Part shown: in pieces, positions 1-64,000 of the stretch
Numbering within the stretch: the stretch's first letter is position 1
How the letters are laid out: each line of letters begins with the position of its first letter
Origin: Medakamo hakoo
Lineage: Eukaryota; Chlorophyta; Trebouxiophyceae; Coccomyxaceae
DNA length: 64,000 bases
NCBI GenBank assembly: GCA_026636295.1
Contig: CP089450.1
Span: 1 to 64,000 of the forward strand
Direction of reading: 5' to 3'
Position numbers and translations under genes: made by a program
The notes under the pieces: generated by a model
What the model saw: the letters and a program-made list of their open reading frames with translations, nothing else
What the model was told of the DNA's origin: nothing
Databases searched by the model: none

Positions 1-136
1 AACCCTAACCCTAACCCTAACCCTAACCCTAACCCTAACCCTAACCCTAACCCTAACCCTAACCCTAACCCTAACCCTAACCCTAACCCTAACCCTGACC
101 CTAACCCAACCCCCAAAACCCTAAAACCCTAATCCC
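1..136. repeat. Telomere, TTAGGG type
   Basis: Sixteen perfect AACCCT units fill 1-96. Degenerate units follow (GACCCT, AACCCA, ACCCCC), then two AAAACCCT units at 115-130 and a final AATCCC. The C-rich strand reads 5' to 3' from base 1, the orientation expected at the left end of a chromosome. No subtelomeric satellite separates it from coding-derived sequence, which starts within a few bases of the last unit. The AAAACCCT units correspond to TTTTAGGG, a different telomeric type, and may be older telomerase products or seeding errors. Confidence 0.97.
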
Positions 137-358
137 GTCTTGCACCTCATGTCATTTGATGACTACTTTTGTCAAAACGAAATGTGCCTCCCGACCATAG
201 GCAACGTTGTCGTTTACAGGGATTATCTTCACTTATCTCCCGCTTTTTCAAAAAGCATGTCAAATGCTCTTCAGCGCAAACTGCTGCTGGCTGCGCCGCA
301 TTTGGCAGATCTTATACAACGTCAAAACAATCATACGAGCCATGTAAAAAGAACATGA
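137..358 (+). pseudogene. Telomere-truncated C-terminal tail of an acyltransferase/SGNH gene
   Basis: About 70 codons remain. They match the extreme C-terminus of the two full-length acyltransferases at 4773-7235 and 7564-9954: the block MSFDDYFC, a Cys-rich CLPTIGNVVVY stretch, and a D-x-x-H-like segment (RDYLHLSPAFS) that corresponds to the last SGNH block. Homology begins immediately after the last telomeric unit, with no ATG and no promoter, so the rest of the gene was lost when the chromosome end formed here. The surviving frame is open to a TGA at 356-358. It is therefore a third member of the local family, cut by telomere addition, and probably not expressed. Confidence 0.85.
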
Positions 359-441
359 GACCCATCAAGTCAACAGCTACAAAAGAAACGACCAATAAAG
401 CGGCTCTGAACTTTTGCGATGAAGCACATGTTTCCTTGGAC

Positions 442-1434
442 CTACGGCCCAACGCAAGGCACACCCCCACGCGTGCCGTCAACATGCATCAAAGCCACTT
501 CATACAGTTTGCATGGGCAAGTTGAACAGTAATTGTTTTCTTCCACGTGGAAACTTTGCATGCCCAGGTCCAGCAGCGCCGACATGGTGTCGACCGCCTC
601 ATCCGGTTTTTCGACATGCAACTCAATGAGGGCTTGAGTGACAGGTAGAGGGTGGGTTTTCCTTGTGAATGCGTCAAGGACCTGCCACTCAGCGCCCTCG
701 ATGTCCACCTTCAGCACGTCCACCCAGGCATGGCCTCGTTGCTCCATGATGGTAGACAAGCTGAGCCCAGGCCTGTTGATGCCCTGAATCGATTGCGCGC
801 CGTCAGTGGCAGCCAGGCCAACAGCCGTAAAATTAATACCAGGCACGGCAGCGACCCTGGCGGCAGCTGCCTCGCTCAACGTGGGGTCAAACGTCCACAC
901 CGAGCAGGCCGTGCGGTTTAAAATGGCTCTCTCAAAAGATGTGTCGCCATTGGAGCCAAACGAATAGACAACGCAGCCCGGGCGTTGGAGTAGAGCGTCC
1001 ACGCCGCAAACCCACTTGCCGCCGTCAGCAAGGGACCCGACTTTTTCCACTGTGTATGGGCAGCGGTAAAAATCCCGGAACGGGTCAATCCACAGGGCAC
1101 CTGTGGAACGGTGAAAGCACCCTCGTTCCCAGTCACCGGGAGCGGCACGCATTGCTGCGACCAGCTTGTCCGCCGCTTCTCGCTGCCGTATGTAAGCGTC
1201 GGAGGCCACTTCCGACGATATAAGACCAGTCCGCGCCGCAGTGCTTGTCACAACATCTGCGCTTGTGGCGAAGTGGGCACGTGTACGTAAAGCTGCGCTG
1301 CGAGATTGAACGCTGCGTGAGACGAATCGAGACGCGACGACCATAACAACAAAGCAACAAGTAGCAACGGCCCTGACTGTATTTTTGCACGCCAATGATT
1401 GTCGAGGCTGGCTGATCAAGAAAGAGGATGCCAT
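442..1434 (-). CDS. METTL24-like SAM methyltransferase (Methyltransf_22 type), type II membrane protein
   Basis: 330 aa from ATG at 1434. A hydrophobic segment at about residues 20-37 is a likely signal anchor. The body carries family landmarks: DGGKWVCGVD, then CVVYSFGSNGDTSFE (SAM-binding Gly-rich turn), then VWTFDP and DVLKVDIEGAEWQVL, the acidic DIEGxEW motif shared by METTL24-like and FkbM methyltransferases. The C-terminus is Cys-rich (CSTCPCKLYE). Anchor plus lumenal catalytic domain suggests sugar O-methylation in the Golgi; the acceptor is unknown. It diverges from the fucosyltransferase-like gene at 1683, sharing a 248-bp intergenic region. Family assignment is by motif; substrate is inference. 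Confidence 0.8.
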   Translation of the reverse strand: MASSFLISQPRQSLACKNTVRAVATCCFVVMVVASRFVSRSVQSRSAALRTRAHFATSADVVTSTAARTGLISSEVASDAYIRQREAADKLVAAMRAAPGDWERGCFHRSTGALWIDPFRDFYRCPYTVEKVGSLADGGKWVCGVDALLQRPGCVVYSFGSNGDTSFERAILNRTACSVWTFDPTLSEAAAARVAAVPGINFTAVGLAATDGAQSIQGINRPGLSLSTIMEQRGHAWVDVLKVDIEGAEWQVLDAFTRKTHPLPVTQALIELHVEKPDEAVDTMSALLDLGMQSFHVEENNYCSTCPCKLYEVALMHVDGTRGGVPCVGP

Positions 1435-1682
1435 GTTCGATACGGTGTGCGATAGACCTTAAAAGTGCGATAATATGATTATGAGCGCGATGTATGTACG
1501 ATTATCCTTGATAGAGGATCACACGCTTACACTGAACTTGCAAAATTTTGATGTCAAATATTGCTGGAGGAGTTTGGCCTGTGTCGACTGCTTTAGTTTA
1601 AAGATATCTTTTGCAGACGCGGGCTTACTTAAACACAGGCGCCTATTCCGCCTCAAGACAGGCCACACTTTGACTTACCAAC
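1435..1682. promoter_or_regulatory. Divergent intergenic promoter region
   Basis: 248 bp separate the start codons of two head-to-head genes. The region is AT-rich relative to the flanking coding sequence and must hold both promoters. A CCTTAAAA stretch lies about 22 bp upstream of the minus-strand ATG. No other motif is certain. Confidence 0.4.
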
Positions 1683-2918
1683 ATGCCTGGATCCTTTCGC
1701 CGGTTATCCGCAGCCTTAGTCGTCTACGTGCTTGCACTCTTGCACGTCTGTCACCAGACACGTGCCGTTCAATCCAAGTTAAGACGCAGTGGCTTGCATG
1801 ACAGGGGGCGCAGACGCTCAAATATTGTCCTCGCAGATCCAGACGATGGCAAGGACGGCAGCGGAGACTACGACCTTGACAATGTCGCCGCGAACCTTGC
1901 GACCGCATTGCACGACGGCCAAACATGCATCAGCGCGGAAAGCCCTACTCTAATCTATGAGCCCGTAAATGGCTGGGGAGACCAGCTTCGAGGCATGGTC
2001 TCCGCTTTTTACGTGGCCCTCCTAACTTGCAAAGTTTTCGCAGTGCACTGGACGCCGGCCTATAATTTGACCAACTACTTTGATGTTCCCGCGGCTTTGG
2101 TGTCGTCTGCGACGGGGACCATATCGGGCACCGCAAAGATTTCCATAATCAACGATTTCGAGTACTTTTTAAACGAGTCCAACCTGGTGAGCATGCAAGA
2201 GCTCAACACGTCGGTAACGCTGCGTACAAACGCGTACCAGTGGTTTGAGGCCATCAACGTTCCCGCTCTTCAACCACAAGCTGAGTTTTATGGCCTAGCA
2301 GGGCGCAGCCGATACGAACTGTTTGCAATCGCCATGCGCGTTTTATTGCAACGTCCGTCTGCGCGCGTGGAAAAAAGAGTGCAAAGCATGCTGCCAGGTC
2401 GTAATGCGTTTGCATTTGGTAAAAGGCAAAAGCAGAATGCCACGCTGGGTAAGGTCATTGGTGTTCAAATTCGAACAGGCGGAGTTGGTGAAGGCTGGCG
2501 AGACCTTCCGCGGCACCCACTGTCCAGTGTTTCATGTTTCGCGGACGAGGCGCGCCGCGTGTGCCTTGACAACTGCACGATCTTTTTGACGACTGATTCG
2601 CGCCACGCGTCCGCCGAGTTTAAACGACTGACCGCACCTTTTACGACGCAGTTCATGGAATGGCCCGGCGACATTTTACACACCGACGTGCCTATATCTG
2701 TGCAGCGAGCACCATCCAATGTGGACCCATGGGAAAAGACGTTTTTGGATTGGGTGACCCTTTCTCAAGTCGACATCTTATTAATGTCGCACAGTGGGTT
2801 TGCGTGGACTGCGGCATGGGCCGGTGCTGTGCCTTACGTCAGGAAATACAGACAACGCAACGAGTGCGCGTGGACAAATTTTGACAAAAGCAATAACTTG
2901 ATGCTAGAGGTGTTGTAA
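1683..2918 (+). CDS. Fucosyltransferase-like glycosyltransferase (GT23/GT37/GT11 fold)
   Basis: 411 aa. The N-terminus (RRLSAALVVYVLALLHVC) is a signal anchor. GWGDQLRGMVSAFYVALL at about residues 98-115 resembles the G-x-G/D-N/Q-x-L helix that begins the catalytic domain in plant xyloglucan and other fucosyltransferases. IGVQIRTGG near residue 258 matches the HxRxGD-type GDP-fucose motif, FLTTDSRHA is the following strand/loop, and DILLMSHSGFAWTAAWAG near residue 360 matches the late S-x-F/S motif. It is therefore probably a GDP-fucose-using Golgi enzyme, although the subfamily cannot be fixed by eye. Several N-x-S/T sites fit a lumenal domain. Confidence 0.7.
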   Translation: MPGSFRRLSAALVVYVLALLHVCHQTRAVQSKLRRSGLHDRGRRRSNIVLADPDDGKDGSGDYDLDNVAANLATALHDGQTCISAESPTLIYEPVNGWGDQLRGMVSAFYVALLTCKVFAVHWTPAYNLTNYFDVPAALVSSATGTISGTAKISIINDFEYFLNESNLVSMQELNTSVTLRTNAYQWFEAINVPALQPQAEFYGLAGRSRYELFAIAMRVLLQRPSARVEKRVQSMLPGRNAFAFGKRQKQNATLGKVIGVQIRTGGVGEGWRDLPRHPLSSVSCFADEARRVCLDNCTIFLTTDSRHASAEFKRLTAPFTTQFMEWPGDILHTDVPISVQRAPSNVDPWEKTFLDWVTLSQVDILLMSHSGFAWTAAWAGAVPYVRKYRQRNECAWTNFDKSNNLMLEVL

Positions 2919-3243
2919 AAAATCTTTGCAGCAACATTCTCCCATAACTTGCAGCGCTTAATTCGGCAAACAAGAAACATGAAGCCGCCTCGTTTGCGAC
3001 AGCGACGCAGAATGCCATGGCGGCAAGCGCGTCTATCGTAGACTCAAAGGACGGCTCAGCGTCAGCGTGCAAGGAACATGGCTGGACGGCATGTGACGCG
3101 GTCCAAATTACGATGATTGAGGCATCTTTCCAAGGCAATGAAAAAGCAACGAAGATAATGTGCGTAAAATTTAAACAATGTGAAGGAGCAAAGGCGGCGG
3201 GCTGGGCTTTCTTGGTTCAGAAAGGCGCTGTCTAAATGTGATT

Positions 3244-3274
3244 GTTTGAATGTAATGCAGCATTACATTCAAAC
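3244..3274. repeat. Perfect inverted repeat, 15-bp arms, 1-bp centre
   Basis: GTTTGAATGTAATGC at 3244-3258 is followed by one A and then its exact reverse complement at 3260-3274. It lies between two same-strand genes, so a hairpin 3' signal for the upstream gene, a protein-binding palindrome or a cruciform are all possible. Confidence 0.85.
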
Positions 3275-3307
3275 CCCAATTGAAGGGAGGCAGTAAACAT
3301 GAAAACA

Positions 3308-3339
3308 GTGAACATGGAAATATTATTTTTCATGTTCAC
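3308..3339. repeat. Inverted repeat, 9-bp arms, 14-bp loop
   Basis: GTGAACATG at 3308-3316 pairs perfectly with CATGTTCAC at 3331-3339. It lies 34 bp downstream of the 15-bp palindrome and about 45 bp upstream of the next start codon. Confidence 0.6.
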
Positions 3340-3385
3340 ACATCCGTTCACTTACATCTTGCTCTATACATAAAAACAAAGTGCC

Positions 3386-4441
3386 ATGCATTTTCGTACT
3401 TATTGGCGATGGGTTCCTACGGCAACGGGTTGCGTTGTCGTCACTTTGACAGCTTTCCTCCTGCATTCAAGTCTTATGAGAGAACAAGGCCGTGCTGGCA
3501 TGCCTCATGCTGTCACACAAGTGGCAATATCGCGCGCATCGAGCAAGCGCGCCGTTTTCGAGACGCACAAGACCGTGCCAACTTTCTTCGACGAGGCTGG
3601 GGCGGCCATGTTCACCGAACGCATGCGCATTCTACAGAACGACGTGTTTAAGGACAAAAAAGTGCAAAACGTTGGCATTGCCGGTTCCTCTTACACTGTT
3701 GTTGGAACAAGTCCGTCATTTTGGGACTCAGTCAGCGACCAAAGCTGGGAACCGCACACTTACCGGCGCTATTTTCAGTATGTTACTCCGTCGACGACGC
3801 TTGTTGACTTTGGAACTTGGATTGGGCCCACCTTGCTTTTTGGCGCAACGCGCGCCGCCAGGGCTTTTGGTATCGAAGGCGACCCCGTCGCGTACGCTGA
3901 AACATTGGTGAATCTTCAGTTGAATGCGCCTAACCTGAAAAATGTGCACTTGCAACCAGGATGTGTTTCAACCCAGGCTGAAGTCAAGACCATGAAAAGT
4001 GCAGCTCCCGGAAACAGCTGTTCTGGGGTCGGAGATGCTGTTGCCTGTGGGGAGGTGAAGGCGTCCTGGCAAGTGCAGTGCTTTGATCTGCCTTTCTTGT
4101 TTAAGCACTGGGGTATCGACCTTGACTTGGACACCTTCATCAAGATTGACATTGAAAGTTATGAGTGCACCCTGGTGCCGGCCATTGCGGACTGGATCCT
4201 GGGTGCTCGGTACAAGCCAACAGTGTCACTTGCCATGCACAGCCAAGTGGCCCCATGCAATGCCGTCGAATATGCCAGTATCACTGGTCTGGTCCGTGCA
4301 TACACGTACGTTGAGTGCTCATCAGCCTCTGGCGTAACTGTTTTCTCAGGTGCTGAGCTAGAGGCAAGCAGCATTGGGACGCTATGCCCGTCGGGTGAAC
4401 TGCTTTTGTCTGACTTTATGCCACCAGCGGACGGTTTCTGA
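3386..4441 (+). CDS. FkbM-family SAM methyltransferase, membrane anchored
   Basis: 351 aa. Residues about 8-28 (WVPTATGCVVVTLTAFLL) form a signal anchor. The SAM-binding strand-loop is LVDFGTWIGPTLLFGA followed by the acidic strand end AFGIEGDP. The late FkbM motif is DTFIKIDIESYECTLVP. These three blocks, with this order and spacing, are typical of Methyltransf_21 (FkbM), a family that methylates sugar hydroxyls in bacteria and is expanded in many algae and protists. Its neighbours are a fucosyltransferase-like gene and a glycan acyltransferase, which supports O-methylation of a surface glycan. The acceptor is unknown. Confidence 0.82.
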   Translation: MHFRTYWRWVPTATGCVVVTLTAFLLHSSLMREQGRAGMPHAVTQVAISRASSKRAVFETHKTVPTFFDEAGAAMFTERMRILQNDVFKDKKVQNVGIAGSSYTVVGTSPSFWDSVSDQSWEPHTYRRYFQYVTPSTTLVDFGTWIGPTLLFGATRAARAFGIEGDPVAYAETLVNLQLNAPNLKNVHLQPGCVSTQAEVKTMKSAAPGNSCSGVGDAVACGEVKASWQVQCFDLPFLFKHWGIDLDLDTFIKIDIESYECTLVPAIADWILGARYKPTVSLAMHSQVAPCNAVEYASITGLVRAYTYVECSSASGVTVFSGAELEASSIGTLCPSGELLLSDFMPPADGF

Positions 4442-4772
4442 TCAGCTTCCTTGAAGGCATCCAGCTGCTCACGGTCTGGCGGTATCAAGCTATGAAAATG
4501 CAGTCCATCTAATTGGCAGTGCCCCTCGAAAGGCAAAAGTCAACAACACCAAGTTGACACCACCGCAACGCATTACAAAACCGAAGCACGACGTTGTAAA
4601 AATATTTACACAAGATTTACGTGCGCATTTGCTCTCGTTCTTCTCCATCTCTCTCCAACCCACATCCCACCACGCCACTCCACCTACTCCACCCCCACCA
4701 CCCGATCCACACACTCCACACACTAAGCCCACGCCCAAGCCCACGCCTCTGACCGGACTGTTGGCCGTAACG
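4442..4772. other. Convergent intergenic region, C/A-rich
   Basis: 331 bp between two converging genes. About 4655-4745 is a C-rich, G-poor tract of CCAC/CCCA runs, much like the polypyrimidine end of intron 5 in the split gene at 11018. No ORF is credible here. Confidence 0.5.
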
Positions 4773-7235
4773 TCAGCTTCGAGGCAGTACATGCGGCGCC
4801 TGTTGCAGCAACTGTTGCTCAAGCGCTCCCGCCAGAGACTGTGAAAAGGCTTTTCCTATGTGATGGGCGTCTGTGTAGACAACCACATTACCGATGATCG
4901 GCGGACACGTATTTCCCGGGCAAAAAATGTCATCAAAGGACATGCGATGCATCATTGGGTATATGCTCGCCGCAATTTCCATGATGCCGTCACTCAGCCC
5001 CTTTTGCCTTGGCACAGAGCATGCCGACATATCTTTGCCGTCAGCTTGGCGGTGCGTCACTTGCGCCAAGCAGTTCAAAACGTGCGTGCCCATGTCAGGC
5101 GTGGATTTGATGTACAGGACTGGGATGTCAGCCGACACGAATTTTTCGGCCATCTGCACAATGCCTCGTGCAATATCAGTCGCATTGGCACCCTCGTCTG
5201 CTGGCCTGCGGTGTTTGTATCCAACCATGACGACAGCAGACGGCCGCATGTGTAGCACTTTTTCAATGGACGCCAAATTCCATTTTTGACACGCGACATT
5301 AGGTTGCGCTTTTCGCAGCATAACCAGGGTCAGCGTAGGCGGGCAACTAGTCTTCTGCAAATTGGTGACTTGCACCCCCAGGCGTTGGCCAACGATACGA
5401 AAAGCGTGGTGCCACCGGCCACCATGCGAGTCGCCTATGATGACGATGTGGTGACGATTCGACGGCGGCGGCGGTGTCGCTAGCGTGACTGCAAGGGCAT
5501 TGGGGTAATAATGCGTGTCGTCAATCCGGCCGTCCTCTCCGGTGCGTGCAGCCGCAGACAAGAGTTCGTCAACAGACTTGTCATTGAGTGGGGCGCACCG
5601 GTACAGCGATGCGTCGGCGCCTGGGAAGGGTCTGGTGGCGTTCGGACCAAAAAAATTGTTGCACTCTGGAGAGGGTGGGAGGCTGCGTCGTGGGAGGTGG
5701 ACGTCAACCGGTGCGGTGGCATGCGACCACGGAGCTTCGGCCGTCGACGTGTTAACCACGGATGTGGTCGGCTGGAGCGCATCGATTGCCCAGGCTGAGG
5801 ACGGTGCAGCCTTGTACAGGGCGAACGATACGGACAGTGTGACGGTGGCCATGAGCACTGTCATTGCCAGGGCGCCGACGTCGGCAGAGACGCCGTAGTA
5901 GAGGGAGGTGGTTTTGAAGGTGTATTGCGTTGCGAGGCCGCCACTTGCGCCGTGAATGCCATTGGCAGGGGCCAGGCCATGGTCCGGCTTGCCACCTCCG
6001 TCAGCACTCCCTCCAACCTGTCTGAACCGGTCTTCCCAACACCGTTTGCATGCGTGGGCCAGGGCAAACGAAATTATGCACACGAACACGCCATCCGCCA
6101 CAGCTCCGTCTACTGCGCGCCCCGTAGCAAATGGATACATGACCACCACCGGCCAGTGCGCCAGGTACAGAGAGTAGGAGATGTCGCCGATGTATTGTAG
6201 CCACGGGTGGGACAGGGTCGAGATCAATGCATGCACCTTGGCATTGCTGCTGCCCTCGTTGGTCTCGTCGTCGCCTGCCCACAGGGTCACAACTGTGCCC
6301 AGGGTGGGCACCAGGGCGGCCAAGCCTGGGAAAACCGTGCGTTGTGTGAATAGGGTGGCGCTGGCGCCAATGGCAGCCAGGCCGCCCGCGGCGACTGCCG
6401 TGCGCAGCCTACTCTGTGAAAGGGTGCTGCTCATGTAATGGCGGAGGCCCCCCCCCGGCGCGTTTTGTGACCGCCGCCCGTCCGGTGCCAGAGCAGCAAG
6501 CAGACCGCCCATGCCAAGCTCGTACAGCCGGACATGTGTAGCAAAGTAGCCCGTTTCGGGCCAAAACTGGGAGTAAAGCAGGGCAACGACAAGTGAGGCG
6601 GCGCACAGGATAGCCATGGGCACGGCATACCACGCCGGATGGGGAGGGAGAGGCCGCACCACGCCGTCGGAGAAAAAAGGCGCCGTTGAAGGGAGTACAA
6701 GGGTCGAGGGCATGCTAGATGGCGCCCCTTTTGCGCTGTTGAGATAACGTCTCCGCAGGCACGCCACTGCGACCATCATGAGAGGCCACCCAAAATAAAA
6801 TTGTTCTTCTACGGCCAGGGACCAAAAATGCTGCAGCGGGCTGGGCGCCTCGTTCTGGGCGTGGTAGTCAACGGCCCGACGGACGAGCATCCAATTCTCG
6901 GCGTAGCCTGCGCTGGCAGCAATGTCGGTTGCCGTCGATGCCCACGTCCAAGACGGCATGCAAAGGACGGAAGCAATGGCCACCAGGAACAGCGTCAAAC
7001 TGGCGGCTGGAAGCAGCCGCCGAGCCCGACGGGCGTAGAAACGAGGCAAGTCAACCCGCCCAGTGGACGCAATCTCACGGACCAGGTGGCCTGTGATGAG
7101 GTAGCCAGATATAACAAAGAACACGTCTACGCCGATGTAACCACCCCGCATGTACGCCGGCCACACATGGAAAGCCAAAACCAGGAGAACAGCGACGGCA
7201 CGCAAGGCTTGAATGTCGTGCCGAAAGGTCGGCAT
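4773..7235 (-). CDS. Membrane O-acyltransferase (acyltransferase 3, OafA/YrhL type) fused to SGNH domain
   Basis: 820 aa from the ATG at 7235, chosen because MPTFRHDIQALRAVAV aligns with the start of the paralogue at 7564; an in-frame ATG 21 bp upstream is possible. The N-terminal half has the acyltransferase-3 signature: QALRAVAVLLVLAFHVWP with the conserved Arg/His, GGYIGVDVFFVISGYLI, then about ten hydrophobic helices. The C-terminal third is an SGNH esterase-like domain with IVIIGDSH (block I) and a terminal D-x-x-H block (TDAHHIGKAFS). In bacteria this fusion transfers acetyl or other acyl groups to cell-surface polysaccharides. It is head-to-head with its paralogue. Confidence 0.9.
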   Translation of the reverse strand: MPTFRHDIQALRAVAVLLVLAFHVWPAYMRGGYIGVDVFFVISGYLITGHLVREIASTGRVDLPRFYARRARRLLPAASLTLFLVAIASVLCMPSWTWASTATDIAASAGYAENWMLVRRAVDYHAQNEAPSPLQHFWSLAVEEQFYFGWPLMMVAVACLRRRYLNSAKGAPSSMPSTLVLPSTAPFFSDGVVRPLPPHPAWYAVPMAILCAASLVVALLYSQFWPETGYFATHVRLYELGMGGLLAALAPDGRRSQNAPGGGLRHYMSSTLSQSRLRTAVAAGGLAAIGASATLFTQRTVFPGLAALVPTLGTVVTLWAGDDETNEGSSNAKVHALISTLSHPWLQYIGDISYSLYLAHWPVVVMYPFATGRAVDGAVADGVFVCIISFALAHACKRCWEDRFRQVGGSADGGGKPDHGLAPANGIHGASGGLATQYTFKTTSLYYGVSADVGALAMTVLMATVTLSVSFALYKAAPSSAWAIDALQPTTSVVNTSTAEAPWSHATAPVDVHLPRRSLPPSPECNNFFGPNATRPFPGADASLYRCAPLNDKSVDELLSAAARTGEDGRIDDTHYYPNALAVTLATPPPPSNRHHIVIIGDSHGGRWHHAFRIVGQRLGVQVTNLQKTSCPPTLTLVMLRKAQPNVACQKWNLASIEKVLHMRPSAVVMVGYKHRRPADEGANATDIARGIVQMAEKFVSADIPVLYIKSTPDMGTHVLNCLAQVTHRQADGKDMSACSVPRQKGLSDGIMEIAASIYPMMHRMSFDDIFCPGNTCPPIIGNVVVYTDAHHIGKAFSQSLAGALEQQLLQQAPHVLPRS

Positions 7236-7563
7236 TTTTTTTTCGAGGAGACGCACTTGCGTGAGTTAACACTCTTGGTGCCGCCAGTTGGACACCTCTT
7301 TGAATACTTTTCGCAGTGTTAACGAAACAAAGACACAGAAAATCAATGTATAGGGCGCGCGCGCCACTTAAGTGTGCTATTGAAGCACAGCAGGTCCGGC
7401 GGAGCAATGGCGCTTAGACTAAGCAAATGTTTGAATTGTGCTTATTGAATTCAAGTTGTAATTCGTAAAAAAAAAGAAAAAAAGAGGAGCCAACTCGTAC
7501 GGCTACATTTAGAAGTTCGGCGCCACCGCGCACCTACACTGCTGTTTATTTTTATCCTGACAC
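7236..7563. promoter_or_regulatory. Divergent promoter between paralogous acyltransferases
   Basis: 328 bp separate the two start codons. The region includes an A-rich tract at about 7468-7484 and a T-rich TTTATTTTTATCC stretch 15 bp before the plus-strand ATG. The arrangement would allow co-regulation of the pair. No specific operator was identified. Confidence 0.4.
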
Positions 7564-9954
7564 ATGACAACCTCTTTTCGTACTGATATCCAAGCCTTGC
7601 GCGCGGTAGCCGTCCTGTTCGTTGTGGCATATCATGTATGGCCCAACCACATCCGTGGTGGGTACATTGGCGTGGACGTGTTCTTCGTCATCTCGGGGTA
7701 CCTCATCACCGCGCATTTACTGCGCGAAGTGGCGTCCACGGGGCGCATCAACTTGCGTCGCTTCTACGCCCGCCGGGCACGCAGGCTATTGCCCGCCTCT
7801 TGTCTGACAATCGTGGGAGTAGGGCTGGCATCTTACTTGTGGATGCCGCCTCTGACGTGGAGCGTCACTGCATTCGACATCGCCGCCAGTGCTCTGTACG
7901 CCCAAAATTGGGCTCTAGTTCACCGCTCGGTAGATTACCTGGCTCAGGACCAAGCACCGAGCCCGCTGCAGCATTTCTGGTCTCTAGCTGTTGAAGAGCA
8001 GTTTTACGTGGTGTGGCCGCTTGTCATGGCGGGCGTGGGAGCGTTCTGGAAGCGGAGGCGGACTGCACGCGCGGGCGACGTTTGCGACAGCTGTCGCCAC
8101 GCGCAGCCACAACCACCACCTCCAAGCCACACAGTCTACGCCGTGCCTATGGGCGCTTTGTGCGCCTTGTCATTTGCCGCGGCCCTGCACGTCGCTTACA
8201 GTAACCCTGCACCCGGCTATTTCATGACGCACGTCCGCCTCCATGAGTTAGGCGCAGGAGGTTTGCTCGCTCTGTGGGTGCCGGGCGGCGGCGCCTGCGC
8301 GGCTACCGATGACTTTGGCATGCCGCATGCCGTAGACACTCACGTGCCTTTATGGTCAGGCCTTTGTTATGCACTGAGCATGGCTGCAGGCTTGTCTGTC
8401 ATTGCCGCCACGGGCTTCCTCTACACGCCCCGCCTGCCTTTTCCTGGCGTCGCAGCGTTGCTGCCGGTGATTGGCACGGCCGCGGCCAATCCGCGGCCAA
8501 TCATTGCGGCGGGAGGAAGAAGAGGCATTGTTGGCGCGTCTTCGCTCATAACGACCCAAATTATCGCCCACCCCTGGCTTCAATATGTCGGCGACATCTC
8601 GTACTCTTTGTATCTGATACACTGGCCGGTGGTGGTAATTTACCCCTTTGCTACTGGAAAGCGCGTGGACGCTTCCCTAGCGGACAGCGCTCTCGTTTTG
8701 TTCATGTCATGGGGCCTGGCGCATGTGTCCAAGCGTTACTGGGAGGACAGGTTCCGTGCCGTCGCAGTAAATGACGCAGTTTTGCACCATAGCAACAAGC
8801 GTACGTCCCAAGTAGCGCTGGTGGAACACGGGACGGTTGTCGCAACATCCGTCGCTAACGCGCAATCCAAAAGTAACAGCGCCATGGGCTTGGCGGTAAT
8901 ATCGACGGCAATTGCTTTGATTGTGAGTGGGAGCCTGCGCTGCGCGGTGGAGTTTCGTCCGGGTGGGCGGTATGCTATCCATGGGCCACCCGCAACTACT
9001 ATTGTTCGAAACACTTTGCATCCTGGGGCGGAGGCCTGGGTACGTGACGCGCCGATCAACAATAAAGTATCGGTACTGACTTTTGATGATATCAAGCCGT
9101 CTGTGGACATTGCTGCCGTTGACAACGGTCCAACGTCTTCCCAGACCGGTCGGCTGTGCATGTCAAGTCCTGCTGCCAGCGAGGTCGTGCGCTGTCCTAG
9201 GAATGCCGATGTCGGACTAAATTCGTCTTGGGCTGGGCTGCAGCCGCCGACCGGTAAGCATCACATTATCTTGCTAGGTGACTCGCATGCCGTGCACTGG
9301 CTCCCTGCTCTCCAAGCCGCTGCAGCCACGGCAAATTGGACTGCTTCAAGCATTGCCAAGCAATCTTGCATGCCTGCCAATGCAACAATTGGGTACCGCG
9401 GCGTCCCGTACCCTGCGTGTAGGACGTGGACAAAAAACGCTGTCAAATGGATCCTTATGCAGCGTCCTTCTGCAGTAATTTTTAGTTCATATGCTCGCCA
9501 TCGTTTGCATAAATTGGCCACAGCCGATGACCAGATGGCTTTAGCCGCTGGGGTAGTGGACATAGCCAAGGAAATTGCTAAAGCCAACATTTCGGTTTTA
9601 GCAATCAAGCATACTCCTGTGCAGAGCCGTCATGTGCCTGAATGCCTGGCATCGGGCCAACGTCGGGGACTTGACGTAAATGAGGCTATCGCTTTGTGCT
9701 CTTCAAGGGCAACAGACGCTCTAAATAACAGCAACACCTTTGTTTTAGCCGCGCGCCAGTTCCCCATGATGCACATGCTAGACTTTGAAGACGCATTCTG
9801 CGATATAAATGGAACTTGTCCCCCAGTTATTGGCAACGTGCTTGTGTACCGCGATAGGCATCACCTCACTTCGACGTTTTCGGAAAGTTTGGCACCAGCG
9901 TTAAGACGGCGAATGATACAAGCTTTGCCTTGGCTTGCAAAACATGACGTGTAG
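7564..9954 (+). CDS. Membrane O-acyltransferase (acyltransferase 3) fused to SGNH domain, paralogue
   Basis: 796 aa. Same architecture as the divergent neighbour: MTTSFRTDIQALRAVAV start, AYHVWP with the catalytic His, GGYIGVDVFFVISGYLI, a multi-helix membrane region to about residue 480, then an SGNH domain with HIILLGDSHAVHWLPAL and a terminal RDRHHLTSTFSESL block. Middle loops differ in length and sequence from the paralogue, while motifs and both termini are conserved, so the duplication is old. A third copy survives only as a tail at the telomere. Likely role: acyl transfer to a surface or secreted glycan. The acyl donor and site are unknown. Confidence 0.9.
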   Translation: MTTSFRTDIQALRAVAVLFVVAYHVWPNHIRGGYIGVDVFFVISGYLITAHLLREVASTGRINLRRFYARRARRLLPASCLTIVGVGLASYLWMPPLTWSVTAFDIAASALYAQNWALVHRSVDYLAQDQAPSPLQHFWSLAVEEQFYVVWPLVMAGVGAFWKRRRTARAGDVCDSCRHAQPQPPPPSHTVYAVPMGALCALSFAAALHVAYSNPAPGYFMTHVRLHELGAGGLLALWVPGGGACAATDDFGMPHAVDTHVPLWSGLCYALSMAAGLSVIAATGFLYTPRLPFPGVAALLPVIGTAAANPRPIIAAGGRRGIVGASSLITTQIIAHPWLQYVGDISYSLYLIHWPVVVIYPFATGKRVDASLADSALVLFMSWGLAHVSKRYWEDRFRAVAVNDAVLHHSNKRTSQVALVEHGTVVATSVANAQSKSNSAMGLAVISTAIALIVSGSLRCAVEFRPGGRYAIHGPPATTIVRNTLHPGAEAWVRDAPINNKVSVLTFDDIKPSVDIAAVDNGPTSSQTGRLCMSSPAASEVVRCPRNADVGLNSSWAGLQPPTGKHHIILLGDSHAVHWLPALQAAAATANWTASSIAKQSCMPANATIGYRGVPYPACRTWTKNAVKWILMQRPSAVIFSSYARHRLHKLATADDQMALAAGVVDIAKEIAKANISVLAIKHTPVQSRHVPECLASGQRRGLDVNEAIALCSSRATDALNNSNTFVLAARQFPMMHMLDFEDAFCDINGTCPPVIGNVLVYRDRHHLTSTFSESLAPALRRRMIQALPWLAKHDV

Positions 9955-11017
9955 GATTGAGAGCGTATTTTCGCCGAGAATAGTCACATAGACGCCAACA
10001 TGATCGAGCCGTTTTCTTGTACGATACAGTCCTCCTATCTGCACGTATGAGCGGGCTTGCATGGGCGGGTAGAAAGCCAGGCGGACTGTGAGAGGGTGGG
10101 TGATGAAGAATAAACTTTGGCACACACACTCACGGATCCCTAGCTCCGAGGACACGGCGCAGTCCTGCTCGGGGGCAAACATGCACCCCAGTCCGCCACA
10201 CGTTCGGCTGCAGCACGTGACTTTAAAGAGCTGTTTGACGTGCGTGGCGTGAGGTATGGGTTGGGCGCAGGTGCGTGGGGGTGGGCGGGGCATGGATGGT
10301 CGATAGTGTCTGGTTGCAAAGAGAAAAAAGTTGCAGGATTAGGGCTGGGTAGATTGCATTAAGACGGGGCTCGCCTTTTGACGGGATGTTCTTTTCCGAT
10401 GGGGATCGGCTTAAGTGACCAACCATTGAGAGGGTAAGTAGGGACGGGGTGGCGTGGGCGTGGTTCGAGGGTGACAATGAGTAAGGAAGCAGAGCGGGGC
10501 GGGCGTGATTCGAGAGGGAGATAGAGTTATTGCACGGCACGGGCCGGGCTGGTCTGCTAACGTGGAATTCCACTTCAACACACCTCACCTGGACTGACGC
10601 CAAGGTAAACCTTTCTTCCCCTTGTTGGAGATTGAAAATAGTTTCGATTGTAGCCAACTAGTTTTCAGCGGCTGATACCGTGCCGGCAAAATTTAGGGCG
10701 AAGAAAAACACACCAACCCACCCAACCCCTTCGCTCCATTGTCATGGCCGACGGACGTGCAGCATCCGCCAGTGGCTCGTGGCACGCTCGCGGCCGCTGA
10801 CCGTGGCTGACGTGCAAATGCAATTACATTGACGAGCGCGGCGAAAACGAAAAACAAAATTTTTGTCGCTGCGACAAAAATTTAGGGCGCGACAAAAATT
10901 TAAGCGGTAATAGACAGCGCTTATTGTCTACGGCGCAAATCTGAAGTACTTGCCTCACTCAATCATTCGAAACATTTACACATTGTCTTGCGACCCTTTT
11001 CGAACACAAAACACGTC
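9955..11017. other. 1.06-kb intergenic region
   Basis: No convincing gene. Minus-strand frames at 9901-10293 and 10223-10657 are low-complexity and lack ATG starts. A G-rich stretch at 10265-10295 reads as a C-rich tract on the other strand. A palindrome lies at 10857-10883, followed by a direct copy of its right arm (GCGACAAAAATTT) and a TAGACA...TGTCTA inverted pair. Confidence 0.5.
10857..10883. repeat. Perfect inverted repeat, 13-bp arms, 1-bp centre
   Basis: AAATTTTTGTCGC, one T, then its exact reverse complement. The right arm is repeated directly about 18 bp downstream. It lies about 135 bp upstream of the start codon of the split gene at 11018, so a regulatory palindrome or hairpin is possible. 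Confidence 0.8.
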
Positions 11018-12706
11018 ATGAAGCCGTCCGTCGTCTTCGCCGGCGCTCTCTTAGCGTTCGGTGCCGCCTTTGCGTCGGCAGAACCGGTAAGCACTTGTGT
11101 ACATGGGAGCGTGACAAAGGAGATGTGCTTGTGCACAAGTGCGCATTGTGCCAGAAAGCCAGTTGCCCAGCACGCCGCCCACCGAGCACGTTCACAAGCA
11201 CCTTCATGCATGCCATGGTAATACAAAAGTGTGCGCAGTCCGTGACTCACGGTCTGGGTGCGCACAGGGCGAGTGTTTGGAAAATTACACAGGGTGTTGT
11301 CACAAAATTTGCGTTTTTGCCATCATTTCTTTTTCATCTTTACGCATACAAACCTTTACACGTCTAGGCTTCGAACGCCGCAGAAGCCAAGGCCGCGATT
11401 TTGGACAAAGCCAAGGAAATCGGCCTGAAGATCCAGGTAGCGCAAAAGTCCAAAAAGGCGCCGGTCGGTCACCGTGGAGATAAGCCAGAGGGCTGGACCG
11501 ACATGGGCGTCTCCAAGGCGGTGCTCATGGACTTTGGTAGGCTGTAATTTCCTTTTTGAGGGGCAAAAAGGGTGGTGCTGCTTGCGATGTATGGTCCCTT
11601 TTTCCATCTCATCTAACATGGCTCTCCCGCCACACCGCCACAACAACAAACAAAAGACACACTTCAAAACTTTGAGCCAGTGGCGGACACCTACCCGGGC
11701 ATTGAGTGGGACCGCGCCTTTGCCGGTAATGCAGCCCTTTATGAAGCGATCACTGGCTGGACGTCCAACCTGCCGTCGAAGCCGAATGGCATGCTGCCTG
11801 TTGACTTCCTCGCCAACTTTCCCATTGGCTACACAAACGCCTACGCGTCCATGACCGCGGAGACTGGCTTCGTTGGCGGTATTTCCTTTTACTACGGTCC
11901 GTTTTTTTGTCAAAAGACAAATTTATTTCGTCAACAATATTTATTGCCAAAAAATCTCTCTGACTTTTTTTTTCGGGGGTGTCCGTTACTCCGACTTAGG
12001 GCAGGGCAGAACGCGTCTGCTCGGCTCACTTGACCGCCTGACAAGGCTGTGGACGACAAATTCACTAGTCCAACCCAACTACACACAGCCACAAACTCTG
12101 AATTTTCCGAGGAAGTTTTGTTTTTCGCGAAGGAATTTGGTAAGATTGCGGGATGGTAGTATGGAGAGGCCAAATCTTCCATCAGCCTAGAGACCTTCTT
12201 TAAGATCGTGACGCTCACCTCTCAGCTCTACTCACCTTCTGTTTTTTATTAAGGCCTGCACTACCAGCTGCCGAAGGTTGTGGCGTTCTCTGGGCCCGAT
12301 GGTGAAGGCAAAGTGCTCGGGTCTGTGGACCTGCCGTGGTAAGTTTTGGGCCATGGTCGGCGTAAGCAGCGAAAAGCATGGCTAGTCATGACCCACTCCC
12401 CACCCCACCCCACTCCACCCCAACCCACCCACCCACCCCCACCTTCCCCACGCACCCAGGACCAAGGGTAACTACACCTTTACGTTCAAGAATGACAAAC
12501 TGGTTTGGAAGGGCGTGGCCAAGAGCATTGCCTTCTACGCGCCAACCGTTGAGGGAACGCCATTGGGTATTACCATTGCGTACGACAATATCAAGGCCAT
12601 CGCGCCGTCCGGCGAGCTGGCCACCAAGGTCGCTGACAAGATCGCGGACGCGGAGGCTGAACTCACCAAGGTGGCTGACAAGCTAAAAAACATGCTAATG
12701 GACTGA
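11018..12706 (+). CDS. Secreted protein of unknown family, multi-exon
   Basis: Proposed exons: 11018-11086 (23 codons, exactly a signal peptide), 11368-11536, 11681 to about 11896, 12046-12139, 12254-12338, 12460-12706. Donors seen are GTAAGC, GTAGGC, GTAAGA and GTAAGT; acceptors include CTAG, CCAG, CAAG, TAAG and CCAG. Intron 5 has a C-rich polypyrimidine tract. Phases agree at every join except exon 3 to 4, which is unresolved: the only plausible donor gives the wrong phase. The mature protein has Lys/Ala-rich segments, a middle region with PVDFLANFPIGYTNAY, and a C-terminal Ala/Lys-rich amphipathic helix (KVADKIADAEAELTKV). I do not recognise the family. It may be broken at exon 3/4. Confidence 0.6.
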
Positions 12707-13728
12707 ACCTTGACGTGAAGGTGGTCGGATTTTCTTCACCCCGGCCGTGATGCAGGGAGACATACGGTCGTCGAGGATAAGAAAAAAATATAAACGACAT
12801 CGCAGCACGGGCCATGGCCAGGTGCGATGGGCACAAAAGGAGACCTCTTTCGCACCAGGCCTGGCACCGCGCGCGCCGAGGGGAATCAATCTCCAGGATG
12901 CTGGGAGTAAGTGTCTTTTATGTTTTTGTCGGGCAAAACGGGACGCAATAAAGAATAACGCGGGTGCGTGGAAATGCCAAAGCCCATGGTCAAAATAACG
13001 CAACGGAGGCGTGGACGGCTACCCTGCGCTGCAGAGTGCTGCGCCGGCCTCCTTGATCGCCTCTTGCATCCCGCCTCCAGGCAGAGCTGGAGGGAACGAA
13101 TGAAGCCGCGCAAATCCGCATAGCCACAAACCATGACCGACCACGCTGTGTTCTGGAAGCAAAAGAAAACGGTTGGTGGTGGCGCAGGCAATCGCGAGAC
13201 GGAACGAGTTACGCGCGAGGGAGGTCGTGCAAAAATAAAATCGTTCGTTTTTTGGTGGCCACCTATGTACCATGTTCAAAACACAACAGTCGCGTCTTTG
13301 ACGCGCCTGCTATGGCGGAGCATGCGGCTCGTTGCGTCACAGCGAGCGAACGTAGTTTAAGCTTGACTCGCCTGCGCGCAGACAAATGGTTGGATGTTAG
13401 TAGACGTCCCATGCCCTCTCTGGGCGTTTGTAAGCCGGGCTCTCATGCGTCTCTCACATCTGCCTCTTTTCCTCCAATAAACCAAGCAATGGGGCTTGGT
13501 GGCGCGAGGCGCAGCCACGGTCACTCCCTGCCCCGTACGCTTCCAGTGGCCTATGGTGCGTAGCCCACTGCTACAGTTTATATACCCTGCAATGCGTGGC
13601 CTGCAAAGTGGTTTCGAAATCGTGTGATTTTCGAAAATCTTTTTCGAAAACCGGCAGGTCGTATCTTGCTTGATTGTGATTGAGTGCGCCACACACTGCA
13701 CATTTATCGCAGTCATGTTCATGCCCTG
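12707..13728. other. 1.02-kb intergenic region
   Basis: No credible coding sequence. It includes a self-complementary 14-mer (GATTTTCGAAAATC, 13626-13639) flanked by two more TTTCGAAA cores, and a TTTATATA element at 13577-13584, about 145 bp upstream of the next start codon. Confidence 0.45.
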
Positions 13729-15120
13729 ATGTCTTGTGCGCTTGTCTTTGCTGCATTTGCAACGACATTGACTGTGTGTGCAAGGCCACAAGGCGCATTT
13801 GCAGCGACTTACCTGCCCCGCCCAACACCCTTTACTGTTGAAGACGATGGTGCCTGGTGTTGGTTTCAAGATGAGCGCGCTCTCGTTGTGAACGGCACCT
13901 TGTACGCAGGCTCTATAGCGTCAGGGTGGAGTGAGGGCCGCCGCAAGGGCGACGTACAAGTCACGTCTTTTGACTTGGCGACCAAACAAAAGAAACGCAC
14001 TGCTGTGCTGCACACGGGATTTGAGGTGGACGATCATGATTCTCCCGCTTTGTTTGCATTGGACAACGGGCAACTTTTAGCAGCCTACAGCAAGCATGCT
14101 CAAGAAAACGCGTTTTACTTTCGTCAGTCAGATAAGGCAGGAGTTGTGTGGGGTCCTGAACAAGCGTGGCAGGATGACACCGGCAGCCGATTGACGTACA
14201 ACAATTTGGTTTTCCTTCGCCACAAAAATCAATCTCGGGGCCGCTTGTATAATTTTATACGAGGCTTGAACCGCGGCGTCGAGCCGTCGTATGTATTTTC
14301 GGACGACACTGGCGTGACATGGAGGGAGGGTGGCATCTTCATTCGAGCTCCGCCGGCGGTGAACGGCACCCGGGTCTTGCGCCACCGCCCTTACGTCAAA
14401 TACGCGTCGGAGGGTCAGCGCGCTGTGCATTTTTTTTTTACTGAAGCGCACCCGCAAGAATATAATACGAGCATCTATCACATGGTCCTTCGGGACGGGG
14501 CATTATTTACCACCAATGGATCGTACATTGCCACTCTGAAACAAGGCCTTTCAGACCCAGCTGGACAAGCGTCCCTTGTTTTTCGTGGTGATGCAGCCAA
14601 TGTTGCTTGGGCAAGTGACGTTCACGTGGACGAGGCAGGGTTTCCCGTGGGCGTCTTTTCTGTTCGGGTGCATGACTCCCGCCAACCCTTGCCCAAAGGC
14701 GCAGATATTCGGTACCGGTACGCCCGGTGGAACGGCATGGTTTGGACCACCTTTAAAATAGCTCGAGGCGGGTCGTGCTTGTACGCCCAGCAGTTGGATT
14801 ATTCCGGCAACATCGCCCTGGATCCGCGCGACTTGAACACGGTGTACTTTTCTAGCAACGTGCATCCCATCAGGGGTCACGCCCTCACAAGCCGCAAGGA
14901 CGGGCGCCAACATTATGAAATATTTCAAGGCGTCACCCGGGATGGCGGCGCAACCTGGTCGGTGACTGCAATCACCGCCCATTCCAACGATGACAACATT
15001 AGGCCCCTGGTTCCAATGACTCGTGACTCGCACACAAAGCCCCTCCTCTGGCTGCGAGGACAGTACGTCTCCTACACAAATTATGCACTGAGAGTAGTTG
15101 GCGTTTTGATGCCGTCCTGA
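13729..15120 (+). CDS. BNR_4-type secreted beta-propeller, polysaccharide lyase/sialidase-like
   Basis: 463 aa from the first ATG at 13729; the open frame extends 45 bp upstream without an ATG. Residues 1-25 (LVFAAFATTLTVCARPQGAFA) form a signal peptide. The domain opens with DGAWCWFQDERALV and has GDVQVTSFDL, FEVDDHDSPALFAL, GQLLAAYSKHA, TYNNLVFL and an Asp-box-like SDDTGVTWREGG, then GVTRDGGATWSVT near the end. This set matches the BNR_4 family, which includes bacterial ulvan-lyase-like enzymes (PL24/PL25 types) and uncharacterised sialidase-like proteins. The likely role is cleavage or binding of an acidic extracellular polysaccharide. The look is bacterial, so transfer is plausible but unproven. 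Confidence 0.75.
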   Translation: MSCALVFAAFATTLTVCARPQGAFAATYLPRPTPFTVEDDGAWCWFQDERALVVNGTLYAGSIASGWSEGRRKGDVQVTSFDLATKQKKRTAVLHTGFEVDDHDSPALFALDNGQLLAAYSKHAQENAFYFRQSDKAGVVWGPEQAWQDDTGSRLTYNNLVFLRHKNQSRGRLYNFIRGLNRGVEPSYVFSDDTGVTWREGGIFIRAPPAVNGTRVLRHRPYVKYASEGQRAVHFFFTEAHPQEYNTSIYHMVLRDGALFTTNGSYIATLKQGLSDPAGQASLVFRGDAANVAWASDVHVDEAGFPVGVFSVRVHDSRQPLPKGADIRYRYARWNGMVWTTFKIARGGSCLYAQQLDYSGNIALDPRDLNTVYFSSNVHPIRGHALTSRKDGRQHYEIFQGVTRDGGATWSVTAITAHSNDDNIRPLVPMTRDSHTKPLLWLRGQYVSYTNYALRVVGVLMPS

Positions 15121-15442
15121 GGAGATGGACGCGGCACCGCAAATAAGATGCTGCAAGTACACTGTTTCGTCCTGGTGAAGAGGGGGTCTCGGGACGTGCT
15201 CGTAGCTGCTGTGACCGATTTTGTAAAGAGGACACAAGGTTGCCAGCGCACGATGGTCGACTTTACATTTAACCAACAACGCTTCAAATCAACCAAGGAT
15301 GAGATGGATAAGGATACTGATGGAATGGAGGCGGTTGTAAAAAGGGGAATGAAGATTTTGGGTCCACGCTTTGTGTGTCAGCGTGTTAAAAAACCCTACG
15401 GGGACGCCCGGCGCGGTCATGGCTGCGCACCGTGTCGTGCTT
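15121..15442. other. Convergent intergenic region
   Basis: 322 bp between two converging genes. Nothing recognisable was seen; short frames across it have no features. Confidence 0.4.
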
Positions 15443-16888
15443 TCAGCCAAGCATCGAACGTGCACACGTGCACGCCGCTCCGCCGAGATCGCGCAAGCAC
15501 TTGGTCGGATCGGGCGCGCCCGGGAGGCTCAGCGTGAACTGGGGCGTCAGCGCACCCGTTCCCGTGTCAATGGTCGACCACTGGCACCCATCGTACGTCT
15601 GGCCCCACAGCGTGCGCCCCACGCAGTCAAATGACAGTTGCGGACCCGGTAAGCCGGTTTGGGCGACGGCAACTGCCGTCGCCTGCGCGCCGCCGCCGCC
15701 AGCGACCAAGCTGCCCACGTCCTTTACAACAAGAAGCGGCCCACTGTCCGGCACGGCCGAGTCCAGCACAACGGGCGAGATGTACAGGTCGCCAGCCGCA
15801 GAAACGGCGATGTCGCCGTACCCGTTGCGCACCGTAAACGGGGAGCCGTCGGAGGTCTTCAGCGAGACACCGTACGTGGTCTTGACGCCCAGGGCCGGCA
15901 GGCCACCAGGGCTGGTCGACGGGCCAAACTCCACGCGCACCAAAGTCACATTGGTCGCGGGCTGGCCGCTTGTGCTTTCAATAAACCAGTACGAGCCCGC
16001 ATAAAAGGCCGCATTCGACGGGTTGGCGCGCCCCAGGGACTGTTTTGGGGCAACAATGCCGACCGCGCCAGACGACCGAACCCAGGCCACAATGTTCATG
16101 TCCGAGTTCATAAAGTAAAACGTGTCGCGCGGAGCGTCGTACGCAAACGCGTTGAAGCCGTTGGCGGGCTTGCTGCCAACGTAGGAAGACACGTCCAGCA
16201 CCGCACGTGCCGTCTGACGGTTGGCGTTGACTTCGTAAATGTGGTTGTTGTCCGCAACGCCGTAGATGTACGTGTGGCCTGCTTTGCAGTTACGCCACTT
16301 GTGGCAGCCCTTCCAAAACGCTGCCAGGCGGGCGCGTGCGTCATTTTTGGACGCGACTTTTGTGCTTTTGGCGGTGTCAATGTCGGCTGTCGGGATGAGG
16401 GCCCACATGCGGCTCACGAGGTCGCCAGGCGCTGCTGATCCCACTTGCTGCTGCTCCTGACGCTGCTTTGACAGGAGCATGGCCGCCTCCCACTCGGCAT
16501 ACGTAGGGTTGGCCCGACCCGTTTGCACAGCCCAGGCATCGAAAGTTTTCCAAAAAGAGGACGCGATTGACTGCGCATTGTTTAGGGAAAAGGTGAGTAG
16601 AAACGGTCGAGTCCGTCGAGCTGCTTTGCTTGCTCCTGCGTCCCCATTGCTAATACCAATGACGCGCAATTCTTCAAGCCTGACGCAGCCAAACTTGGGA
16701 TCGTGCCAGGCCCGCGCGTTGTTCGTGCTCGGCGTTCCCTTAGGCGGTGAGGTCGTGCTGACAAGGCATACACACAACCATACCACGCCAACACGCACCT
16801 CGTCCACGGTCTCAAACGATGTAACTGGTGCGCAGGCAACGCCTGCAACCAGAATCCCGAAACAAAGAACAATATTGCGCGCGTGCAT
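15443..16888 (-). CDS. Secreted protein, putative beta-propeller-like repeats, possible 228-nt intron
   Basis: Open for 481 codons from ATG at 16888. Residues 1-20 are a signal peptide (IVLCFGILVAGVACA). A segment rich in Pro, Ser and Arg at about residues 31-106 looks non-coding. It is bounded by GTGCGT (from 16798) and TGCGCAG (to 16571), is exactly 228 nt and phase 0, so splicing would give a 405-aa protein. The next segment (SSFWKTFDAWAVQTGR) faintly resembles a cathepsin propeptide (I29), low confidence. The rest has blade-like strands (HTYIYGVADNNHIYEV, YGDIAVSAAGDLYISP) suggesting a beta-propeller, and a Cys-containing tail. Family not recognised. Confidence 0.65.
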   Translation of the reverse strand: MHARNIVLCFGILVAGVACAPVTSFETVDEVRVGVVWLCVCLVSTTSPPKGTPSTNNARAWHDPKFGCVRLEELRVIGISNGDAGASKAARRTRPFLLTFSLNNAQSIASSFWKTFDAWAVQTGRANPTYAEWEAAMLLSKQRQEQQQVGSAAPGDLVSRMWALIPTADIDTAKSTKVASKNDARARLAAFWKGCHKWRNCKAGHTYIYGVADNNHIYEVNANRQTARAVLDVSSYVGSKPANGFNAFAYDAPRDTFYFMNSDMNIVAWVRSSGAVGIVAPKQSLGRANPSNAAFYAGSYWFIESTSGQPATNVTLVRVEFGPSTSPGGLPALGVKTTYGVSLKTSDGSPFTVRNGYGDIAVSAAGDLYISPVVLDSAVPDSGPLLVVKDVGSLVAGGGGAQATAVAVAQTGLPGPQLSFDCVGRTLWGQTYDGCQWSTIDTGTGALTPQFTLSLPGAPDPTKCLRDLGGAACTCARSMLG

Positions 16889-16977
16889 GCTGAGAACGAC
16901 ACGCCAAAAGGATGCTAGGTATTTGCAAATATGCCTGTTGATATCTCACTCCACCTCTTTTCGCTCAATGAAGAGTG

Positions 16978-16990
16978 TTTAAATATATTA
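16978..16990 (-). promoter_or_regulatory. TATA-like element
   Basis: TTTAAATATATTA (TAATATATTTAAA on the minus strand) lies 90 bp upstream of the start codon at 16888, in a 204-bp gap. Similar TTTAAA(TA) elements precede the genes starting at 25831 and 37866. Confidence 0.4.
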
Positions 16991-17092
16991 CATTTAACGA
17001 AGCAACTTCCTGAAGGCCTGAACGGCTGCACATACTTGCACGCGCGCAAAGTCACAATGTGTCACTGAGATCAAAACAGCTCCGCCCTGGTC

Positions 17093-18705
17093 TCAAGCAT
17101 CTTTGCGAGTCGAATGGCGTGGCGTCTCCGGACTCAAGTACGGTATCCGCCCCTTGCCATTGGCCCGTCGCAGCTCATCACTAATTTCTGCCCAGTTACT
17201 GGACAGCGTGCCAACCAGGACGTCCGCTTGCGCTGTAATAAACAGGTCTGCCAGGGCCAGGCGCACCAATTGCACCATGCGCCATGAGTTTTGAGAATCC
17301 AAAACATCTTCATACGCCATTCCGCCACTGGGGCGGTGCCAGTCAATGAAATGAATGTTGTAAGTGGCACCATACTTGCTGACGGCTTCAGCAATGCAAT
17401 CATGCGAGTCACTGCCTACGTACACGTCTTTAATGCCCAGCCGGGCTGCAACAGGCGCCAGCTCGGCAAAATGGGAGTCCACCGACATGGGCTTGGCTTC
17501 CTTGAACTTGTCGCCTGCCCGAATGAAAATGGCCGCAAGCGGGTGGGGTAGCGCTCCATCGCTTTCATAAAACGTGGTCTGCTGTAGGGGCCACACCAGG
17601 TGTCGCAACGTGTACTGTGACGGGCGCAGAACAAACTTAGAAAGCTGGGCTTTCCACCAGACTGCTGGCTTGTCTCTGTGAGCGGCTAGGACTGGGTTGG
17701 CAGATACCACCCCCAGCGCAAAGGCGCTGATGTTTGTAAAAGCAAATCCAGAGCTTGCAGGAAGACGGACGACTTGATCGGCAGCATTCATGGCCGTCAT
17801 TTTGGTGGCGCGCGTCCGCCAGTCGGCTGGCAGCGGACACCTGGTTGTGGGCACGAAAAAACAGTCCAAGTAATTTTTACGGGCCTGGCTATGGTTGGAA
17901 TGCTGATCGTCCCGCGCACTGTCAATTTCATCAATCGCATTAAGCTCAAACGCGGACGCTTGTTTGCACAGCGTGGGTGCGGCGTAAAACCATGTCAATT
18001 CGTCAGAAGGGACCAAAATGCGGTCGTCACTAGAGAAAAACGAGACAGCACGTGTGAGGGGTCCTTGCTGAGGCACACTTTACGCAACGAACAACCCATC
18101 CAGCTACCCTCGCACCTGATTGCCAGCGCCAACATGTACATGTGAATGTGTAACGATGAGCCCAAGCCTGAAGGCCAGGATGAATCCAAGACCAAGTATC
18201 GGGCTTGGTTGCAGTTGGATGGGTTTTGAGTGGCCCACAGCGCTGCTTGCACGGCAGCCGTCGTGTTCGGTGCATACCACGAGTCGTCGCAGTTGGCAGG
18301 GTCGGGCGGTGAGCAGACTGGGTAACGCGCTTTTGTATCTTGACGCGCGTACCAGGGTGCAGCAGGCGTCCAGGGAGCGCTGTTTGTGGTCGCGTCTGTG
18401 GCAAGCTTGGTACGGGCGCCCGTCAACTCAACCAAGCCACGAGGCGGACTCGTTGCGGGCATGGATGCAAACAAAGCGGCTTCCGTCACTTTACGACGGG
18501 TGTGGGCAAGGTCACGGCGCCGGTGACCGGCAGCGCCAAGCGCGACACGTGTGTTAGGATCACGACCGGCCACACGACTGCTGCGCAAGAACGTTGCAAA
18601 GCCAAAAGTGATTGCGAGAGCCACCATGGCAAGCAACCTTTTGCGTACGCGACGCTGTCGCCGCCACGTCCAGTAAGCGAAACGGGTCGGGCATGTGGTT
18701 GCCAT
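17093..18705 (-). CDS. FUT8-like (GT23-type) fucosyltransferase, two exons
   Basis: Two overlapping frames join across a GT-AG intron at 18115-18030 (86 nt; donor GTGCGA, acceptor TTTTTCTCTAG), giving exons 18705-18116 and 18029-17093 and 508 aa. The join restores a natural helix-strand: MYMLALAI followed by SDDRILVPSDELTWFY. The N-terminus is cytosolic Arg-rich (RRQRRVRKR) then an anchor (LLAMVALAITFGFATFL). Motifs: WPSGLGSSLHIHMYM (Gly-rich start of the catalytic domain), IFIRAGDKFKEAKPM (GDP-fucose HxRxxDK-like), YVGSDSHDCIAEA, and VLVGTLSSNWAEISDEL, matching FUT8 motif III. Probable Golgi alpha-fucosyltransferase. An upstream in-frame start at 18810 would overlap the GT10 gene and is disfavoured. 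Confidence 0.75.
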
Positions 18706-18806
18706 GTTGGACCCGGATTCTTTCCGCCTACCCGGTTCGGGGTCAGATCCATTCGTTTGCAAAGAAAAGATGATGAGTGATCTTGTACACGGTTGTGCGC
18801 ACCTTG

Positions 18807-20339
18807 TCAATGCTTAACACACAAATTTAGAGCCGCAGCAGGATTTGTCCGACGCGGCGCCGCCCACAAAAACTCGCACATTGCGCACGCCCTCGCTTGC
18901 CCATTCCTTGCTTCCCAGGTGGGCAGCGACATGTATTGATCGAGTGCGTGCGTGGAGGTAGGATCCGAACGCCAGGCCAGATGCTTCTCGTATGCTGTTT
19001 TATTTGTGGCTAGATGGCGCAAATACTCAGCTAAAGCGGACGAACTGCGAAAGTCTGCCGCATAGATGACCGACCCGGGCGGCGCCAGTTTTTTCAAAAA
19101 ATCAGCATCGCCCACGTACACTGGCACCGACCCTGCCACCAGGCCATGGAACACTTTTTCTGTGAGGTAATACGCACACGCCGAGTTTTCCGCCGCGTAC
19201 ATGAACAGATGCTGCGCAGAGACGGCGACCTTTTCAGCACCGCGCCCATTTGTGGCTGCCCACTCGCGCCACCTGGCGTCGACGTCTTGTCCAATCTCAG
19301 GCTTGGCCTTGTTGGACCCACATTTTCCGTAAGATGTGACGGACACGTTGTGCCTGACTAAACCAGCCAGCAGGCGCAGCCGTCCCGCGCCATCAAAGGC
19401 GCAATTAGAGACCCAGGTCGCCATCATGGGCCGGGCCTGCTTATCTTTGAAACTAGGGACGGGCCACGCCAGTGTTGTATTCAACCATTGCGCCGTGTCA
19501 CGAACCATGTCCAGGATTGGAAAGTCGGCGTCTGGGCGGTACCCCGACGTGTAGTTAAACAGAGCCAGAATGCTTGTGTTGCGCAGTGAGGGGTAGTGGT
19601 CAGGCGATTCAAAGTAAGTGCCCACCCAGAGTTGGCCAGGCGGGCGAGCCCAGGGCGTGGCTGGTTGCATGAGGTTGACGACGACCACATCTGCTTGTGC
19701 GGCGGCAGTGGCGTCACCGTACGCACCAACGGCAGTGCATGGCCTGTCGCACCCAGTAAAGTTGGTCGACCACAATGCCGATGGCCCGTACACATGACTG
19801 TACTGGGCAATACGCAGGGGGCGTAAAAGCGGTAATCCCGTGTAACTAGCCGGGGCTGGGTTTGTGTTTTTTGGGTCGATCGAACTTGAAACATTGTAGA
19901 ATATCTCAGCGACAAGCCCAGACCGAGCGACGTTTGCAGCCTTCAAATACTTGGCGACGTGCGCGCCAAGGTACGAGGTCGATGAATTAGGGTGGAAGGG
20001 TGCTGGAACTGTTAGCGCACGCAGCTTGTTTGTGACCAAAGTGCCATGCCGCGGGCTTTCGAGTTGATGAAGTTTATAAACCCCGTCGGTTTTGCGTCTA
20101 TGCGTGTCGTCAACAAGCTTGTCCATTCGCACCAAGGCAGCTGGTCGCAGCCGCGTAACAACGCGCTTCCGGGTGCCATATTTCGCGTAGAGTGCAGTTT
20201 TTTCGCCCCGAGGTTTGCGAGCAATGCTTTTCTGTTCGTACGGCTTGGTATGTGCGTAGGCAATGACAAGTACCGATGTTGCGAGACATAAAAGCACAAG
20301 GCACAGGCGGAACAGGCGCGCCTGCAGATGTCGGCTCAT
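18807..20339 (-). CDS. GT10 alpha-1,3/1,4-fucosyltransferase
   Basis: 510 aa, ATG at 20339. The N-terminus (FRLCLVLLCLATSVLVIAYA) is a type II anchor. The GT10 hallmarks are clear: LWVGTYFESPDHYP, a FNYTSGYRPDADFP motif, MATWVSNCAFDGAGR, VTSYGKCG, and the donor-binding block AAENSACAYYLTEKVFHG, then AGSVPVYVGDADFLKK and PPGSVIYAADF. The Y-x-T-E-K core and the VPV-x-x-G segment are the most diagnostic GT10 residues. It should transfer fucose from GDP-fucose to GlcNAc-like acceptors in the Golgi lumen. It lies just upstream of the FUT8-like gene on the same strand. With the fucosyltransferase-like gene at 1683, three fucose-type enzymes lie within 20 kb. Confidence 0.9.
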   Translation of the reverse strand: MSRHLQARLFRLCLVLLCLATSVLVIAYAHTKPYEQKSIARKPRGEKTALYAKYGTRKRVVTRLRPAALVRMDKLVDDTHRRKTDGVYKLHQLESPRHGTLVTNKLRALTVPAPFHPNSSTSYLGAHVAKYLKAANVARSGLVAEIFYNVSSSIDPKNTNPAPASYTGLPLLRPLRIAQYSHVYGPSALWSTNFTGCDRPCTAVGAYGDATAAAQADVVVVNLMQPATPWARPPGQLWVGTYFESPDHYPSLRNTSILALFNYTSGYRPDADFPILDMVRDTAQWLNTTLAWPVPSFKDKQARPMMATWVSNCAFDGAGRLRLLAGLVRHNVSVTSYGKCGSNKAKPEIGQDVDARWREWAATNGRGAEKVAVSAQHLFMYAAENSACAYYLTEKVFHGLVAGSVPVYVGDADFLKKLAPPGSVIYAADFRSSSALAEYLRHLATNKTAYEKHLAWRSDPTSTHALDQYMSLPTWEARNGQARACAMCEFLWAAPRRTNPAAALNLCVKH

Positions 20340-20815
20340 GTTGATTAATGCGGCGCTTGCTCATTTGTTAATATTTCAATACACGGATTTGGTGCTTGAC
20401 TTTAACGACAAGGAAAAGTATTCTTTGCCGTTTGCGCGGCAAAGAATTCAATGAATTTATGAATTAAAATTTTTTAATTCATAAATTTTTTAATGAATTA
20501 AAATTTATGAATTAAAAATACATTCTTGCGTGCGCACACACGCACGCAAGAATGCTGCGTGCGTGTGTGCGTTCTGTGTGTGCGTGCGTGTATATTTCTA
20601 ACACAGGTTTTCATTTGGCCTTTCATTACAAAAAGACCATATCGCGAATCTTCGCAGGCGTGATCGGCAATGCCAAAACCGTGCAACGCGTGTCGCTTCC
20701 ATTACCTTTTACTAGCGCCTGCCTTCTCTCTTTGTCAATTCTTTTTATTGCATTCTTCCCTGCTGTCATTGCACCTTTTGTTGTCTTACATCGAGAAGAC
20801 AAAGACAAAGATTCG
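20340..20815. promoter_or_regulatory. Divergent intergenic region with a hairpin cluster
   Basis: Between divergent genes lie stacked inverted repeats. (a) 20420-20447, 11-bp arms around TTTGCG. (b) 20454-20469 with 20472-20487, 16-bp AT-only-rich arms and a 2-bp loop. (c) 20474-20489 with 20500-20515, which reuses the right arm of (b), so (b) and (c) exclude each other. (d) 20521-20534 with 20541-20554, 14-bp arms around CACACA. A GTGCGT/GTGTGT microsatellite-like run follows to about 20590. The sequence then becomes T-rich up to the ATG at 20816. Confidence 0.7.
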
Positions 20816-22351
20816 ATGGCCCCACGCCCACTCCGACGGCGGCACGACGTGCGGGCGCTCGCACGCGTTGGCGCCACGGCGGCCGCGGCCCTGGCAATTT
20901 TGCAATTTGTCCGCCCGGCGGTGCCGCCGCCGCAGGCAGTGGAGGCAGCCGACAGGGCTGCTGACCTGGTTGAAGCTGTGCCGCTCGTTCAGCGACTGGT
21001 GGTGTCAGACATCTATGCAGCGTTGGACGGCGTGCTGAGGGAAGGCGCAAAAACTGCACGTAAAAACGGCGGCGTTGCTGTGACAGTTTTAGACTGTGGC
21101 GACGGCCGGTGGGCCGACGTGTGGCCGAGCGCAGCGACGGAGCTGCCGGTCGACCGCGTTGTTTGTGTGGATTTTTCGGGCGCGCCCGACGCCGGAGATG
21201 GCGTGGACGGCGCCGCCGCCACAAAGCAGCAACCGGCCACCGTGCCCTGGTTACACGCCGGGTCGGTCGCCCACGTCCAGCACTCGCCGCGCGGCGGGTC
21301 GGGCGCGAGTGCTGGTGGCAAGGATGCGGGCGGGGGCGCTGCTGCGCCTGGTGGCCGCAAGGCGGCTGGGGGTGGGCCGGCACCCCGCCCCGCCCCGCCA
21401 ACACCTCCACCACGCACCATCCTGGCCCTCGTCCACCCGGACGGCCAGAACGTGCACGCGCGGTACGTGCCCTTTGTCGCGTCGGCCATGGCGCTGGCCG
21501 GCACGCGCCTGGTCCTGGTGGATGGCGGCAACACGCCCGCGCCCGGGGACGAGGGTGCCCGCCCGCCCAAGAAACCGCGCGCGCCCGGGTTTCAGGTGCT
21601 GGAAGCGGGCGGCGGTCCAGGACGCGCGGGCGGCCACGCCCGGCCCCCCTCCCCGCGCCACCGGTTCTACCAGCTGGCCCTGAACACGGTGCAGCCCACG
21701 TTCTCCATGGTGTACGAGACCCGGCTGTGGGGCAGCGACGGCGGCGGGTCGGGGACGGGGTCGTCCCTGGCGGCGACGGCCAGCTTGCGCGCGTCCCTGG
21801 CCGACGTCATCGCCAAGTACAAAGTCAAATCATTCTTGGACTCGTCCTGTGGCAGCATGCACTGGATGCCCCTGGTCGCGCGGGCCGCGCATGATGCCGA
21901 CCCGGAGTTTCGGTACACGGGCACGGACGCAGTCTGCTCCCTGGTCGAATCCCACCACAGCACGTTTGCCAACGAGAGCGCGTGGATGGATTTCGCGTGC
22001 GTGGACGCCAGCCATGAGCCGCTGCCGTCCGGGTATGACCTGGTCTTCAGCCGCGACTCGCTGCAACACCTGCCCATTGCTTCTGCATACAAATTTTTAC
22101 ACAATGTCCGCGCTTCAGGGGCAAAGTATTTATTGGTCGGCAGCTACCTCACAGGCGGGCAGCGTGTGACGGGCGGCCGCAACACGGACATCAATGTGGG
22201 CGACGTCTACGACATCGACCTGCTGCAACCACCCTTCAATGTCCGCCCGCCGCCGCTGGAGATCATCAAGGAAGACAACCCGGAGAAGAAATTCATGCTG
22301 TTGCTGGATGTTGGGCGGCTGGCCTGGGACGAGGACCTGGCGCTGGCATGA
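20816..22351 (+). CDS. SAM methyltransferase, membrane anchored, GC-rich gene
   Basis: 511 aa from the ATG at 20816 (MAPRPLRRRHD); the frame stays open further upstream, but that part lies in AT-rich and repeat sequence. RVGATAAAALAILQF is a likely anchor. The middle, residues about 140-320, is rich in Gly, Pro and Ala with a low-complexity insert. The C-terminal 210 residues are a class I methyltransferase: KSFLDSSCGSMHWMP (SAM motif I), YTGTDAV, DLVFSRDSLQHLP (post-motif), KYLLVGSYL, then NTDINVGDVYDIDLLQPPF, typical of an uncharacterised clade found in bacteria, nematodes and algae. Its GC content is clearly higher than that of its neighbours. Substrate unknown; a glycan is inferred from context. 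Confidence 0.8.
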   Translation: MAPRPLRRRHDVRALARVGATAAAALAILQFVRPAVPPPQAVEAADRAADLVEAVPLVQRLVVSDIYAALDGVLREGAKTARKNGGVAVTVLDCGDGRWADVWPSAATELPVDRVVCVDFSGAPDAGDGVDGAAATKQQPATVPWLHAGSVAHVQHSPRGGSGASAGGKDAGGGAAAPGGRKAAGGGPAPRPAPPTPPPRTILALVHPDGQNVHARYVPFVASAMALAGTRLVLVDGGNTPAPGDEGARPPKKPRAPGFQVLEAGGGPGRAGGHARPPSPRHRFYQLALNTVQPTFSMVYETRLWGSDGGGSGTGSSLAATASLRASLADVIAKYKVKSFLDSSCGSMHWMPLVARAAHDADPEFRYTGTDAVCSLVESHHSTFANESAWMDFACVDASHEPLPSGYDLVFSRDSLQHLPIASAYKFLHNVRASGAKYLLVGSYLTGGQRVTGGRNTDINVGDVYDIDLLQPPFNVRPPPLEIIKEDNPEKKFMLLLDVGRLAWDEDLALA

Positions 22352-22660
22352 CGACTGTCAATGCCAGCGTAGACACAGCGAGCTTATGATGATGGATGTC
22401 TTTCATTCGTATAAACTAATGTGGGGAAAAGGAAACATGATGATCGCAAAAGCTGACTGCATTCCGGCGCATTGTGAAAGTAAATTTTGTTTCAGTGGAA
22501 TGGACTAAGGAAGTAGTCCCGTGGCGTTCAGAGGCTTGCAGCAAGCTGAAGGGATGAAATCTCAATTCATCCTAGGAGAAAATTTATAGAGAGACGACCT
22601 CATACAGAGATAAAAAAAATAATTTGGTATTTGTCCTTGCATTTTGAAGGCCATGTTTGC
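22352..22660. other. Intergenic region
   Basis: 309 bp, AT-rich towards its 3' half (AGATAAAAAAAATAATTTGG around 22608-22627). No gene or clear repeat was seen. Confidence 0.4.
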
Positions 22661-23314
22661 ATGACCTCCGTCAACACCGACCCGACTGTTCCTACAAATC
22701 CTCCGCAATATGATGGTTTCCAAGGCGGTTCATTGCTTTCCACAGGCACGAGTCTTCTTCACCGAGATGCAGGGACTGCACTTGGCGTACCATCACGGTG
22801 CGCCTGGCCCACGCTCTTGGGCGCATTGGCAGTCGTGGCAGCAGCCATGGCACCAACCGCTGGCCACTCAAGCTGCACAAGATGTCCACCCCGCCGCCGC
22901 GGCAATAAACAAAAACACCATACGCGCCCTCATTGCACGAGCCGTGTCCGGCGCAAGATTACAAACACGACTTTCCTGCGCTACATGCACGTTCCCAACG
23001 CCATGGTCAATTGTTTGGGACTGACCGGTGACAGATTGGGAGACGCGGGCACAAGTGCAGAGGACGGCGCAAGTCACGGCCGATTGTTTCAGCTGCCTTT
23101 AACGCTGCGCGACCAAGCAGGCATGGAGTGGAATGTGTTGTACGAGGCCACAACATCACGCCGCCAGTTGCACCGTCGATTTAGTCACGGATGGGGCGAC
23201 TTTTGTCGAGCTCTGGGAGTCAAACTAGGCGACGCCGTCGAGTTTTGCAGAGCGTCTGCCACGGACGTCCAGACATTGAATGTGCGCGTTATAAGAAAGA
23301 CGCAGCGGTCATAA
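22661..23314 (+). CDS. B3-like DNA-binding domain protein (copy 1)
   Basis: 217 aa from the first ATG at 22661. The N-terminal half is poorly structured, with one Ala-rich hydrophobic stretch and a basic CPPRRRGNKQKHH segment that could be a nuclear signal. The last 110 residues contain FLRYMHVPNAMVNCLGL, LPLTLRDQAGMEWNVLY, then RRQLHRRFSHGWGDFCRA followed by LGVKLGDAVEF. The order of strands and the GWxxF...LxxGDxxxF signature resemble the plant B3 transcription-factor domain. Two further genes (54257, 55432) share the signature. A regulator of the locus is possible; the assignment rests on motif only. Confidence 0.5.
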   Translation: MTSVNTDPTVPTNPPQYDGFQGGSLLSTGTSLLHRDAGTALGVPSRCAWPTLLGALAVVAAAMAPTAGHSSCTRCPPRRRGNKQKHHTRPHCTSRVRRKITNTTFLRYMHVPNAMVNCLGLTGDRLGDAGTSAEDGASHGRLFQLPLTLRDQAGMEWNVLYEATTSRRQLHRRFSHGWGDFCRALGVKLGDAVEFCRASATDVQTLNVRVIRKTQRS

Positions 23315-23482
23315 CGAGGCCCGCACTTTGATACAGCAAACATGAGGAGAATGGGGAACAGAAGAGAGGGCAAATAAAACGCCTCCTGCTGGCTTTCGTA
23401 ATGTGTGCAAATAAACTTTTAATTTTTACTTCTTATACAAAGATCAGTCACATATGACTTGCACTTAAGCAGGTTTCAACCA

Positions 23483-24724
23483 ATGATAGCCAATACAAAT
23501 AGATTGGCGAACATCTTTGACTGCACAAATGAACAACTTTCATTCATGCGCATGCGCAAAACTTTTGGCCATCTTGCACTGTGGGCCGGCCTGAGCGTGG
23601 CGATGTCCATGTACAACAAATGGATACTGGACAGAATGGCCTTTAATTTTCCACTGACTTTAACCCTGGCACACATGGCTGGAGCGGCACTGGTTATGAA
23701 CGTGCATGTCACGCGCCAACGTCACAAAGCGGCACTCGAATTAACCCAAGCATGTGCCGCTTGCAAAGTAAAAGGCCCCAGGCTCGATGCCAAGGCAACG
23801 ACTGAGTCCGTGTGCGGCCAGGAGGTACCTGTCCAAAATCCTAATTTGGCCGACGTAGACGGTACCAACTGGCCTGACCGCCAAATACAGTGGTTTCGCC
23901 GTTACGGCACCTACCTTGTCCCCATTGCGGCAGCGCTTGCTGCAGGCGTGTGCTTAAAAAACAGCGCCTTTGCGACCATGCCAATACCTACCATGCAGTT
24001 AATAGCAGCATCGAGTCCGCTTGGCACGTACGCTTTGTCTGTTGTGTTTGGGCTTGCCCCTTTTACACTAGCTCGTCTAATTTGCCTGGTAGGAATTGTT
24101 GTTGGAGTGTTGATGGCGACTGATGGCCGGCCTGCGATGTTGTTCCATAGCGGTGGGGCTATGCGTTTTGCAGGTGGGATGGCGCTGGACATTTTCAGGG
24201 TTGTGCTTCTTCAAGCCCTCATCCACAAGATAGAAAGCAAGGAAAATCGGGCACGACAAGCCAGCATCGCGCACGGCTGTATGCCTGATGAATGTGATGC
24301 GCTGGAGACAGGCACACAACACCAATCCAAGCGCACACCGACTAAATCGCTGGCGTTGTCAACAATTTTGCTGGGCGCTTACGCACCAGCCTGTGCGTTG
24401 ATGCTGTTGTTGCCTGCAGCTTTTATAGAAGGAAAACCTGCTTTAACCGACTTAGCTTCCAGGCCCGTGAGTTTAGGGATTGCCCTTGGAGGAAATGTCA
24501 CGATCGCCGTGGCCCTCAACTTGGTCGCGGTGACATGCCTGCATGGTGCCGGCGTCGTAGCCTTGTCTTTGACCGGGTTCGTCAAAGATTGGGCACTAAT
24601 TTTAATGTCTGCGCTGACGTTTGGGGACGGCATCACGCCCAGGTTTGGGGCTGGAATGCTGACCAGCACGGCTGCGGTGGCCGCGTATGCCGTTGCTTGC
24701 ACTGTAACTCCGTGTTATAAATAG
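23483..24724 (+). CDS. Nucleotide-sugar / triose-phosphate-type transporter (DMT superfamily)
   Basis: 413 aa from ATG 23483; ATG 23546 is an alternative. About ten hydrophobic segments. The first helices carry ALWAGLSVAMSMYNKWIL and FNFPLTLTLAHM, matching the NK-x-I-L and F-x-P-x-T-L-T-x-x-H features of the TPT/nucleotide-sugar transporter family. Helix 4-5 has LKNSAFATMPIPTMQLI, and a late helix has VALSLTGFVKDWALILMSAL, matching the conserved G-x-x-K-D/E segment of helix 9. A charged loop with basic residues splits the two halves. Likely imports a sugar nucleotide into the Golgi for the surrounding transferases; the sugar cannot be predicted. Confidence 0.8.
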   Translation: MIANTNRLANIFDCTNEQLSFMRMRKTFGHLALWAGLSVAMSMYNKWILDRMAFNFPLTLTLAHMAGAALVMNVHVTRQRHKAALELTQACAACKVKGPRLDAKATTESVCGQEVPVQNPNLADVDGTNWPDRQIQWFRRYGTYLVPIAAALAAGVCLKNSAFATMPIPTMQLIAASSPLGTYALSVVFGLAPFTLARLICLVGIVVGVLMATDGRPAMLFHSGGAMRFAGGMALDIFRVVLLQALIHKIESKENRARQASIAHGCMPDECDALETGTQHQSKRTPTKSLALSTILLGAYAPACALMLLLPAAFIEGKPALTDLASRPVSLGIALGGNVTIAVALNLVAVTCLHGAGVVALSLTGFVKDWALILMSALTFGDGITPRFGAGMLTSTAAVAAYAVACTVTPCYK

Positions 24725-24820
24725 CGTGCAATTACAATTGACGTTGAAGCGAGAAAAAACTAAGTTACACGCGTTTGCGTCCAGTTTACTTTTTTGTTAC
24801 GTCTATAACGGCAGAAACAA

Positions 24821-25831
24821 TTATTGAGGCCGAAAGCTGTGACCGGGAGACTTGCATGTGTATTGCTCAGGCACGTGCGTCATACATGGCGGCGGACCGT
24901 GATGCACGTCAGTCAGATTCATAAACCCTGTTGCGTACGACAATGGCATTTTGCCAAAGATGGGTACGAGTCTATCAAGTATGGCGCTTCGATCTTTAAA
25001 GTGCTGGGACCGCGACCACAGTCCGGAAGCTGAAAGGTCGGAGACAAAGCCGTCCTTTGAACCTTTCAAAAGCACTGGGCACTTGCCAGTGTGGTTCGAC
25101 GCCACAAAATTTAGCAAAATGTCGTCGCCATTCATTGTCTCGTCAACAATGTCACGAGCAAGCTGGGGCGTTGCAAAAGTATACAGCTCTAAAAATTTTC
25201 GGTGGAAGACCATTCCACAGGCGGGAAGGACCATGGAGGCAGCAAAGCCAGCAGCGTGGTCTCCGTTTGTGCAGTATGTGTACTTCCCGCTTTCGTCGTC
25301 ATGCACGTGGTTTCTCCCGCACGTTGAAAAGCCTACGAGACGTTCGCGATGTTTCGTGCGCCACAAACGTATGGCGCGGCTAAGGTGCGCAAGGTTGGCG
25401 TCATTGTCGTCGTCGAGGAGGACAATGCATTCATTGACCAACTCGGGCCACGGAAACAGCCGATTGTTCATGGAGTTTTTTTGCATGAACTTGTACGTGA
25501 CGGGCACAGAAAAGAAATCTGGGTCCGGAAGATGGGCAGGCGTCAAGCCGGGGTCGTTGGCGATGACAAGGATGGATGATGCCTCCGGAAGGTTTTGGTA
25601 ATGAGCCAGCCTGTCGCCCAGAGTCTTCCACCTTGAAAAAACTGTAAGAACGAGGACGCACTCTTGAGCATGTGAGGCTCGGACGCTTTGACCGCCGCTC
25701 GAGCGTGATTGCGCAGGGAGCCAGTTTAACGCATGCCGTTGAACCAACAGACGAACGGCCCAGTCAATGGAGCCGCACGCAATGACAATGCAGAGAGTAA
25801 AATACATGAACCCTCGAAGGAGCGCGGGCAT
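24821..25831 (-). CDS. Exostosin-like GT64 glycosyltransferase
   Basis: 336 aa from MPALLRGFMYFTLCIV (ATG at about 25831), chosen because it leads straight into a membrane anchor; the open frame continues upstream without an ATG. The domain matches the C-terminal GT64 module of exostosins: VLTVFSRWKTLGDRLAHY, ILVIANDP, NSMNNRLFPWP, the metal-binding DDD in ECIVLLDDDND, VGFSTCGRNHV, VLPACGMVFHRKFLELY, and MNGDDILLNFVASNHTG. In animals and plants GT64 enzymes transfer GlcNAc, GlcA or related sugars, including on sphingolipids. A Golgi type II enzyme is expected. Confidence 0.87.
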   Translation of the reverse strand: MPALLRGFMYFTLCIVIACGSIDWAVRLLVQRHALNWLPAQSRSSGGQSVRASHAQECVLVLTVFSRWKTLGDRLAHYQNLPEASSILVIANDPGLTPAHLPDPDFFSVPVTYKFMQKNSMNNRLFPWPELVNECIVLLDDDNDANLAHLSRAIRLWRTKHRERLVGFSTCGRNHVHDDESGKYTYCTNGDHAAGFAASMVLPACGMVFHRKFLELYTFATPQLARDIVDETMNGDDILLNFVASNHTGKCPVLLKGSKDGFVSDLSASGLWSRSQHFKDRSAILDRLVPIFGKMPLSYATGFMNLTDVHHGPPPCMTHVPEQYTCKSPGHSFRPQ

Positions 25832-25923
25832 GTTGGCAGTCCAAGAGCAGGTCCAAGAAGAGCCTGCTGGCGCCGCGCTCAAAACGCGTAAGGCTGTGGT
25901 CTGCTGAATTAAATGGCATGCGG

Positions 25924-25932
25924 TATTTAAAA
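25924..25932 (-). promoter_or_regulatory. TATA-like element
   Basis: TATTTAAAA lies 93 bp upstream of the proposed start at 25831, in otherwise non-coding sequence. It resembles the TTTAAATA elements before the genes starting at 16888 and 37866. Confidence 0.35.
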
Positions 25933-26117
25933 GTGCGTGTGCGTGTGTGCAGACTTTTGCAATGCTTCTATAAAAAAGAGCAAAAACAGAGCGGTCAGTG
26001 TACAGTGCACCGCACCACCCTACCAGCCACTCGCCCAAACTCCACGGGCCCTACTTGTTGTAAACACGCTTTTCAGGGTTGGTAAAACTTCAACGTACGC
26101 TTGTGTCAATCACCAGC

Positions 26118-27701
26118 TTAAAAACAGAATGCACCAGCTTGGTCGTCCCTTAACCGGTCGTACATGTACGTGGCACCTACAGATGGTTGGTACACCGTGT
26201 CAAGGGAGCACGGACTGTCAAACGGCACAGCATGCACAAAGCGAGTCTCCGGTGCCACCTTGGAAATAGTCATACCGGTCGCAACGTCCTGGACAGGGTA
26301 CCGCGACGGTGGCGCTCCTGCGACCTTCAAAGCTAGGGCAGATGACATGATGCTCAAACCATCGGCGCTGCAGTATGATACCGACGAGGGACAGTCGCGG
26401 CAACCATCGTCGGCGGGCCAGTCTTGAGTTTCCACATGACCGGCCCAAACATCGCCATCCCAAGAAATGGATTTGATCAACCTGAGCAGGGCGTGCGGGC
26501 GCACGTAGTCGTTGATGTCTGCCTGAACAATGACACTGGCTCCGGACGCAGCCCCGTAGCTCCAAATGAGGTCGTTGCCACTACGTGTGGTGTTGCCCGT
26601 GGGCTGGACGTATGTAATGTCTGGTTCCGGTGTGTAAGGCAGCCCCTCTTTTTTTTCGACCAAAAAGTGTACACACATGCCAATGTGCCGCGCCAACCAT
26701 CCCCAGGTCAAACGGATGGCCTGCCGCCCAGCGTAGTCACTGTGCTGGCTGACGACGCCAATAAAGACTGTGCACGGCAGGGGAGGCTCCGGTTGGCGCA
26801 GCACAGACGCTGCTATGTACTTTCGATCGATTGAAGATTTCAGAGGATGAAAAGCCATGCATTTCTCGTCGCCGCTTTTAAAAAAGTCAGGTCGCGACTG
26901 CTTCGTTGGATGGGAAAACCCACCGGGCACGCCAGCCTCATTGCACAGGCCATGTCGAATTTCGACTCTGCGGTTTCCAGGCTGGCGCCGCTGCCAAGAC
27001 ACTCCACTGGGTGCACCTGGTGAGCCAAGCGGGGTGCACTCCATGCCCATGATTTGGCCGACCATCATGTCCGAGCTGTGGCATTCCGTGCTTCCGCCCG
27101 CCGTCTCATTCAGCAGCGGCCTCATTGCATTTCGACGACTGCTCGCCAGCGCAGCGCCAGTCGTCACAAAAAGCCAACCCGTGCAGTACTGCATGGCGCG
27201 TGGCCTGAAAAAAACGCCGTCCCGCATGAAGCCTCTGCAATTGTTTCCGCCCGTGCATTCGCAGCTACGAGTTGGGCGGCCGGCGTACAGGTTTTCGTCC
27301 CGGGGGTCCATGCCATCAAGTGCGGAACGCAGCCGTGAGGGAATCACGAGCACGTCTGCATCCATCTTGACGACAAAACCGGGCGCTTTTTTGAATGCTT
27401 GCATCCAGGCCAACTCCTTTCGAACGGGAGGACTCTCTTCCGGCACACGAACGTGGAGGTTGCGCATGGGACAAATGGATGGCGGTAGTTTGATTGGTTT
27501 AACGGTGACGTAAATCAATTCAAAGCGTGCGGCTTTTATTTCCTCACACCAACGCGGTGACAATTCTGAAGCGTGCTGAAAGCAACCACGCACAGTGCAG
27601 GGAATGACAATCGGCGTGAGTGCTTTGTCGTGCACATCCATCGGCGCAAAGCGCACGGAAAAGGCACGAATTGTCAAGCACAGTATTGCGATTGCCGTCA
27701 T
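26118..27701 (-). CDS. GT31-like protein with two GT-A-type modules
   Basis: 527 aa from ATG at 27701 (MTAIAILCLTIRAFSVRF, an anchor). The open frame extends to 27968, only 3 bp from the upstream gene's stop, so the internal start is preferred. Module 1 (about residues 25-300) has FELIYVTVKP, GFVVKMDADVLVIPSRL (a D-x-D metal site) and a Cys-rich CECTGGNNCRGF segment. Module 2 has TVFIGVVSQHSDYAGRQAIR followed by LTWG, the classical R-x-x-I-R-x-T-W of beta-1,3-galactosyltransferases, then ASVIVQADINDYVRPH as its D-x-D region. A bifunctional Golgi transferase, such as a polymerase, is possible. Confidence 0.7.
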   Translation of the reverse strand: MTAIAILCLTIRAFSVRFAPMDVHDKALTPIVIPCTVRGCFQHASELSPRWCEEIKAARFELIYVTVKPIKLPPSICPMRNLHVRVPEESPPVRKELAWMQAFKKAPGFVVKMDADVLVIPSRLRSALDGMDPRDENLYAGRPTRSCECTGGNNCRGFMRDGVFFRPRAMQYCTGWLFVTTGAALASSRRNAMRPLLNETAGGSTECHSSDMMVGQIMGMECTPLGSPGAPSGVSWQRRQPGNRRVEIRHGLCNEAGVPGGFSHPTKQSRPDFFKSGDEKCMAFHPLKSSIDRKYIAASVLRQPEPPLPCTVFIGVVSQHSDYAGRQAIRLTWGWLARHIGMCVHFLVEKKEGLPYTPEPDITYVQPTGNTTRSGNDLIWSYGAASGASVIVQADINDYVRPHALLRLIKSISWDGDVWAGHVETQDWPADDGCRDCPSSVSYCSADGLSIMSSALALKVAGAPPSRYPVQDVATGMTISKVAPETRFVHAVPFDSPCSLDTVYQPSVGATYMYDRLRDDQAGAFCF

Positions 27702-27971
27702 GGCGTGCAGCTTTCCGTGTGCAGTCGTCGTTTTGCGCGGACTTGTCGACGGCAAGTGCAGAGGTCTTTTCAGAGACTTCTCCCCTAAAGCTCCGTTGCA
27801 TGCCTGAGCGTGAGAAAGAAGCACTGTCGATGCCGGAGCATGTGCCGAGGTTTCAAACAGACATCCTCGCATGGTTTGGCGTCCCTCTTCTGAGGTCCAA
27901 ATAATAGAGTAAGCGAGCGCGAGAAAAGAAACTTTTGTTGTTCTGTTGTTTACTCGTAACATCCCCATGTG

Positions 27972-28967
27972 TTACCGCCAAAAGATAGACTTGCCCTCCT
28001 GCGGCCGTTCCTTTGTCCTATTCCATGTGGCTGAAAACCCGTGGACATGGTCGACGATAAGCGGCGTGCTCACAAGCACCCCACCCCTGTCCTTGAGACC
28101 GCCTGGAGCAGCGGCAAGAGCATTCCACAAAATCCATTCAAAGGCTATGCTCGTCGACGTTGCGAGCAGGTTTGACGCCAATTGACGCGCCACAAAATCC
28201 ATGCTTAAACAGTTGATCACGTACGCAAAGGAGCCGTCAACATTGCTGACGTGCACAGCGCCGCCCCCGGGCTGGGCGGCCGCTTCAGCCGCACTGGATT
28301 TACTGAAATTGTAAAAGCGGTGTCCACCCAACACCAAGGCATTGCCGCCGGCATACTCTAGCGCGTCCAACCGTGCGTCCAGGTCATTTGACACGTGTGC
28401 TGCCAGCATGCCTGGCCAGACAGTCTGCGGAAATGGAGCTGCGTCGTCCTCAAGCATGACGTGGTAGTCGCACGTTTGATTGTGCGCGTCCAGGTAGCGC
28501 ATGGATTCGACCATTGCAAGGTAATGCCCAGCCATGCAGCCGAGGCCTCTCAGGCCAGGATGGTTGGGAAATGTGGATTGATGGTGGATGTACATGCCCG
28601 GCCAAGCATTTTCCCAGGCAGAACGGAATGAGTCGAGCCGTTTTGTCCCATAGACTTCCATGCCATCGGCCAAGCCTACAACAGACGCCATGAATCTTCG
28701 ACCCGAGTAAGGAGAGGTGTACAGACGAAATGGACTGCCGTGACTTGTCTCATGCAGACGGCGAGCAAAAGCTTGACCGTGAAAGTTGGCACTGCATTTC
28801 GCGGGCCAATAAGTGGGCCCTGTAGCGAGCAAAAGCTTTCCACTGACTACGCAAGTGATTGCGACTGTGGTCCACGCCCATGAATTGGATCGTATTTGGA
28901 AGCAGTGAGTGCGGCGCCGCCAAAGCCGGCTGTTGTCAAAACTTTTGTACCGAGCCGGATCTGACAT
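27972..28967 (-). CDS. GT25-like glycosyltransferase
   Basis: 331 aa from the ATG at 28967. Residues about 28-48 (WAWTTVAITCVVSGKLLL) are a signal anchor. The catalytic region contains RLDSFRSAWENAWPG, then GLGCMAGHYLAMVESMRYLD and YHVMLEDDAAPFP. The G-C-x-x-x-H followed by an LEDD motif is the arrangement seen in GT25 (LPS and collagen galactosyltransferases). A GGHRFYNFS segment and a late STPLIVDHVHGFSAT segment follow. Because GT25 includes collagen hydroxylysine galactosyltransferases and this locus encodes a collagen-like protein, a link is possible but speculative. Same strand as the GT31-like gene just downstream. Confidence 0.65.
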   Translation of the reverse strand: MSDPARYKSFDNSRLWRRRTHCFQIRSNSWAWTTVAITCVVSGKLLLATGPTYWPAKCSANFHGQAFARRLHETSHGSPFRLYTSPYSGRRFMASVVGLADGMEVYGTKRLDSFRSAWENAWPGMYIHHQSTFPNHPGLRGLGCMAGHYLAMVESMRYLDAHNQTCDYHVMLEDDAAPFPQTVWPGMLAAHVSNDLDARLDALEYAGGNALVLGGHRFYNFSKSSAAEAAAQPGGGAVHVSNVDGSFAYVINCLSMDFVARQLASNLLATSTSIAFEWILWNALAAAPGGLKDRGGVLVSTPLIVDHVHGFSATWNRTKERPQEGKSIFWR

Positions 28968-29072
28968 CGACAACGCAACGATACAAGACTGTCTTCTGAC
29001 TAAAACATGCAGAATTCACACCCACTTTACCTCCATTTGCTCTCTGTTTCTTTTTTTGGACAGTGGCGACAT

Positions 29073-30008
29073 ATGCACAAGGCGCCATTAAAGACTGCAA
29101 AGTGGCGACGGTGGCATGTGCCATCCCTGTTGCTTGCGACGGCTATGTGCTGCCTCATTATTTGGCATTCACATTCCCGCGTTGGGGGTGGCAACGCCGG
29201 TTTGGCCATGCAGCTGGGGGTCGACACGTTCAGCAGTCAATGCCTTGCCAAAGTGCAGCGAGAAGCCAGGCACGTCGACCAACCTCATGCCTGCTGGTGC
29301 TCTTGCTCCTCGGTGCCACACACGGACATGAAGCCGTCTGGGGTGTTTCCACGCGAGAGAGCAAAGTGCCCTGACGGTTCTTTGGAGAGGCATCGTGTTT
29401 TGTGTCACTTGCTTATGACGGGACCTTTCCAAAAAGTTTCTCGCGTGTTGTTTGTCGCCCCTGAGCCCGTCGCCCTGGATTTTGTGATTAAAGCATTTCC
29501 ACATGCAGACGTGGTGGCGGGATACAAGCGACTCAAAGGTTCTTTTGTCCCTCACACGAAACAAAACATGCATGACATTGATCTCACCTCAGTTGCTTTC
29601 CCGGACAATTTTTTTGATCTCGTCATTGTGCAACACGTGCTGGAGCACGTCGAAAATGACGTCATGGCCATGCAAGAAGTGGGTAGAATTACTCGCTTGA
29701 ATGGAAAGGCCGTAATTGAGGTTCCCATTTACAACATGGAAACGACGATTGAAAGACTCGATGGAGTGACAACGCCTGAGGATCGCCGTAGAGTGTACGG
29801 CCAAAAAGACCACGTCCGCCGGTACGGGCACGATTTCTACGACCGTCTTGCTAATGCTTCGGGCCTGGAAGTCGACGTGTTTGGGTATAACGACCACTTT
29901 TCTCGGCACGAGCCATCGCTGTCGTCGTTCCACAACCCTGAATTGCGCAGCGTGCACAGCCTGGGACACTCCGCCACCACCATGTGCATTGCAACCAAGA
30001 GTTTATAA
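29073..30008 (+). CDS. Type 11-like SAM methyltransferase, membrane anchored
   Basis: 311 aa from ATG 29073; an ATG at 29007 is in frame, but the sequence before 29073 ends in a T-rich tract plus GGACAG that looks like a 5'-UTR intron acceptor. The anchor is VPSLLLATAMCCLIIW. The methyltransferase core is VLFVAPEPVALDFVI (motif I, with less Gly than usual), HDIDLTSVAFPDNFFDLVIV, QHVLEHVENDVMAMQE, and LNGKAVIEVP. This is the common Methyltransf_11 pattern, with LEHV after the DxxxxxxVxEH-type motif. Likely acts on a glycan in the Golgi lumen, by context. Confidence 0.75.
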   Translation: MHKAPLKTAKWRRWHVPSLLLATAMCCLIIWHSHSRVGGGNAGLAMQLGVDTFSSQCLAKVQREARHVDQPHACWCSCSSVPHTDMKPSGVFPRERAKCPDGSLERHRVLCHLLMTGPFQKVSRVLFVAPEPVALDFVIKAFPHADVVAGYKRLKGSFVPHTKQNMHDIDLTSVAFPDNFFDLVIVQHVLEHVENDVMAMQEVGRITRLNGKAVIEVPIYNMETTIERLDGVTTPEDRRRVYGQKDHVRRYGHDFYDRLANASGLEVDVFGYNDHFSRHEPSLSSFHNPELRSVHSLGHSATTMCIATKSL

Positions 30009-30069
30009 ATGACTTTGTGATTTCCTGGTTTGCATCCTTACAACCAACGCGGGCAATGCAGCTCGATCT

Positions 30070-31059
30070 TTACACGTCTCCGTACTGCTGCTTCAAACTC
30101 ATCACACGATCCCGCAGGCCTGCAAATACAGCGTCACTGGCGTTGCCGCCACCTGCCGCACTGTCCAAGTACTCCTGCCTGTGCTTGACCGGGTCCCGTA
30201 AAAACGCGTGATACTCTCGTGCTTTGTGGCAGCTTTTCATGCCACACCGGTGCAGAAACAAGTCTTTTTTGCGGTCCAGGGCCTCAAACTGTTGCTGTCT
30301 AGTCTGTGACTCGGAAATCTCACCACGCGATGCAAGCACCGCCTTCATGTGCTTCATGTACACCTCGTAGCACTTGTTGTGCAGGTGCAAAATGGTCAGG
30401 TTTGTTCTGATGGTGCCTGGCACCGTGGTCTGGCCAAAGTGCGTGCCCGCGTCAATGAGCACAACAGTGCGCGCCGGGTAAAAAAGCTTGGGCGACTCCA
30501 GCTCAGGAGGCACCTCCATGACCGGGTCGTAATTCGTGGCCAGGGCGGTGTCGCCGCACACAACTTGTTTTTGAAGGTCCCTGCGGTACGGGATGGAGAA
30601 CTTGCGACCGTCCAGGGGTAAACCCCGTACTTCGTCCCAAAACGATCCCTGATCTACGAGCACCGCGTTGTCAGCTTTGCGATACACCGCCAGGAATTCG
30701 TCTGTGTCCAGCTTGAAAATGAAGTCGCAGTCAGACCGCATGGCGACCGCGGTACTCGTCACTTCCCTGCCCTTGTGCGACATGTCGTTTTTGGACCGCG
30801 TGACACGAACGCCATAGTCTCGTGCTGCTTGTTGCAAGTATGCCACCGACGCCGTCTCGTCACTATTATCAAGGACGTGTATGTTCTTAAAGCCGACAAG
30901 GTCGCCGTGGTGCAGGATCCATGAACGCAAGGTGGGCCACTCATTCTTGGTGACCAGGATGATGCACGCCACTTTACTACCGCCTGACGGACCCGTTGCA
31001 CTTGCATGGCTTCTTAAAGCTGCAAGCAGCAGCCAAGCTGCACAGTTTACGCATTGCAT
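30070..31059 (-). CDS. GT2/GT92-like glycosyltransferase
   Basis: 329 aa from the ATG at 31059; the frame extends 21 bp upstream from a GTG only. Residues 1-20 (CAAWLLLAALRSHASA) are a signal peptide or anchor. Motifs: ACIILVTKNEWPTLRSWI, then HHGDLVGFKNIHVLDN and CDFIFKLDTDEFLAVY with the D-x-D metal site. This K/R-N-E...W-x-x-H-x-x-L-G arrangement is typical of the Glyco_tranf_2_4/DUF23 (GT92) group. A Cys/His-rich segment (HRCGMKSCHKAREYH) sits near the C-terminus. It converges with the methyltransferase at 29073. Confidence 0.78.
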   Translation of the reverse strand: MQCVNCAAWLLLAALRSHASATGPSGGSKVACIILVTKNEWPTLRSWILHHGDLVGFKNIHVLDNSDETASVAYLQQAARDYGVRVTRSKNDMSHKGREVTSTAVAMRSDCDFIFKLDTDEFLAVYRKADNAVLVDQGSFWDEVRGLPLDGRKFSIPYRRDLQKQVVCGDTALATNYDPVMEVPPELESPKLFYPARTVVLIDAGTHFGQTTVPGTIRTNLTILHLHNKCYEVYMKHMKAVLASRGEISESQTRQQQFEALDRKKDLFLHRCGMKSCHKAREYHAFLRDPVKHRQEYLDSAAGGGNASDAVFAGLRDRVMSLKQQYGDV

Positions 31060-31188
31060 GTTGCGGATGTTTGCACGCACAGAGTCATGAGAAACAGTAG
31101 ATTGTGATAGTGAGCGCCGAGCAGCATTTTTCGTACCTGCACTACAAGAAAGGAAGCGTAGCGACCAACAAGGGACACCGGTGCGTTG

Positions 31189-32343
31189 TCAACACTGCAA
31201 CAACCCCTCCCCATCAATGTCCTCCCAGTTTTTCCGGCTCCACATGTGGTGTAAAAGCAAGGATGTGTTGGAGCAAGGCGCGTACGCGACCGTCGTCACA
31301 TGGTCAATGTCGTGGAAACGCGGCTCATGAATGACGTCGACTTTGGTCCCCACAAACCAGGACCCGACAATGCCGTCTTCCGGAAAACCATCTAGCAACA
31401 GGTCTTGTTCCCGGCAGACGTACTGTGTGAGGTCTTGAGAGAGGAAAAAACCCATGCCCACGATGAAATTGTGCGTCGACTGCGAGCCAACAATGCGGTG
31501 GTTTGGGAACTTGTAGCCGATGTAGGACCGTTCCAACGGGAAAGCGTGGTCGATGAGGACGAGCTCTGCCAAGTAGTCCACCCGCAAATACGCGTCATCT
31601 CCCACGCGCGCGTAAAACTTAAACGTATAGTGATTGGCCGCGTACGCCATGGAGTGCAAGACTTTGAGCGTGGTGGACGAGCGCGTGGCGGGTTCGCCCA
31701 CGTCCTTGTCTGCCACGTCTGGCAAGACAAGCAAGTCGTTGTGCTCAGCCGCCTCGACTTCCACAGCATTCCGGTCGGCTGCGTCTAGTCCTTGTAGGCC
31801 GATGACAAAGTGCAAGACGGTGGCGGGAATGGTGGCAAGGCCTTTGGCCTCCAGCCGCTTTTCCATCAGCCTCAAGCTTTTCACCCACTGCGCCCGCAGG
31901 GGGTGGCGGCGGCCTGTGTCGGCCCAGGAGTTGGGGACGGCCACGTAGACCAGGAGATGAGGGTACGGACCGGGGCACGCGAGTGAGACGATGCCGCAGC
32001 AGCCGGCGCGGCGGCTGATGTCGGGAATGGGTGGGACGATGATGGCAAGCGGAGGAGGTGGCCGCCCAGTCCGTTCGACCAAACCTCCGGCAGTGACAGA
32101 TATACGACGTGCTTGCTGCCACGCACTTTCGGACGCCAAGCCACCACCGACGCTGCCCTTCTTTGGCGGCGCGAAGAAGCCCAGTATAATAAGGCTTAAT
32201 GCCAGGACGGCCAAGCGGACGGTGGCCAGGGATCGGGCACCCGGTTTACTCGGCGAACCAGGACATGGGCGATGGTCATGAATGCCGGCACATTGTCTGT
32301 ACCCTCGCTGAGCGTCCGAGAGGGGGTCCACAAACCGGTGCAT
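31189..32343 (-). CDS. GT31 beta-1,3-galactosyltransferase-like enzyme
   Basis: 384 aa, ATG at 32343. Residues about 40-62 (LATVRLAVLALSLIILGFF) are a type II anchor. The catalytic domain opens with LLVYVAVPNSWADTGRRHPLR (the R-x-x-I/L-R segment), then TTLKVLHSMAYAANHYTF, KFYARVGDDAYLRVDYLA with the D-D metal site, and FPEDGIVGSWFVG, matching the late E-D-V-x-x-G motif of GT31. A final HHMWS segment is also typical. It is head-to-head with the GT2 gene at 32437, 93 bp apart. Confidence 0.82.
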   Translation of the reverse strand: MHRFVDPLSDAQRGYRQCAGIHDHRPCPGSPSKPGARSLATVRLAVLALSLIILGFFAPPKKGSVGGGLASESAWQQARRISVTAGGLVERTGRPPPPLAIIVPPIPDISRRAGCCGIVSLACPGPYPHLLVYVAVPNSWADTGRRHPLRAQWVKSLRLMEKRLEAKGLATIPATVLHFVIGLQGLDAADRNAVEVEAAEHNDLLVLPDVADKDVGEPATRSSTTLKVLHSMAYAANHYTFKFYARVGDDAYLRVDYLAELVLIDHAFPLERSYIGYKFPNHRIVGSQSTHNFIVGMGFFLSQDLTQYVCREQDLLLDGFPEDGIVGSWFVGTKVDVIHEPRFHDIDHVTTVAYAPCSNTSLLLHHMWSRKNWEDIDGEGLLQC

Positions 32344-32436
32344 GTTGAAAATCAGCAGTAAGAATCAGGCAGGCGTAATGAGAGGGGTGCAAGATCAGAG
32401 TAGTAAAACCGGAACTTGGGCTTCAAAGCAACCAGG

Positions 32437-33591
32437 ATGCTGGCCCGACCCGCTGGTCGTCACGACCGCCCGCGACCGGCCATATACGCCCTGGTCGCGA
32501 CGTGCGCCCTTTTTGCGGCGGTAGCGTGGACGCGCAGTGTCTTTGGTGGTGGTGGTGGTGGTGGTGGTGGACGAGCAGACGCTGCTGCCATGGTCCCAGC
32601 CGCGAGCCCACGGCGGGCCCTAGCCCTGGACCGCCAAGCTGGGGTTGATGAATCCGCCGCCGCTGCTGTTAAAGTCGTGTCACCTCCACCGTCACCCGCA
32701 ACACAATGCAGCCTGACCCGGCCAAGCCCACGCCGGCCAGACGAACCCCGCATCGCGGCCGCCATTACCACCAGCCGCCGCCCGCTGCTGTTTCGCCGCG
32801 CCATGCTCAGTTTCCGCATGCGGTGCCTGGACTGCATCGCCCGCGTCGACCACTGGTTTGCTGTGGATGATGGCAGCTCGCCGGAAGAGCTCTCTGAAAT
32901 GCGGGCGGCCGTGCCCGGGCTGACCTGGATTGCCAAAGCGCCCGGTGCGCGTGGGCATCCGTCTTCTTTAAATGCTCTCCTCGACGCCGTGCGATCTTTT
33001 GATTACGTCGCCTTTATCGAAGACGATTTCTTCTTCGTCAAAGACCTGGACTTTGTGGCTAAATCGTTGGCAGTGCTGGATACCAACCCAAACATCGGCC
33101 AAGTCGTCTTCAATGCCCGGTACGCACTCACAACGACCGACCACGAAAAGAACGACCTGGTGGGCGGAGAGGAAATTCTTGACCCTCGCACAGGTCAGGT
33201 CACCTACCTCATCCACGAGTTTGCGGGCCCGGCCGGGTCACCCGAGTGGCAAGCCTTTTTCAACCGCCCGGGAAATGGCGGCAAAGTCGCCAACGTGCAC
33301 TGGCCCCATTTCTCGCTGCACAGCGGCGTGTGGCGCATGTCGGCCATGCGCGCAAATGGATATTTCCAGCTAGAGTCGGGTTTTGAGTACGTGTACGGCC
33401 TGCGCTGGATGGAAAAAGGGTTCAAGACCGCGTTCCTACCCGACATTTATTCGGTCCACTTGGGAAAACCTGTCAACGGGGCCGTTGACAATGACGCATT
33501 GGACAAGATGTATGCCACGTACGGGCTGCGGCACTCGGCCAACGGGACAGTAAGCGCATACGACTTGAATGGAAGCATAAGAAAGAGGTGA
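32437..33591 (+). CDS. GT2-like (GT-A) glycosyltransferase with poly-Gly stem
   Basis: 384 aa from the first ATG at 32437. Anchor YALVATCALFAAVAW, followed by a nine-residue Gly tract encoded by a (GGT)8 microsatellite at 32545-32570, in the stem between anchor and catalytic domain. The domain has RIAAAITTSRRPLLFRRAM, WFAVDDGSSPEELSEM, SLNALLDAVRSFDYVAFIED and DFFFVKDL with the E-D-D metal site. HFSLHSGVWRMSAMRANGYF and an FEYVYGLRWMEKG segment are acceptor-side features. Gly-tract length could vary between strains. Confidence 0.78.
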   Translation: MLARPAGRHDRPRPAIYALVATCALFAAVAWTRSVFGGGGGGGGGRADAAAMVPAASPRRALALDRQAGVDESAAAAVKVVSPPPSPATQCSLTRPSPRRPDEPRIAAAITTSRRPLLFRRAMLSFRMRCLDCIARVDHWFAVDDGSSPEELSEMRAAVPGLTWIAKAPGARGHPSSLNALLDAVRSFDYVAFIEDDFFFVKDLDFVAKSLAVLDTNPNIGQVVFNARYALTTTDHEKNDLVGGEEILDPRTGQVTYLIHEFAGPAGSPEWQAFFNRPGNGGKVANVHWPHFSLHSGVWRMSAMRANGYFQLESGFEYVYGLRWMEKGFKTAFLPDIYSVHLGKPVNGAVDNDALDKMYATYGLRHSANGTVSAYDLNGSIRKR

Positions 33592-33742
33592 CGCGACATT
33601 CATTTCAGTGTATTCGTGTAGACCAAATAACAAGACAAAAACTCGATCCGTCAACGACACGCACTGTCCTGTTACCAGCACCACCACAGTGTGTAGACAG
33701 TGTGGGTTGAATCACCACTGCTGGAAGGCGGACCCACGGCAA

Positions 33743-35443
33743 ATGGCGTTGCCCACTCTTCAACGACACCGGCACAACTACCACTGGCACCGCGTCGCTC
33801 GCAACCCCTCTGGTCCATTTACGTGCGCATGGTTAGCTAAAGGCATTGTTCTAGCAATGTGCGCCGTCGTTGGGACACTGCACTGCATGGTGGCAGTGGG
33901 GCGCCCAAAAAGGCAAATGAGCGGGGTGCAAGTGCTGCATTGGACCGGCCGCGCACATGCAGGTCAAAGCGCTCCGGCGATCGTTCAGCAACCGCCGCCA
34001 CTCCTTGAAACGGGAGCGGCTGTGTCAAAGCCGGCACCGCTTGTACTTTACTTGATTCAGCGCTACGTCGCAGCCGAATCAGGAATGAGTAACACAGTGG
34101 GTGCAATCCTGCCTCCGCTCGATCATGTTGCAGCGTACAAGAAACAACTCATCTCCGCCCTCTCATCCATGGATGCCGATGTCAACGCCCAAGGCGGCCA
34201 GTCCATTACGCGCTGGGTCGGCAGCACCGCATACCACATGCATCCCATCACGTTTGGCATCCCCGCTCAATACGTGCGTGCCGTCGTCCCCGCAAAATCC
34301 CAAGCTTTAGCCACCGTAATTCCGGGCGACCACGCCACGTACAAGTTTTGGCCGCGCCCAGGCGCCACGCCGGCGGAACTGGCGGACCTGGAACGTGCGT
34401 ACTACGCGGACATGGAGCGGTCCCTGTTTGGCCTGACCTGGAAAAAAGCAGGGTGGGACTGCCTCAGGCACCTGGAGTTGCTGGCGGCAGGGTGCCTACC
34501 GCTGTTTACAGATATCCACGCAGCGCCGACAGGCGTGCTGGCGCTGTACCCAAAACGCGTGCTGGAGTTGTTGCTGCGCTTCCCAGGCGTGATGGCCCTG
34601 CAAGGCGTGCAGGGTCAGCCCCCGCCTGCAGGGGCACTGGGCAACAAGCCACCACGTCGCAATGTCACCATCGACATGGCCGCCCTTGACAAACGCCTGT
34701 ACAGCCTGACCGTGTCGGCCCTCCTGGATTTTACACGCCGGCGCTTGACAACGGCGGGCGTGGCGGCGCACATGTTGGAGGTCATGGGCGTGCATGCACC
34801 TTTCTGTGGGCTAGGTTTGGAGGAAGGCACGCACGCCTCACGCCCCAGCACCACGCTCCCCCGGCGGCTGATGCTGCAGCAGCAGCAGCAGCAGCAGCAG
34901 CACGCAGTAGCGCCGGCCCCTGCCTCCACGCCCCCACCACGACCATGTCAGCCCTTGCGTGTCCTGTTCCTGGCCATGGCCAAGGACACGAACGATTACA
35001 TGACGGATATGCTCGTTCACGGGCTTGTGGATTTACTGGGCCCGGCCCAAGTCACACAACACCACCGCCGGGACGTGTTGTACACCACGCCCAACCTGCT
35101 GTTTGAGGATCGCCGTGCTCCTGCCAAAGCCAGCCAGTACGGCATGGGTTTCAGTTACGGCAACACGCTGTACGATCCAGTTGACGCGGCTGACGAGGTG
35201 GCTGATGCATCTCATGCAGACAGCCTCGCTCGCCTGCGGTCTGACATCGCCGCTCGGTCATTTGACATTGTCGTCCTGGGCCTTATCCACCGCGGGCGGC
35301 CTCCTCTGATGGACGAAGTGTGTGCGTCCTATCCAGCAGACAGAGTCGCCGCAGTGCACGGCCACGACACCCCGCCCAGCGACGCGGACCTGACGGAGTA
35401 TGGGCGGTGTGCCGGCTTTTTCTTCGCGCGCGAGGCTTTGTAG
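33743..35443 (+). CDS. Putative two-domain GT-B-like glycosyltransferase, uncharacterised family
   Basis: 566 aa from the first ATG at 33743; the frame opens at 33608 without an ATG. Anchor GIVLAMCAVVGTLHCMVA. Domain 1 contains MERSLFGLTWKKAGWDCLRH then LELLAAGCLPLFTDI, resembling the E-x-x-A-x-G-C-x-P sugar-nucleotide segment of GT-B enzymes. A (CAG)8 poly-Gln tract (34876-34899) and a Pro-rich linker follow. Domain 2 contains LRVLFLAMAKDTNDYMTDML, YTTPNLLFED, YGMGFSYGNTLYDP and FDIVVLGLIHRGRP. I recognise the pattern as an orphan family rather than a named one. A glycan role is inferred from context. Confidence 0.6.
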   Translation: MALPTLQRHRHNYHWHRVARNPSGPFTCAWLAKGIVLAMCAVVGTLHCMVAVGRPKRQMSGVQVLHWTGRAHAGQSAPAIVQQPPPLLETGAAVSKPAPLVLYLIQRYVAAESGMSNTVGAILPPLDHVAAYKKQLISALSSMDADVNAQGGQSITRWVGSTAYHMHPITFGIPAQYVRAVVPAKSQALATVIPGDHATYKFWPRPGATPAELADLERAYYADMERSLFGLTWKKAGWDCLRHLELLAAGCLPLFTDIHAAPTGVLALYPKRVLELLLRFPGVMALQGVQGQPPPAGALGNKPPRRNVTIDMAALDKRLYSLTVSALLDFTRRRLTTAGVAAHMLEVMGVHAPFCGLGLEEGTHASRPSTTLPRRLMLQQQQQQQQHAVAPAPASTPPPRPCQPLRVLFLAMAKDTNDYMTDMLVHGLVDLLGPAQVTQHHRRDVLYTTPNLLFEDRRAPAKASQYGMGFSYGNTLYDPVDAADEVADASHADSLARLRSDIAARSFDIVVLGLIHRGRPPLMDEVCASYPADRVAAVHGHDTPPSDADLTEYGRCAGFFFAREAL

Positions 35444-35472
35444 CAGGCGTGGAGGTGTTTTTTCTGCATCAC

Positions 35473-36636
35473 TCAAACCCCTCCCTTTCCAAGTCCACAT
35501 GCGTCCCCGCTGCCTAAGGCCCTGGCCAGCTTGCCAGTCGACGACCATTCCGTGGGGTTGGCCAGAGCGTGATCCCACTCGTCGCGTGTCACGTACGCGG
35601 CCGACGCAAAACACAACCACGGCACGTGCGTGGCGGTGAAAGTGCCAGCCACACGCACGCCGTCATACGCGCCGGGTTTGTACGTGGCTTTGTCGTACAC
35701 TGCAAACGTTGTGTCAATGGACGCGTCGTACACTGGGTCGGGCGGGCCACCCGGCGGAGGCTGCAAGCGCGTGCCCCAAAAGTGGGCTTCTTCCCATTGG
35801 GCAATGGTGGCTCCGCTTCCCGGGTCGTGCACCCCCGTCAAAAATTGGTCTCGTAAGGCGAGGTCCAGGGCAAAGCCTGCTTTGCGACCTGGGAAAGCGC
35901 GCGTCAAGGCAATGAGGTACTCCAGGAAATTTGGGGGCAGGTCGGGGTGCGGGCGCAAGTCGGGGTCAGTCAACACAAAAAAACGGGGGAGGGTGTCTAG
36001 GTTGGATGCATCGAAAAATGATCGAGGACCCGCATTTGTTGAAACACGGCGCACGGTCGTGATTGTTTCCAGTGCAGTCAGTAATTCCAGATGCAGCGGC
36101 AGCGTGCTCGCCATGTCATGGATGGTGATGTTGTGGGTACCGTAACAGCGCAGGAAACGAACCATGGCGTGCACGTGCGTCGGGTTGTTGTGAGACAGGA
36201 CGTAGGCAGGGACGGTTGTCCAGTACAGGTCCGCTGACGAACTTTCCGCCGTTGCATTCTGGATTGGTACAGGCACAGGCGCCCGCTTTAAGCCTGGGTG
36301 CAAAGTATGACAGAGCGCACGCCGGACAGGGGCAGGGCCCGTCAGCCATAAATGCAAGTCAGGAAAGGCGGTTGCCAAGCGATCGTCTGGAGGGACAGTT
36401 GCCCACGTAGCGCGTGCAGGTTGCCGGGATCCTCGCTTACCCAACCCAAAAGCACTGCCGCTCCACGGTCTTGCCGTGGGTGGTGCTGTCAATGTTGGAG
36501 GCCTAGGTGACCACACAAAGGCGGCAACAGTCACCAAGAACAAGCAGACCGAGCCAGACAGCGCCCAGTTGGAGGCCAAAGACAATAAATATGAGCTTAA
36601 AGACGCATGGTAGTAGGTACGCGTCCGGGCTCCCAT
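35473..36636 (-). CDS. Putative GT-A glycosyltransferase, type II
   Basis: 387 aa from ATG 36636, chosen because it precedes an anchor (WALSGSVCLFLVTVAAFVW); the open frame continues upstream through low-quality sequence. The catalytic region has VPAYVLSHNNPTHVHAMVRF, NITIHDMASTLPLHLELL, LPRFFVLTDPDLRPHPDLPP, and KAGFALDLALRD. The DPDL-x-x-x-x-x-LPPNFLE segment is the putative metal/donor site and recurs in uncharacterised bacterial and algal transferases. Convergent with the gene ending at 35443, 29 bp apart. Confidence 0.6.
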   Translation of the reverse strand: MGARTRTYYHASLSSYLLSLASNWALSGSVCLFLVTVAAFVWSPRPPTLTAPPTARPWSGSAFGLGKRGSRQPARATWATVPPDDRLATAFPDLHLWLTGPAPVRRALCHTLHPGLKRAPVPVPIQNATAESSSADLYWTTVPAYVLSHNNPTHVHAMVRFLRCYGTHNITIHDMASTLPLHLELLTALETITTVRRVSTNAGPRSFFDASNLDTLPRFFVLTDPDLRPHPDLPPNFLEYLIALTRAFPGRKAGFALDLALRDQFLTGVHDPGSGATIAQWEEAHFWGTRLQPPPGGPPDPVYDASIDTTFAVYDKATYKPGAYDGVRVAGTFTATHVPWLCFASAAYVTRDEWDHALANPTEWSSTGKLARALGSGDACGLGKGGV

Positions 36637-36939
36637 GCAGCGAAATAGATGGTGTACGCCTCTGCTCTTTTGTACCCAGTGCTTATATTTGAGTATGTGC
36701 ATCGAAAAGTGTACACAAACAAAAAATATTGGCCTGTAAACTTCGTGATTCGTTTGCCGTTTCAACAGCCAACGTCGATCGCGCGCGACAGTCCACATCC
36801 TCTTTCGTCGCCTGTGAACATTGTGGAAGCATTGTGCAAGCGCTGACCGGGAGACGCTGCTGCTCCTTTTGGGGGGGGGGGGGGCGCCGCAGGCCTCTGC
36901 CGTGCCACCTGAAAGGCCAAACGGTTTTTTCAACACGCT
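36637..36939. other. Intergenic region with poly-G run
   Basis: 303 bp between two same-strand genes. GCTTATATTTGAG at about 36680 is a TATA-like element 40-50 bp upstream of the gene starting at 36636. Fourteen consecutive G lie at 36871-36884, just 3' of the gene ending at 36940. Confidence 0.5.
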
Positions 36940-37866
36940 CTACCCGCTGCCCTCTGTCAAATGAAAGGTTGTCACTTGAGGGACAAACACAGACCGCATG
37001 CCATGTTCATGCATGTAGTGCGCCATGCGGTCCCACATGTCGGCGTCTGTTGCTATGGACGCCCGATCGCAGGAGCGATACCGCCAACCAAAAAAGTCAC
37101 TCAGCCTCCAAGACGCTGAATTGTGAATGAGGTTGCATCCCCGTGGAGGCAAGTTGTCGTAGCCTAGGCCGCCGTCGTAAGCAGGGAAAGCCACGTCTTT
37201 AAAAATCGATTGCGTGTACACGAACGACGCCAAAGGAAACCTTGCGTATGCGTCCGCCAACACCGCCAGGTGGTGTGGCGCCCATGAATCGTCATCGTCG
37301 AGGTGTGCTAAGATGACGCCTTTGGTGTTGCCCCTGACGGGATTGAAGCTCATTTCCACGCGTTCCAGGCCATAGTTTAAAGCTTCGGCGCCGGCACATC
37401 GCCACACATTTGGCTCGTCAGGCCACCGGCCTCTTTCCCCAGGCATGTTCAAATTGGACCACTGCAGCTTGCTATGTGGCACCCTGCTCAGAATTGGGTA
37501 CAGGCGGGACACTTTTTCAGGGGGGTAATTGTCGCCGGATACATACAGGGTCCAATTGGTGTATGTCTGGTTCAAAACAGACGACACGGCATGGTCCAAA
37601 TTTTGTGACGTGCGGCCACCTGCGCGGTCATGCGTCGCCAGCATAACTATAAAGTGCAGGGCGCCCCCCTCAGCGGCGGGCGCCGCGACTTGCGCTTGCG
37701 GAAGGAACAAATTAGAAATGATTGGTGTGGTCGATGGTGCCTTTCTTTTCAGCTTCCAGCCAACGCGGGCTGAGGGAGCGTGACGCCTACTACCCAGCGC
37801 CAACGCAAGGCAAATGACAGCGGCGAACACGGCTGCCAAACGTGCGCGTCTTCGAACGAGGTTCAT
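36940..37866 (-). CDS. GT2 glycosyltransferase (paralogue A)
   Basis: 308 aa, ATG at 37866. Arg-rich N-terminus then an anchor (LAAVFAAVICLALALG). GT2 core: IVMLATHDRAGGRTSQNLDH, AVSSVLNQTYTNWTLYVSGD, then GVILAHLDDDDSWAPHHLAV with the DDDD metal site, and a late NSASWRLSDFFGWRYRSCD acceptor-side block. It is clearly homologous along its whole length to the protein at 50478-51449, with shared blocks VWRCAGAEALN and GLERVEMS. A TATA-like GTTTAAATA (37895-37903) lies 29 bp upstream. Confidence 0.85.
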   Translation of the reverse strand: MNLVRRRARLAAVFAAVICLALALGSRRHAPSARVGWKLKRKAPSTTPIISNLFLPQAQVAAPAAEGGALHFIVMLATHDRAGGRTSQNLDHAVSSVLNQTYTNWTLYVSGDNYPPEKVSRLYPILSRVPHSKLQWSNLNMPGERGRWPDEPNVWRCAGAEALNYGLERVEMSFNPVRGNTKGVILAHLDDDDSWAPHHLAVLADAYARFPLASFVYTQSIFKDVAFPAYDGGLGYDNLPPRGCNLIHNSASWRLSDFFGWRYRSCDRASIATDADMWDRMAHYMHEHGMRSVFVPQVTTFHLTEGSG

Positions 37867-37894
37867 ACAGAACCTTTTTCAGTCCTAGACAAGC

Positions 37895-37903
37895 GTTTAA
37901 ATA
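37895..37903 (-). promoter_or_regulatory. TATA-like element
   Basis: GTTTAAATA lies 29 bp upstream of the minus-strand ATG at 37866, a short distance for a eukaryotic TATA box unless the 5' UTR is minimal. Its core TTTAAATA also precedes the gene at 16888. Confidence 0.4.
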
Positions 37904-38023
37904 CAAGAGTGCGCCTGTTGGGCACTCGTCTGACGCGGTCCTCACACCCTTTTTTGCTGCTCGTTTTTGTTGCTGAAAAAGTCATACACGCATTACGGTG
38001 ACACGGCCCTCTCATTCCCTTTC

Positions 38024-39256
38024 ATGGCGTCCCCAAACAGTCAAAACAAAGCCCTTGGCGCCCATGTCAGCAAAAAACGCGGCGTTGGCGATTTGTGCTT
38101 GACCAAAGCACAACCAGGACCCTCAACGGAAACAACACGTATCAGCGCCCATCGTGCCGTTCGTGTTCGTTGGTGCCCGCACAAACCCTTCAACTTTGCC
38201 CGCTTTGCCGAGTACTTGTCCGCAAGCCTTGCTTCGGGGCACGTCACAAATGGTGGACCCCTGCAAGAGATCCTGGCCGCCAAATTGGCCGCAGTGACGG
38301 GTTCGCGCCGCCCCATCGTTCCTGCCGCCAGTGGAACGGCTGCATTGCACGCGCTGGCGGCTGCATGGGCCTTGCGTAAAGGACGCCCTCTGCGCTGGGC
38401 GACGCAGGCCTTTACGTTCCCCACGTCCTTTCAAGGGCCCATGTCCAACGCTTTCGTGTTGGATCTGGACCCGGTGCACTGGGGGCCTTGCCTGAAAGGT
38501 TTAAATGAACGTCGGGAAGACATTGACGGCATTGTCGTCACCAACGTGTTTGGTCACCAGGCCGATGTGCACGCATACGAGGCCTGGTGTGCTGACAATG
38601 ACAAGCTCCTTATTTTTGACAATGCTGCCACTCCGCGGGGCCGCCTGCCCGACGGGAGGTCCGTGCACGATGCCGGTGACGGCGCCATCATCAGCTTGCA
38701 CGAAACCAAACAAATTGGACGGGGCGAAGGCGGGGCAGTTGCCGCGCCACCAGAGCTTAAAAGTTACGTCCTGCGTGCCCTCAACTTTGGGTTTGACATC
38801 CCGTCCGGCTGCCGCGTTGGTGACCGTTTGGCTTCCAATTACCGCATGTCAGACATTGCCGCGGCGGCCACGCTAGACCACTTGGACACTGTGATGCTCA
38901 ACGGGTGGGCGGCACAGCTGAACGGCCTTGCCGCCCATGCGGAGCAGTGTTTGCTGAGAGCGGGGTTGAGCACGCACCGCCCTCGCCCAGATGGCACAAT
39001 GCCGGCATGCGTGTTTGTCAAATTGCCGCCATCATCAGCTGTCAAGGGGAGCCACGCCTGTGAGGCGCTGTGTGCCCTGACAGCCGGCGCTGTGGAGGCC
39101 AAGCAGTACTACCGGCCACTGGTCGATCGCCGGGATGCTCCCGTGGCATGGGACGTTTATGACACATGCGTCTGCCTGCCGTTGCATGTGGACATGTCTG
39201 AAGCCGATGTGGACTATGCATGTGCGGCTCTGGCTGCAGTAGTTCAAAGCAAGTGA
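38024..39256 (+). CDS. DegT/DnrJ/EryC1/StrS-type PLP-dependent sugar aminotransferase
   Basis: 410 aa from ATG 38024 (MASPNSQN); the frame is open from 37967 without an ATG. No membrane anchor, so a cytosolic enzyme. Motifs: ASGHVTNGGPLQEILAAKL, ASGTAALHALAAAW, TQAFTFPTSF, VVTNVFGHQADV, LLIFDNAATPRG (Asp of the PLP ring contact), and SLHETKQIGRGEGGAV where the Lys after ET is the PLP-binding residue. RLASNYRMSDIAAA is the conserved late block. These enzymes aminate nucleotide-linked 4-keto or 3-keto hexoses, as in viosamine, bacillosamine or Fuc3N pathways. Partner: the N-acetyltransferase-like gene converging from 40059. No 4,6-dehydratase was found in the window. Confidence 0.92.
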   Translation: MASPNSQNKALGAHVSKKRGVGDLCLTKAQPGPSTETTRISAHRAVRVRWCPHKPFNFARFAEYLSASLASGHVTNGGPLQEILAAKLAAVTGSRRPIVPAASGTAALHALAAAWALRKGRPLRWATQAFTFPTSFQGPMSNAFVLDLDPVHWGPCLKGLNERREDIDGIVVTNVFGHQADVHAYEAWCADNDKLLIFDNAATPRGRLPDGRSVHDAGDGAIISLHETKQIGRGEGGAVAAPPELKSYVLRALNFGFDIPSGCRVGDRLASNYRMSDIAAAATLDHLDTVMLNGWAAQLNGLAAHAEQCLLRAGLSTHRPRPDGTMPACVFVKLPPSSAVKGSHACEALCALTAGAVEAKQYYRPLVDRRDAPVAWDVYDTCVCLPLHVDMSEADVDYACAALAAVVQSK

Positions 39257-39435
39257 ACGCGTGAACAGGCGTTGTGGTGTGAAGCTTTTTACACGCTCCT
39301 CGCGGAGGATCTGCACTTCATGCCATGACCGGCGTGGTCCGCCAGCTCATCGTGGGTTTTTTTGCCTAAGCTCGTCCCTCCTAGTACGTTTTGAGGGCCG
39401 CTACGAGTGAGTGTTCTTGCAAGCAAAAGCGACAG

Positions 39436-40059
39436 TCACCGGCAGGCATGAATTGGGCGCGCCGGCACGCCGACCACGGTTGTGCCCGCCTCAACAAGTC
39501 GCACAACAACTGCGCCTGCGCCCACGGTTGCGCTTGCACCAATGCTCAACCCCGGCGTCACCACAGCGCCTGCGCCCATGAATGCTTGGTCGCCGATCTC
39601 CACCGACCCGCACAGCACCGCTCCCGGAGCGATATGCGCGCACGCCCCAATGGTGCAATCGTGTTCGACCACCGCGCGCGTGTTGATGATGGCGCACGGA
39701 CCGACGGTGGCGTGTGCTTGCAGGACGGCACCCGCGCCCACATAAGCACCTGCCAGCACCTCAGCTGTGCTAGAAACGATGGCAGTCGGGTCGATGACGG
39801 TGGCAAACGCGGCACCTCCAAACCGATGCCACCAGCGCGCACGCACTTCGCAGGAGCCCACCGCCGCGTGAATGCGCACACCGCCCGCAACCGCTGTCTC
39901 TATGAACGCTGCACCATCCGCGTCCGGATCGCCCGCAATGATTCCATCCCCTCTGACCGCTGCGTGGCCAATGACTGTCCAACCCGCGCGCTGTGCGCTC
40001 TCGGCGACAACAGACGCATGACCGCCCGCACCAAGGATGAGGAGTTGGTTTGCGTGCAT
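39436..40059 (-). CDS. PglD/NeuD-like nucleotide-sugar N-acyltransferase (left-handed beta-helix)
   Basis: 207 aa from ATG 40059 (MHANQLLILGAGGHASVV); the frame extends upstream in sequence without homology. The N-terminal LLILGAGGHASVVAE is the Rossmann-like GxGGH start of PglD/NeuD. The C-terminal half is hexapeptide repeats: AEVLAGAYVGAGAVLQAHA, VGPCAIINTRAVVEHDC with the catalytic His after E, GACAHIAPGAVLCG, and a final VVGVPARPI. In the bacillosamine and viosamine routes this enzyme acetylates the amine installed by a DegT-type aminotransferase, which is exactly the convergent neighbour. Bacterial in style, in a eukaryotic chromosome end; transfer is plausible. Confidence 0.9.
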   Translation of the reverse strand: MHANQLLILGAGGHASVVAESAQRAGWTVIGHAAVRGDGIIAGDPDADGAAFIETAVAGGVRIHAAVGSCEVRARWWHRFGGAAFATVIDPTAIVSSTAEVLAGAYVGAGAVLQAHATVGPCAIINTRAVVEHDCTIGACAHIAPGAVLCGSVEIGDQAFMGAGAVVTPGLSIGASATVGAGAVVVRLVEAGTTVVGVPARPIHACR

Positions 40060-40086
40060 TTTGTTGACTTTGAGTCTCGCTGCAAC

Positions 40087-41268
40087 ATGAGTGTTAAGTC
40101 GGATGTTTTTACAGCATATCTGCACTTTTCATCAGCATTCCGTCAAATCGCATTTACTGGTGCTCTAAGGATGTGCGCTGTGTCAAAAACAACGTCAAAG
40201 TGCGTCACTCTGCTGGTTAGCACGGCAGTCCTAGCATTTCTCGCTCTCAAGGCAGCTTTTAGTCGCCAACTTTTGGTCCTTCAATTAGCACTTGCAAACC
40301 TCCCGCCCCACGGGCACAACAATAAGTCAGTTGGGTCAGTGAGGCTGTCTCAGGCAGGGTTTGACTACGACATTGAACCGTCAAAAGGCTTTTTACAGAC
40401 ACAATTCGCGTCAGGCCAGGCAGTGGCCATGGTCGAAGTCTACGTCATGGCCCGGAACGAGGAAGTCCTGCTGCCACACACCGTGAAACACTACAGGGAC
40501 CGATTTCCGGGCTGTCGCATCACCGTGTACGACAACAATAGCACGGATAAGACAGCGGACGTGGTTGCGGCCTTGGGTTGCACTGTGCGGCGGCGTGAGC
40601 CTACAGATGATGCACTTGACGATGTGCATCTTTTTGCAAAATGGAAGACCGAGTCCTGGAAGCAGGACTATGTTGCAGGCAGAGACCCGCCGTGGGTGAT
40701 CGTGGTCGATGCAGACGAATGGCTGGATATCTGGGAAGCTGACCTCCTGGCGGAGGATGCTTCACGCAGCGTCATCATCACCACCCAGGGCTTTGCTGCC
40801 GTCGGCACCAGCCAGAGGCAGGACGTGGCCGACGTTGATTTGCATGCCATCCGGCGGGGAATGGCAGCCACGACCGCCGTCAACCCGGCCGGCGCCAAAC
40901 AAGGAGACGACCCGCATTTCAACTGGTACTCTAAAAGCGTGTGCTTCAAACGGGGCCCCGGCGGGCTGACTGCCATGCAATATGACCTAGGTGCACACAC
41001 GGCCACACCCGTTCCTGGCGACGCCAAGCGAAGCAGAAACTGTTACGTGCTCAAGCACATGGATGCATTAGGAGAAGCATTTTTGATTGATAAGCACCAG
41101 CGGCGATACGACCAGGCTGCCCCAGCCCGCAAGCAAGGCCTTGCGCTGCATTACACAAATGACGCCCAGGTGGTGGCGGCGAGGTACCGCCACATGCTAA
41201 ACGCCTCTACGCTATGGAGTGAGCGGGGCGGGCAGGGACATGCCCGGCTCGTGTGTTCCGGCGCGTAG
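40087..41268 (+). CDS. GT2/GT92-like glycosyltransferase
   Basis: 393 aa from ATG 40087; ATG 40171 (MCAVSKTTSK) is an alternative just before the anchor VTLLVSTAVLAFLALKAAF. The same frame is open back to 39391, but that part runs opposite the acetyltransferase gene and is a shadow. Core: AMVEVYVMARNEEVLLPHTV, HYRDRFPGCRITVYDNNSTD and WVIVVDADEWLDIWEAD with the D-A-D metal site, then NWYSKSVCFKRGPG and YVLKHMDALGEAF near the C-terminus. Divergent from the acetyltransferase, with as little as 27 bp between starts. Confidence 0.8.
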   Translation: MSVKSDVFTAYLHFSSAFRQIAFTGALRMCAVSKTTSKCVTLLVSTAVLAFLALKAAFSRQLLVLQLALANLPPHGHNNKSVGSVRLSQAGFDYDIEPSKGFLQTQFASGQAVAMVEVYVMARNEEVLLPHTVKHYRDRFPGCRITVYDNNSTDKTADVVAALGCTVRRREPTDDALDDVHLFAKWKTESWKQDYVAGRDPPWVIVVDADEWLDIWEADLLAEDASRSVIITTQGFAAVGTSQRQDVADVDLHAIRRGMAATTAVNPAGAKQGDDPHFNWYSKSVCFKRGPGGLTAMQYDLGAHTATPVPGDAKRSRNCYVLKHMDALGEAFLIDKHQRRYDQAAPARKQGLALHYTNDAQVVAARYRHMLNASTLWSERGGQGHARLVCSGA

Positions 41269-41432
41269 CAACCAGGGGCGGGATGCAATTGTTGCATAAA
41301 AATGGATGACACTTGTTTGTAGACAAATACGCAGCCTCTATTCATTCCGCAGTTCCCTCATTGACTCTGCCTGTATTGTCCTACGCCACGGCTTTTACGC
41401 GCGCGCCTGTCTTGTCTGCCTTTACGGAAGCC

Positions 41433-42577
41433 ATGCGCATCGTGCTTGTCTTTTTCGCGCTTGCTGCGGTGACGGCGGCAGCAGACGTGGTGCGTTTGGA
41501 TGCCGTCAGCGTGTGCCAACGTTTCATTTTCGCCACCGCCATTTTCTTTTTTTGCCAAACAGGTTTGCCTTGACCATGTTGATACGCATGCGCCAGATGT
41601 ACCATCGGCTTACAGTTGTTGTCCTCCTGCAAACACACAGAACAAAACCAAAGACTACAAGAAGATGCTTGACGGTTTGGAGCGGGTAAGAACATATGAG
41701 ATTCATTAAGACCGCAGCCTGCGCACGGTTTGTCAGGCACATCCAAAAGAAACTCACTCACCTTCGCTTTCCAACCCCGTATTTTATTTACAGGAAATTG
41801 ACGAAAAAGCTGAAGCTGCTGTCGATGCTCTCATGGATGCCAAGGTGCGTTTGTTTTATTTAACGAACAGCCAGGCGCGGCGATGCCTGTGTTTCACACG
41901 CGTTTTCTTTTGATACATGGCCAAAATCTACCCTTGACACCACAACCTCACCGTTCATACCGAAACCACAGATCAACAAACTAAAAGCCGCCGTTAACGC
42001 TGTGGACGCCGCCGTGGCTGAAATTGACGAGCACAAAATGAAAAAGTCGCCTGTGCCTCCGTTCGTGGAGTGCACAAGCAACACAGACTGTGGCGGTAAC
42101 ACGCCGATTTGTGAAGGCGGCGTGTGCGTGGCATGCACTGCGAGTGCAGAGTGCGTCAACACCGCCGGGCCGACGTGCTGCCCGGCCAGCGGCGCGTGTG
42201 TCAACTGGGCGACCGACGCTGCCAACTGCGGCAGCTGTGGCACGGTGTGCGGTGCCACGCAGACGTGCAGCTTTGGCGTCTGCGTTGATGCTGGCACGAC
42301 CCTGTGCACCGGCAAAGTGCCTAGCAAGGATCAACAAGGATGCGGCGTGTGCAGCGCCGACGGCGATTGCAAAAGTGCAGATGTGTGTACGACCTACTAC
42401 GGGATGGGCACGCAGACCTGCAACGCCAAGGCGAGCAGTCCGCCTGACCAGGCGGGCTGCTCGGGCGCCGGCGTCAAGTGTTGTCTGCCAACAAAGCCAG
42501 GAGTCGGCAACCAACCCCCGTCTGTGGTGTACGAGCAGGGAACGGGCCTGTGCACGGCCACCACGCCTGCCGGGTGA
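41433..42577 (+). CDS. Secreted Cys-rich protein, four exons
   Basis: Exons 41433-41489 (signal peptide MRIVLVFFALAAVTAAADV), 41563-41685, 41794-41844 and 41972-42577, all phase 0, total 278 aa. Donors are GTGCGT, GTAAGA and GTGCGT; acceptors are AACAG, TACAG and CACAG. Exons 2-4 encode a charged helical stem (EIDEKAEAAVDALMDAK, INKLKAAVNAVDAAV). The long last exon encodes about 24 Cys in patterns such as CGGNTPICEGGVCVAC and DAANCGSCGTVC, a spacing seen in many secreted or wall-associated proteins in bacteria and protists. No catalytic motif. A cell-surface structural or adhesive role is likely. Confidence 0.8.
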
Positions 42578-43063
42578 TATTAAAAGACCGTGTCGTTTCA
42601 AAAGGTCACAATGCAATACTGGTTGCTTTTTCCGCGCCACGAACGAAATTGCCTTTCGTCAAACTAAAAGTAGGTTCCAGACCCACTTTTTACAATGACT
42701 ACAACATATTTTCATGCACATATGCACACAAGTGAGCTCGCCGGCGAGTGTGTGTTCCTGGCGCAGACAATCCGGCTCTGACATTCCTAATACCCCAGAA
42801 TGCAAGCATAGGATCCAAGGCATTGTGCTTGCACATAGTTCTGGGCTGATTCCAACGTATGTGAGAAATGGGTGGGTGTGTTTCTACACGAAACGAAAGT
42901 GTAACAACAGAGTGCACACCACAGCGTACTGGTCATTTTCTACAGCCTGCATAATACACTCCAGATCTTCGTCCGCGTCTCCATAGACAGACACGCGCAC
43001 AGCAAAAAGGATATAGAACTGAAGCACTGGTGCGACGATCCGGTGTAATACCTGACACCGTCC
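42578..43063. other. Intergenic region
   Basis: 486 bp with no credible gene. An AAAGGATATAGAAC element lies about 50 bp upstream of the next ATG. No clear repeats. Confidence 0.4.
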
Positions 43064-44152
43064 ATGGTGTTAGCAGGCATGGGCGCATGGTTCCTGGCCC
43101 TATTGCTGTCCTCGGCCGCGGCAGCAAGGGCGCCCACGCCCAGCAGCGGGACGCCAGCCCGGTTTCATGTGTTACACCGCTTGCGTCCGAAGCATTACGG
43201 TGACAGTATTGCGGTCATCGCAGAAAGTTCTACTGCTGCGCCCGCCGTCCAGCCTGTTCATGCACACGCAGGCAGTGTGCGGGCTACGTCAGGAGACTCC
43301 GACACGGTCACGGCCGCCATCGCCGAGGCAGCCGCCACAGCCGCGTCTGCTGCAGCGTCGGCCGCAGCCTTGGACGCCATTGCCACGGCCACGGCCGCCA
43401 CTCAACTCGCCGCGATTCCGTGGTCACGCTTTCGTGCCGTCACCGTCGTGCACGAGCCGTGTTCGACGCTGACCTACACACTGACAAACTTTGCGGGCAA
43501 CCTCGGCCCGGACTGGCGAATGCTGGTAATTTACTCGCCCAGGGCAAAAGACGCGGTCCTCGACAATAAAGCAGTCCGGTACCTGTCTCGTTCCGGCGCG
43601 CTACACACCCTCCCTCTATCCGCTCTCACCATCCCGGACCTGGACGAGCTGACCACCGTGTCGAAATACTCGCTCCTCCTGGCCCGCCCCGAATTCTGGC
43701 AAGCCGTCCACGCCGAGAAAGCTCTCGTCTTCCAAGTCGACAGCGTCCTATGTTCCGCGTCACCATGGACCGTGGACGATTTCTTGGCCTACGACTATAT
43801 CGGCGCGCCCTGGGTGCACGCCGACCACATTGTGGGCAATGGCGGTTTGTCCCTGCGGTCAGTTGACAAGATGTTGTACATTACTCGGCACTTTCACCGC
43901 AACCCGCACCCGGAGGACGTCTACTTTGTAGAGGGACTGGCAGCCATGGCGAGTGACAATATCACCGCCGTCATACGGGCGCCCACGGCGGTGGCCCAAA
44001 AGTTTGCCTTCGAGATGGATGCACCGCCCGACGATGTGCCCTTTGGCGTGCACCGCAGTGTTGTTGTGCCTGCAGACACAAGAGCGATTGTCATCGCTGG
44101 ATGTCCTGAAGCGGCGGTGGGCGTGTGGACGGCATGCGGACGTGGCGGATGA
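43064..44152 (+). CDS. DUF5672 protein, putative glycosyltransferase
   Basis: 362 aa. The N-terminus (AWFLALLLSSAAAARA) is a signal peptide or anchor, followed by an Ala/Thr-rich stem (residues about 80-115). The domain shows DUF5672 landmarks: YSLLLARPEFWQAVHAEKAL then VFQVDSVLCSASPWTVDDFL, AYDYIGAPWVHADHIVGNGG, LSLRSVDKM, HPEDVYFVEGLA, and KFAFEMD followed by VPFGVH. DUF5672 is common in algae, fungi and some large viruses, and its GT-A-like features (the QxDS strand and GGxSLR) suggest a transferase. Function is not established. Confidence 0.85.
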   Translation: MVLAGMGAWFLALLLSSAAAARAPTPSSGTPARFHVLHRLRPKHYGDSIAVIAESSTAAPAVQPVHAHAGSVRATSGDSDTVTAAIAEAAATAASAAASAAALDAIATATAATQLAAIPWSRFRAVTVVHEPCSTLTYTLTNFAGNLGPDWRMLVIYSPRAKDAVLDNKAVRYLSRSGALHTLPLSALTIPDLDELTTVSKYSLLLARPEFWQAVHAEKALVFQVDSVLCSASPWTVDDFLAYDYIGAPWVHADHIVGNGGLSLRSVDKMLYITRHFHRNPHPEDVYFVEGLAAMASDNITAVIRAPTAVAQKFAFEMDAPPDDVPFGVHRSVVVPADTRAIVIAGCPEAAVGVWTACGRGG

Positions 44153-44269
44153 CACACTTGCAAGCCCTTCGAGACCCTGGATGCGTGTTTTTACCCACAT
44201 GAAAGGGGCATCCAGGCTACGTTTTGTGCGCCATGTGCATTCCGGCATTGATGTGTCCGCCGGGAGCTA

Positions 44270-44830
44270 TTCGCACCGGCGGACGCATAGGCCACCGCTT
44301 GGCCTCCAACTATCGCGTACCCCTTCGACTTCTACACAGGCCTTCTACCCACGCCTCCTCTTTCTACCGCTGCCGCGCTAGACCAAGTGGACACTGTGAT
44401 GCTCAACGGGTGGGCGGCACGGCTGAACGTCCTTGCCTCCCACGAGGAGTGGTGCTTGAAGAGGGCGGGGTTGAGCATGCACCGCCCTCGCCCAGATGGC
44501 ACAATGCCGGCATGCTTGTTTGTCAAATTGCCGCCATCGAGGGGAGAGTCAAGAGGAGCCAGGCCTGTGAGGCGTTGTGTGCCGTGGCAGCAGGCGCATA
44601 AACCCCCAAGTGTGCAATCATGCTCGACCACCGCACGCGTGTTTACGATTGCGCACGGGCCAACGCTGACGTTTGCTTGCAGAAATCCACCCGCGCCCAC
44701 AAAGGCGCCGGCCGACACATCAGTCGTCTTTGAAAGGATTGCAGTCAGGTCGATGACGGTAGCAAACGCGGCATTTCCAAACTGACCCCACTAGTGGCAC
44801 CCGCGACCAAAAAGGCACCATCCGACGCAA
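44270..44830. pseudogene. Collapsed relic of the aminotransferase/acetyltransferase pair
   Basis: On the plus strand 44285-44600 matches the end of the aminotransferase at 38024: RIGHRLASNYR, then MDTVMLNGWAA and HRPRPDGTMPAC. From about 44600 to 44830 the sequence matches the acetyltransferase in antisense: GAFVGAGGFLQAN and VGPCAIVNTRAVVEHDC on the minus strand. About 555 bp present in the intact pair (roughly 39090-39647), covering both 3' ends, are missing, so the two genes are fused tail to tail. The aminotransferase part also carries an insertion after RLASNYR and frame changes. Not functional. Confidence 0.85.
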
Positions 44831-45182
44831 TGCTCTGACCTACGATGTGCGGGTGCTGGCTCGGATTTTTTTTCTGCTTCAAGCGCTTGGCGCCGCTGCC
44901 CAAGCTGCGTCTGAAAGCAGTGTACGCGTCGCCGGCGTAGAGACCATCTCTACCCCGAGAAATAGAAAAGAATAGAAAAGAATAACATATGTACCTCAGA
45001 CATGCGGTGCCTCGCCGCTTGGGCACGCGCACATTAACTCTGTCATGTTTTTTGCCATCTTGCTTCATTTGGGCAAAAATAAAAAAGACTGGCTAATTCG
45101 CTCGAATCAGGTAGTCTTCACACTTGCTTTTATTGAAACGGTTTCAAGAAAGGTCTCGCTGCATCCATTCAAGTGCAAGGTC
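44831..45182. other. Intergenic region
   Basis: 352 bp. Includes GAATAGAAAAGAATAGAAAAG (short AGAATAGAAA direct repeats near 44960-44983). No gene was recognised. Confidence 0.4.
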
Positions 45183-45583
45183 ATGCGGTTCATCCTCTCT
45201 GCTCTTGCGCTGACTGCTCTGACGGGCGCGTCAGTCGGTATCGAGGTACGCGATGTGTTGGTATGTCAGCAAGAGAGCATGCGCACGCGGTGGGATTGAG
45301 GCCGCCATAATATTGTTCCTCATCACGAAATTTCATGTGCAGCGACGCAAATGTGCCAAGGCTAAAATTGAAGGTCTCTCTCACACATGCGCTCCTCTCA
45401 AAACCACACATGCGCTCCTCTCAAAACCGCAAGGCTCCCAAGCCCGCTCCAGTGGCCGCGCCTGTGTTTGATGGTGGCGTGATGGCCGTCCGCTTCATTA
45501 AGAAGGGCCTACCCGCCCAGCTTCGCACGGAGCTCGTTGACGGCGCCAAGGCCCAAGGCATGGATGTGCATGAAGTGCCTTGA
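45183..45583 (+). CDS. Small secreted protein, two exons
   Basis: Exon 1, 45183-45245, is 21 codons and encodes a signal peptide (MRFILSALALTALTGASVG). It ends at a GTACGC donor in phase 0. Exon 2, 45434-45583, begins after CGCAAG and encodes 49 residues: a Pro/Ala-rich start (APKPAPVAAPVFDGG) and a basic amphipathic end (AVRFIKKGLPAQLRTELVDG). Total 70 aa. The acceptor lies beside a 23-bp tandem duplication, so the true splice site could differ. The family is unknown; the size and shape would suit a secreted peptide. Confidence 0.5.
45382..45427. repeat. Exact 23-bp tandem duplication
   Basis: Two identical 23-bp units (45382-45404 and 45405-45427) beginning CACACATGCGCTCC, at the 3' end of the proposed intron of the small secreted protein gene. 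Confidence 0.9.
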
Positions 45584-46317
45584 CGTTTATCACGTTGACG
45601 TTCCCGGTTTATAGCATCGCCCCCGGTGTAATTTGGCAAGGTCAACATGTCTGCGCGGCAAGTTTTTTCTCGTAAAAAACCTTTTTTGCGGTCATGGGGG
45701 TTCTGTGAAAGAACTGCTTTTTCTGGGCATGTGCATGTAAATACAAACGATGGCCTTGCGTGCCCAGAAAGACAACGGTTGAAATGGCACAAGAACATGT
45801 AACACGTCTTTCTTACGAAGTTGTTTCGGGGAGAGAATGGTTGAATCATAACACTGTGCCACCATGCATAGAAAGGGATTTCTTGATTGGTCAGCTCGTC
45901 AGGCTATGTTTGGTACACGCTCTCATCCAGAACGTAGGATGGTGTGCCGCAGGCTGCCACCATCAAAATGGACGTAATTAACCGTGGGATGGTGCAAATG
46001 AGTATTTACAACGATGGCCTTGCCCACCCGATGAAAGGATACGATCCACGTTTTCGCAAGTCCTTTTGTCTTTTGTCTTCTTTTGATCATTCACATGATG
46101 TCATGGGTTTTGAGAATGACAGACAATCCTTTGCGTGACATCCGGTACCATGCCGGTTGTTTTTATGGCAGCCAGATCGGCTTTAGGGGAAGCCCTCTCT
46201 TCTTAAGATTTCTTAGGGTTTTCTTAGGGTTTAACACGACCACATGCATGTGGTAGTGTTACATGGAAGCATCAGGAACACGTCCTTGACACTCCAGACA
46301 AAACATTTTAAAAAGTT
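45584..46317. other. Intergenic region
   Basis: 734 bp between a plus-strand gene and the 3' end of the collagen-like gene. No credible gene. An AT-rich stretch with T-runs lies at 45660-45690, and a tandem TCTTAGGGTTT pair at 46211-46232. Confidence 0.45.
46211..46232. repeat. Two tandem TCTTAGGGTTT units (telomere-like)
   Basis: An exact 11-bp unit occurs twice, each containing TTAGGG. It sits in an intergenic region about 85 bp from the 3' end of the collagen-like gene. It is too short to be called an interstitial telomere. Confidence 0.6.
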
Positions 46318-49300
46318 TTATCCCGGAACAACCGAAAGTAACCCACAAAGAGCAACTGCCTCCACAGTCGCAGTACCCGGGGAAGAACCCGCTCTGACTG
46401 TGCATTCGCACAATCCGCTGGCGAGGGTAGGAGCAATGGAAACGATTCCTAAGTTAGCTCCTACCGTCGCGTCATTAATCTTGCAGTCACAGCCAGTCAG
46501 CTGGTCACCAGGACGAGCACAAGTAGCAGAAGAAGTAGTCAAAGCGCTGGCAACAATTGGAACTGCGATTGTGGAGTAAGTGTTCATATCCCACAAATAC
46601 TGGGGACCAGCAGGGCCTGTCGCGCCCGTGGCGCCGTCCAGACCCTGGGCGCCCGTCGCGCCAGTGATGCCGTCCAGACCCTGGGCGCCGGTCGCGCCAG
46701 TGATGCCGTCCAGACCCTGGGCGCCGGTCGCGCCAGTGATGCCGTCCAGACCCTGGGCGCCGGTCGCGCCAGTGATGCCGTCCAGACCCTGGGCGCCGGT
46801 CGCGCCAGTGATGCCGTCCAGACCCTGGGCGCCGGTCGCGCCAGTGATGCCGTCCAGACCCTGGGCGCCCGTCGCGCCAGTGATGCCGTCCAGACCCTGG
46901 GCGCCGGTCGCGCCAGTGATGCCGTCCAGACCCTGGGCGCCGGTCGCGCCAGTGATGCCGTCCAGACCCTGGGCGCCGGTCGCGCCAGTGATGCCGTCCA
47001 GACCCTGGGCGCCGGTCGCGCCAGTGATGCCGTCCAGACCCTGGGCGCCGGTCGCGCCAGTGATGCCGTCCAGACCCTGGGCGCCGGTCGCGCCAGTGAT
47101 GCCGTCCAGACCCTGGGCGCCGGTCGCGCCAGTGATGCCGTCCAGACCCTGGGCGCCGGTCGCGCCAGTGATGCCGTCGCAGTGATGCCGTCTGGGCGCC
47201 GGTCGAGCCGGTGAAGCCACGGAAGCCACGTTCGCCGGTCGCGCCAGTGATGCCGTCCAGACCCTGGGCGCCGTCGCGCCAGTGATGCCGTCCAGTGATG
47301 CCGTCTGGACCCTGGGCGCCGGTCGCGCCAGTGATGCCGTCCAGACCCTGGGCGCCCGTCGCGCCAGTGATGCGTCCAGACCCTGGTCGAGCCGGTGAAG
47401 CCACGGAAGCCACGCGCCGGTCGCGCCAGTGATGCCGTCCAGACCCTGGGCGCCGTCGCGCCAGTGATGCCGTCCAGACCCAGGCCACGGAAGCCACGCG
47501 GCCGGTCGCGCCAGTGATGCCGTCCAGACCCTGGGCGCCGTCGTCCAGCCAGTGATGCCGACCCTCCGTCCAGACCCTGGGCGCCGGTCGAGCCGGTGAA
47601 GCCACGGAAGCCACGTTCGCCGGTCGCGCCAGTGATGCCGTCCAGACCCTGGGCGCCCGTCGCGCCAGTGATGCCGTCCAGACCCTGGGCGCCGGTCGCG
47701 CCAGTGATGCCGTCCAGACCCTGGGCGCCGGTCGAGCCGGTGAAGCCACGGAAGCCACGCGGGCCGGTCGCGCCAGTGATGCCGTCCAGACCCTGGGCGC
47801 CGGTCGCGCCAGTGATGCCGTCCAGACCCTGGGCGCCCGTCGCGCCAGTGATGCCGTCCAGACCCTGGGCGCCGGTCGCGCCAGTGATGCCGTCCAGACC
47901 CTGGGCGCCGGTCGAGCCGGTGAAGCCACGGAAGCCACGTTCGCCGGTCGCGCCAGTGATGCCGTCCAGACCCTGGGCGCCGGTCGCGCCAGTGATGCCG
48001 TCCAGACCCTGGGCGCCGGTCGCGCCAGTGATGCCGTCCAGACCCTGGGCGCCGGTCGCGCCAGTGATGCCGTCCAGACCCTGGGCGCCGGTCGCGCCAG
48101 TGATGCCGTCCAGACCCTGGGCGCCCGTCGCGCCAGTGATGCCGTCCAGACCCTGGGCGCCGGTCGCGCCAGTGATGCCGTCCAGACCCTGGGCGCCGGT
48201 CGAGCCGGTGAAGCCACGGAAGCCACGCGGGCCGGTCGCGCCAGTGATGCCGTCCAGACCCTGGGCGCCGGTCGAGCCGGTGAAGCCACGGAAGCCACGC
48301 GGGCCGGTCGCGCCAGTGATGCCGTCCAGACCCTGGGCGCCGGTCGCGCCCGTCGCGCCGTCGATGCCCTGCGGACCCTGCGGGCCCTGGTCGCCTTCGA
48401 CGCCCTGGGCGCCCGTCTCGCCCTGGGCGCCCGTCGAGCCGGTGAAGCCGCGGAAGCCGCGGCGGCCGCGGGCGCCGGTCGCGCCCGTCGCGCCGTCGAT
48501 GCCCTGCGGACCCTGCGGGCCCTGGTCGCCTTCGACGCCCTGGGCGCCCGTCTCGCCCTGGGCGCCCGTCGAGCCGGTGAAGCCGCGGAAGCCGCGGCGG
48601 CCGCGGGCGCCGGTCGCGCCCGTCGCGCCGTCGATGCCCTGCGGACCCTGCGGGCCCTGGTCGCCTTCGACGCCCTGGGCGCCCGTCTCGCCCTGGGCGC
48701 CCGTCGAGCCGGTGAAGCCGCGGAAGCCGCGGCGGCCGCGGGCGCCGGTCGCGCCCGTCGCGCCGTCGATGCCCTGCGGACCCTGCGGGCCCTGGTCGCC
48801 TTCGACGCCCTGGGCGCCCGTCTCGCCCTGGGCGCCCGTCTCGCCCTGGGCGCCCGTCTCGCCCTGGGCGCCCGTCGAGCCGGTCACGCCCCGGCGGCCG
48901 GGCAGGCCCGGGAAGCCGCGGCGGCCACGAGGGCCGGTCGCGCCCGTCGCGCCGTCGATGCCCTGCGGACCCTGCGGGCCCTGGTCGCCTTCGACGCCCT
49001 GGGCGCCCGTCTCGCCCTGGGCGCCCGTCTCGCCCTGGGCGCCCGTCGAGCCGGTCACGCCCCGGCGGCCGGGCAGGCCCGGGAAGCCGCGGCGGCCACG
49101 AGGGCCGGTCGCGCCTGTCACGCCCTGAATGCCAGTCTCACCCTGGGCGCCCGTCTCGCCCTGGGCGCCCGTCGAGCCGGTCACGCCCCGGCGGCCGGGC
49201 AGGCCCGGGAAGCCGCGGCGGCCACGAGGGCCGGTCGCGCCCGTCGCGCCGTCGATGCCCTGCGGACCCTGCGGGCCCTGGTCGCCTTCGACGCCCGTGG

Positions 49301-49820
49301 CGCCCGTCTCGCCCTGGGCGCCCGTCGAGCCGGTCACGCCTTGCACACCCTGGGCGCCGGTCTCACCCGTCACGCCCTGGATGCCCTGGGCGCCCGTCGC
49401 GCCCGTCACGCCTTGCACACCCTGGGCGCCGGTCTCACCCGTCACGCCCTGGATGCCCTGGGCGCCCGTCGCGCCCGTCACGCCTTGCACACCCTGGGCG
49501 CCCGTCGCGCCCGTCACGCCTTGGGCGCCAGTTTCACCCTGGTCACCCATAGCACCAGTCTCCCCAGTAACGCCGGTTGGGCCGTCTGGCCCAACCATGG
49601 CGTGTCCCTTAATACCACCTTTGCCGTGGAATATATCCATCAAATGCTCGACCCGCTCGTTCAGTCCATGAAACAGGCTGTGAGGCGCGTCCTGAAGCAA
49701 TGTCCGGGCCGGCAGGCTGGCAGGGGAAGGCAGGCCTGCAGGCAACGATGCAGTGGCTGGCACAGTTAATGCCATGCAAACCACCGCCGCCGAAGTGGCG
49801 AGGCACCACTTGGCCGGCAT
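46318..49820 (-). CDS. Secreted collagen-like (Gly-X-Y) repeat protein, frame disrupted
   Basis: ATG at 49820, signal peptide [15 protein letters not shown], a short non-repeat region (residues about 27-75) and then Gly-X-Y triplets starting at [13 protein letters not shown]. The frame stays collagenous to about 47560. It is then lost through a 400-bp patch of broken repeat units (about 47180-47560), and in the raw frame ends at 46584 as Arg-rich nonsense. A second frame resumes perfect Gly-X-Y and ends in a Cys-containing non-collagen domain ([30 protein letters not shown]) at 46318. So the intact protein was probably more than 1,100 aa, and the patch is either real decay or an assembly error in a collapsed repeat. 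Likely an extracellular fibre, and a candidate carrier for the locus' glycans (GAT and GIT triplets are Thr-rich). Confidence 0.8.
46660..47163. repeat. 36-bp tandem array, 14 units
   Basis: A 36-bp unit encoding 12 residues ([12 protein letters not shown]) repeats 14 times in register; a fifteenth unit starts at 47164. Units are nearly identical, differing mainly in GCGCCG versus GCGCCC at one site, which is silent in the protein. Such uniformity implies recent expansion or homogenisation. Confidence 0.95.
48361..48900. repeat. 135-bp tandem array
   Basis: Units begin at 48361, 48496, 48631 and 48766, exactly 135 bp apart (45 residues each, with [16 protein letters not shown]). The fourth is lengthened by extra GETGAQ blocks. 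Related longer units with [13 protein letters not shown] continue to about 49300. Confidence 0.9.
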
Positions 49821-50477
49821 GGCTGGGCTCTTGAGTAACTTCTGCGGTTTTTATGGTTGAATTTTGTTGAGTTTAAAAGGTAAGCGTTGCAAAAAAAATA
49901 GGGGTGGCAAAATTTATCACGTTGCTGCAAGTTGAAAATAAGCACAAACCAAGGCCGCGCAGCGCTTCCTTTGAACCGCGCTCGTGTGCAGTCTCGACGA
50001 CAGCGTCAATGCTGCCCTGCACTTGGGTGCGTATACCAATGGCTAGGCCTCTGTTGGACTGGCCCATGTGCATGGCTGTGGCAAGAAAACCGCGTGGCAT
50101 TTTAGCCATGCGGTTAGGCGGAAAAAGGCTGTTGCGCTCGTTTCGTTGGCAGCGATTATGACCCAAAAAAGCCTCCTCCGCTGTGCTTCAAGAGACACAA
50201 TTGTCATTAAGCACTCGGGATAAATGACGGGGGAGGGGGCGCACCTTGTTGAATAAAAGGCGTTAACAGTGGGGCGAAGGTTTTTTCAACCACCGACAAA
50301 AAAACAACTTCTCTATTTTTTCAAAGAATAGAGAAGTGAAAGGCAGCTGACAAAAAATAAATTGTTAATGTGAACTTCAACACAGTTTTTGCCGACGTGC
50401 ATTGCATTTTGCCAGTATGTCGTGGCAAGAACAAGAAGAGGCAATCTATTCATTAGAGATCAGGATTTCTTACATTG
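49821..50477. other. Intergenic region with hairpin
   Basis: 657 bp. A TTTAAAAGG stretch at about 49873 lies 50 bp upstream of the collagen-like gene start. Short frames between 49873 and 50166 on both strands have no features. A hairpin lies at 50307-50337. Confidence 0.45.
50307..50337. repeat. Inverted repeat, 11-bp arms, 9-bp loop
   Basis: ACTTCTCTATT (50307-50317) pairs with AATAGAGAAGT (50327-50337). It lies about 140 bp downstream of the stop codon of the minus-strand gene at 50478, where a transcript-end structure could sit. Confidence 0.7.
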
Positions 50478-51449
50478 CTACACGCCCGCCTCGGTCAAGT
50501 GGTACGATGTCATGCGTGGGTTGAACACCGATTTCAGGCCGTGGTTGGCCATGTAAGCAGCCATGCGGTTCCACATGTCAGCGTCGACGTAAGTGTCGGT
50601 TGTGTCGCAAGAGCGGTACCTCCACCCGTAAAAATCAGCCAACCTCCATGACGCGCTGTTGTGGACTAGGCGGCGGCCTACAGGTGGGTAATTGTCGTAG
50701 GCTAGGGGGCCCTCAAATGCTGGGAACTCGTGTGTCCGAAACATGGACTTGGTGTAAACAAACGAAGCCAAGGAAAAGCGGGCGTACGTCTGTGCTAGGA
50801 CAGCCAGGTGTTCGGGCGTCCACGCATCGTCATCGTCCAGGTGGGTGAGTATGACGCCTTGCATGTTGCCCCTAGCCGCATTGTAGGACATTTCCACCCG
50901 TTCCAGGCCGTGGTTTAAAGCTTCGGCGCCAGCGCACCGCCACACGCTGTCCATCTCAGGCCACCGCTCCCGCTCTCCAGGCACATTCAAGTTGGCCCAC
51001 ATGAGCTTTTTAGGCGGCACGCGGCTCAGGACAGGGTGCAGTGTGGCCACTTGAGAGGGGTCGAACGCGTCGCCCGTCAAGTACAGCACCCAGTTGGGGT
51101 TGGTTTGATTCAGAATGGAAGACACCGAGTGGTTGAGGAGGGAAAGCGTGCGGCCTTCCGGTCGGTCATGTGTCGCCATGTTGATCATAAACACAAGGTC
51201 AGGATGGACAGCAGTCGCCTCCCTCGGTGTTTCTGTCCCATTTACGTGTGAGCGCAGGGCCTCAAGGCGTGCTGCAACCTTTGACTGAGGACGCCGGCTT
51301 TGATCAAACAGCAAACGCCAAATTAGCGACGTACATACAATAAGTGTAAGCAGGGCTAGCCTGCCGCGCGTTTGCGCGGTCCGTTGACGGATTGTATGTC
51401 GCATCATTTTGATGACGGTGTAAGATTTTAGAGTCTCATTCGTAAGCAT
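50478..51449 (-). CDS. GT2 glycosyltransferase (paralogue B)
   Basis: 323 aa from ATG 51449; the ATG at 51407 (MMRHTIRQRTAQ) is an alternative start directly before the anchor (RLALLTLIVCTSLIWRLLF). Core motifs parallel paralogue A: MINMATHDRPEGRTLSLLNH, SVSSILNQTNPNWVLYLTGD, GVILTHLDDDDAWTPEHLAV and NSASWRLADFYGWRYRSCD. The two copies lie 13 kb apart on the same strand and differ most in their N-terminal anchor and stem, as expected after an old duplication. Confidence 0.85.
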   Translation of the reverse strand: MLTNETLKSYTVIKMMRHTIRQRTAQTRGRLALLTLIVCTSLIWRLLFDQSRRPQSKVAARLEALRSHVNGTETPREATAVHPDLVFMINMATHDRPEGRTLSLLNHSVSSILNQTNPNWVLYLTGDAFDPSQVATLHPVLSRVPPKKLMWANLNVPGERERWPEMDSVWRCAGAEALNHGLERVEMSYNAARGNMQGVILTHLDDDDAWTPEHLAVLAQTYARFSLASFVYTKSMFRTHEFPAFEGPLAYDNYPPVGRRLVHNSASWRLADFYGWRYRSCDTTDTYVDADMWNRMAAYMANHGLKSVFNPRMTSYHLTEAGV

Positions 51450-51530
51450 GCATGCTTTTACGTGTTGTTGGATACGTGTACTCAAAAGCAGAAACTACAA
51501 GCCCTTTACAATGATGGCAATACACATGCT

Positions 51531-53777
51531 TTAGGATCGGTCTCCTTCCAAAACCACAGTTGGCTGCATCGAGGCCGCCCACGCTTCCGAGCGCCACCGG
51601 CGCACGAGTTCCAAATTGTTTGCGAGGCCAACCTGCGACTGGGGCTTCCACGCACCATACTTTTCGATGAGCCTGCGTCGAAAAATGAGCGGGCTGGCCT
51701 GGACTTGAAGCTTGTCTGGCCCGTCAACAAGGACGACATGGTTGCCTACCTCAACGCTGGCCAAAGCAAACTGCAGATCGTCGCGCACTACTAAATGAAC
51801 CAGGCTGCTCAAATGATGAGGCCGCCATACGGCTGCCTCATCCAGATGCGCCACCCACTCCGACGCCACCAGCGCGTTGAGGGCGTAATTGCGCGGAGCG
51901 TGCTGGCCGTCGCCGTGATGGTGCGGCAAGTTGTACCACCGCACAAAGTGCCCACCGCTTCCAATGGGCCCTGCATTCTTGGCGGCGTCCATGTACGCAT
52001 TTAGGCGAGGGCAGGCGTCGCCCACGATGACCAGCTCCCAGTTTTTGTATTCTTGGGCATACAAAGACTTGACGGCACGGTCCAGTGCACTTGTGTTGTT
52101 AAACGTAGACACAACCACCGTCACCCAGGGACGGTCAGCAGATGCTGTAGCAGTTGGGTGATGGTACTCCAACCGCATAGGTGGCGGCAGCGGCTCGGCT
52201 TGCAACGTGAGTGGTTTGCCATTGTACGTTTTCACCGCCCCAGGTCCCTCGTCCGGGTGTTCCGACCGGGCTAGCAGCTCAGCGATTCGAGGCTGGTGCT
52301 GTTGCCGGATCAGAGCCACCATGCGTTGGATCAAGGCGTTGCGCAAAAACGTAAAAGTGCCGCCTTCCAGCTGTCGATACTGAATGTAAGTCATGTGGCG
52401 GAGAGCGACAGACGGAAACTTGAACATGGTGCGCAAGATGAGGTCGTAGTCGTCGCCCACGGACAGGCCCCGCATGTGCCCACCCACAGCCAGGTATGCT
52501 TGCCGACTCCATGCACGCACGTGGTTGGGCACGCCCACAATGTGGCGCAACGTTCGGTGGTTGGGAATGGGGGCGGTGTGGGCCACCATCCACGCACCAT
52601 TCCTCAGCAGCCTGTACGGAGCGGCAGAACCAAATGCCATGTGAATGCTGTATTCGACGCATTTGGTGGAGTGCTCATACGGTTCAACGGCGTCAGAGTA
52701 GAAAAAACCCGCCGTCGGATAGCGGCGGTAGGCCGCTGCCAGCAGCTGGAGGCAGTCGGGTGTCAACTCGTCGTCGTGGTCGAGCTCAACAAGCATGGCG
52801 CCACGCGCTTGACCGCAGGCCTTGGCTTTGGAGCTGCCAATCAGGCCGTCGTTGCGGTCGCTACGCATGATGGAAATGCGCTCGTCGGCCGCGGCAAGGC
52901 CTTGCAAGCGGCGCCATGTGTGGGTGTGACCATCGGGCGAGTCGTCGTAGATGATCCACTCCCAGTTGGTGTAAGTCTGGTTCAGCAAGCTGGCGTGCGC
53001 TCTGTTGATATTGTCACCGATCTTGAATGCGGTCGTAACGACGGACATCAGCGGCGTCGCTCGCGGTCCAGCCCCATTCGTGGCTTGGATGCCGCGCCAG
53101 AAAAAAGACTCGATGGATGTGATGTTTACGTCACTGGCGGACGAGACATGAAACCAGGTACCACGTCGTTGAGGAGACAGCGCCTGCTCAAGGAAAGCAA
53201 ACTGTGCTTTGTCCGTGCCAATGGACACAATGACCTGCGGCCTTATATTTGCGACAATGGCACGGACGGTCGAGGGTGGAATGTGCGCGCCAGCGGGCAC
53301 GCCCTGGATGATGAGGTTGACTTGGGGGTCATCAAAGTCACCTGGTATTGATTCTTCGTCGCAAATAAAAACCAATACATCAATGTAAGTACCCCGAGGA
53401 GCGGATGGTTTTACTTTGATGTGCTTTCGTGCAGTGGCCGTCAATTCAGAGGCAAGATTCATCCACGGTGTGTCCGGTTGGACCGCAAGGGCCCGTGGTT
53501 GAGATGATACAAGCGATACACCCAGTGCTTTCGCGGGCTTGTGATCGGCATTTTCTCCCGTAGTGTTGCGGTCGACACTTAAAGGCGATGCCTGTGCCAG
53601 GTTATGCGCGGCTGTACGCAAGTGACTAGCTTTGTGGGAAACAACGGCTACGTAAGAAATGGCAAACAAAAAAGTACAAAGAAACCCTGCGCAAACAAAA
53701 AGTGGACACGCTCGCCGAGAGTGTCTCCTGAATTGTAAGGTGCGAAACGTGGTGTGCGCACGCGGTCTTGAAAACAT
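51531..53777 (-). CDS. Protein with two tandem GT2 domains
   Basis: 748 aa. Basic N-terminus then an anchor (PLFVCAGFLCTFLFAISYVAVV) and a stem of about 170 residues. GT2 domain 1 (about 245-480) has PLMSVVTTAFKIGDNINRAH, ASLLNQTYTNWEWIIYDDSP and GAMLVELDHDDELTPDCLQL with its D-H-D-D metal site. Domain 2 (about 550-740) has WVTVVVSTFNNTSALDRAVK, SLYAQEYKNWELVIVGD and SEWVAHLDEAAVWRPHHLSS, where the metal site is reduced to LDEAA, so it may be weakened or non-catalytic. Tandem GT2 pairs occur in polymerases of chondroitin and other glycans with alternating sugars. It is 81 bp upstream of the GT2 paralogue B. Confidence 0.82.
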   Translation of the reverse strand: MFSRPRAHTTFRTLQFRRHSRRACPLFVCAGFLCTFLFAISYVAVVSHKASHLRTAAHNLAQASPLSVDRNTTGENADHKPAKALGVSLVSSQPRALAVQPDTPWMNLASELTATARKHIKVKPSAPRGTYIDVLVFICDEESIPGDFDDPQVNLIIQGVPAGAHIPPSTVRAIVANIRPQVIVSIGTDKAQFAFLEQALSPQRRGTWFHVSSASDVNITSIESFFWRGIQATNGAGPRATPLMSVVTTAFKIGDNINRAHASLLNQTYTNWEWIIYDDSPDGHTHTWRRLQGLAAADERISIMRSDRNDGLIGSSKAKACGQARGAMLVELDHDDELTPDCLQLLAAAYRRYPTAGFFYSDAVEPYEHSTKCVEYSIHMAFGSAAPYRLLRNGAWMVAHTAPIPNHRTLRHIVGVPNHVRAWSRQAYLAVGGHMRGLSVGDDYDLILRTMFKFPSVALRHMTYIQYRQLEGGTFTFLRNALIQRMVALIRQQHQPRIAELLARSEHPDEGPGAVKTYNGKPLTLQAEPLPPPMRLEYHHPTATASADRPWVTVVVSTFNNTSALDRAVKSLYAQEYKNWELVIVGDACPRLNAYMDAAKNAGPIGSGGHFVRWYNLPHHHGDGQHAPRNYALNALVASEWVAHLDEAAVWRPHHLSSLVHLVVRDDLQFALASVEVGNHVVLVDGPDKLQVQASPLIFRRRLIEKYGAWKPQSQVGLANNLELVRRWRSEAWAASMQPTVVLEGDRS

Positions 53778-54256
53778 GGGTCCTGCACGTTTTGCGCGAT
53801 TTGGTTTGCTGAAATGAACATGAGGCAGGCATCTCCAAAAATCTCAAACCTTCTTGAGAAAGGTGTTTTTGTGAGCAGAGAAAGGAGTTTTGTGAGCAAA
53901 ACACTTCTCTAATTACAACAACGCTCTTGCGCCTACATCACATTCAGCTCGGGCGCGCTTCAAGACACGTATCCTTAGCCTCTAAACGTAAGGTGGATTG
54001 CACGTCCGGAAATTGGTCGCGTCGCCCATTTTCACGCCCCCACGCGCCACAAAAATTCATTGAATTTGGTTGTGAATGGCACATGCATGAAATCAACATG
54101 TGACATTACGAATAAACATGCACCTCGGGGTTTGAGATCAACACAAATGCCTGCCTGTGAACATCAAAAACAAAAGCACGCACCACGCCACTTGCGTATT
54201 TTACTTTAAACTTTCAACCCTGACGCTCTGCGCCCGCATTTACAAGCACACAGGCC
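53778..54256. other. Divergent intergenic region
   Basis: 479 bp between a minus-strand GT gene and a plus-strand B3-like gene. A short imperfect direct repeat, GAGAAAGG(T/A)GTTTT-GTGAGCA, occurs twice around 53856-53899. No gene was seen. Confidence 0.45.
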
Positions 54257-55048
54257 ATGCGTCATACACTTGCAACACGTTCGACGTGCACGCAGCCGCC
54301 GGCGCCGATGGAAGATGACTCGTGCCATGAGTTTACTGGCCTGTACACCAAGCATGCGCCCGGTGCTCTCAATGCAATCGATATTTGGACATCGGCGAAT
54401 GCAGATTCGGCGGTGTCAAACGCTGGAGACGGACATAACTTTGATTTTATTTCTCTTGCAGGGGTACGCTCGTTATCTGCTTCCTCGCATGTGATTCCAT
54501 GTTTAGACGACAGTCCTCGTGATGTTCCGTGTCAGGACGACATTGACGTGCCCGGCATTATAAAGACGTCGCCGCTACCGGCGGCAGCCTGCACATCCGG
54601 TGTCAGGCCTTGCAAGCGTGGAATGGTAGCCCGGCCTCAATGCCGACTGAAAGGTACACGCCAAATCTCTCTGCACAAGCAGACAGACTCGTTCCCTCGC
54701 GTCATGACCTGTGAAATGACGTTGCGGGTGCTCAACATCCCCAAGCCCATGCACGTGTGCTTGGGCTTGGGTCGGGCGTATCCTCTCGTCAACGGCCGCC
54801 GGTCCCGTCAGTGCACAGTCTTCATTCGCAGTCCCGACGGTGTGCGCCACCCGGTTACAATGATGTCCGTGCAAGGGACGCACCACCGCCGGTTGACTGA
54901 GGGCTGGAGAGACTTTTGTCGGCATGCAGGTATGCGTGTTGGCGACACCATTCACTTTCGGCGTGGTGGCGCGCCTCATGAACTGGATGTTATCATTGTG
55001 CGAGGTGAGACAGAAACAGTCCTGGGCTTGGCAGCGTCCAAGTCCTAG
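54257..55048 (+). CDS. B3-like DNA-binding domain protein (copy 2)
   Basis: 263 aa from ATG 54257. The first 150 residues are acidic and Ser/Cys-containing with no clear fold. The C-terminal 110 hold the conserved unit: TLRVLNIPKPMHVCLGLG, QCTVFIRSPDGVRHPV, then THHRRLTEGWRDFCRH followed by AGMRVGDTIHF and LDVIIVRG. The H-R-R-L-x-x-G-W-x-x-F and V-G-D-x-I-x-F blocks align with copies 1 and 3. These resemble the plant B3 fold's last strands. No membrane segment, so a nuclear location is likely if the domain is real. Confidence 0.5.
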   Translation: MRHTLATRSTCTQPPAPMEDDSCHEFTGLYTKHAPGALNAIDIWTSANADSAVSNAGDGHNFDFISLAGVRSLSASSHVIPCLDDSPRDVPCQDDIDVPGIIKTSPLPAAACTSGVRPCKRGMVARPQCRLKGTRQISLHKQTDSFPRVMTCEMTLRVLNIPKPMHVCLGLGRAYPLVNGRRSRQCTVFIRSPDGVRHPVTMMSVQGTHHRRLTEGWRDFCRHAGMRVGDTIHFRRGGAPHELDVIIVRGETETVLGLAASKS

Positions 55049-55431
55049 GGTTGGCGACGGGTGTGACAGGAAGCCCGTGTTTAAGACGCATTTTTTAAAG
55101 ACCGCGCGGAAGAGGCAAGTTCGTGGAAAGACCAAAGTTGAAGTCCATGCCATGCACGCGTTGTGGTTTTTTTGGCCGTGCTCAAGTTCATGCACATTGC
55201 GTACGCATATACTCGTAGCGAGTTAGACGATACAAGTCAACAATCATACAACCAAAAGTCGTCGCACGTGCCTGTCCAACACAGGGTTAGACTTGGTTTA
55301 TTTCTTCGTTCATTTCTTCGAGAGTAAATTACGTTCAGAACCTCTGTAAAGTTGAGGGGAAATTTTCCTCAAGGAATGAACTGGTAACAGTCCATCCTCT
55401 TGTTTCCACACACAACGAATAATGAAAACAC
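55049..55431. other. Intergenic region between B3-like genes
   Basis: 383 bp, no credible gene. TTCTTCGTTCATTTCTTCG (about 55302-55320) contains a short direct repeat. Confidence 0.4.
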
Positions 55432-56028
55432 ATGAGCGACGCACTCGCTCTGCCTCCAACGCATCCATCACTGCTGCCCGTCTTATGTAACGCATCCGGC
55501 ACGAACCGTGCTTGGTCGGTCCTTGCTGCTCTCCTGACCGTGGCCTTGGCCTCAAAGCACGCCTTACGACGGCCGCATGCGCGGTCTGGAACTTTGGTAA
55601 GCCGATGTGAGAGCAACTTGTACACGTGCAACCGCAAGTACCGCCGTTTTATTTCGTCGCCGACAGACTTGCGCTTCTTGCACATTCACCGCGACATGGC
55701 TACGGGCTTGATACCGGACATCATGGCGTACCAAATTTCCCGCCAAGGCCATAAGATGGCACCTTTTCGTCTGGATGGGAAAGGACAGTCTGCATTTGTG
55801 GCGCGTCTGCACATCATTGATGAAAATGGTCGGGCGTGGCCAGTTCTGTACCGCACGTACGTGACGTGCAACCAGTATCATCGTCGACTTGCAGCTGGGT
55901 GGGGCTCTTTTACAGCACACCATGCCTTGAGCGTAGGCGACGCCGTCTACTTTTGGCGCCAGATCGAGGATGAGTGTAGTCAAGCGGTAGTCCTGCGCGT
56001 AGATGTGCTGCGAGGTGTGCTGGATTGA
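55432..56028 (+). CDS. B3-like DNA-binding domain protein (copy 3)
   Basis: 198 aa from ATG 55432. An N-terminal region with a basic patch (KHALRRPHARS, RKYRRF) is followed by the domain: DLRFLHIHRDMATGLI, SAFVARLHIIDENGRAWPV, QYHRRLAAGWGSFTAHH and ALSVGDAVYFWRQ, ending VVLRVDVLRG. Same order as copies 1 and 2, in direct tandem with copy 2. It could be a DNA-binding regulator. Exact family needs a profile search; other beta-barrel domains are possible. Confidence 0.5.
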   Translation: MSDALALPPTHPSLLPVLCNASGTNRAWSVLAALLTVALASKHALRRPHARSGTLVSRCESNLYTCNRKYRRFISSPTDLRFLHIHRDMATGLIPDIMAYQISRQGHKMAPFRLDGKGQSAFVARLHIIDENGRAWPVLYRTYVTCNQYHRRLAAGWGSFTAHHALSVGDAVYFWRQIEDECSQAVVLRVDVLRGVLD

Positions 56029-56885
56029 CTGTGAATCAGCATGCGGCGGACCTGCCAACGTGCACGTTTCATAAGCTGTGTTTTCCTCCCAGGATTCATC
56101 TAGCAATCAAAATGGACCTGGACCACCCTCTGGTTTCTGAGCAAATCAGTGCATCACACAAAATGCGGATCGGTCGCCTTTGCAAACATGCGCCCACAAA
56201 TGAAAGGAACGCATGCTGTGGCCTGACATTGCCTGGTCGGGACGGTGGATCCCGGCGACATGCAAGCTGGGTCGCTGACATGCCTGCACAATCCTGCTCC
56301 TGCTTCGCCGCCACAGAACCAACGCATCCAGGCTCCTTGCCAGACGCAACACCATGGCTTTTGTGGCTCGCCTGTCGCTCAAGAATGTGAGCGCCACGGC
56401 CTGGGACGGCCTGGCGTTGGCGTCTACCGCGCCGAAATTCACAAGTGCTGCATTCCCGCCAAACGCTGTGTTGCACAAATTACAAAACCAAGCCCGCCAA
56501 AAAGGGCGCGCCGACACCCTGTCTGTTTTCCAAGCCGCGGCACGCAGACACTGTGCTGTGTGTTGGCGCAAAGAGCTTGGTTGGGAGGCTGGAGGAGCAG
56601 GAAAAGGGAGAAAAAGAGAAAGAGCGAAAAGCAGGAGATGGAGAACAAGAAAAGAAGAGTGGCCATGCACGTGAGCCAGATCCCCACCTGCCCGGCCGCA
56701 CGCGTACAGCTGGGCGTCAAAGTTTGGGCGTGGGACGTGGTGAACATAGTGCGTCGTACTGGCGCGCGGGCTGAACACGTGCGCGCGACCTGGTGTTTCC
56801 CTCTCCCGACATGAGGATGGCGGGGGGGGGGGTCGATTTGGACGTGCCGTGCGTTTTGGAAAAATCATTTTTTCCTCCGGCTGAA
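56029..56885. other. Transition region; possible B3-like relic
   Basis: 857 bp where the sequence shifts from the mixed-GC gene block to GC-rich DNA. At 56354-56400 a frame reads MAFVARLSLKNVSATAW, similar to AFVARLHIIDENGRAW of B3-like copy 3, so a decayed copy may lie here. The rest has a purine-rich tract (about 56580-56660) and a G10-11 run near 56822. No intact gene. Confidence 0.35.
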
Positions 56886-58925
56886 GGGGGACCACCGCCG
56901 CCTGTCACTCACCAGTCGTCAGGGCTCGCTCCAGGCCCGGCCGCCTGCATGCATGCTATGCTCCATGGCCAGGGCGGTCACCGGGTCGGCGGAGACAGCG
57001 GCGGTGGCAGGGAGAGGATGGCCGAGCGCAAGAGCGCCTCGGCCGTCCCACACTCATTGTTGTTGTGCCCCTTGCTCTCTTTTCCCGCGGCAACTTCAAC
57101 CGCCGCGCGCGCGCGTCAAAAGGCCCGTCACGCGCTGCGCTGCGGCCCCAGCCGCAGGTGTGTAGGGTGGTGGGCAAGCGGTGAGGGCCACAAAGCCAAA
57201 GAGAAAAAAAAGCCCGCCAGTTGAGCGTTTGCTAAGCACCCATCTCTGCACACTCACACTCTCATGCACACTCTCCCTCTTCTTTTGTTGTATTTATTCG
57301 CCACCCAGGACACCACGCGCGGGCTCTTTGTCAAACTTTTTGACATGCACTTTGCGCGGCGCCTCCGCTCTGGCAGGTAGGGCCGCTGTGCGCGGCGTGT
57401 GGGGCGCCGGTTGTGGCCGGCGCAGCGGTGCGAGCACGGTGAGCCGGCCGCGCACACGACGCTTTTGTGTGTGGGGGGGCGCGGCCGCCATGCAAATATG
57501 CCAAGCAGGCCCGTTGACGGCGGCATCGCGCGAGTGGTCAACCGTTCAAGCATGTGCGGCGCGTCGCCAGGAGCGGGTGTGGAAAAGGCGCGGCCTTTTC
57601 CACCGCAACCCTCCTTGCAATTTGTTCCGCAAATATTGCGAAGCATCCAGTCACGCCGTACAACCTCATACCGCAATGGTGTGGAGCGCCTGCACGCCTC
57701 GGTTTTTTTGTTGGTGGTGGTGGTGCCACCCACAAAATTCCAAAACCCCGCATGCGCGCGCCCCCACCAAAGCCTCTCCCACACCCCGGGCTCCTCGTCC
57801 GCGGGCGCGGCGCGGCCTGAAACGGTCCGGCGGCGGCGGCGCGGGCCGCACGTGAGGCCCGCCGAACCCCTCACGCGCGTGACCCACTTTTTTCGGCCGC
57901 GCCCACCACCTAAAATCGCAACAAACCCGTTGTCGCTCCGACCGCCGCATGGTCCAGGACCCCAGCATTAGTCGCGTCTGCGCGCCGTAGCCTGAAACTG
58001 CCTGGTTGCAGTTTTTTTGCAGTTTTAAGAACTGCAATTTGCAGTTCTTTTGCGTTCTTGTGTGAATGCCAACTGGCCCTTCCATGTGGTCGTCCGTCCC
58101 TAAATTTTCCCTGGCTCGTGCCTGCAGTCGCAGTGCCGCCTTTGCTGAGCACGCCTGAGTTACACAGTTGATGGAGCGGCGCCGCTAGTTTTGGCGCCAG
58201 TGCTCGCCCACCGGGGGCGTGGTGCTGGGTGGTGCGGGTGGGGCCCCCACCACCACCCACCACCCATCACCTGTCGGGAAAGCCCGAGTTTGTTGGATCC
58301 GCCCCCCCCCTACACGGGCGCGTGAAAACATTCTCTGAAAGTGCGTTCAGATTGGGTGCGGCATGGGCTGGGCGCGCGCGCGCGCTCTGGTGGGAAAGAC
58401 TGGCGGCAGGGGCGGGCCCTCCCTCCCACGCCATGTGGCACCCCTCATTTTTCTTGTCACGTGCCCTGGACCGTCTCCACCGCCGCCATGCATCGCCTGG
58501 CCCGTGCAATGCCGTCGCAGCTGGGGAAGCCATGCACGGCTTGCGCCCGCCGAAGCGCTGTGCCCGGCCCCGCCACCGGCGCACAGCGGCAACCCCCCTT
58601 CCTTTGTCCAACTGGCGTGCGGGCCGCCGATCCCGTTGCAAAACCGCACATCCTCATGCCGCCGCCGCCTGTGTGGTGGGAACGTGCATCAGTCGACCTG
58701 GCGCCTGCAAGGTGAGAGTGTGGTTTGGTGGCCGCCTCGCTCGGCGGGGCGCGCGGAAAGGCTTCCTGCATCCACGTGGAACCCTGCCGCCGCACCCTTT
58801 TCAAACGACGTCCAGTCCGCCTCAGCTCCCGTTTGCATATTGCAGTAGTGCCGTAGACGTAGCCTGTAAAATTTGGGCGCGATTGGAGTCCATTCACTGC
58901 CTCCGGCCGGAGGCAGAAAGCCACC
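56886..58925. repeat. 2,040-bp GC-rich direct repeat, copy 1
   Basis: Matches 60626-62665 at a constant offset of 3,740 bp. All translated frames I compared are identical between copies and the first difference I saw is at 58914 versus 62654, so the duplication is recent. The content is GC-rich with many short frames on both strands but no recognisable protein. It contains CACGTG-like sites, G/C runs, a perfect hairpin (58027-58049) and ends in the palindrome CCTCCGGCCGGAGG (58900-58913). Confidence 0.93.
58027..58049. repeat. Perfect inverted repeat, 11-bp arms, 1-bp centre (repeat copy 1)
   Basis: AAGAACTGCAA, one T, TTGCAGTTCTT. The same element recurs at 61767-61789 in the second copy. 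It is the third palindrome with a single-base centre in this window. Confidence 0.85.
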
Positions 58926-60625
58926 CTGAGGGAAGAGAACATGCAAGTATTTTCTTTCCCGCCGGCACCATCTCTCTTTCAGCCCTATGTCTTTTTCCAT
59001 CTCGTCTTTTCTTCTCTCGGTCCCTCCTTTTCCGCCGACCTTCCCTTCCTTCTCTCTCGCCCCTGTTCACTTTGGAGTTGGACAGGCGACGTTGTCCCTC
59101 TCGCGCGCGCGCTCTGCACTCCCTCTCTTCTGCCCCGGCCTTTTCTTCCTACCAAAAAAAACAACCACGCCAGCTTTTCAAACCTCCGTAGATGTTGCCT
59201 GCAGATAGTGGTGAACGCAGCAATGGTGGTGGTGAGGGAAAAGGGCGTGGTCGGTCGGGCGGTGTTGTTTAATGCAGAAGCAATGAGAAGAAGAAAGAAG
59301 GGAAAACCGCGAGCTCGCTCGCGCGAGCGGGTTTTCTTTTTCCTTGCAAGGCCCTTTCGTCCGCTCCACTATCACCGCCGCAGCCCAACATTCCCGCACA
59401 TGTACGCACCTCCCACGAACCCGGTCCTGATTCACCTGCGCCATTCATCTCCTGGCTAACACAGCCCTCCCTACCCGCCGCCTTCCCCCACCCTCCAGCA
59501 CAGCCTCTCCCCGTCCACGCCCTCCAACGCCGCACTCTTGTACAACAGCGACGCCGTCGGAATGATGGCCCGCATGTGCACATCGTGCAGAGGGATGTCG
59601 GTCAGGGGTGGGAGCGGAGAGGAGGGCGTGGCGGCGGCGGCAGGCACGCCACACGTGCGCCCCACAGGTGCCACCACACACCGTCCAAACGGCCGACCCA
59701 TACCACCGCCACCACTGGTTGGAGATGAGGGCGGGCAGGCGTGAGGTTGGAGGGTGGCGATTCGGAGCGTCGTAACAGGCGACAAAGGCCCGCCAGGGGA
59801 GGGGGAACAGGATGGGCGCCCAGGACGAGACTTGCTGGGGCAGGTAGGCGGGTGCGCAGACGGGGGCGGCGGGAACATGGGCACCGGCCCGCCGCCGTCG
59901 GTGGACGGCCACGCCCTCGACGGGTGCGGCCTGTTGTTTTGCGCGTGGGAGAAGGGAGGGACGGGAAGAGAGGAGTGAGTGAGACAGAGTCTGATGGGAG
60001 GTTCTGCATTGCGCGCCTCGAGACGCGACCTCCACCAAGCAAACGGCATGGGACGCCGCGCCCGTCCACCCGCGCCAATCACGTCCCACCAAACGGGCAT
60101 GATAAAGTCTTGGGCTCAGCCTCGGACTCATGCACCGGCCGCAGCGTTGCGACGGGCCGCCGCCGGGGCGGCCGCGGCCATGATGAGCCTGCAGACAGGG
60201 GTGGCGGGAACATGGACACCGGCCCGCCTCTTGCGAGCCAGGCAGGCTGGCGTTCGCAAGCCGCGCGTGGATCGTGCGCGCTTGTGTTGACGCTGCACGC
60301 GGACACGCGCTAGGCGCATCCCTGACTCGTGCCTGCCATCAACCTCCAGCACGCCGCCTAGCGGCAGGCTGGGCGTGGGTCGGCGGGGCTTTCAACATGA
60401 GCTTGCCCTGCCAAAACCACGCCGCTCTACACAAGCCGGGCCCTTCTGCCGGCAGTGGATGCCTTGCACGTGCAGGGAGTCTGGAGGGGCCGAGGGGTGG
60501 GGGCGGAAAAAGGGAGTTTGAAGGGGGTGGTGAACAGTGTGCGCGTGTGCACGCAATGAGAGGAGGTGTGAGAGCCCCCGCCCTCACGACCGTGTGAGGC
60601 CGTTGTTTTTTCTCTTCGGCCAGCG
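58926..60625. other. GC-rich spacer between the two 2-kb repeats
   Basis: 1.7 kb. Starts with a long C/T-rich tract (about 58960-59160). A 40-bp imperfect direct repeat occurs near 59862 and 60192 (both contain GGCGGGAACATGG or GTGGCGGGAACATGG). Frames such as 59445-60131 on the minus strand are Pro/Arg-rich and unsupported. I see no recognisable gene. Confidence 0.5.
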
Positions 60626-62665
60626 GGGGGACCACCGCCGCCTGTCACTCACCAGTCGTCAGGGCTCGCTCCAGGCCCGGCCGCCTGCATGCATGCTATG
60701 CTCCATGGCCAGGGCGGTCACCGGGTCGGCGGAGACAGCGGCGGTGGCAGGGAGAGGATGGCCGAGCGCAAGAGCGCCTCGGCCGTCCCACACTCATTGT
60801 TGTTGTGCCCCTTGCTCTCTTTTCCCGCGGCAACTTCAACCGCCGCGCGCGCGCGTCAAAAGGCCCGTCACGCGCTGCGCTGCGGCCCCAGCCGCAGGTG
60901 TGTAGGGTGGTGGGCAAGCGGTGAGGGCCACAAAGCCAAAGAGAAAAAAAAGCCCGCCAGTTGAGCGTTTGCTAAGCACCCATCTCTGCACACTCACACT
61001 CTCATGCACACTCTCCCTCTTCTTTTGTTGTATTTATTCGCCACCCAGGACACCACGCGCGGGCTCTTTGTCAAACTTTTTGACATGCACTTTGCGCGGC
61101 GCCTCCGCTCTGGCAGGTAGGGCCGCTGTGCGCGGCGTGTGGGGCGCCGGTTGTGGCCGGCGCAGCGGTGCGAGCACGGTGAGCCGGCCGCGCACACGAC
61201 GCTTTTGTGTGTGGGGGGGCGCGGCCGCCATGCAAATATGCCAAGCAGGCCCGTTGACGGCGGCATCGCGCGAGTGGTCAACCGTTCAAGCATGTGCGGC
61301 GCGTCGCCAGGAGCGGGTGTGGAAAAGGCGCGGCCTTTTCCACCGCAACCCTCCTTGCAATTTGTTCCGCAAATATTGCGAAGCATCCAGTCACGCCGTA
61401 CAACCTCATACCGCAATGGTGTGGAGCGCCTGCACGCCTCGGTTTTTTTGTTGGTGGTGGTGGTGCCACCCACAAAATTCCAAAACCCCGCATGCGCGCG
61501 CCCCCACCAAAGCCTCTCCCACACCCCGGGCTCCTCGTCCGCGGGCGCGGCGCGGCCTGAAACGGTCCGGCGGCGGCGGCGCGGGCCGCACGTGAGGCCC
61601 GCCGAACCCCTCACGCGCGTGACCCACTTTTTTCGGCCGCGCCCACCACCTAAAATCGCAACAAACCCGTTGTCGCTCCGACCGCCGCATGGTCCAGGAC
61701 CCCAGCATTAGTCGCGTCTGCGCGCCGTAGCCTGAAACTGCCTGGTTGCAGTTTTTTTGCAGTTTTAAGAACTGCAATTTGCAGTTCTTTTGCGTTCTTG
61801 TGTGAATGCCAACTGGCCCTTCCATGTGGTCGTCCGTCCCTAAATTTTCCCTGGCTCGTGCCTGCAGTCGCAGTGCCGCCTTTGCTGAGCACGCCTGAGT
61901 TACACAGTTGATGGAGCGGCGCCGCTAGTTTTGGCGCCAGTGCTCGCCCACCGGGGGCGTGGTGCTGGGTGGTGCGGGTGGGGCCCCCACCACCACCCAC
62001 CACCCATCACCTGTCGGGAAAGCCCGAGTTTGTTGGATCCGCCCCCCCCCTACACGGGCGCGTGAAAACATTCTCTGAAAGTGCGTTCAGATTGGGTGCG
62101 GCATGGGCTGGGCGCGCGCGCGCGCTCTGGTGGGAAAGACTGGCGGCAGGGGCGGGCCCTCCCTCCCACGCCATGTGGCACCCCTCATTTTTCTTGTCAC
62201 GTGCCCTGGACCGTCTCCACCGCCGCCATGCATCGCCTGGCCCGTGCAATGCCGTCGCAGCTGGGGAAGCCATGCACGGCTTGCGCCCGCCGAAGCGCTG
62301 TGCCCGGCCCCGCCACCGGCGCACAGCGGCAACCCCCCTTCCTTTGTCCAACTGGCGTGCGGGCCGCCGATCCCGTTGCAAAACCGCACATCCTCATGCC
62401 GCCGCCGCCTGTGTGGTGGGAACGTGCATCAGTCGACCTGGCGCCTGCAAGGTGAGAGTGTGGTTTGGTGGCCGCCTCGCTCGGCGGGGCGCGCGGAAAG
62501 GCTTCCTGCATCCACGTGGAACCCTGCCGCCGCACCCTTTTCAAACGACGTCCAGTCCGCCTCAGCTCCCGTTTGCATATTGCAGTAGTGCCGTAGACGT
62601 AGCCTGTAAAATTTGGGCGCGATTGGAGTCCATTCACTGCCTCCGGCCGGAGGGAGAAAGCCACC
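60626..62665. repeat. 2,040-bp GC-rich direct repeat, copy 2
   Basis: Second copy of the unit at 56886-58925, same orientation, 1.7 kb downstream of the first. The flanks diverge completely outside the unit on the right (ACCAAAAG versus ACCCTGAG) and only partly on the left, where both copies follow a T-run plus TCCGG/TTCGG sequence. Confidence 0.93.
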
Positions 62666-63790
62666 AAAAGACCTCCGCGCGCATTTTCCCGCCTTCCCCC
62701 TCTCCTGCACGCGCCGCCCTGTCTGCACGGTTTTCTTCAGTCGAGTAGTCCTTTCTCTTTCTGTATTCTCCTGCGCGATCCAGCGGCGAGCGACACCGTG
62801 TGGTGGCCTTTGCGCGCAGAGTTTTTTGTCGGCATCATCGGAGAAGAGCGGCGGCCCTGGTAAACTGCCCTGCACCAACTGACACGCGGGTCGTCGCGCC
62901 CTACACGCCGCCGCCCTCCCTGCCACCCCACTCACGCCCACCCCCGCCCACCCAGTGCGCCAGCACACTATCCACCCTATCCCCCTCCACCTCTCCACCC
63001 CCCCGTCCCACTTGTAGGTGGAAGTGGAGGCCCATTTCCAGGTGGTGGTGGTCGTGGTGGCAGCAGACGCACCGGCAGCACTGGTCAGGGGGGCAGGCTG
63101 CCGCCCGTTGGCGACAGAAACCGCACACACGGCCGGTCTGCGGCAGGGCGGGTCGCCATCCCACAGCCGTCTCAGGGGAAGCGGCGCGGGCGCACAAATT
63201 GTTTCGTATGTTTCACCCCATCCATTCTTTTAACCCCCACTCCATTTTTTTTCTCATCGTTTTGTTTTTTACAACTCACACGCCCGCCCGCCACCCGCGC
63301 GAGCCACTGTCTCTCTCTCATCTTCTGGGTCTCTCATGCACTCACACGCGGGTGGGGTGGCGGTCTGCCGTCCGTCGATGAGGGGGGATGGAGATGGGAT
63401 ATGGGGGGGGGGGTGTGGAGGTGGCGGTGTGTGTTTGCCCGCCCACACCCCGCATCCATCCATTTTTTTTTCTCTGTCTCTCACGGTAAAAAGGGGGGAA
63501 CGTCTCACGGGGTAAAAGGGGGAGGGGAAGCGGGGGAGGAGGGCGTGCGCGCGCCATTCCAGCTGGCGCGTCCGGGCACTCGCACACCGCGCTTGCTTCT
63601 CATAAAAAAGGGGGGGGGGGAGGTTTTCCAACAAACAAGGTGTGTCGCACACAAAGAAACGAAACGAGGACAAGGCAACCACGGCTTTGGCTTTGGGTTT
63701 GGATGCACGGGCATAGGATGCGCCCCGGGCGTGGGCAGGGCGGTCGCAGCGGCCACGCGGCTCGAGGAGGGGACGCCCCCCTCCCTCTCC
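62666..63790. other. GC-rich region, no clear gene
   Basis: 1.1 kb. A C-rich, G-poor tract (about 62880-63014) ends in CTTGTAG, like an intron 3' end, and is followed by an open plus-strand stretch starting GTGGAAGTGGAGGCC. This may be part of a split gene that I cannot delimit. Further on are G-runs (about 63402-63411, 63608-63618) and CT-rich stretches. Confidence 0.35.
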
Positions 63791-64000
63791 TCACACCAGC
63801 GCACGCCGGCGCTGCGCACCGCGAGTGGGGCCAGCACGCAGCGTCAGGCACGCCACGGTCGCCGCCGGCCGGGCCCGGGCCGGGCGCACGGCCGCCGCCC
63901 CCCGCTCCGCCGCCTCGGCGCCCTCGGCCCGGCGCTTGAGCGCGCCCCGCAACGCCGAGAAAAAGGCGAAGAAGACCGCCGAGTTGATGCCGTTGGACAG
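63791..64000 (-). CDS. Partial minus-strand ORF, possible membrane carrier fragment
   Basis: The frame is open from the window edge to a TGA at 63791-63793 (69 codons seen; the start lies beyond 64000). It begins LSNGINSAVFFAFFSALRG, which resembles an even-numbered helix of mitochondrial carrier proteins, then becomes Ala/Arg-rich (RRAEGAEAAERGAAAV), which could be a tail or an unspliced intron. Identification is tentative. Confidence 0.3.
   Translation of the reverse strand: MSNGINSAVFFAFFSALRGALKRRAEGAEAAERGAAAVRPARARPAATVACLTLRAGPTRGAQRRRALV

Follow-up and report, generated by a model that had tools for sequence, protein, structure and literature searches.

A low-GC island of glycan-type genes at a chromosome end of Medakamo hakoo, and related sets at two further ends

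Genes and base composition at the left end of C3

The window, i.e. the whole stretch of 64,000 nucleotides analysed, is the left end (C3L) of contig C3 (1,283,613 bp) of the green alga Medakamo hakoo, the assembly of which comprises 16 telomere-capped chromosomes (32 ends). A low-GC island extends from the telomere to about 56 kb, with 31 gene models within 442-56028, two FUT8 ORFs being taken as one gene. The features are listed below (coordinates, strand, description).

1..112, +, telomere, (AACCCT)n, 18.8 units (repeat match at 1-112)
137..307, +, AT3-SGNH relic adjoining the telomere, C-terminal 56-57 residues, N-terminal side lost (tblastn, 49-54% aa to both intact copies)
442..1434, -, FkbM/Methyltransf_22 methyltransferase with N-terminal hydrophobic stretch by hydropathy (PF13383 72.4 bits, PF05050 31.3 bits)
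1683..2918, +, fucosyltransferase-like protein (XG_FTase-like), weak (PF03254 19.7 bits, below the cut-off of 23.4)
3386..4441, +, FkbM-like methyltransferase, weak (TIGR01444 25.4 bits, E 1.6e-5, below the cut-off of 37.7; no Pfam match)
4773..7235, -, AT3-SGNH (OafA-type) O-acyltransferase a (PF01757 97.5 bits, PF19040 81.1 bits)
7564..9954, +, AT3-SGNH O-acyltransferase b (Pfam match), inverted paralogue of a, 41% aa
13729..15120, +, BNR_4 protein, possibly secreted (PF15892 66.3 bits; N-terminal hydropathy 1.58)
15443..16888, -, family-less protein, hydrophobic N-terminus by hydropathy (no Pfam or NCBIfam match)
17093..18705, -, FUT8-type (GT23-like) fucosyltransferase, two exons (joined reading PF19745 44.7 bits, cut-off 27.6), with a putative 86-bp GT-AG intron at 18030-18115
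18807..20339, -, GT10 fucosyltransferase (PF00852 96.9 bits)
20552..22351, +, class I methyltransferase (PF13649 27.8 bits, cut-off 27)
22661..23314, +, B3 DNA-binding domain protein (PF02362 32.1 bits, cut-off 30.1)
23483..24724, +, TPT/nucleotide-sugar-transporter-like membrane protein (PF03151 41.6 bits)
24821..25831, -, GT64 (exostosin/EXTL-type) glycosyltransferase (PF09258 159 bits; best solved relatives EXTL3 and EXTL2)
26118..27968, -, GT31-type glycosyltransferase (PF01762 29.8 bits)
27972..28967, -, family X, GT-A-like fold, invariant EDD motif (no Pfam family)
29007..30008, +, methyltransferase (Methyltransf_11, PF08241 36.7 bits)
30070..31059, -, Glyco_tranf_2_4 glycosyltransferase (PF13704 40.8 bits)
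31189..32343, -, GT31-type glycosyltransferase (PF01762 37.3 bits)
32437..33591, +, hydrophobic N-terminus protein, transferase-like by eye only (no Pfam or NCBIfam match)
33743..35443, +, hydrophobic N-terminus protein, exostosin-like by eye only (no Pfam or NCBIfam match)
35473..36798, -, protein with hydrophobic stretch, transferase-like by eye only (no Pfam or NCBIfam match; one weak match to a PHROG without assigned function)
36940..37866, -, GT2-like protein a (PF00535 21.2 bits, below the cut-off of 23.3; 63-64% aa to the copy at 50478)
38024..39256, +, DegT-type sugar 4-aminotransferase (PF01041 100.5 bits; 7mfo, E 8.3e-41)
39436..40059, -, NeuD/PglB/VioB-family sugar N-acetyltransferase (TIGR03570 169.1 bits, cut-off 160.8; PerB 4ea7, 3.3e-30; VioB 7txp, 3.6e-23)
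40171..41268, +, Glyco_tranf_2_4 glycosyltransferase (PF13704 34.1 bits); likely start at about 40171, as a longer ORF (39448-41268) would overlap the acetyltransferase
43064..44152, +, DUF5672 protein (PF18922 93.2 bits; family of unknown function)
44360..44794, unstranded, relic of a second, likewise convergent DegT and NeuD module (86% and 80% nt to 38864-39090 and 39645-39835)
46584..49820, -, collagen-like protein, hydrophobic N-terminus, tandem repeats (PF01391 356 bits)
50478..51449, -, GT2-like protein b (PF00535 15.3 bits, below cut-off), paralogue of 36940
51531..53777, -, double-domain GT2 glycosyltransferase (PF00535 98.4 bits)
54257..55048, +, B3-domain protein (PF02362 25.3 bits, below the cut-off of 30.1)
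55432..56028, +, B3-domain protein (PF02362 24.0 bits, below cut-off)
56868..62665, +, recent direct duplication of 2,060 bp (copies 56868-58925 and 60606-62665, 99.66% identical)
58353..63108, +, subtelomere-like zone of short blocks (84-89% nt, E 1e-22 to 3e-73)

Sixteen of the 31 gene models exceed curated Pfam/NCBIfam cut-offs in glycan-type families (glycosyltransferase, methyltransferase, acyltransferase, sugar-nucleotide enzyme and transporter): Methyltransf_22/FkbM, two AT3-SGNH, FUT8-type (exons joined), GT10, the methyltransferase at 20552, TPT, GT64, two GT31, Methyltransf_11, two Glyco_tranf_2_4, DegT, the NeuD/PglB/VioB acetyltransferase and the double GT2. Six more have weaker support (1683, 3386, 27972 with its GT-A-like fold, 36940, 50478 and 43064), so the count of around 20 glycan enzymes in about 30 genes given in an earlier, sequence-only reading was right. 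Four models (32437, 33743, 35473 and 15443) have no Pfam or NCBIfam family, and the remaining five are BNR_4, collagen and three B3 proteins. Two of the three fucosyltransferase-like genes of that reading (GT10 and FUT8) are firm and the third, at 1683, is weak (pLDDT of the predicted structure 32); three of its four methyltransferases lie above cut-off, the FkbM-like one at 3386 falling below. The class I methyltransferases (20552 and Methyltransf_11) belong to generic families, and such a match says nothing about substrate. The double GT2 protein has homologues (P0001-P0004) at 62-71%. For family X, GT25 was considered as a candidate family, through the GT-A fold of COLGALT1. A hydrophobic N-terminal stretch (mean hydropathy of at least 1.6 over 19 residues within the first 120) was found in 10 of 13 glycosyltransferase (GT) or GT-like proteins, one of the three misses being an ORF with a doubtful start, and is absent from DegT and NeuD. 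The collagen-like protein has threonine-rich GXY repeats, and its reading frame changes in the C-terminal part, which may mean that some of the island is decaying or has been misread.

The GC content of the island is 0.557 (collagen gene left out), versus 0.747 for the adjoining 50 kb of C3, and GC falls below 0.64 in 26 of its 28 2-kb windows, versus 4 of 100 outside. Third-position GC is 0.55-0.74 in every island ORF except the collagen ORF. This low-GC character had been missing from the sequence-only reading. The spacers, at 0.504, are low like the genes, as might be expected of a low-recombination host region, comparable to a big outlier chromosome or mating-type region, in which GC-biased gene conversion had been lost and the glycan genes were passengers or mating-recognition genes; outlier chromosomes of Mamiellophyceae are described as lower in GC, the big one being tied to mating (PMC13242883, PMC6731263). 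However, this explanation seems improbable given that no RWP-RK or other mating regulator is among the Pfam matches, that the island ends at the telomere and lies outside the subtelomere-like blocks, and that its gene content is of the type of the small outlier chromosome (SOC) of Mamiellales.

Relics, inner flank and related sets at other chromosome ends

Old duplications and relics, which the sequence-only reading had noticed, are borne out by the inverted AT3-SGNH pair, the GT2 pair and the DegT-NeuD and AT3-SGNH relics. The dN/dS of the AT3-SGNH pair is low (about 0.13), at a saturated dS. On the inner flank, the short blocks at 58353-63108, each 51-226 bp long, match DNA in the same orientation at the left ends of C2, C7 and C16, at distances of 0.8-3.5 kb from the end. 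One short block also matches the left end of C2 as far in as 8.0 kb and a weak one that of C12 at 9.6 kb; among themselves, the left ends have little in common. The island proper has no nucleotide match to 15 other left ends, and no interstitial telomere repeat was found at the supposed junction. With blocks resembling other ends on its inner flank, the island gives the impression of an addition beyond an older chromosome end, a subtelomere argument that carries modest weight. An assembly chimaera, in which a foreign low-GC fragment had been joined to C3, would fit the GC step at about 64 kb, and an assembler might have been misled by the 2-kb repeat at 57-63 kb, the copies of which are nearly identical. 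It is nevertheless highly improbable, as the terminal repeat is the host telomere unit (TTAGGG, as given in PMC9871001), members of six island families lie at two other host ends, the transition zone resembles host ends, and coverage in the published assembly is 246.8x.

Two controls were used. The adjoining 50 kb of C3 yielded 34 Pfam families from 79 ORFs (of at least 260 aa), UGGT (ER housekeeping) being the only glycosyltransferase among the 25 of these families listed. The first 10 kb of each of 15 other left ends yielded 36 families from 72 of 98 ORFs of at least 400 aa; the 25 of these listed include a glycoside hydrolase and no GT or sugar methyltransferase. The sampled ORFs thus look housekeeping in both, and a glycan-rich content is not a general property of telomeres. 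Taken with the telomere and the gene families, these controls uphold the description of a clustered, subtelomeric glycan locus in a eukaryote.

Related sets lie at the right ends of C3 (C3R) and C15 (C15R), with members of six families of the island: GT10, FkbM, AT3, family X, GT2 and B3. Related genes at several chromosome ends are a trait of subtelomeric contingency families, to which the sequence-only reading had likened the locus; such families are also marked by recent exchange between ends and by mutually exclusive or switching expression. Further GT10 matches were found at C15R, C3R and the right end of C7. Within 50 kb of a contig end, in zones making up 10.2% of the genome, lie 4 of 4 GT10, 4 of 4 family X (one a fragment), 4 of 4 AT3 and 6 of 7 FkbM (PF05050) matches, or 3 of 3, 3 of 3, 2 of 2 and 5 of 6 without the window's own genes, as against 1 of 18 members of a control family, LHC. 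The proposed enrichment of the terminal 50 kb is seen for these four families and not for GT31 (0 of 3 near ends outside the window), GT2 (3 of 10) or DegT (0 of 3). The GT10 copies of C15R and C3R are 91% identical in nucleotides (dN/dS 0.24). The C3L copies are old, GT10 having 34% identity over 77 aa and family X 55-58% aa to copies at other ends. The GC of the C3R and C15R islands is 0.652 and 0.678, from about 3.3 kb each. The set is known at only 3 of 32 ends, two of which share a GT10 at 91% identity, and the independent events are, therefore, few. Relatives probably carry clusters too, as P0121 (DegT) and P0204, in which a pyruvyltransferase domain adjoins family X, both come with a longest contig of 17,898 bp. 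A cell-wall gene cluster of the ordinary sort, without special dynamics and near a telomere only by chance, would be consistent with the thick cell wall described for M. hakoo (PMC9871001) and with the position of the GT31 genes outside the window and of most GT2 genes away from ends. That the same families occur at three ends, together with relics, inverted pairs and a gene broken beside the telomere, argues against it and leaves it little probability.

Possible products and origin of the island

The nearest solved relative of the DegT protein is Mimivirus L136 (7mfo), and the solved relatives of its PglB/VioB-type partner are PerB and VioB. The HETK of the DegT protein aligns with the HHTK of L136; its lysine, which we take to be the PLP lysine, is thus kept. 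The two parts are fused in relatives P0135, P0146 (from the fungus Hyaloraphidium) and P0161. An L136-like aminotransferase beside a NeuD/PglB/VioB acetyltransferase implies a 4-acetamido-4,6-dideoxy sugar, and the pair suggests, from homology, that a cellular eukaryote may make one. The L136-type viosamine pathway also includes a sugar-nucleotide 4,6-dehydratase and yields UDP-Vio4NAc. In the scan of the island, which covered 40 ORFs and 79 gap ORFs, no UDP-glucose 4,6-dehydratase was found. According to PMC10117803, viosamine has, apart from Mimivirus, only been encountered in bacteria.

This affinity to L136, the base composition of the island (against 72.7% for genome GC), and the presence of AT3 in 10 and DegT in all 14 of 14 prokaryotic control genomes would fit a single recent horizontal transfer, with a giant virus, bacterium or other alga as donor, that came to lie at a telomere by chance and kept low GC as the donor signature. 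Such a transfer is unlikely, however. No viral hallmark (capsid, polymerase or packaging ATPase) is among the Pfam matches of the 40 ORFs and 79 gap ORFs, which speaks against an integrated giant virus. In scans of viral contigs, neither family X nor DegT had a relative, and those of the GT2 protein reached only 36-40%; a scan of genome contigs, which reaches close relatives only, gave no match for the DegT homologue P0121. GT10, B3 and GT31 occur in none of the 14 prokaryotic genomes, the hydrophobic N-termini and the apparent intron fit a eukaryote, and the related genes at two other ends have diverged (family X 55-58%).

We consider it reasonably probable that C3L carries a 56-kb low-GC glycan island, one of three related islands (C3L, C3R and C15R), making and decorating a secreted or cell-surface glycan. 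The aminotransferase and N-acetyltransferase, in the cytosol, would convert a UDP-4-keto-6-deoxyhexose, probably the host's rhamnose intermediate, into the 4-acetamido-4,6-dideoxy sugar, and the TPT-type transporter would carry the activated sugar into the Golgi. Eleven to thirteen glycosyltransferases (GT2, GT10, GT23-like, GT31, GT64 and GT-A-like), most with a hydrophobic N-terminal stretch, would build the chains, in part on secreted carrier proteins, the collagen-like one among them, and the chains would be capped by methyl- and acyltransferases. The block probably became attached to a chromosome end of the usual kind and later suffered a break that was sealed by a new telomere; related genes have probably spread and been rearranged among chromosome ends. 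The resulting coat may have a role in recognition by viruses, predators or bacteria.

Comparison with known systems

By analogy, the best reading is an exchangeable surface-glycan island that would be an analogue, not a member, of the SOC of Ostreococcus. Outlier chromosomes with glycan genes, tied to virus resistance, have been described in Mamiellales (PMC5082852), a counter-example to the claim that eukaryotes rarely cluster such genes. According to the same source, the SOC of Ostreococcus, Bathycoccus and Micromonas resembles the C3L island in having a GC below the rest of the genome, a wealth of glycosyltransferases, methyltransferases and sugar transporters (TPT among them), genes of apparently mixed origin and a tiny green algal host. 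The SOC is a separate small chromosome, whereas the M. hakoo island is the end of a 1.28-Mb chromosome with related sets at two more ends; SOC hosts are marine Mamiellales, whereas M. hakoo is a freshwater member of the Trebouxiophyceae. Also present in the island are AT3 acyltransferases, a collagen-like protein and B3 genes; the main text of PMC5082852 mentions neither "collagen" nor "B3 domain". The SOC is further characterized by hypervariability between strains and by an expression shift linked to virus resistance, to which the island is not known to be linked. A matching set in a distant freshwater green alga would make GC-outlier glycan loci a recurring feature of tiny algae rather than the quirk of one order, and M. 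hakoo would offer a cultured, telomere-to-telomere model of how such loci are acquired and of what recognizes the coat. It is possible, if rather doubtful, that trebouxiophytes independently evolved a counterpart of the Mamiellales "viral immunity chromosome", in the form of detachable low-GC glycan islands that become captured at chromosome ends outside the former subtelomere, break and are healed in place, and are shuffled from end to end under local regulators of the B3 type; through these, a one-micron alga would give its surface a new coat, of sugars known elsewhere in bacteria and giant viruses.

Other systems share single traits. Trypanosomatid subtelomeric GTs (Leishmania SCG, Trypanosoma UGT) are likewise described as surface-glycan transferases at chromosome ends, spread between ends (PMC5853035), but a single enzyme family is amplified there, whereas M. 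hakoo has multi-family sets at few ends, with donor-sugar enzymes in one. The Mimivirus R132-L143 cluster (viosamine pathway, L136 and L142) also has an L136-type aminotransferase and an N-acetyltransferase in the neighbourhood of GTs, with a carrier protein and a methyltransferase (PMC10117803, PMC9614988); M. hakoo differs in its cellular genome, separate acetyltransferase gene, eukaryotic-type GTs and transporter, and in having no dehydratase found in the island. Subtelomeric duplication in Cyanidiophyceae, as described in PMC9812998, has similarly spread genes among the ends of a small alga alongside horizontal transfer, but involves stress and metal genes, in contrast to the glycan set in a GC-outlier block of M. 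hakoo. Chloropicon primus, a green alga with a compact genome, is also described as having short regions of low GC; those named hold polyketide synthase genes on three chromosomes (PMC6731263).

Gene content of the C3 left end

The freshwater alga Medakamo hakoo, one micron in size, belongs to the class Trebouxiophyceae. Its assembly is described as having 18 contigs, two of them organellar, a GC content of 72.7% and 16 chromosomes with TTAGGG telomeres on both sides (PMC9871001). The host genome searched here amounts to 15,638,232 bp in 16 contigs, and the window covers positions 1-64,000 of contig C3. The left end of chromosome C3 is probably best explained overall as being capped by a 56-kb low-GC glycan island, with related gene sets at the right ends of C3 and C15 (C3R and C15R). 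No account of such an island in M. hakoo was found in print in the open-access literature searched, and the words "glycosyl" and "glycosyltransferase" do not occur in the main text of the Medakamo papers examined.

Main features of the C3 left end
1-112, telomere
17093-18705, FUT8-type glycosyltransferase gene
27972-28967, family X (GT-A-like protein with an invariant EDD motif)
38024-39256, DegT aminotransferase
39436-40059, NeuD N-acetyltransferase
51531-53777, double GT2 glycosyltransferase

Between the telomere and about 56 kb there are 31 gene models, 16 of which score above the curated cut-offs (Pfam, NCBIfam; one via an exon-joined reading) for glycan-related families, counted as glycosyltransferases (GTs), methyltransferases, acyltransferases, sugar-nucleotide enzymes and the transporter. 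These are the FUT8-type, GT10, GT64, two GT31, two Glyco_tranf_2_4 and double GT2 glycosyltransferases; an FkbM/MT22 and two class I methyltransferases; and two AT3-SGNH acyltransferases, a TPT transporter, DegT and a NeuD/PglB/VioB acetyltransferase. Six further models have weaker glycan-family support, and another four match nothing in Pfam or NCBIfam; the remaining models encode a BNR_4 protein, a collagen-like protein and three proteins with a B3 domain. For the FUT8-type gene a frameshift was rejected, since a putative 86-bp GT-AG intron brings both parts into one frame. A PHROGs search of the Pfam-less proteins gave nothing informative, VIA-align picked out no single GT family for family X, and the structure predicted without homologues for 1683-2918 reached a pLDDT of 32. 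Over the whole window, Rfam at gathering thresholds returned no families and a tRNA scan no genes; Pfam found no family at E 0.001 in 79 of the 147 ORFs listed from stretches without gene models, a sample without the shorter overlapping ORFs and with little of the second copy of the direct repeat described below.

Hydrophobic N-terminal stretches are a trait of Golgi type II enzymes, and in 10 of the 13 GT or GT-like proteins the first 120 residues include a run of 19 with a mean hydropathy of at least 1.6. Family X (1.45) and one Glyco_tranf_2_4 protein (1.13) fall below this value; the value for the second Glyco_tranf_2_4 protein comes from an ORF whose start is doubtful. By hydropathy, no N-terminal anchor was seen in DegT or NeuD. 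Among solved structures, the DegT protein is closest to Mimivirus L136 (E 8.3e-41, against 2.5e-14 for the next molecule, 2po3) and keeps the lysine, and its neighbour NeuD passes the NeuD/PglB/VioB model and resembles PerB and VioB. Three relatives (P0135, P0146 and P0161, one of them from the fungus Hyaloraphidium curvatum) are natural fusions of a hexapeptide acetyltransferase and a DegT aminotransferase, and because both activities are fused in several relatives, a single pathway for the pair is supported. Mimivirus L136 and L142 are reported to produce UDP-Vio4NAc from an intermediate also feeding rhamnose (PMC9614988); by analogy, the putative product of the pair would be a 4-acetamido-4,6-dideoxy sugar similar to the Mimivirus one, with the alga's own rhamnose pathway as a possible source. 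At 44360-44794 there are the decayed remains of another such pair.

The collagen-like ORF (46584-49820) has frame changes in its C-terminal part and is overlapped by an ORF in a different frame (46505-48298); these changes are either real frame shifts within tandem repeats or consensus errors. Beside this gene, at 46213-46229, is a degenerate interstitial telomere-like string with two TTAGGG units, the zero expectation for which is post hoc, the pattern having been written after the string was noticed.

Composition and edges of the island

The GC content is 0.557 over 113-56,200 (collagen gene excluded), against 0.747 in the next 50 kb of C3 and a mean of 0.709 in the first 10 kb of each of the 15 other left ends; 2-kb windows with a GC below 0.64 make up 26/28 of the island and 4/100 outside it. 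Third-position GC is 0.55-0.74 in every island ORF except the collagen one, and the spacers are also low (0.504), so the block is shifted as a whole, beyond codon choice. Samples of 3.3-3.4 kb each from C15R and C3R (0.652 and 0.678) are intermediate between window and genome. The C11 left end has an evenly low GC over its first 10 kb (0.66-0.69) compared with most ends, and its first 200-aa ORF appears only at 4.6 kb.

On the inner flank, blocks at 58.3-63.1 kb match other left ends at 84-89%, in the same orientation.

Left-end matches of the inner flank (distance from the end)
C2 left: 1.7-3.5 kb, three blocks, order kept
C7 left: 1.6-1.8 kb
C16 left: 0.8-0.9 kb
C2 left, further match: 8.0 kb, one 51-bp block
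C12 left: 9.6 kb, one weak block

The island proper has no nucleotide match to any of the 15 left ends, and the 50 kb inward of this zone has a single 98-bp match to them. On the simplest reading of these matches, the island was added outside ordinary subtelomeric DNA, which would for that reason now be found 56-64 kb inward. The shortness of the matching blocks counts against this reading, and no telomere repeat was found at the supposed join. The argument is also weakened because left ends have little DNA in common, the largest piece being 1,087 bp at 81% between C2 and C9, a separate subtelomeric duplication. The same scarcity slightly raises the probability of an assembly chimaera, in which a low-GC fragment of another organism was joined to C3, by weakening the host-subtelomere argument that stands against it; we consider such a chimaera very improbable. 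On the telomere side, 137-307 encodes the 56-57 C-terminal residues of an AT3-SGNH acyltransferase, truncated towards the telomere, a relic of the kind expected if the chromosome end had broken inside this gene and then healed. The transition zone contains a direct repeat of 2,060 bp (56868-58925 and 60606-62665, 99.66% identical), which is a very recent duplication.

Related gene sets and telomere proximity

Genes related to those of the island at other chromosome ends (kb from the end; AT3 at C15R and C3R assigned by AT3 match alone)
C15 right: FkbM 18.2, AT3 19.3, FkbM 23.3, family X 29.1 (fragment), GT10 31.8, family X 33.3, B3 36.0, GT2 48.2, B3 62.5, B3 68.7
C3 right: AT3 6.8, family X 11.8, FkbM 13.0, GT10 24.3, FkbM 26.0, GT2 31.9, B3 45.1
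Single genes: GT10, C7 right, 10.7; FkbM, C16 right, 38.1; GT2, C9 right, 42.4

The sequence-only reading had proposed testing the terminal 50 kb for enrichment in GT and methyltransferase genes. In own-genome searches, proximity to an end held for GT10 (4/4 genes within 50 kb of an end; 3/3 without the window genes), family X (4/4; 3/3), AT3 (4/4; 2/2) and FkbM (6/7; 5/6), and failed outside the window for GT31 (0/3), GT2 (3/10) and DegT (0/3, all weak matches). Light-harvesting (LHC) genes, the control, gave 23 matches and 1/18 genes near an end. Matches were merged to genes by eye before counting (GT10 from 5 to 4, GT2 from 13 to 11, GT31 from 6 to 5, AT3 from 7 to 4, LHC from 23 to 18), and binomial values on these counts are descriptive, because the independence of genes that they presuppose does not hold for duplicated ends. 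For B3 the enrichment depends on the cut (3/9 at 50 kb, 7/9 at 70 kb). Seven of the nine genome B3 matches are found no more than 70 kb from one of the three island ends, the window copies being at 22661-23314, 54257-55048 and 55432-56028; B3 genes are possible local regulators. Aligned over 1,015 bp, the GT10 copies of C15R and C3R show 91% identity, so at least one recent duplication is common to these two islands; for this gene, a dN/dS of 0.24 over 325 codons indicates purifying selection.

Telomere proximity alone does not bring glycan genes. Among 72 of the 98 ORFs of at least 400 aa in the first 10 kb of each of the 15 other left ends, 36 Pfam families were found, the best 25 of which include a glycoside hydrolase and no GT or sugar methyltransferase, and a general telomere effect was rejected on these best 25 of 36. 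In the next 50 kb of C3, 79 long ORFs gave 34 families, the best 25 of which look housekeeping, the ER glucosyltransferase UGGT included.

Relatives elsewhere and the closest known system

Homologues of the double GT2 protein (62-71%) occur on short metagenome contigs, and those of DegT reach 66-70% identity. The DegT homologue P0121 and the family X homologue P0204 both have 17,898 bp given as their longest contig, and one relative therefore probably carries the two genes together; a genome-contig scan with P0121, which reaches close relatives only, found no relatives. In viral-contig scans, family X and DegT had no relatives, and the GT2 protein had six (36-40%). On one IMG/VR contig (L060:49-7393), a collagen-like protein with a tail-collar domain, a 2OG oxygenase, a double-GT2 relative (about 40%) and a methyltransferase are clustered. 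A giant-virus insertion was rejected, with no hallmark genes among the ORFs scanned, as was a mating-type region, no regulator being seen among the Pfam hits. Antigen-like switching at the C3 locus is purely hypothetical.

Among known systems, the Mamiellales small outlier chromosome comes closest; it is described as lower in GC and as having an abundance of GTs, methyltransferases and sugar transporters (PMC5082852), and both the expression and the size of this chromosome in O. tauri are reported to change with virus resistance (PMC5082852; PMC13242883). The M. hakoo island resembles it in its lower GC and in its GTs, methyltransferases and sugar transporter. Being a separate chromosome is a defining feature of that system which the island lacks, and the C3 locus is for this reason analogous to the Mamiellales small outlier chromosome rather than a member of the same class.
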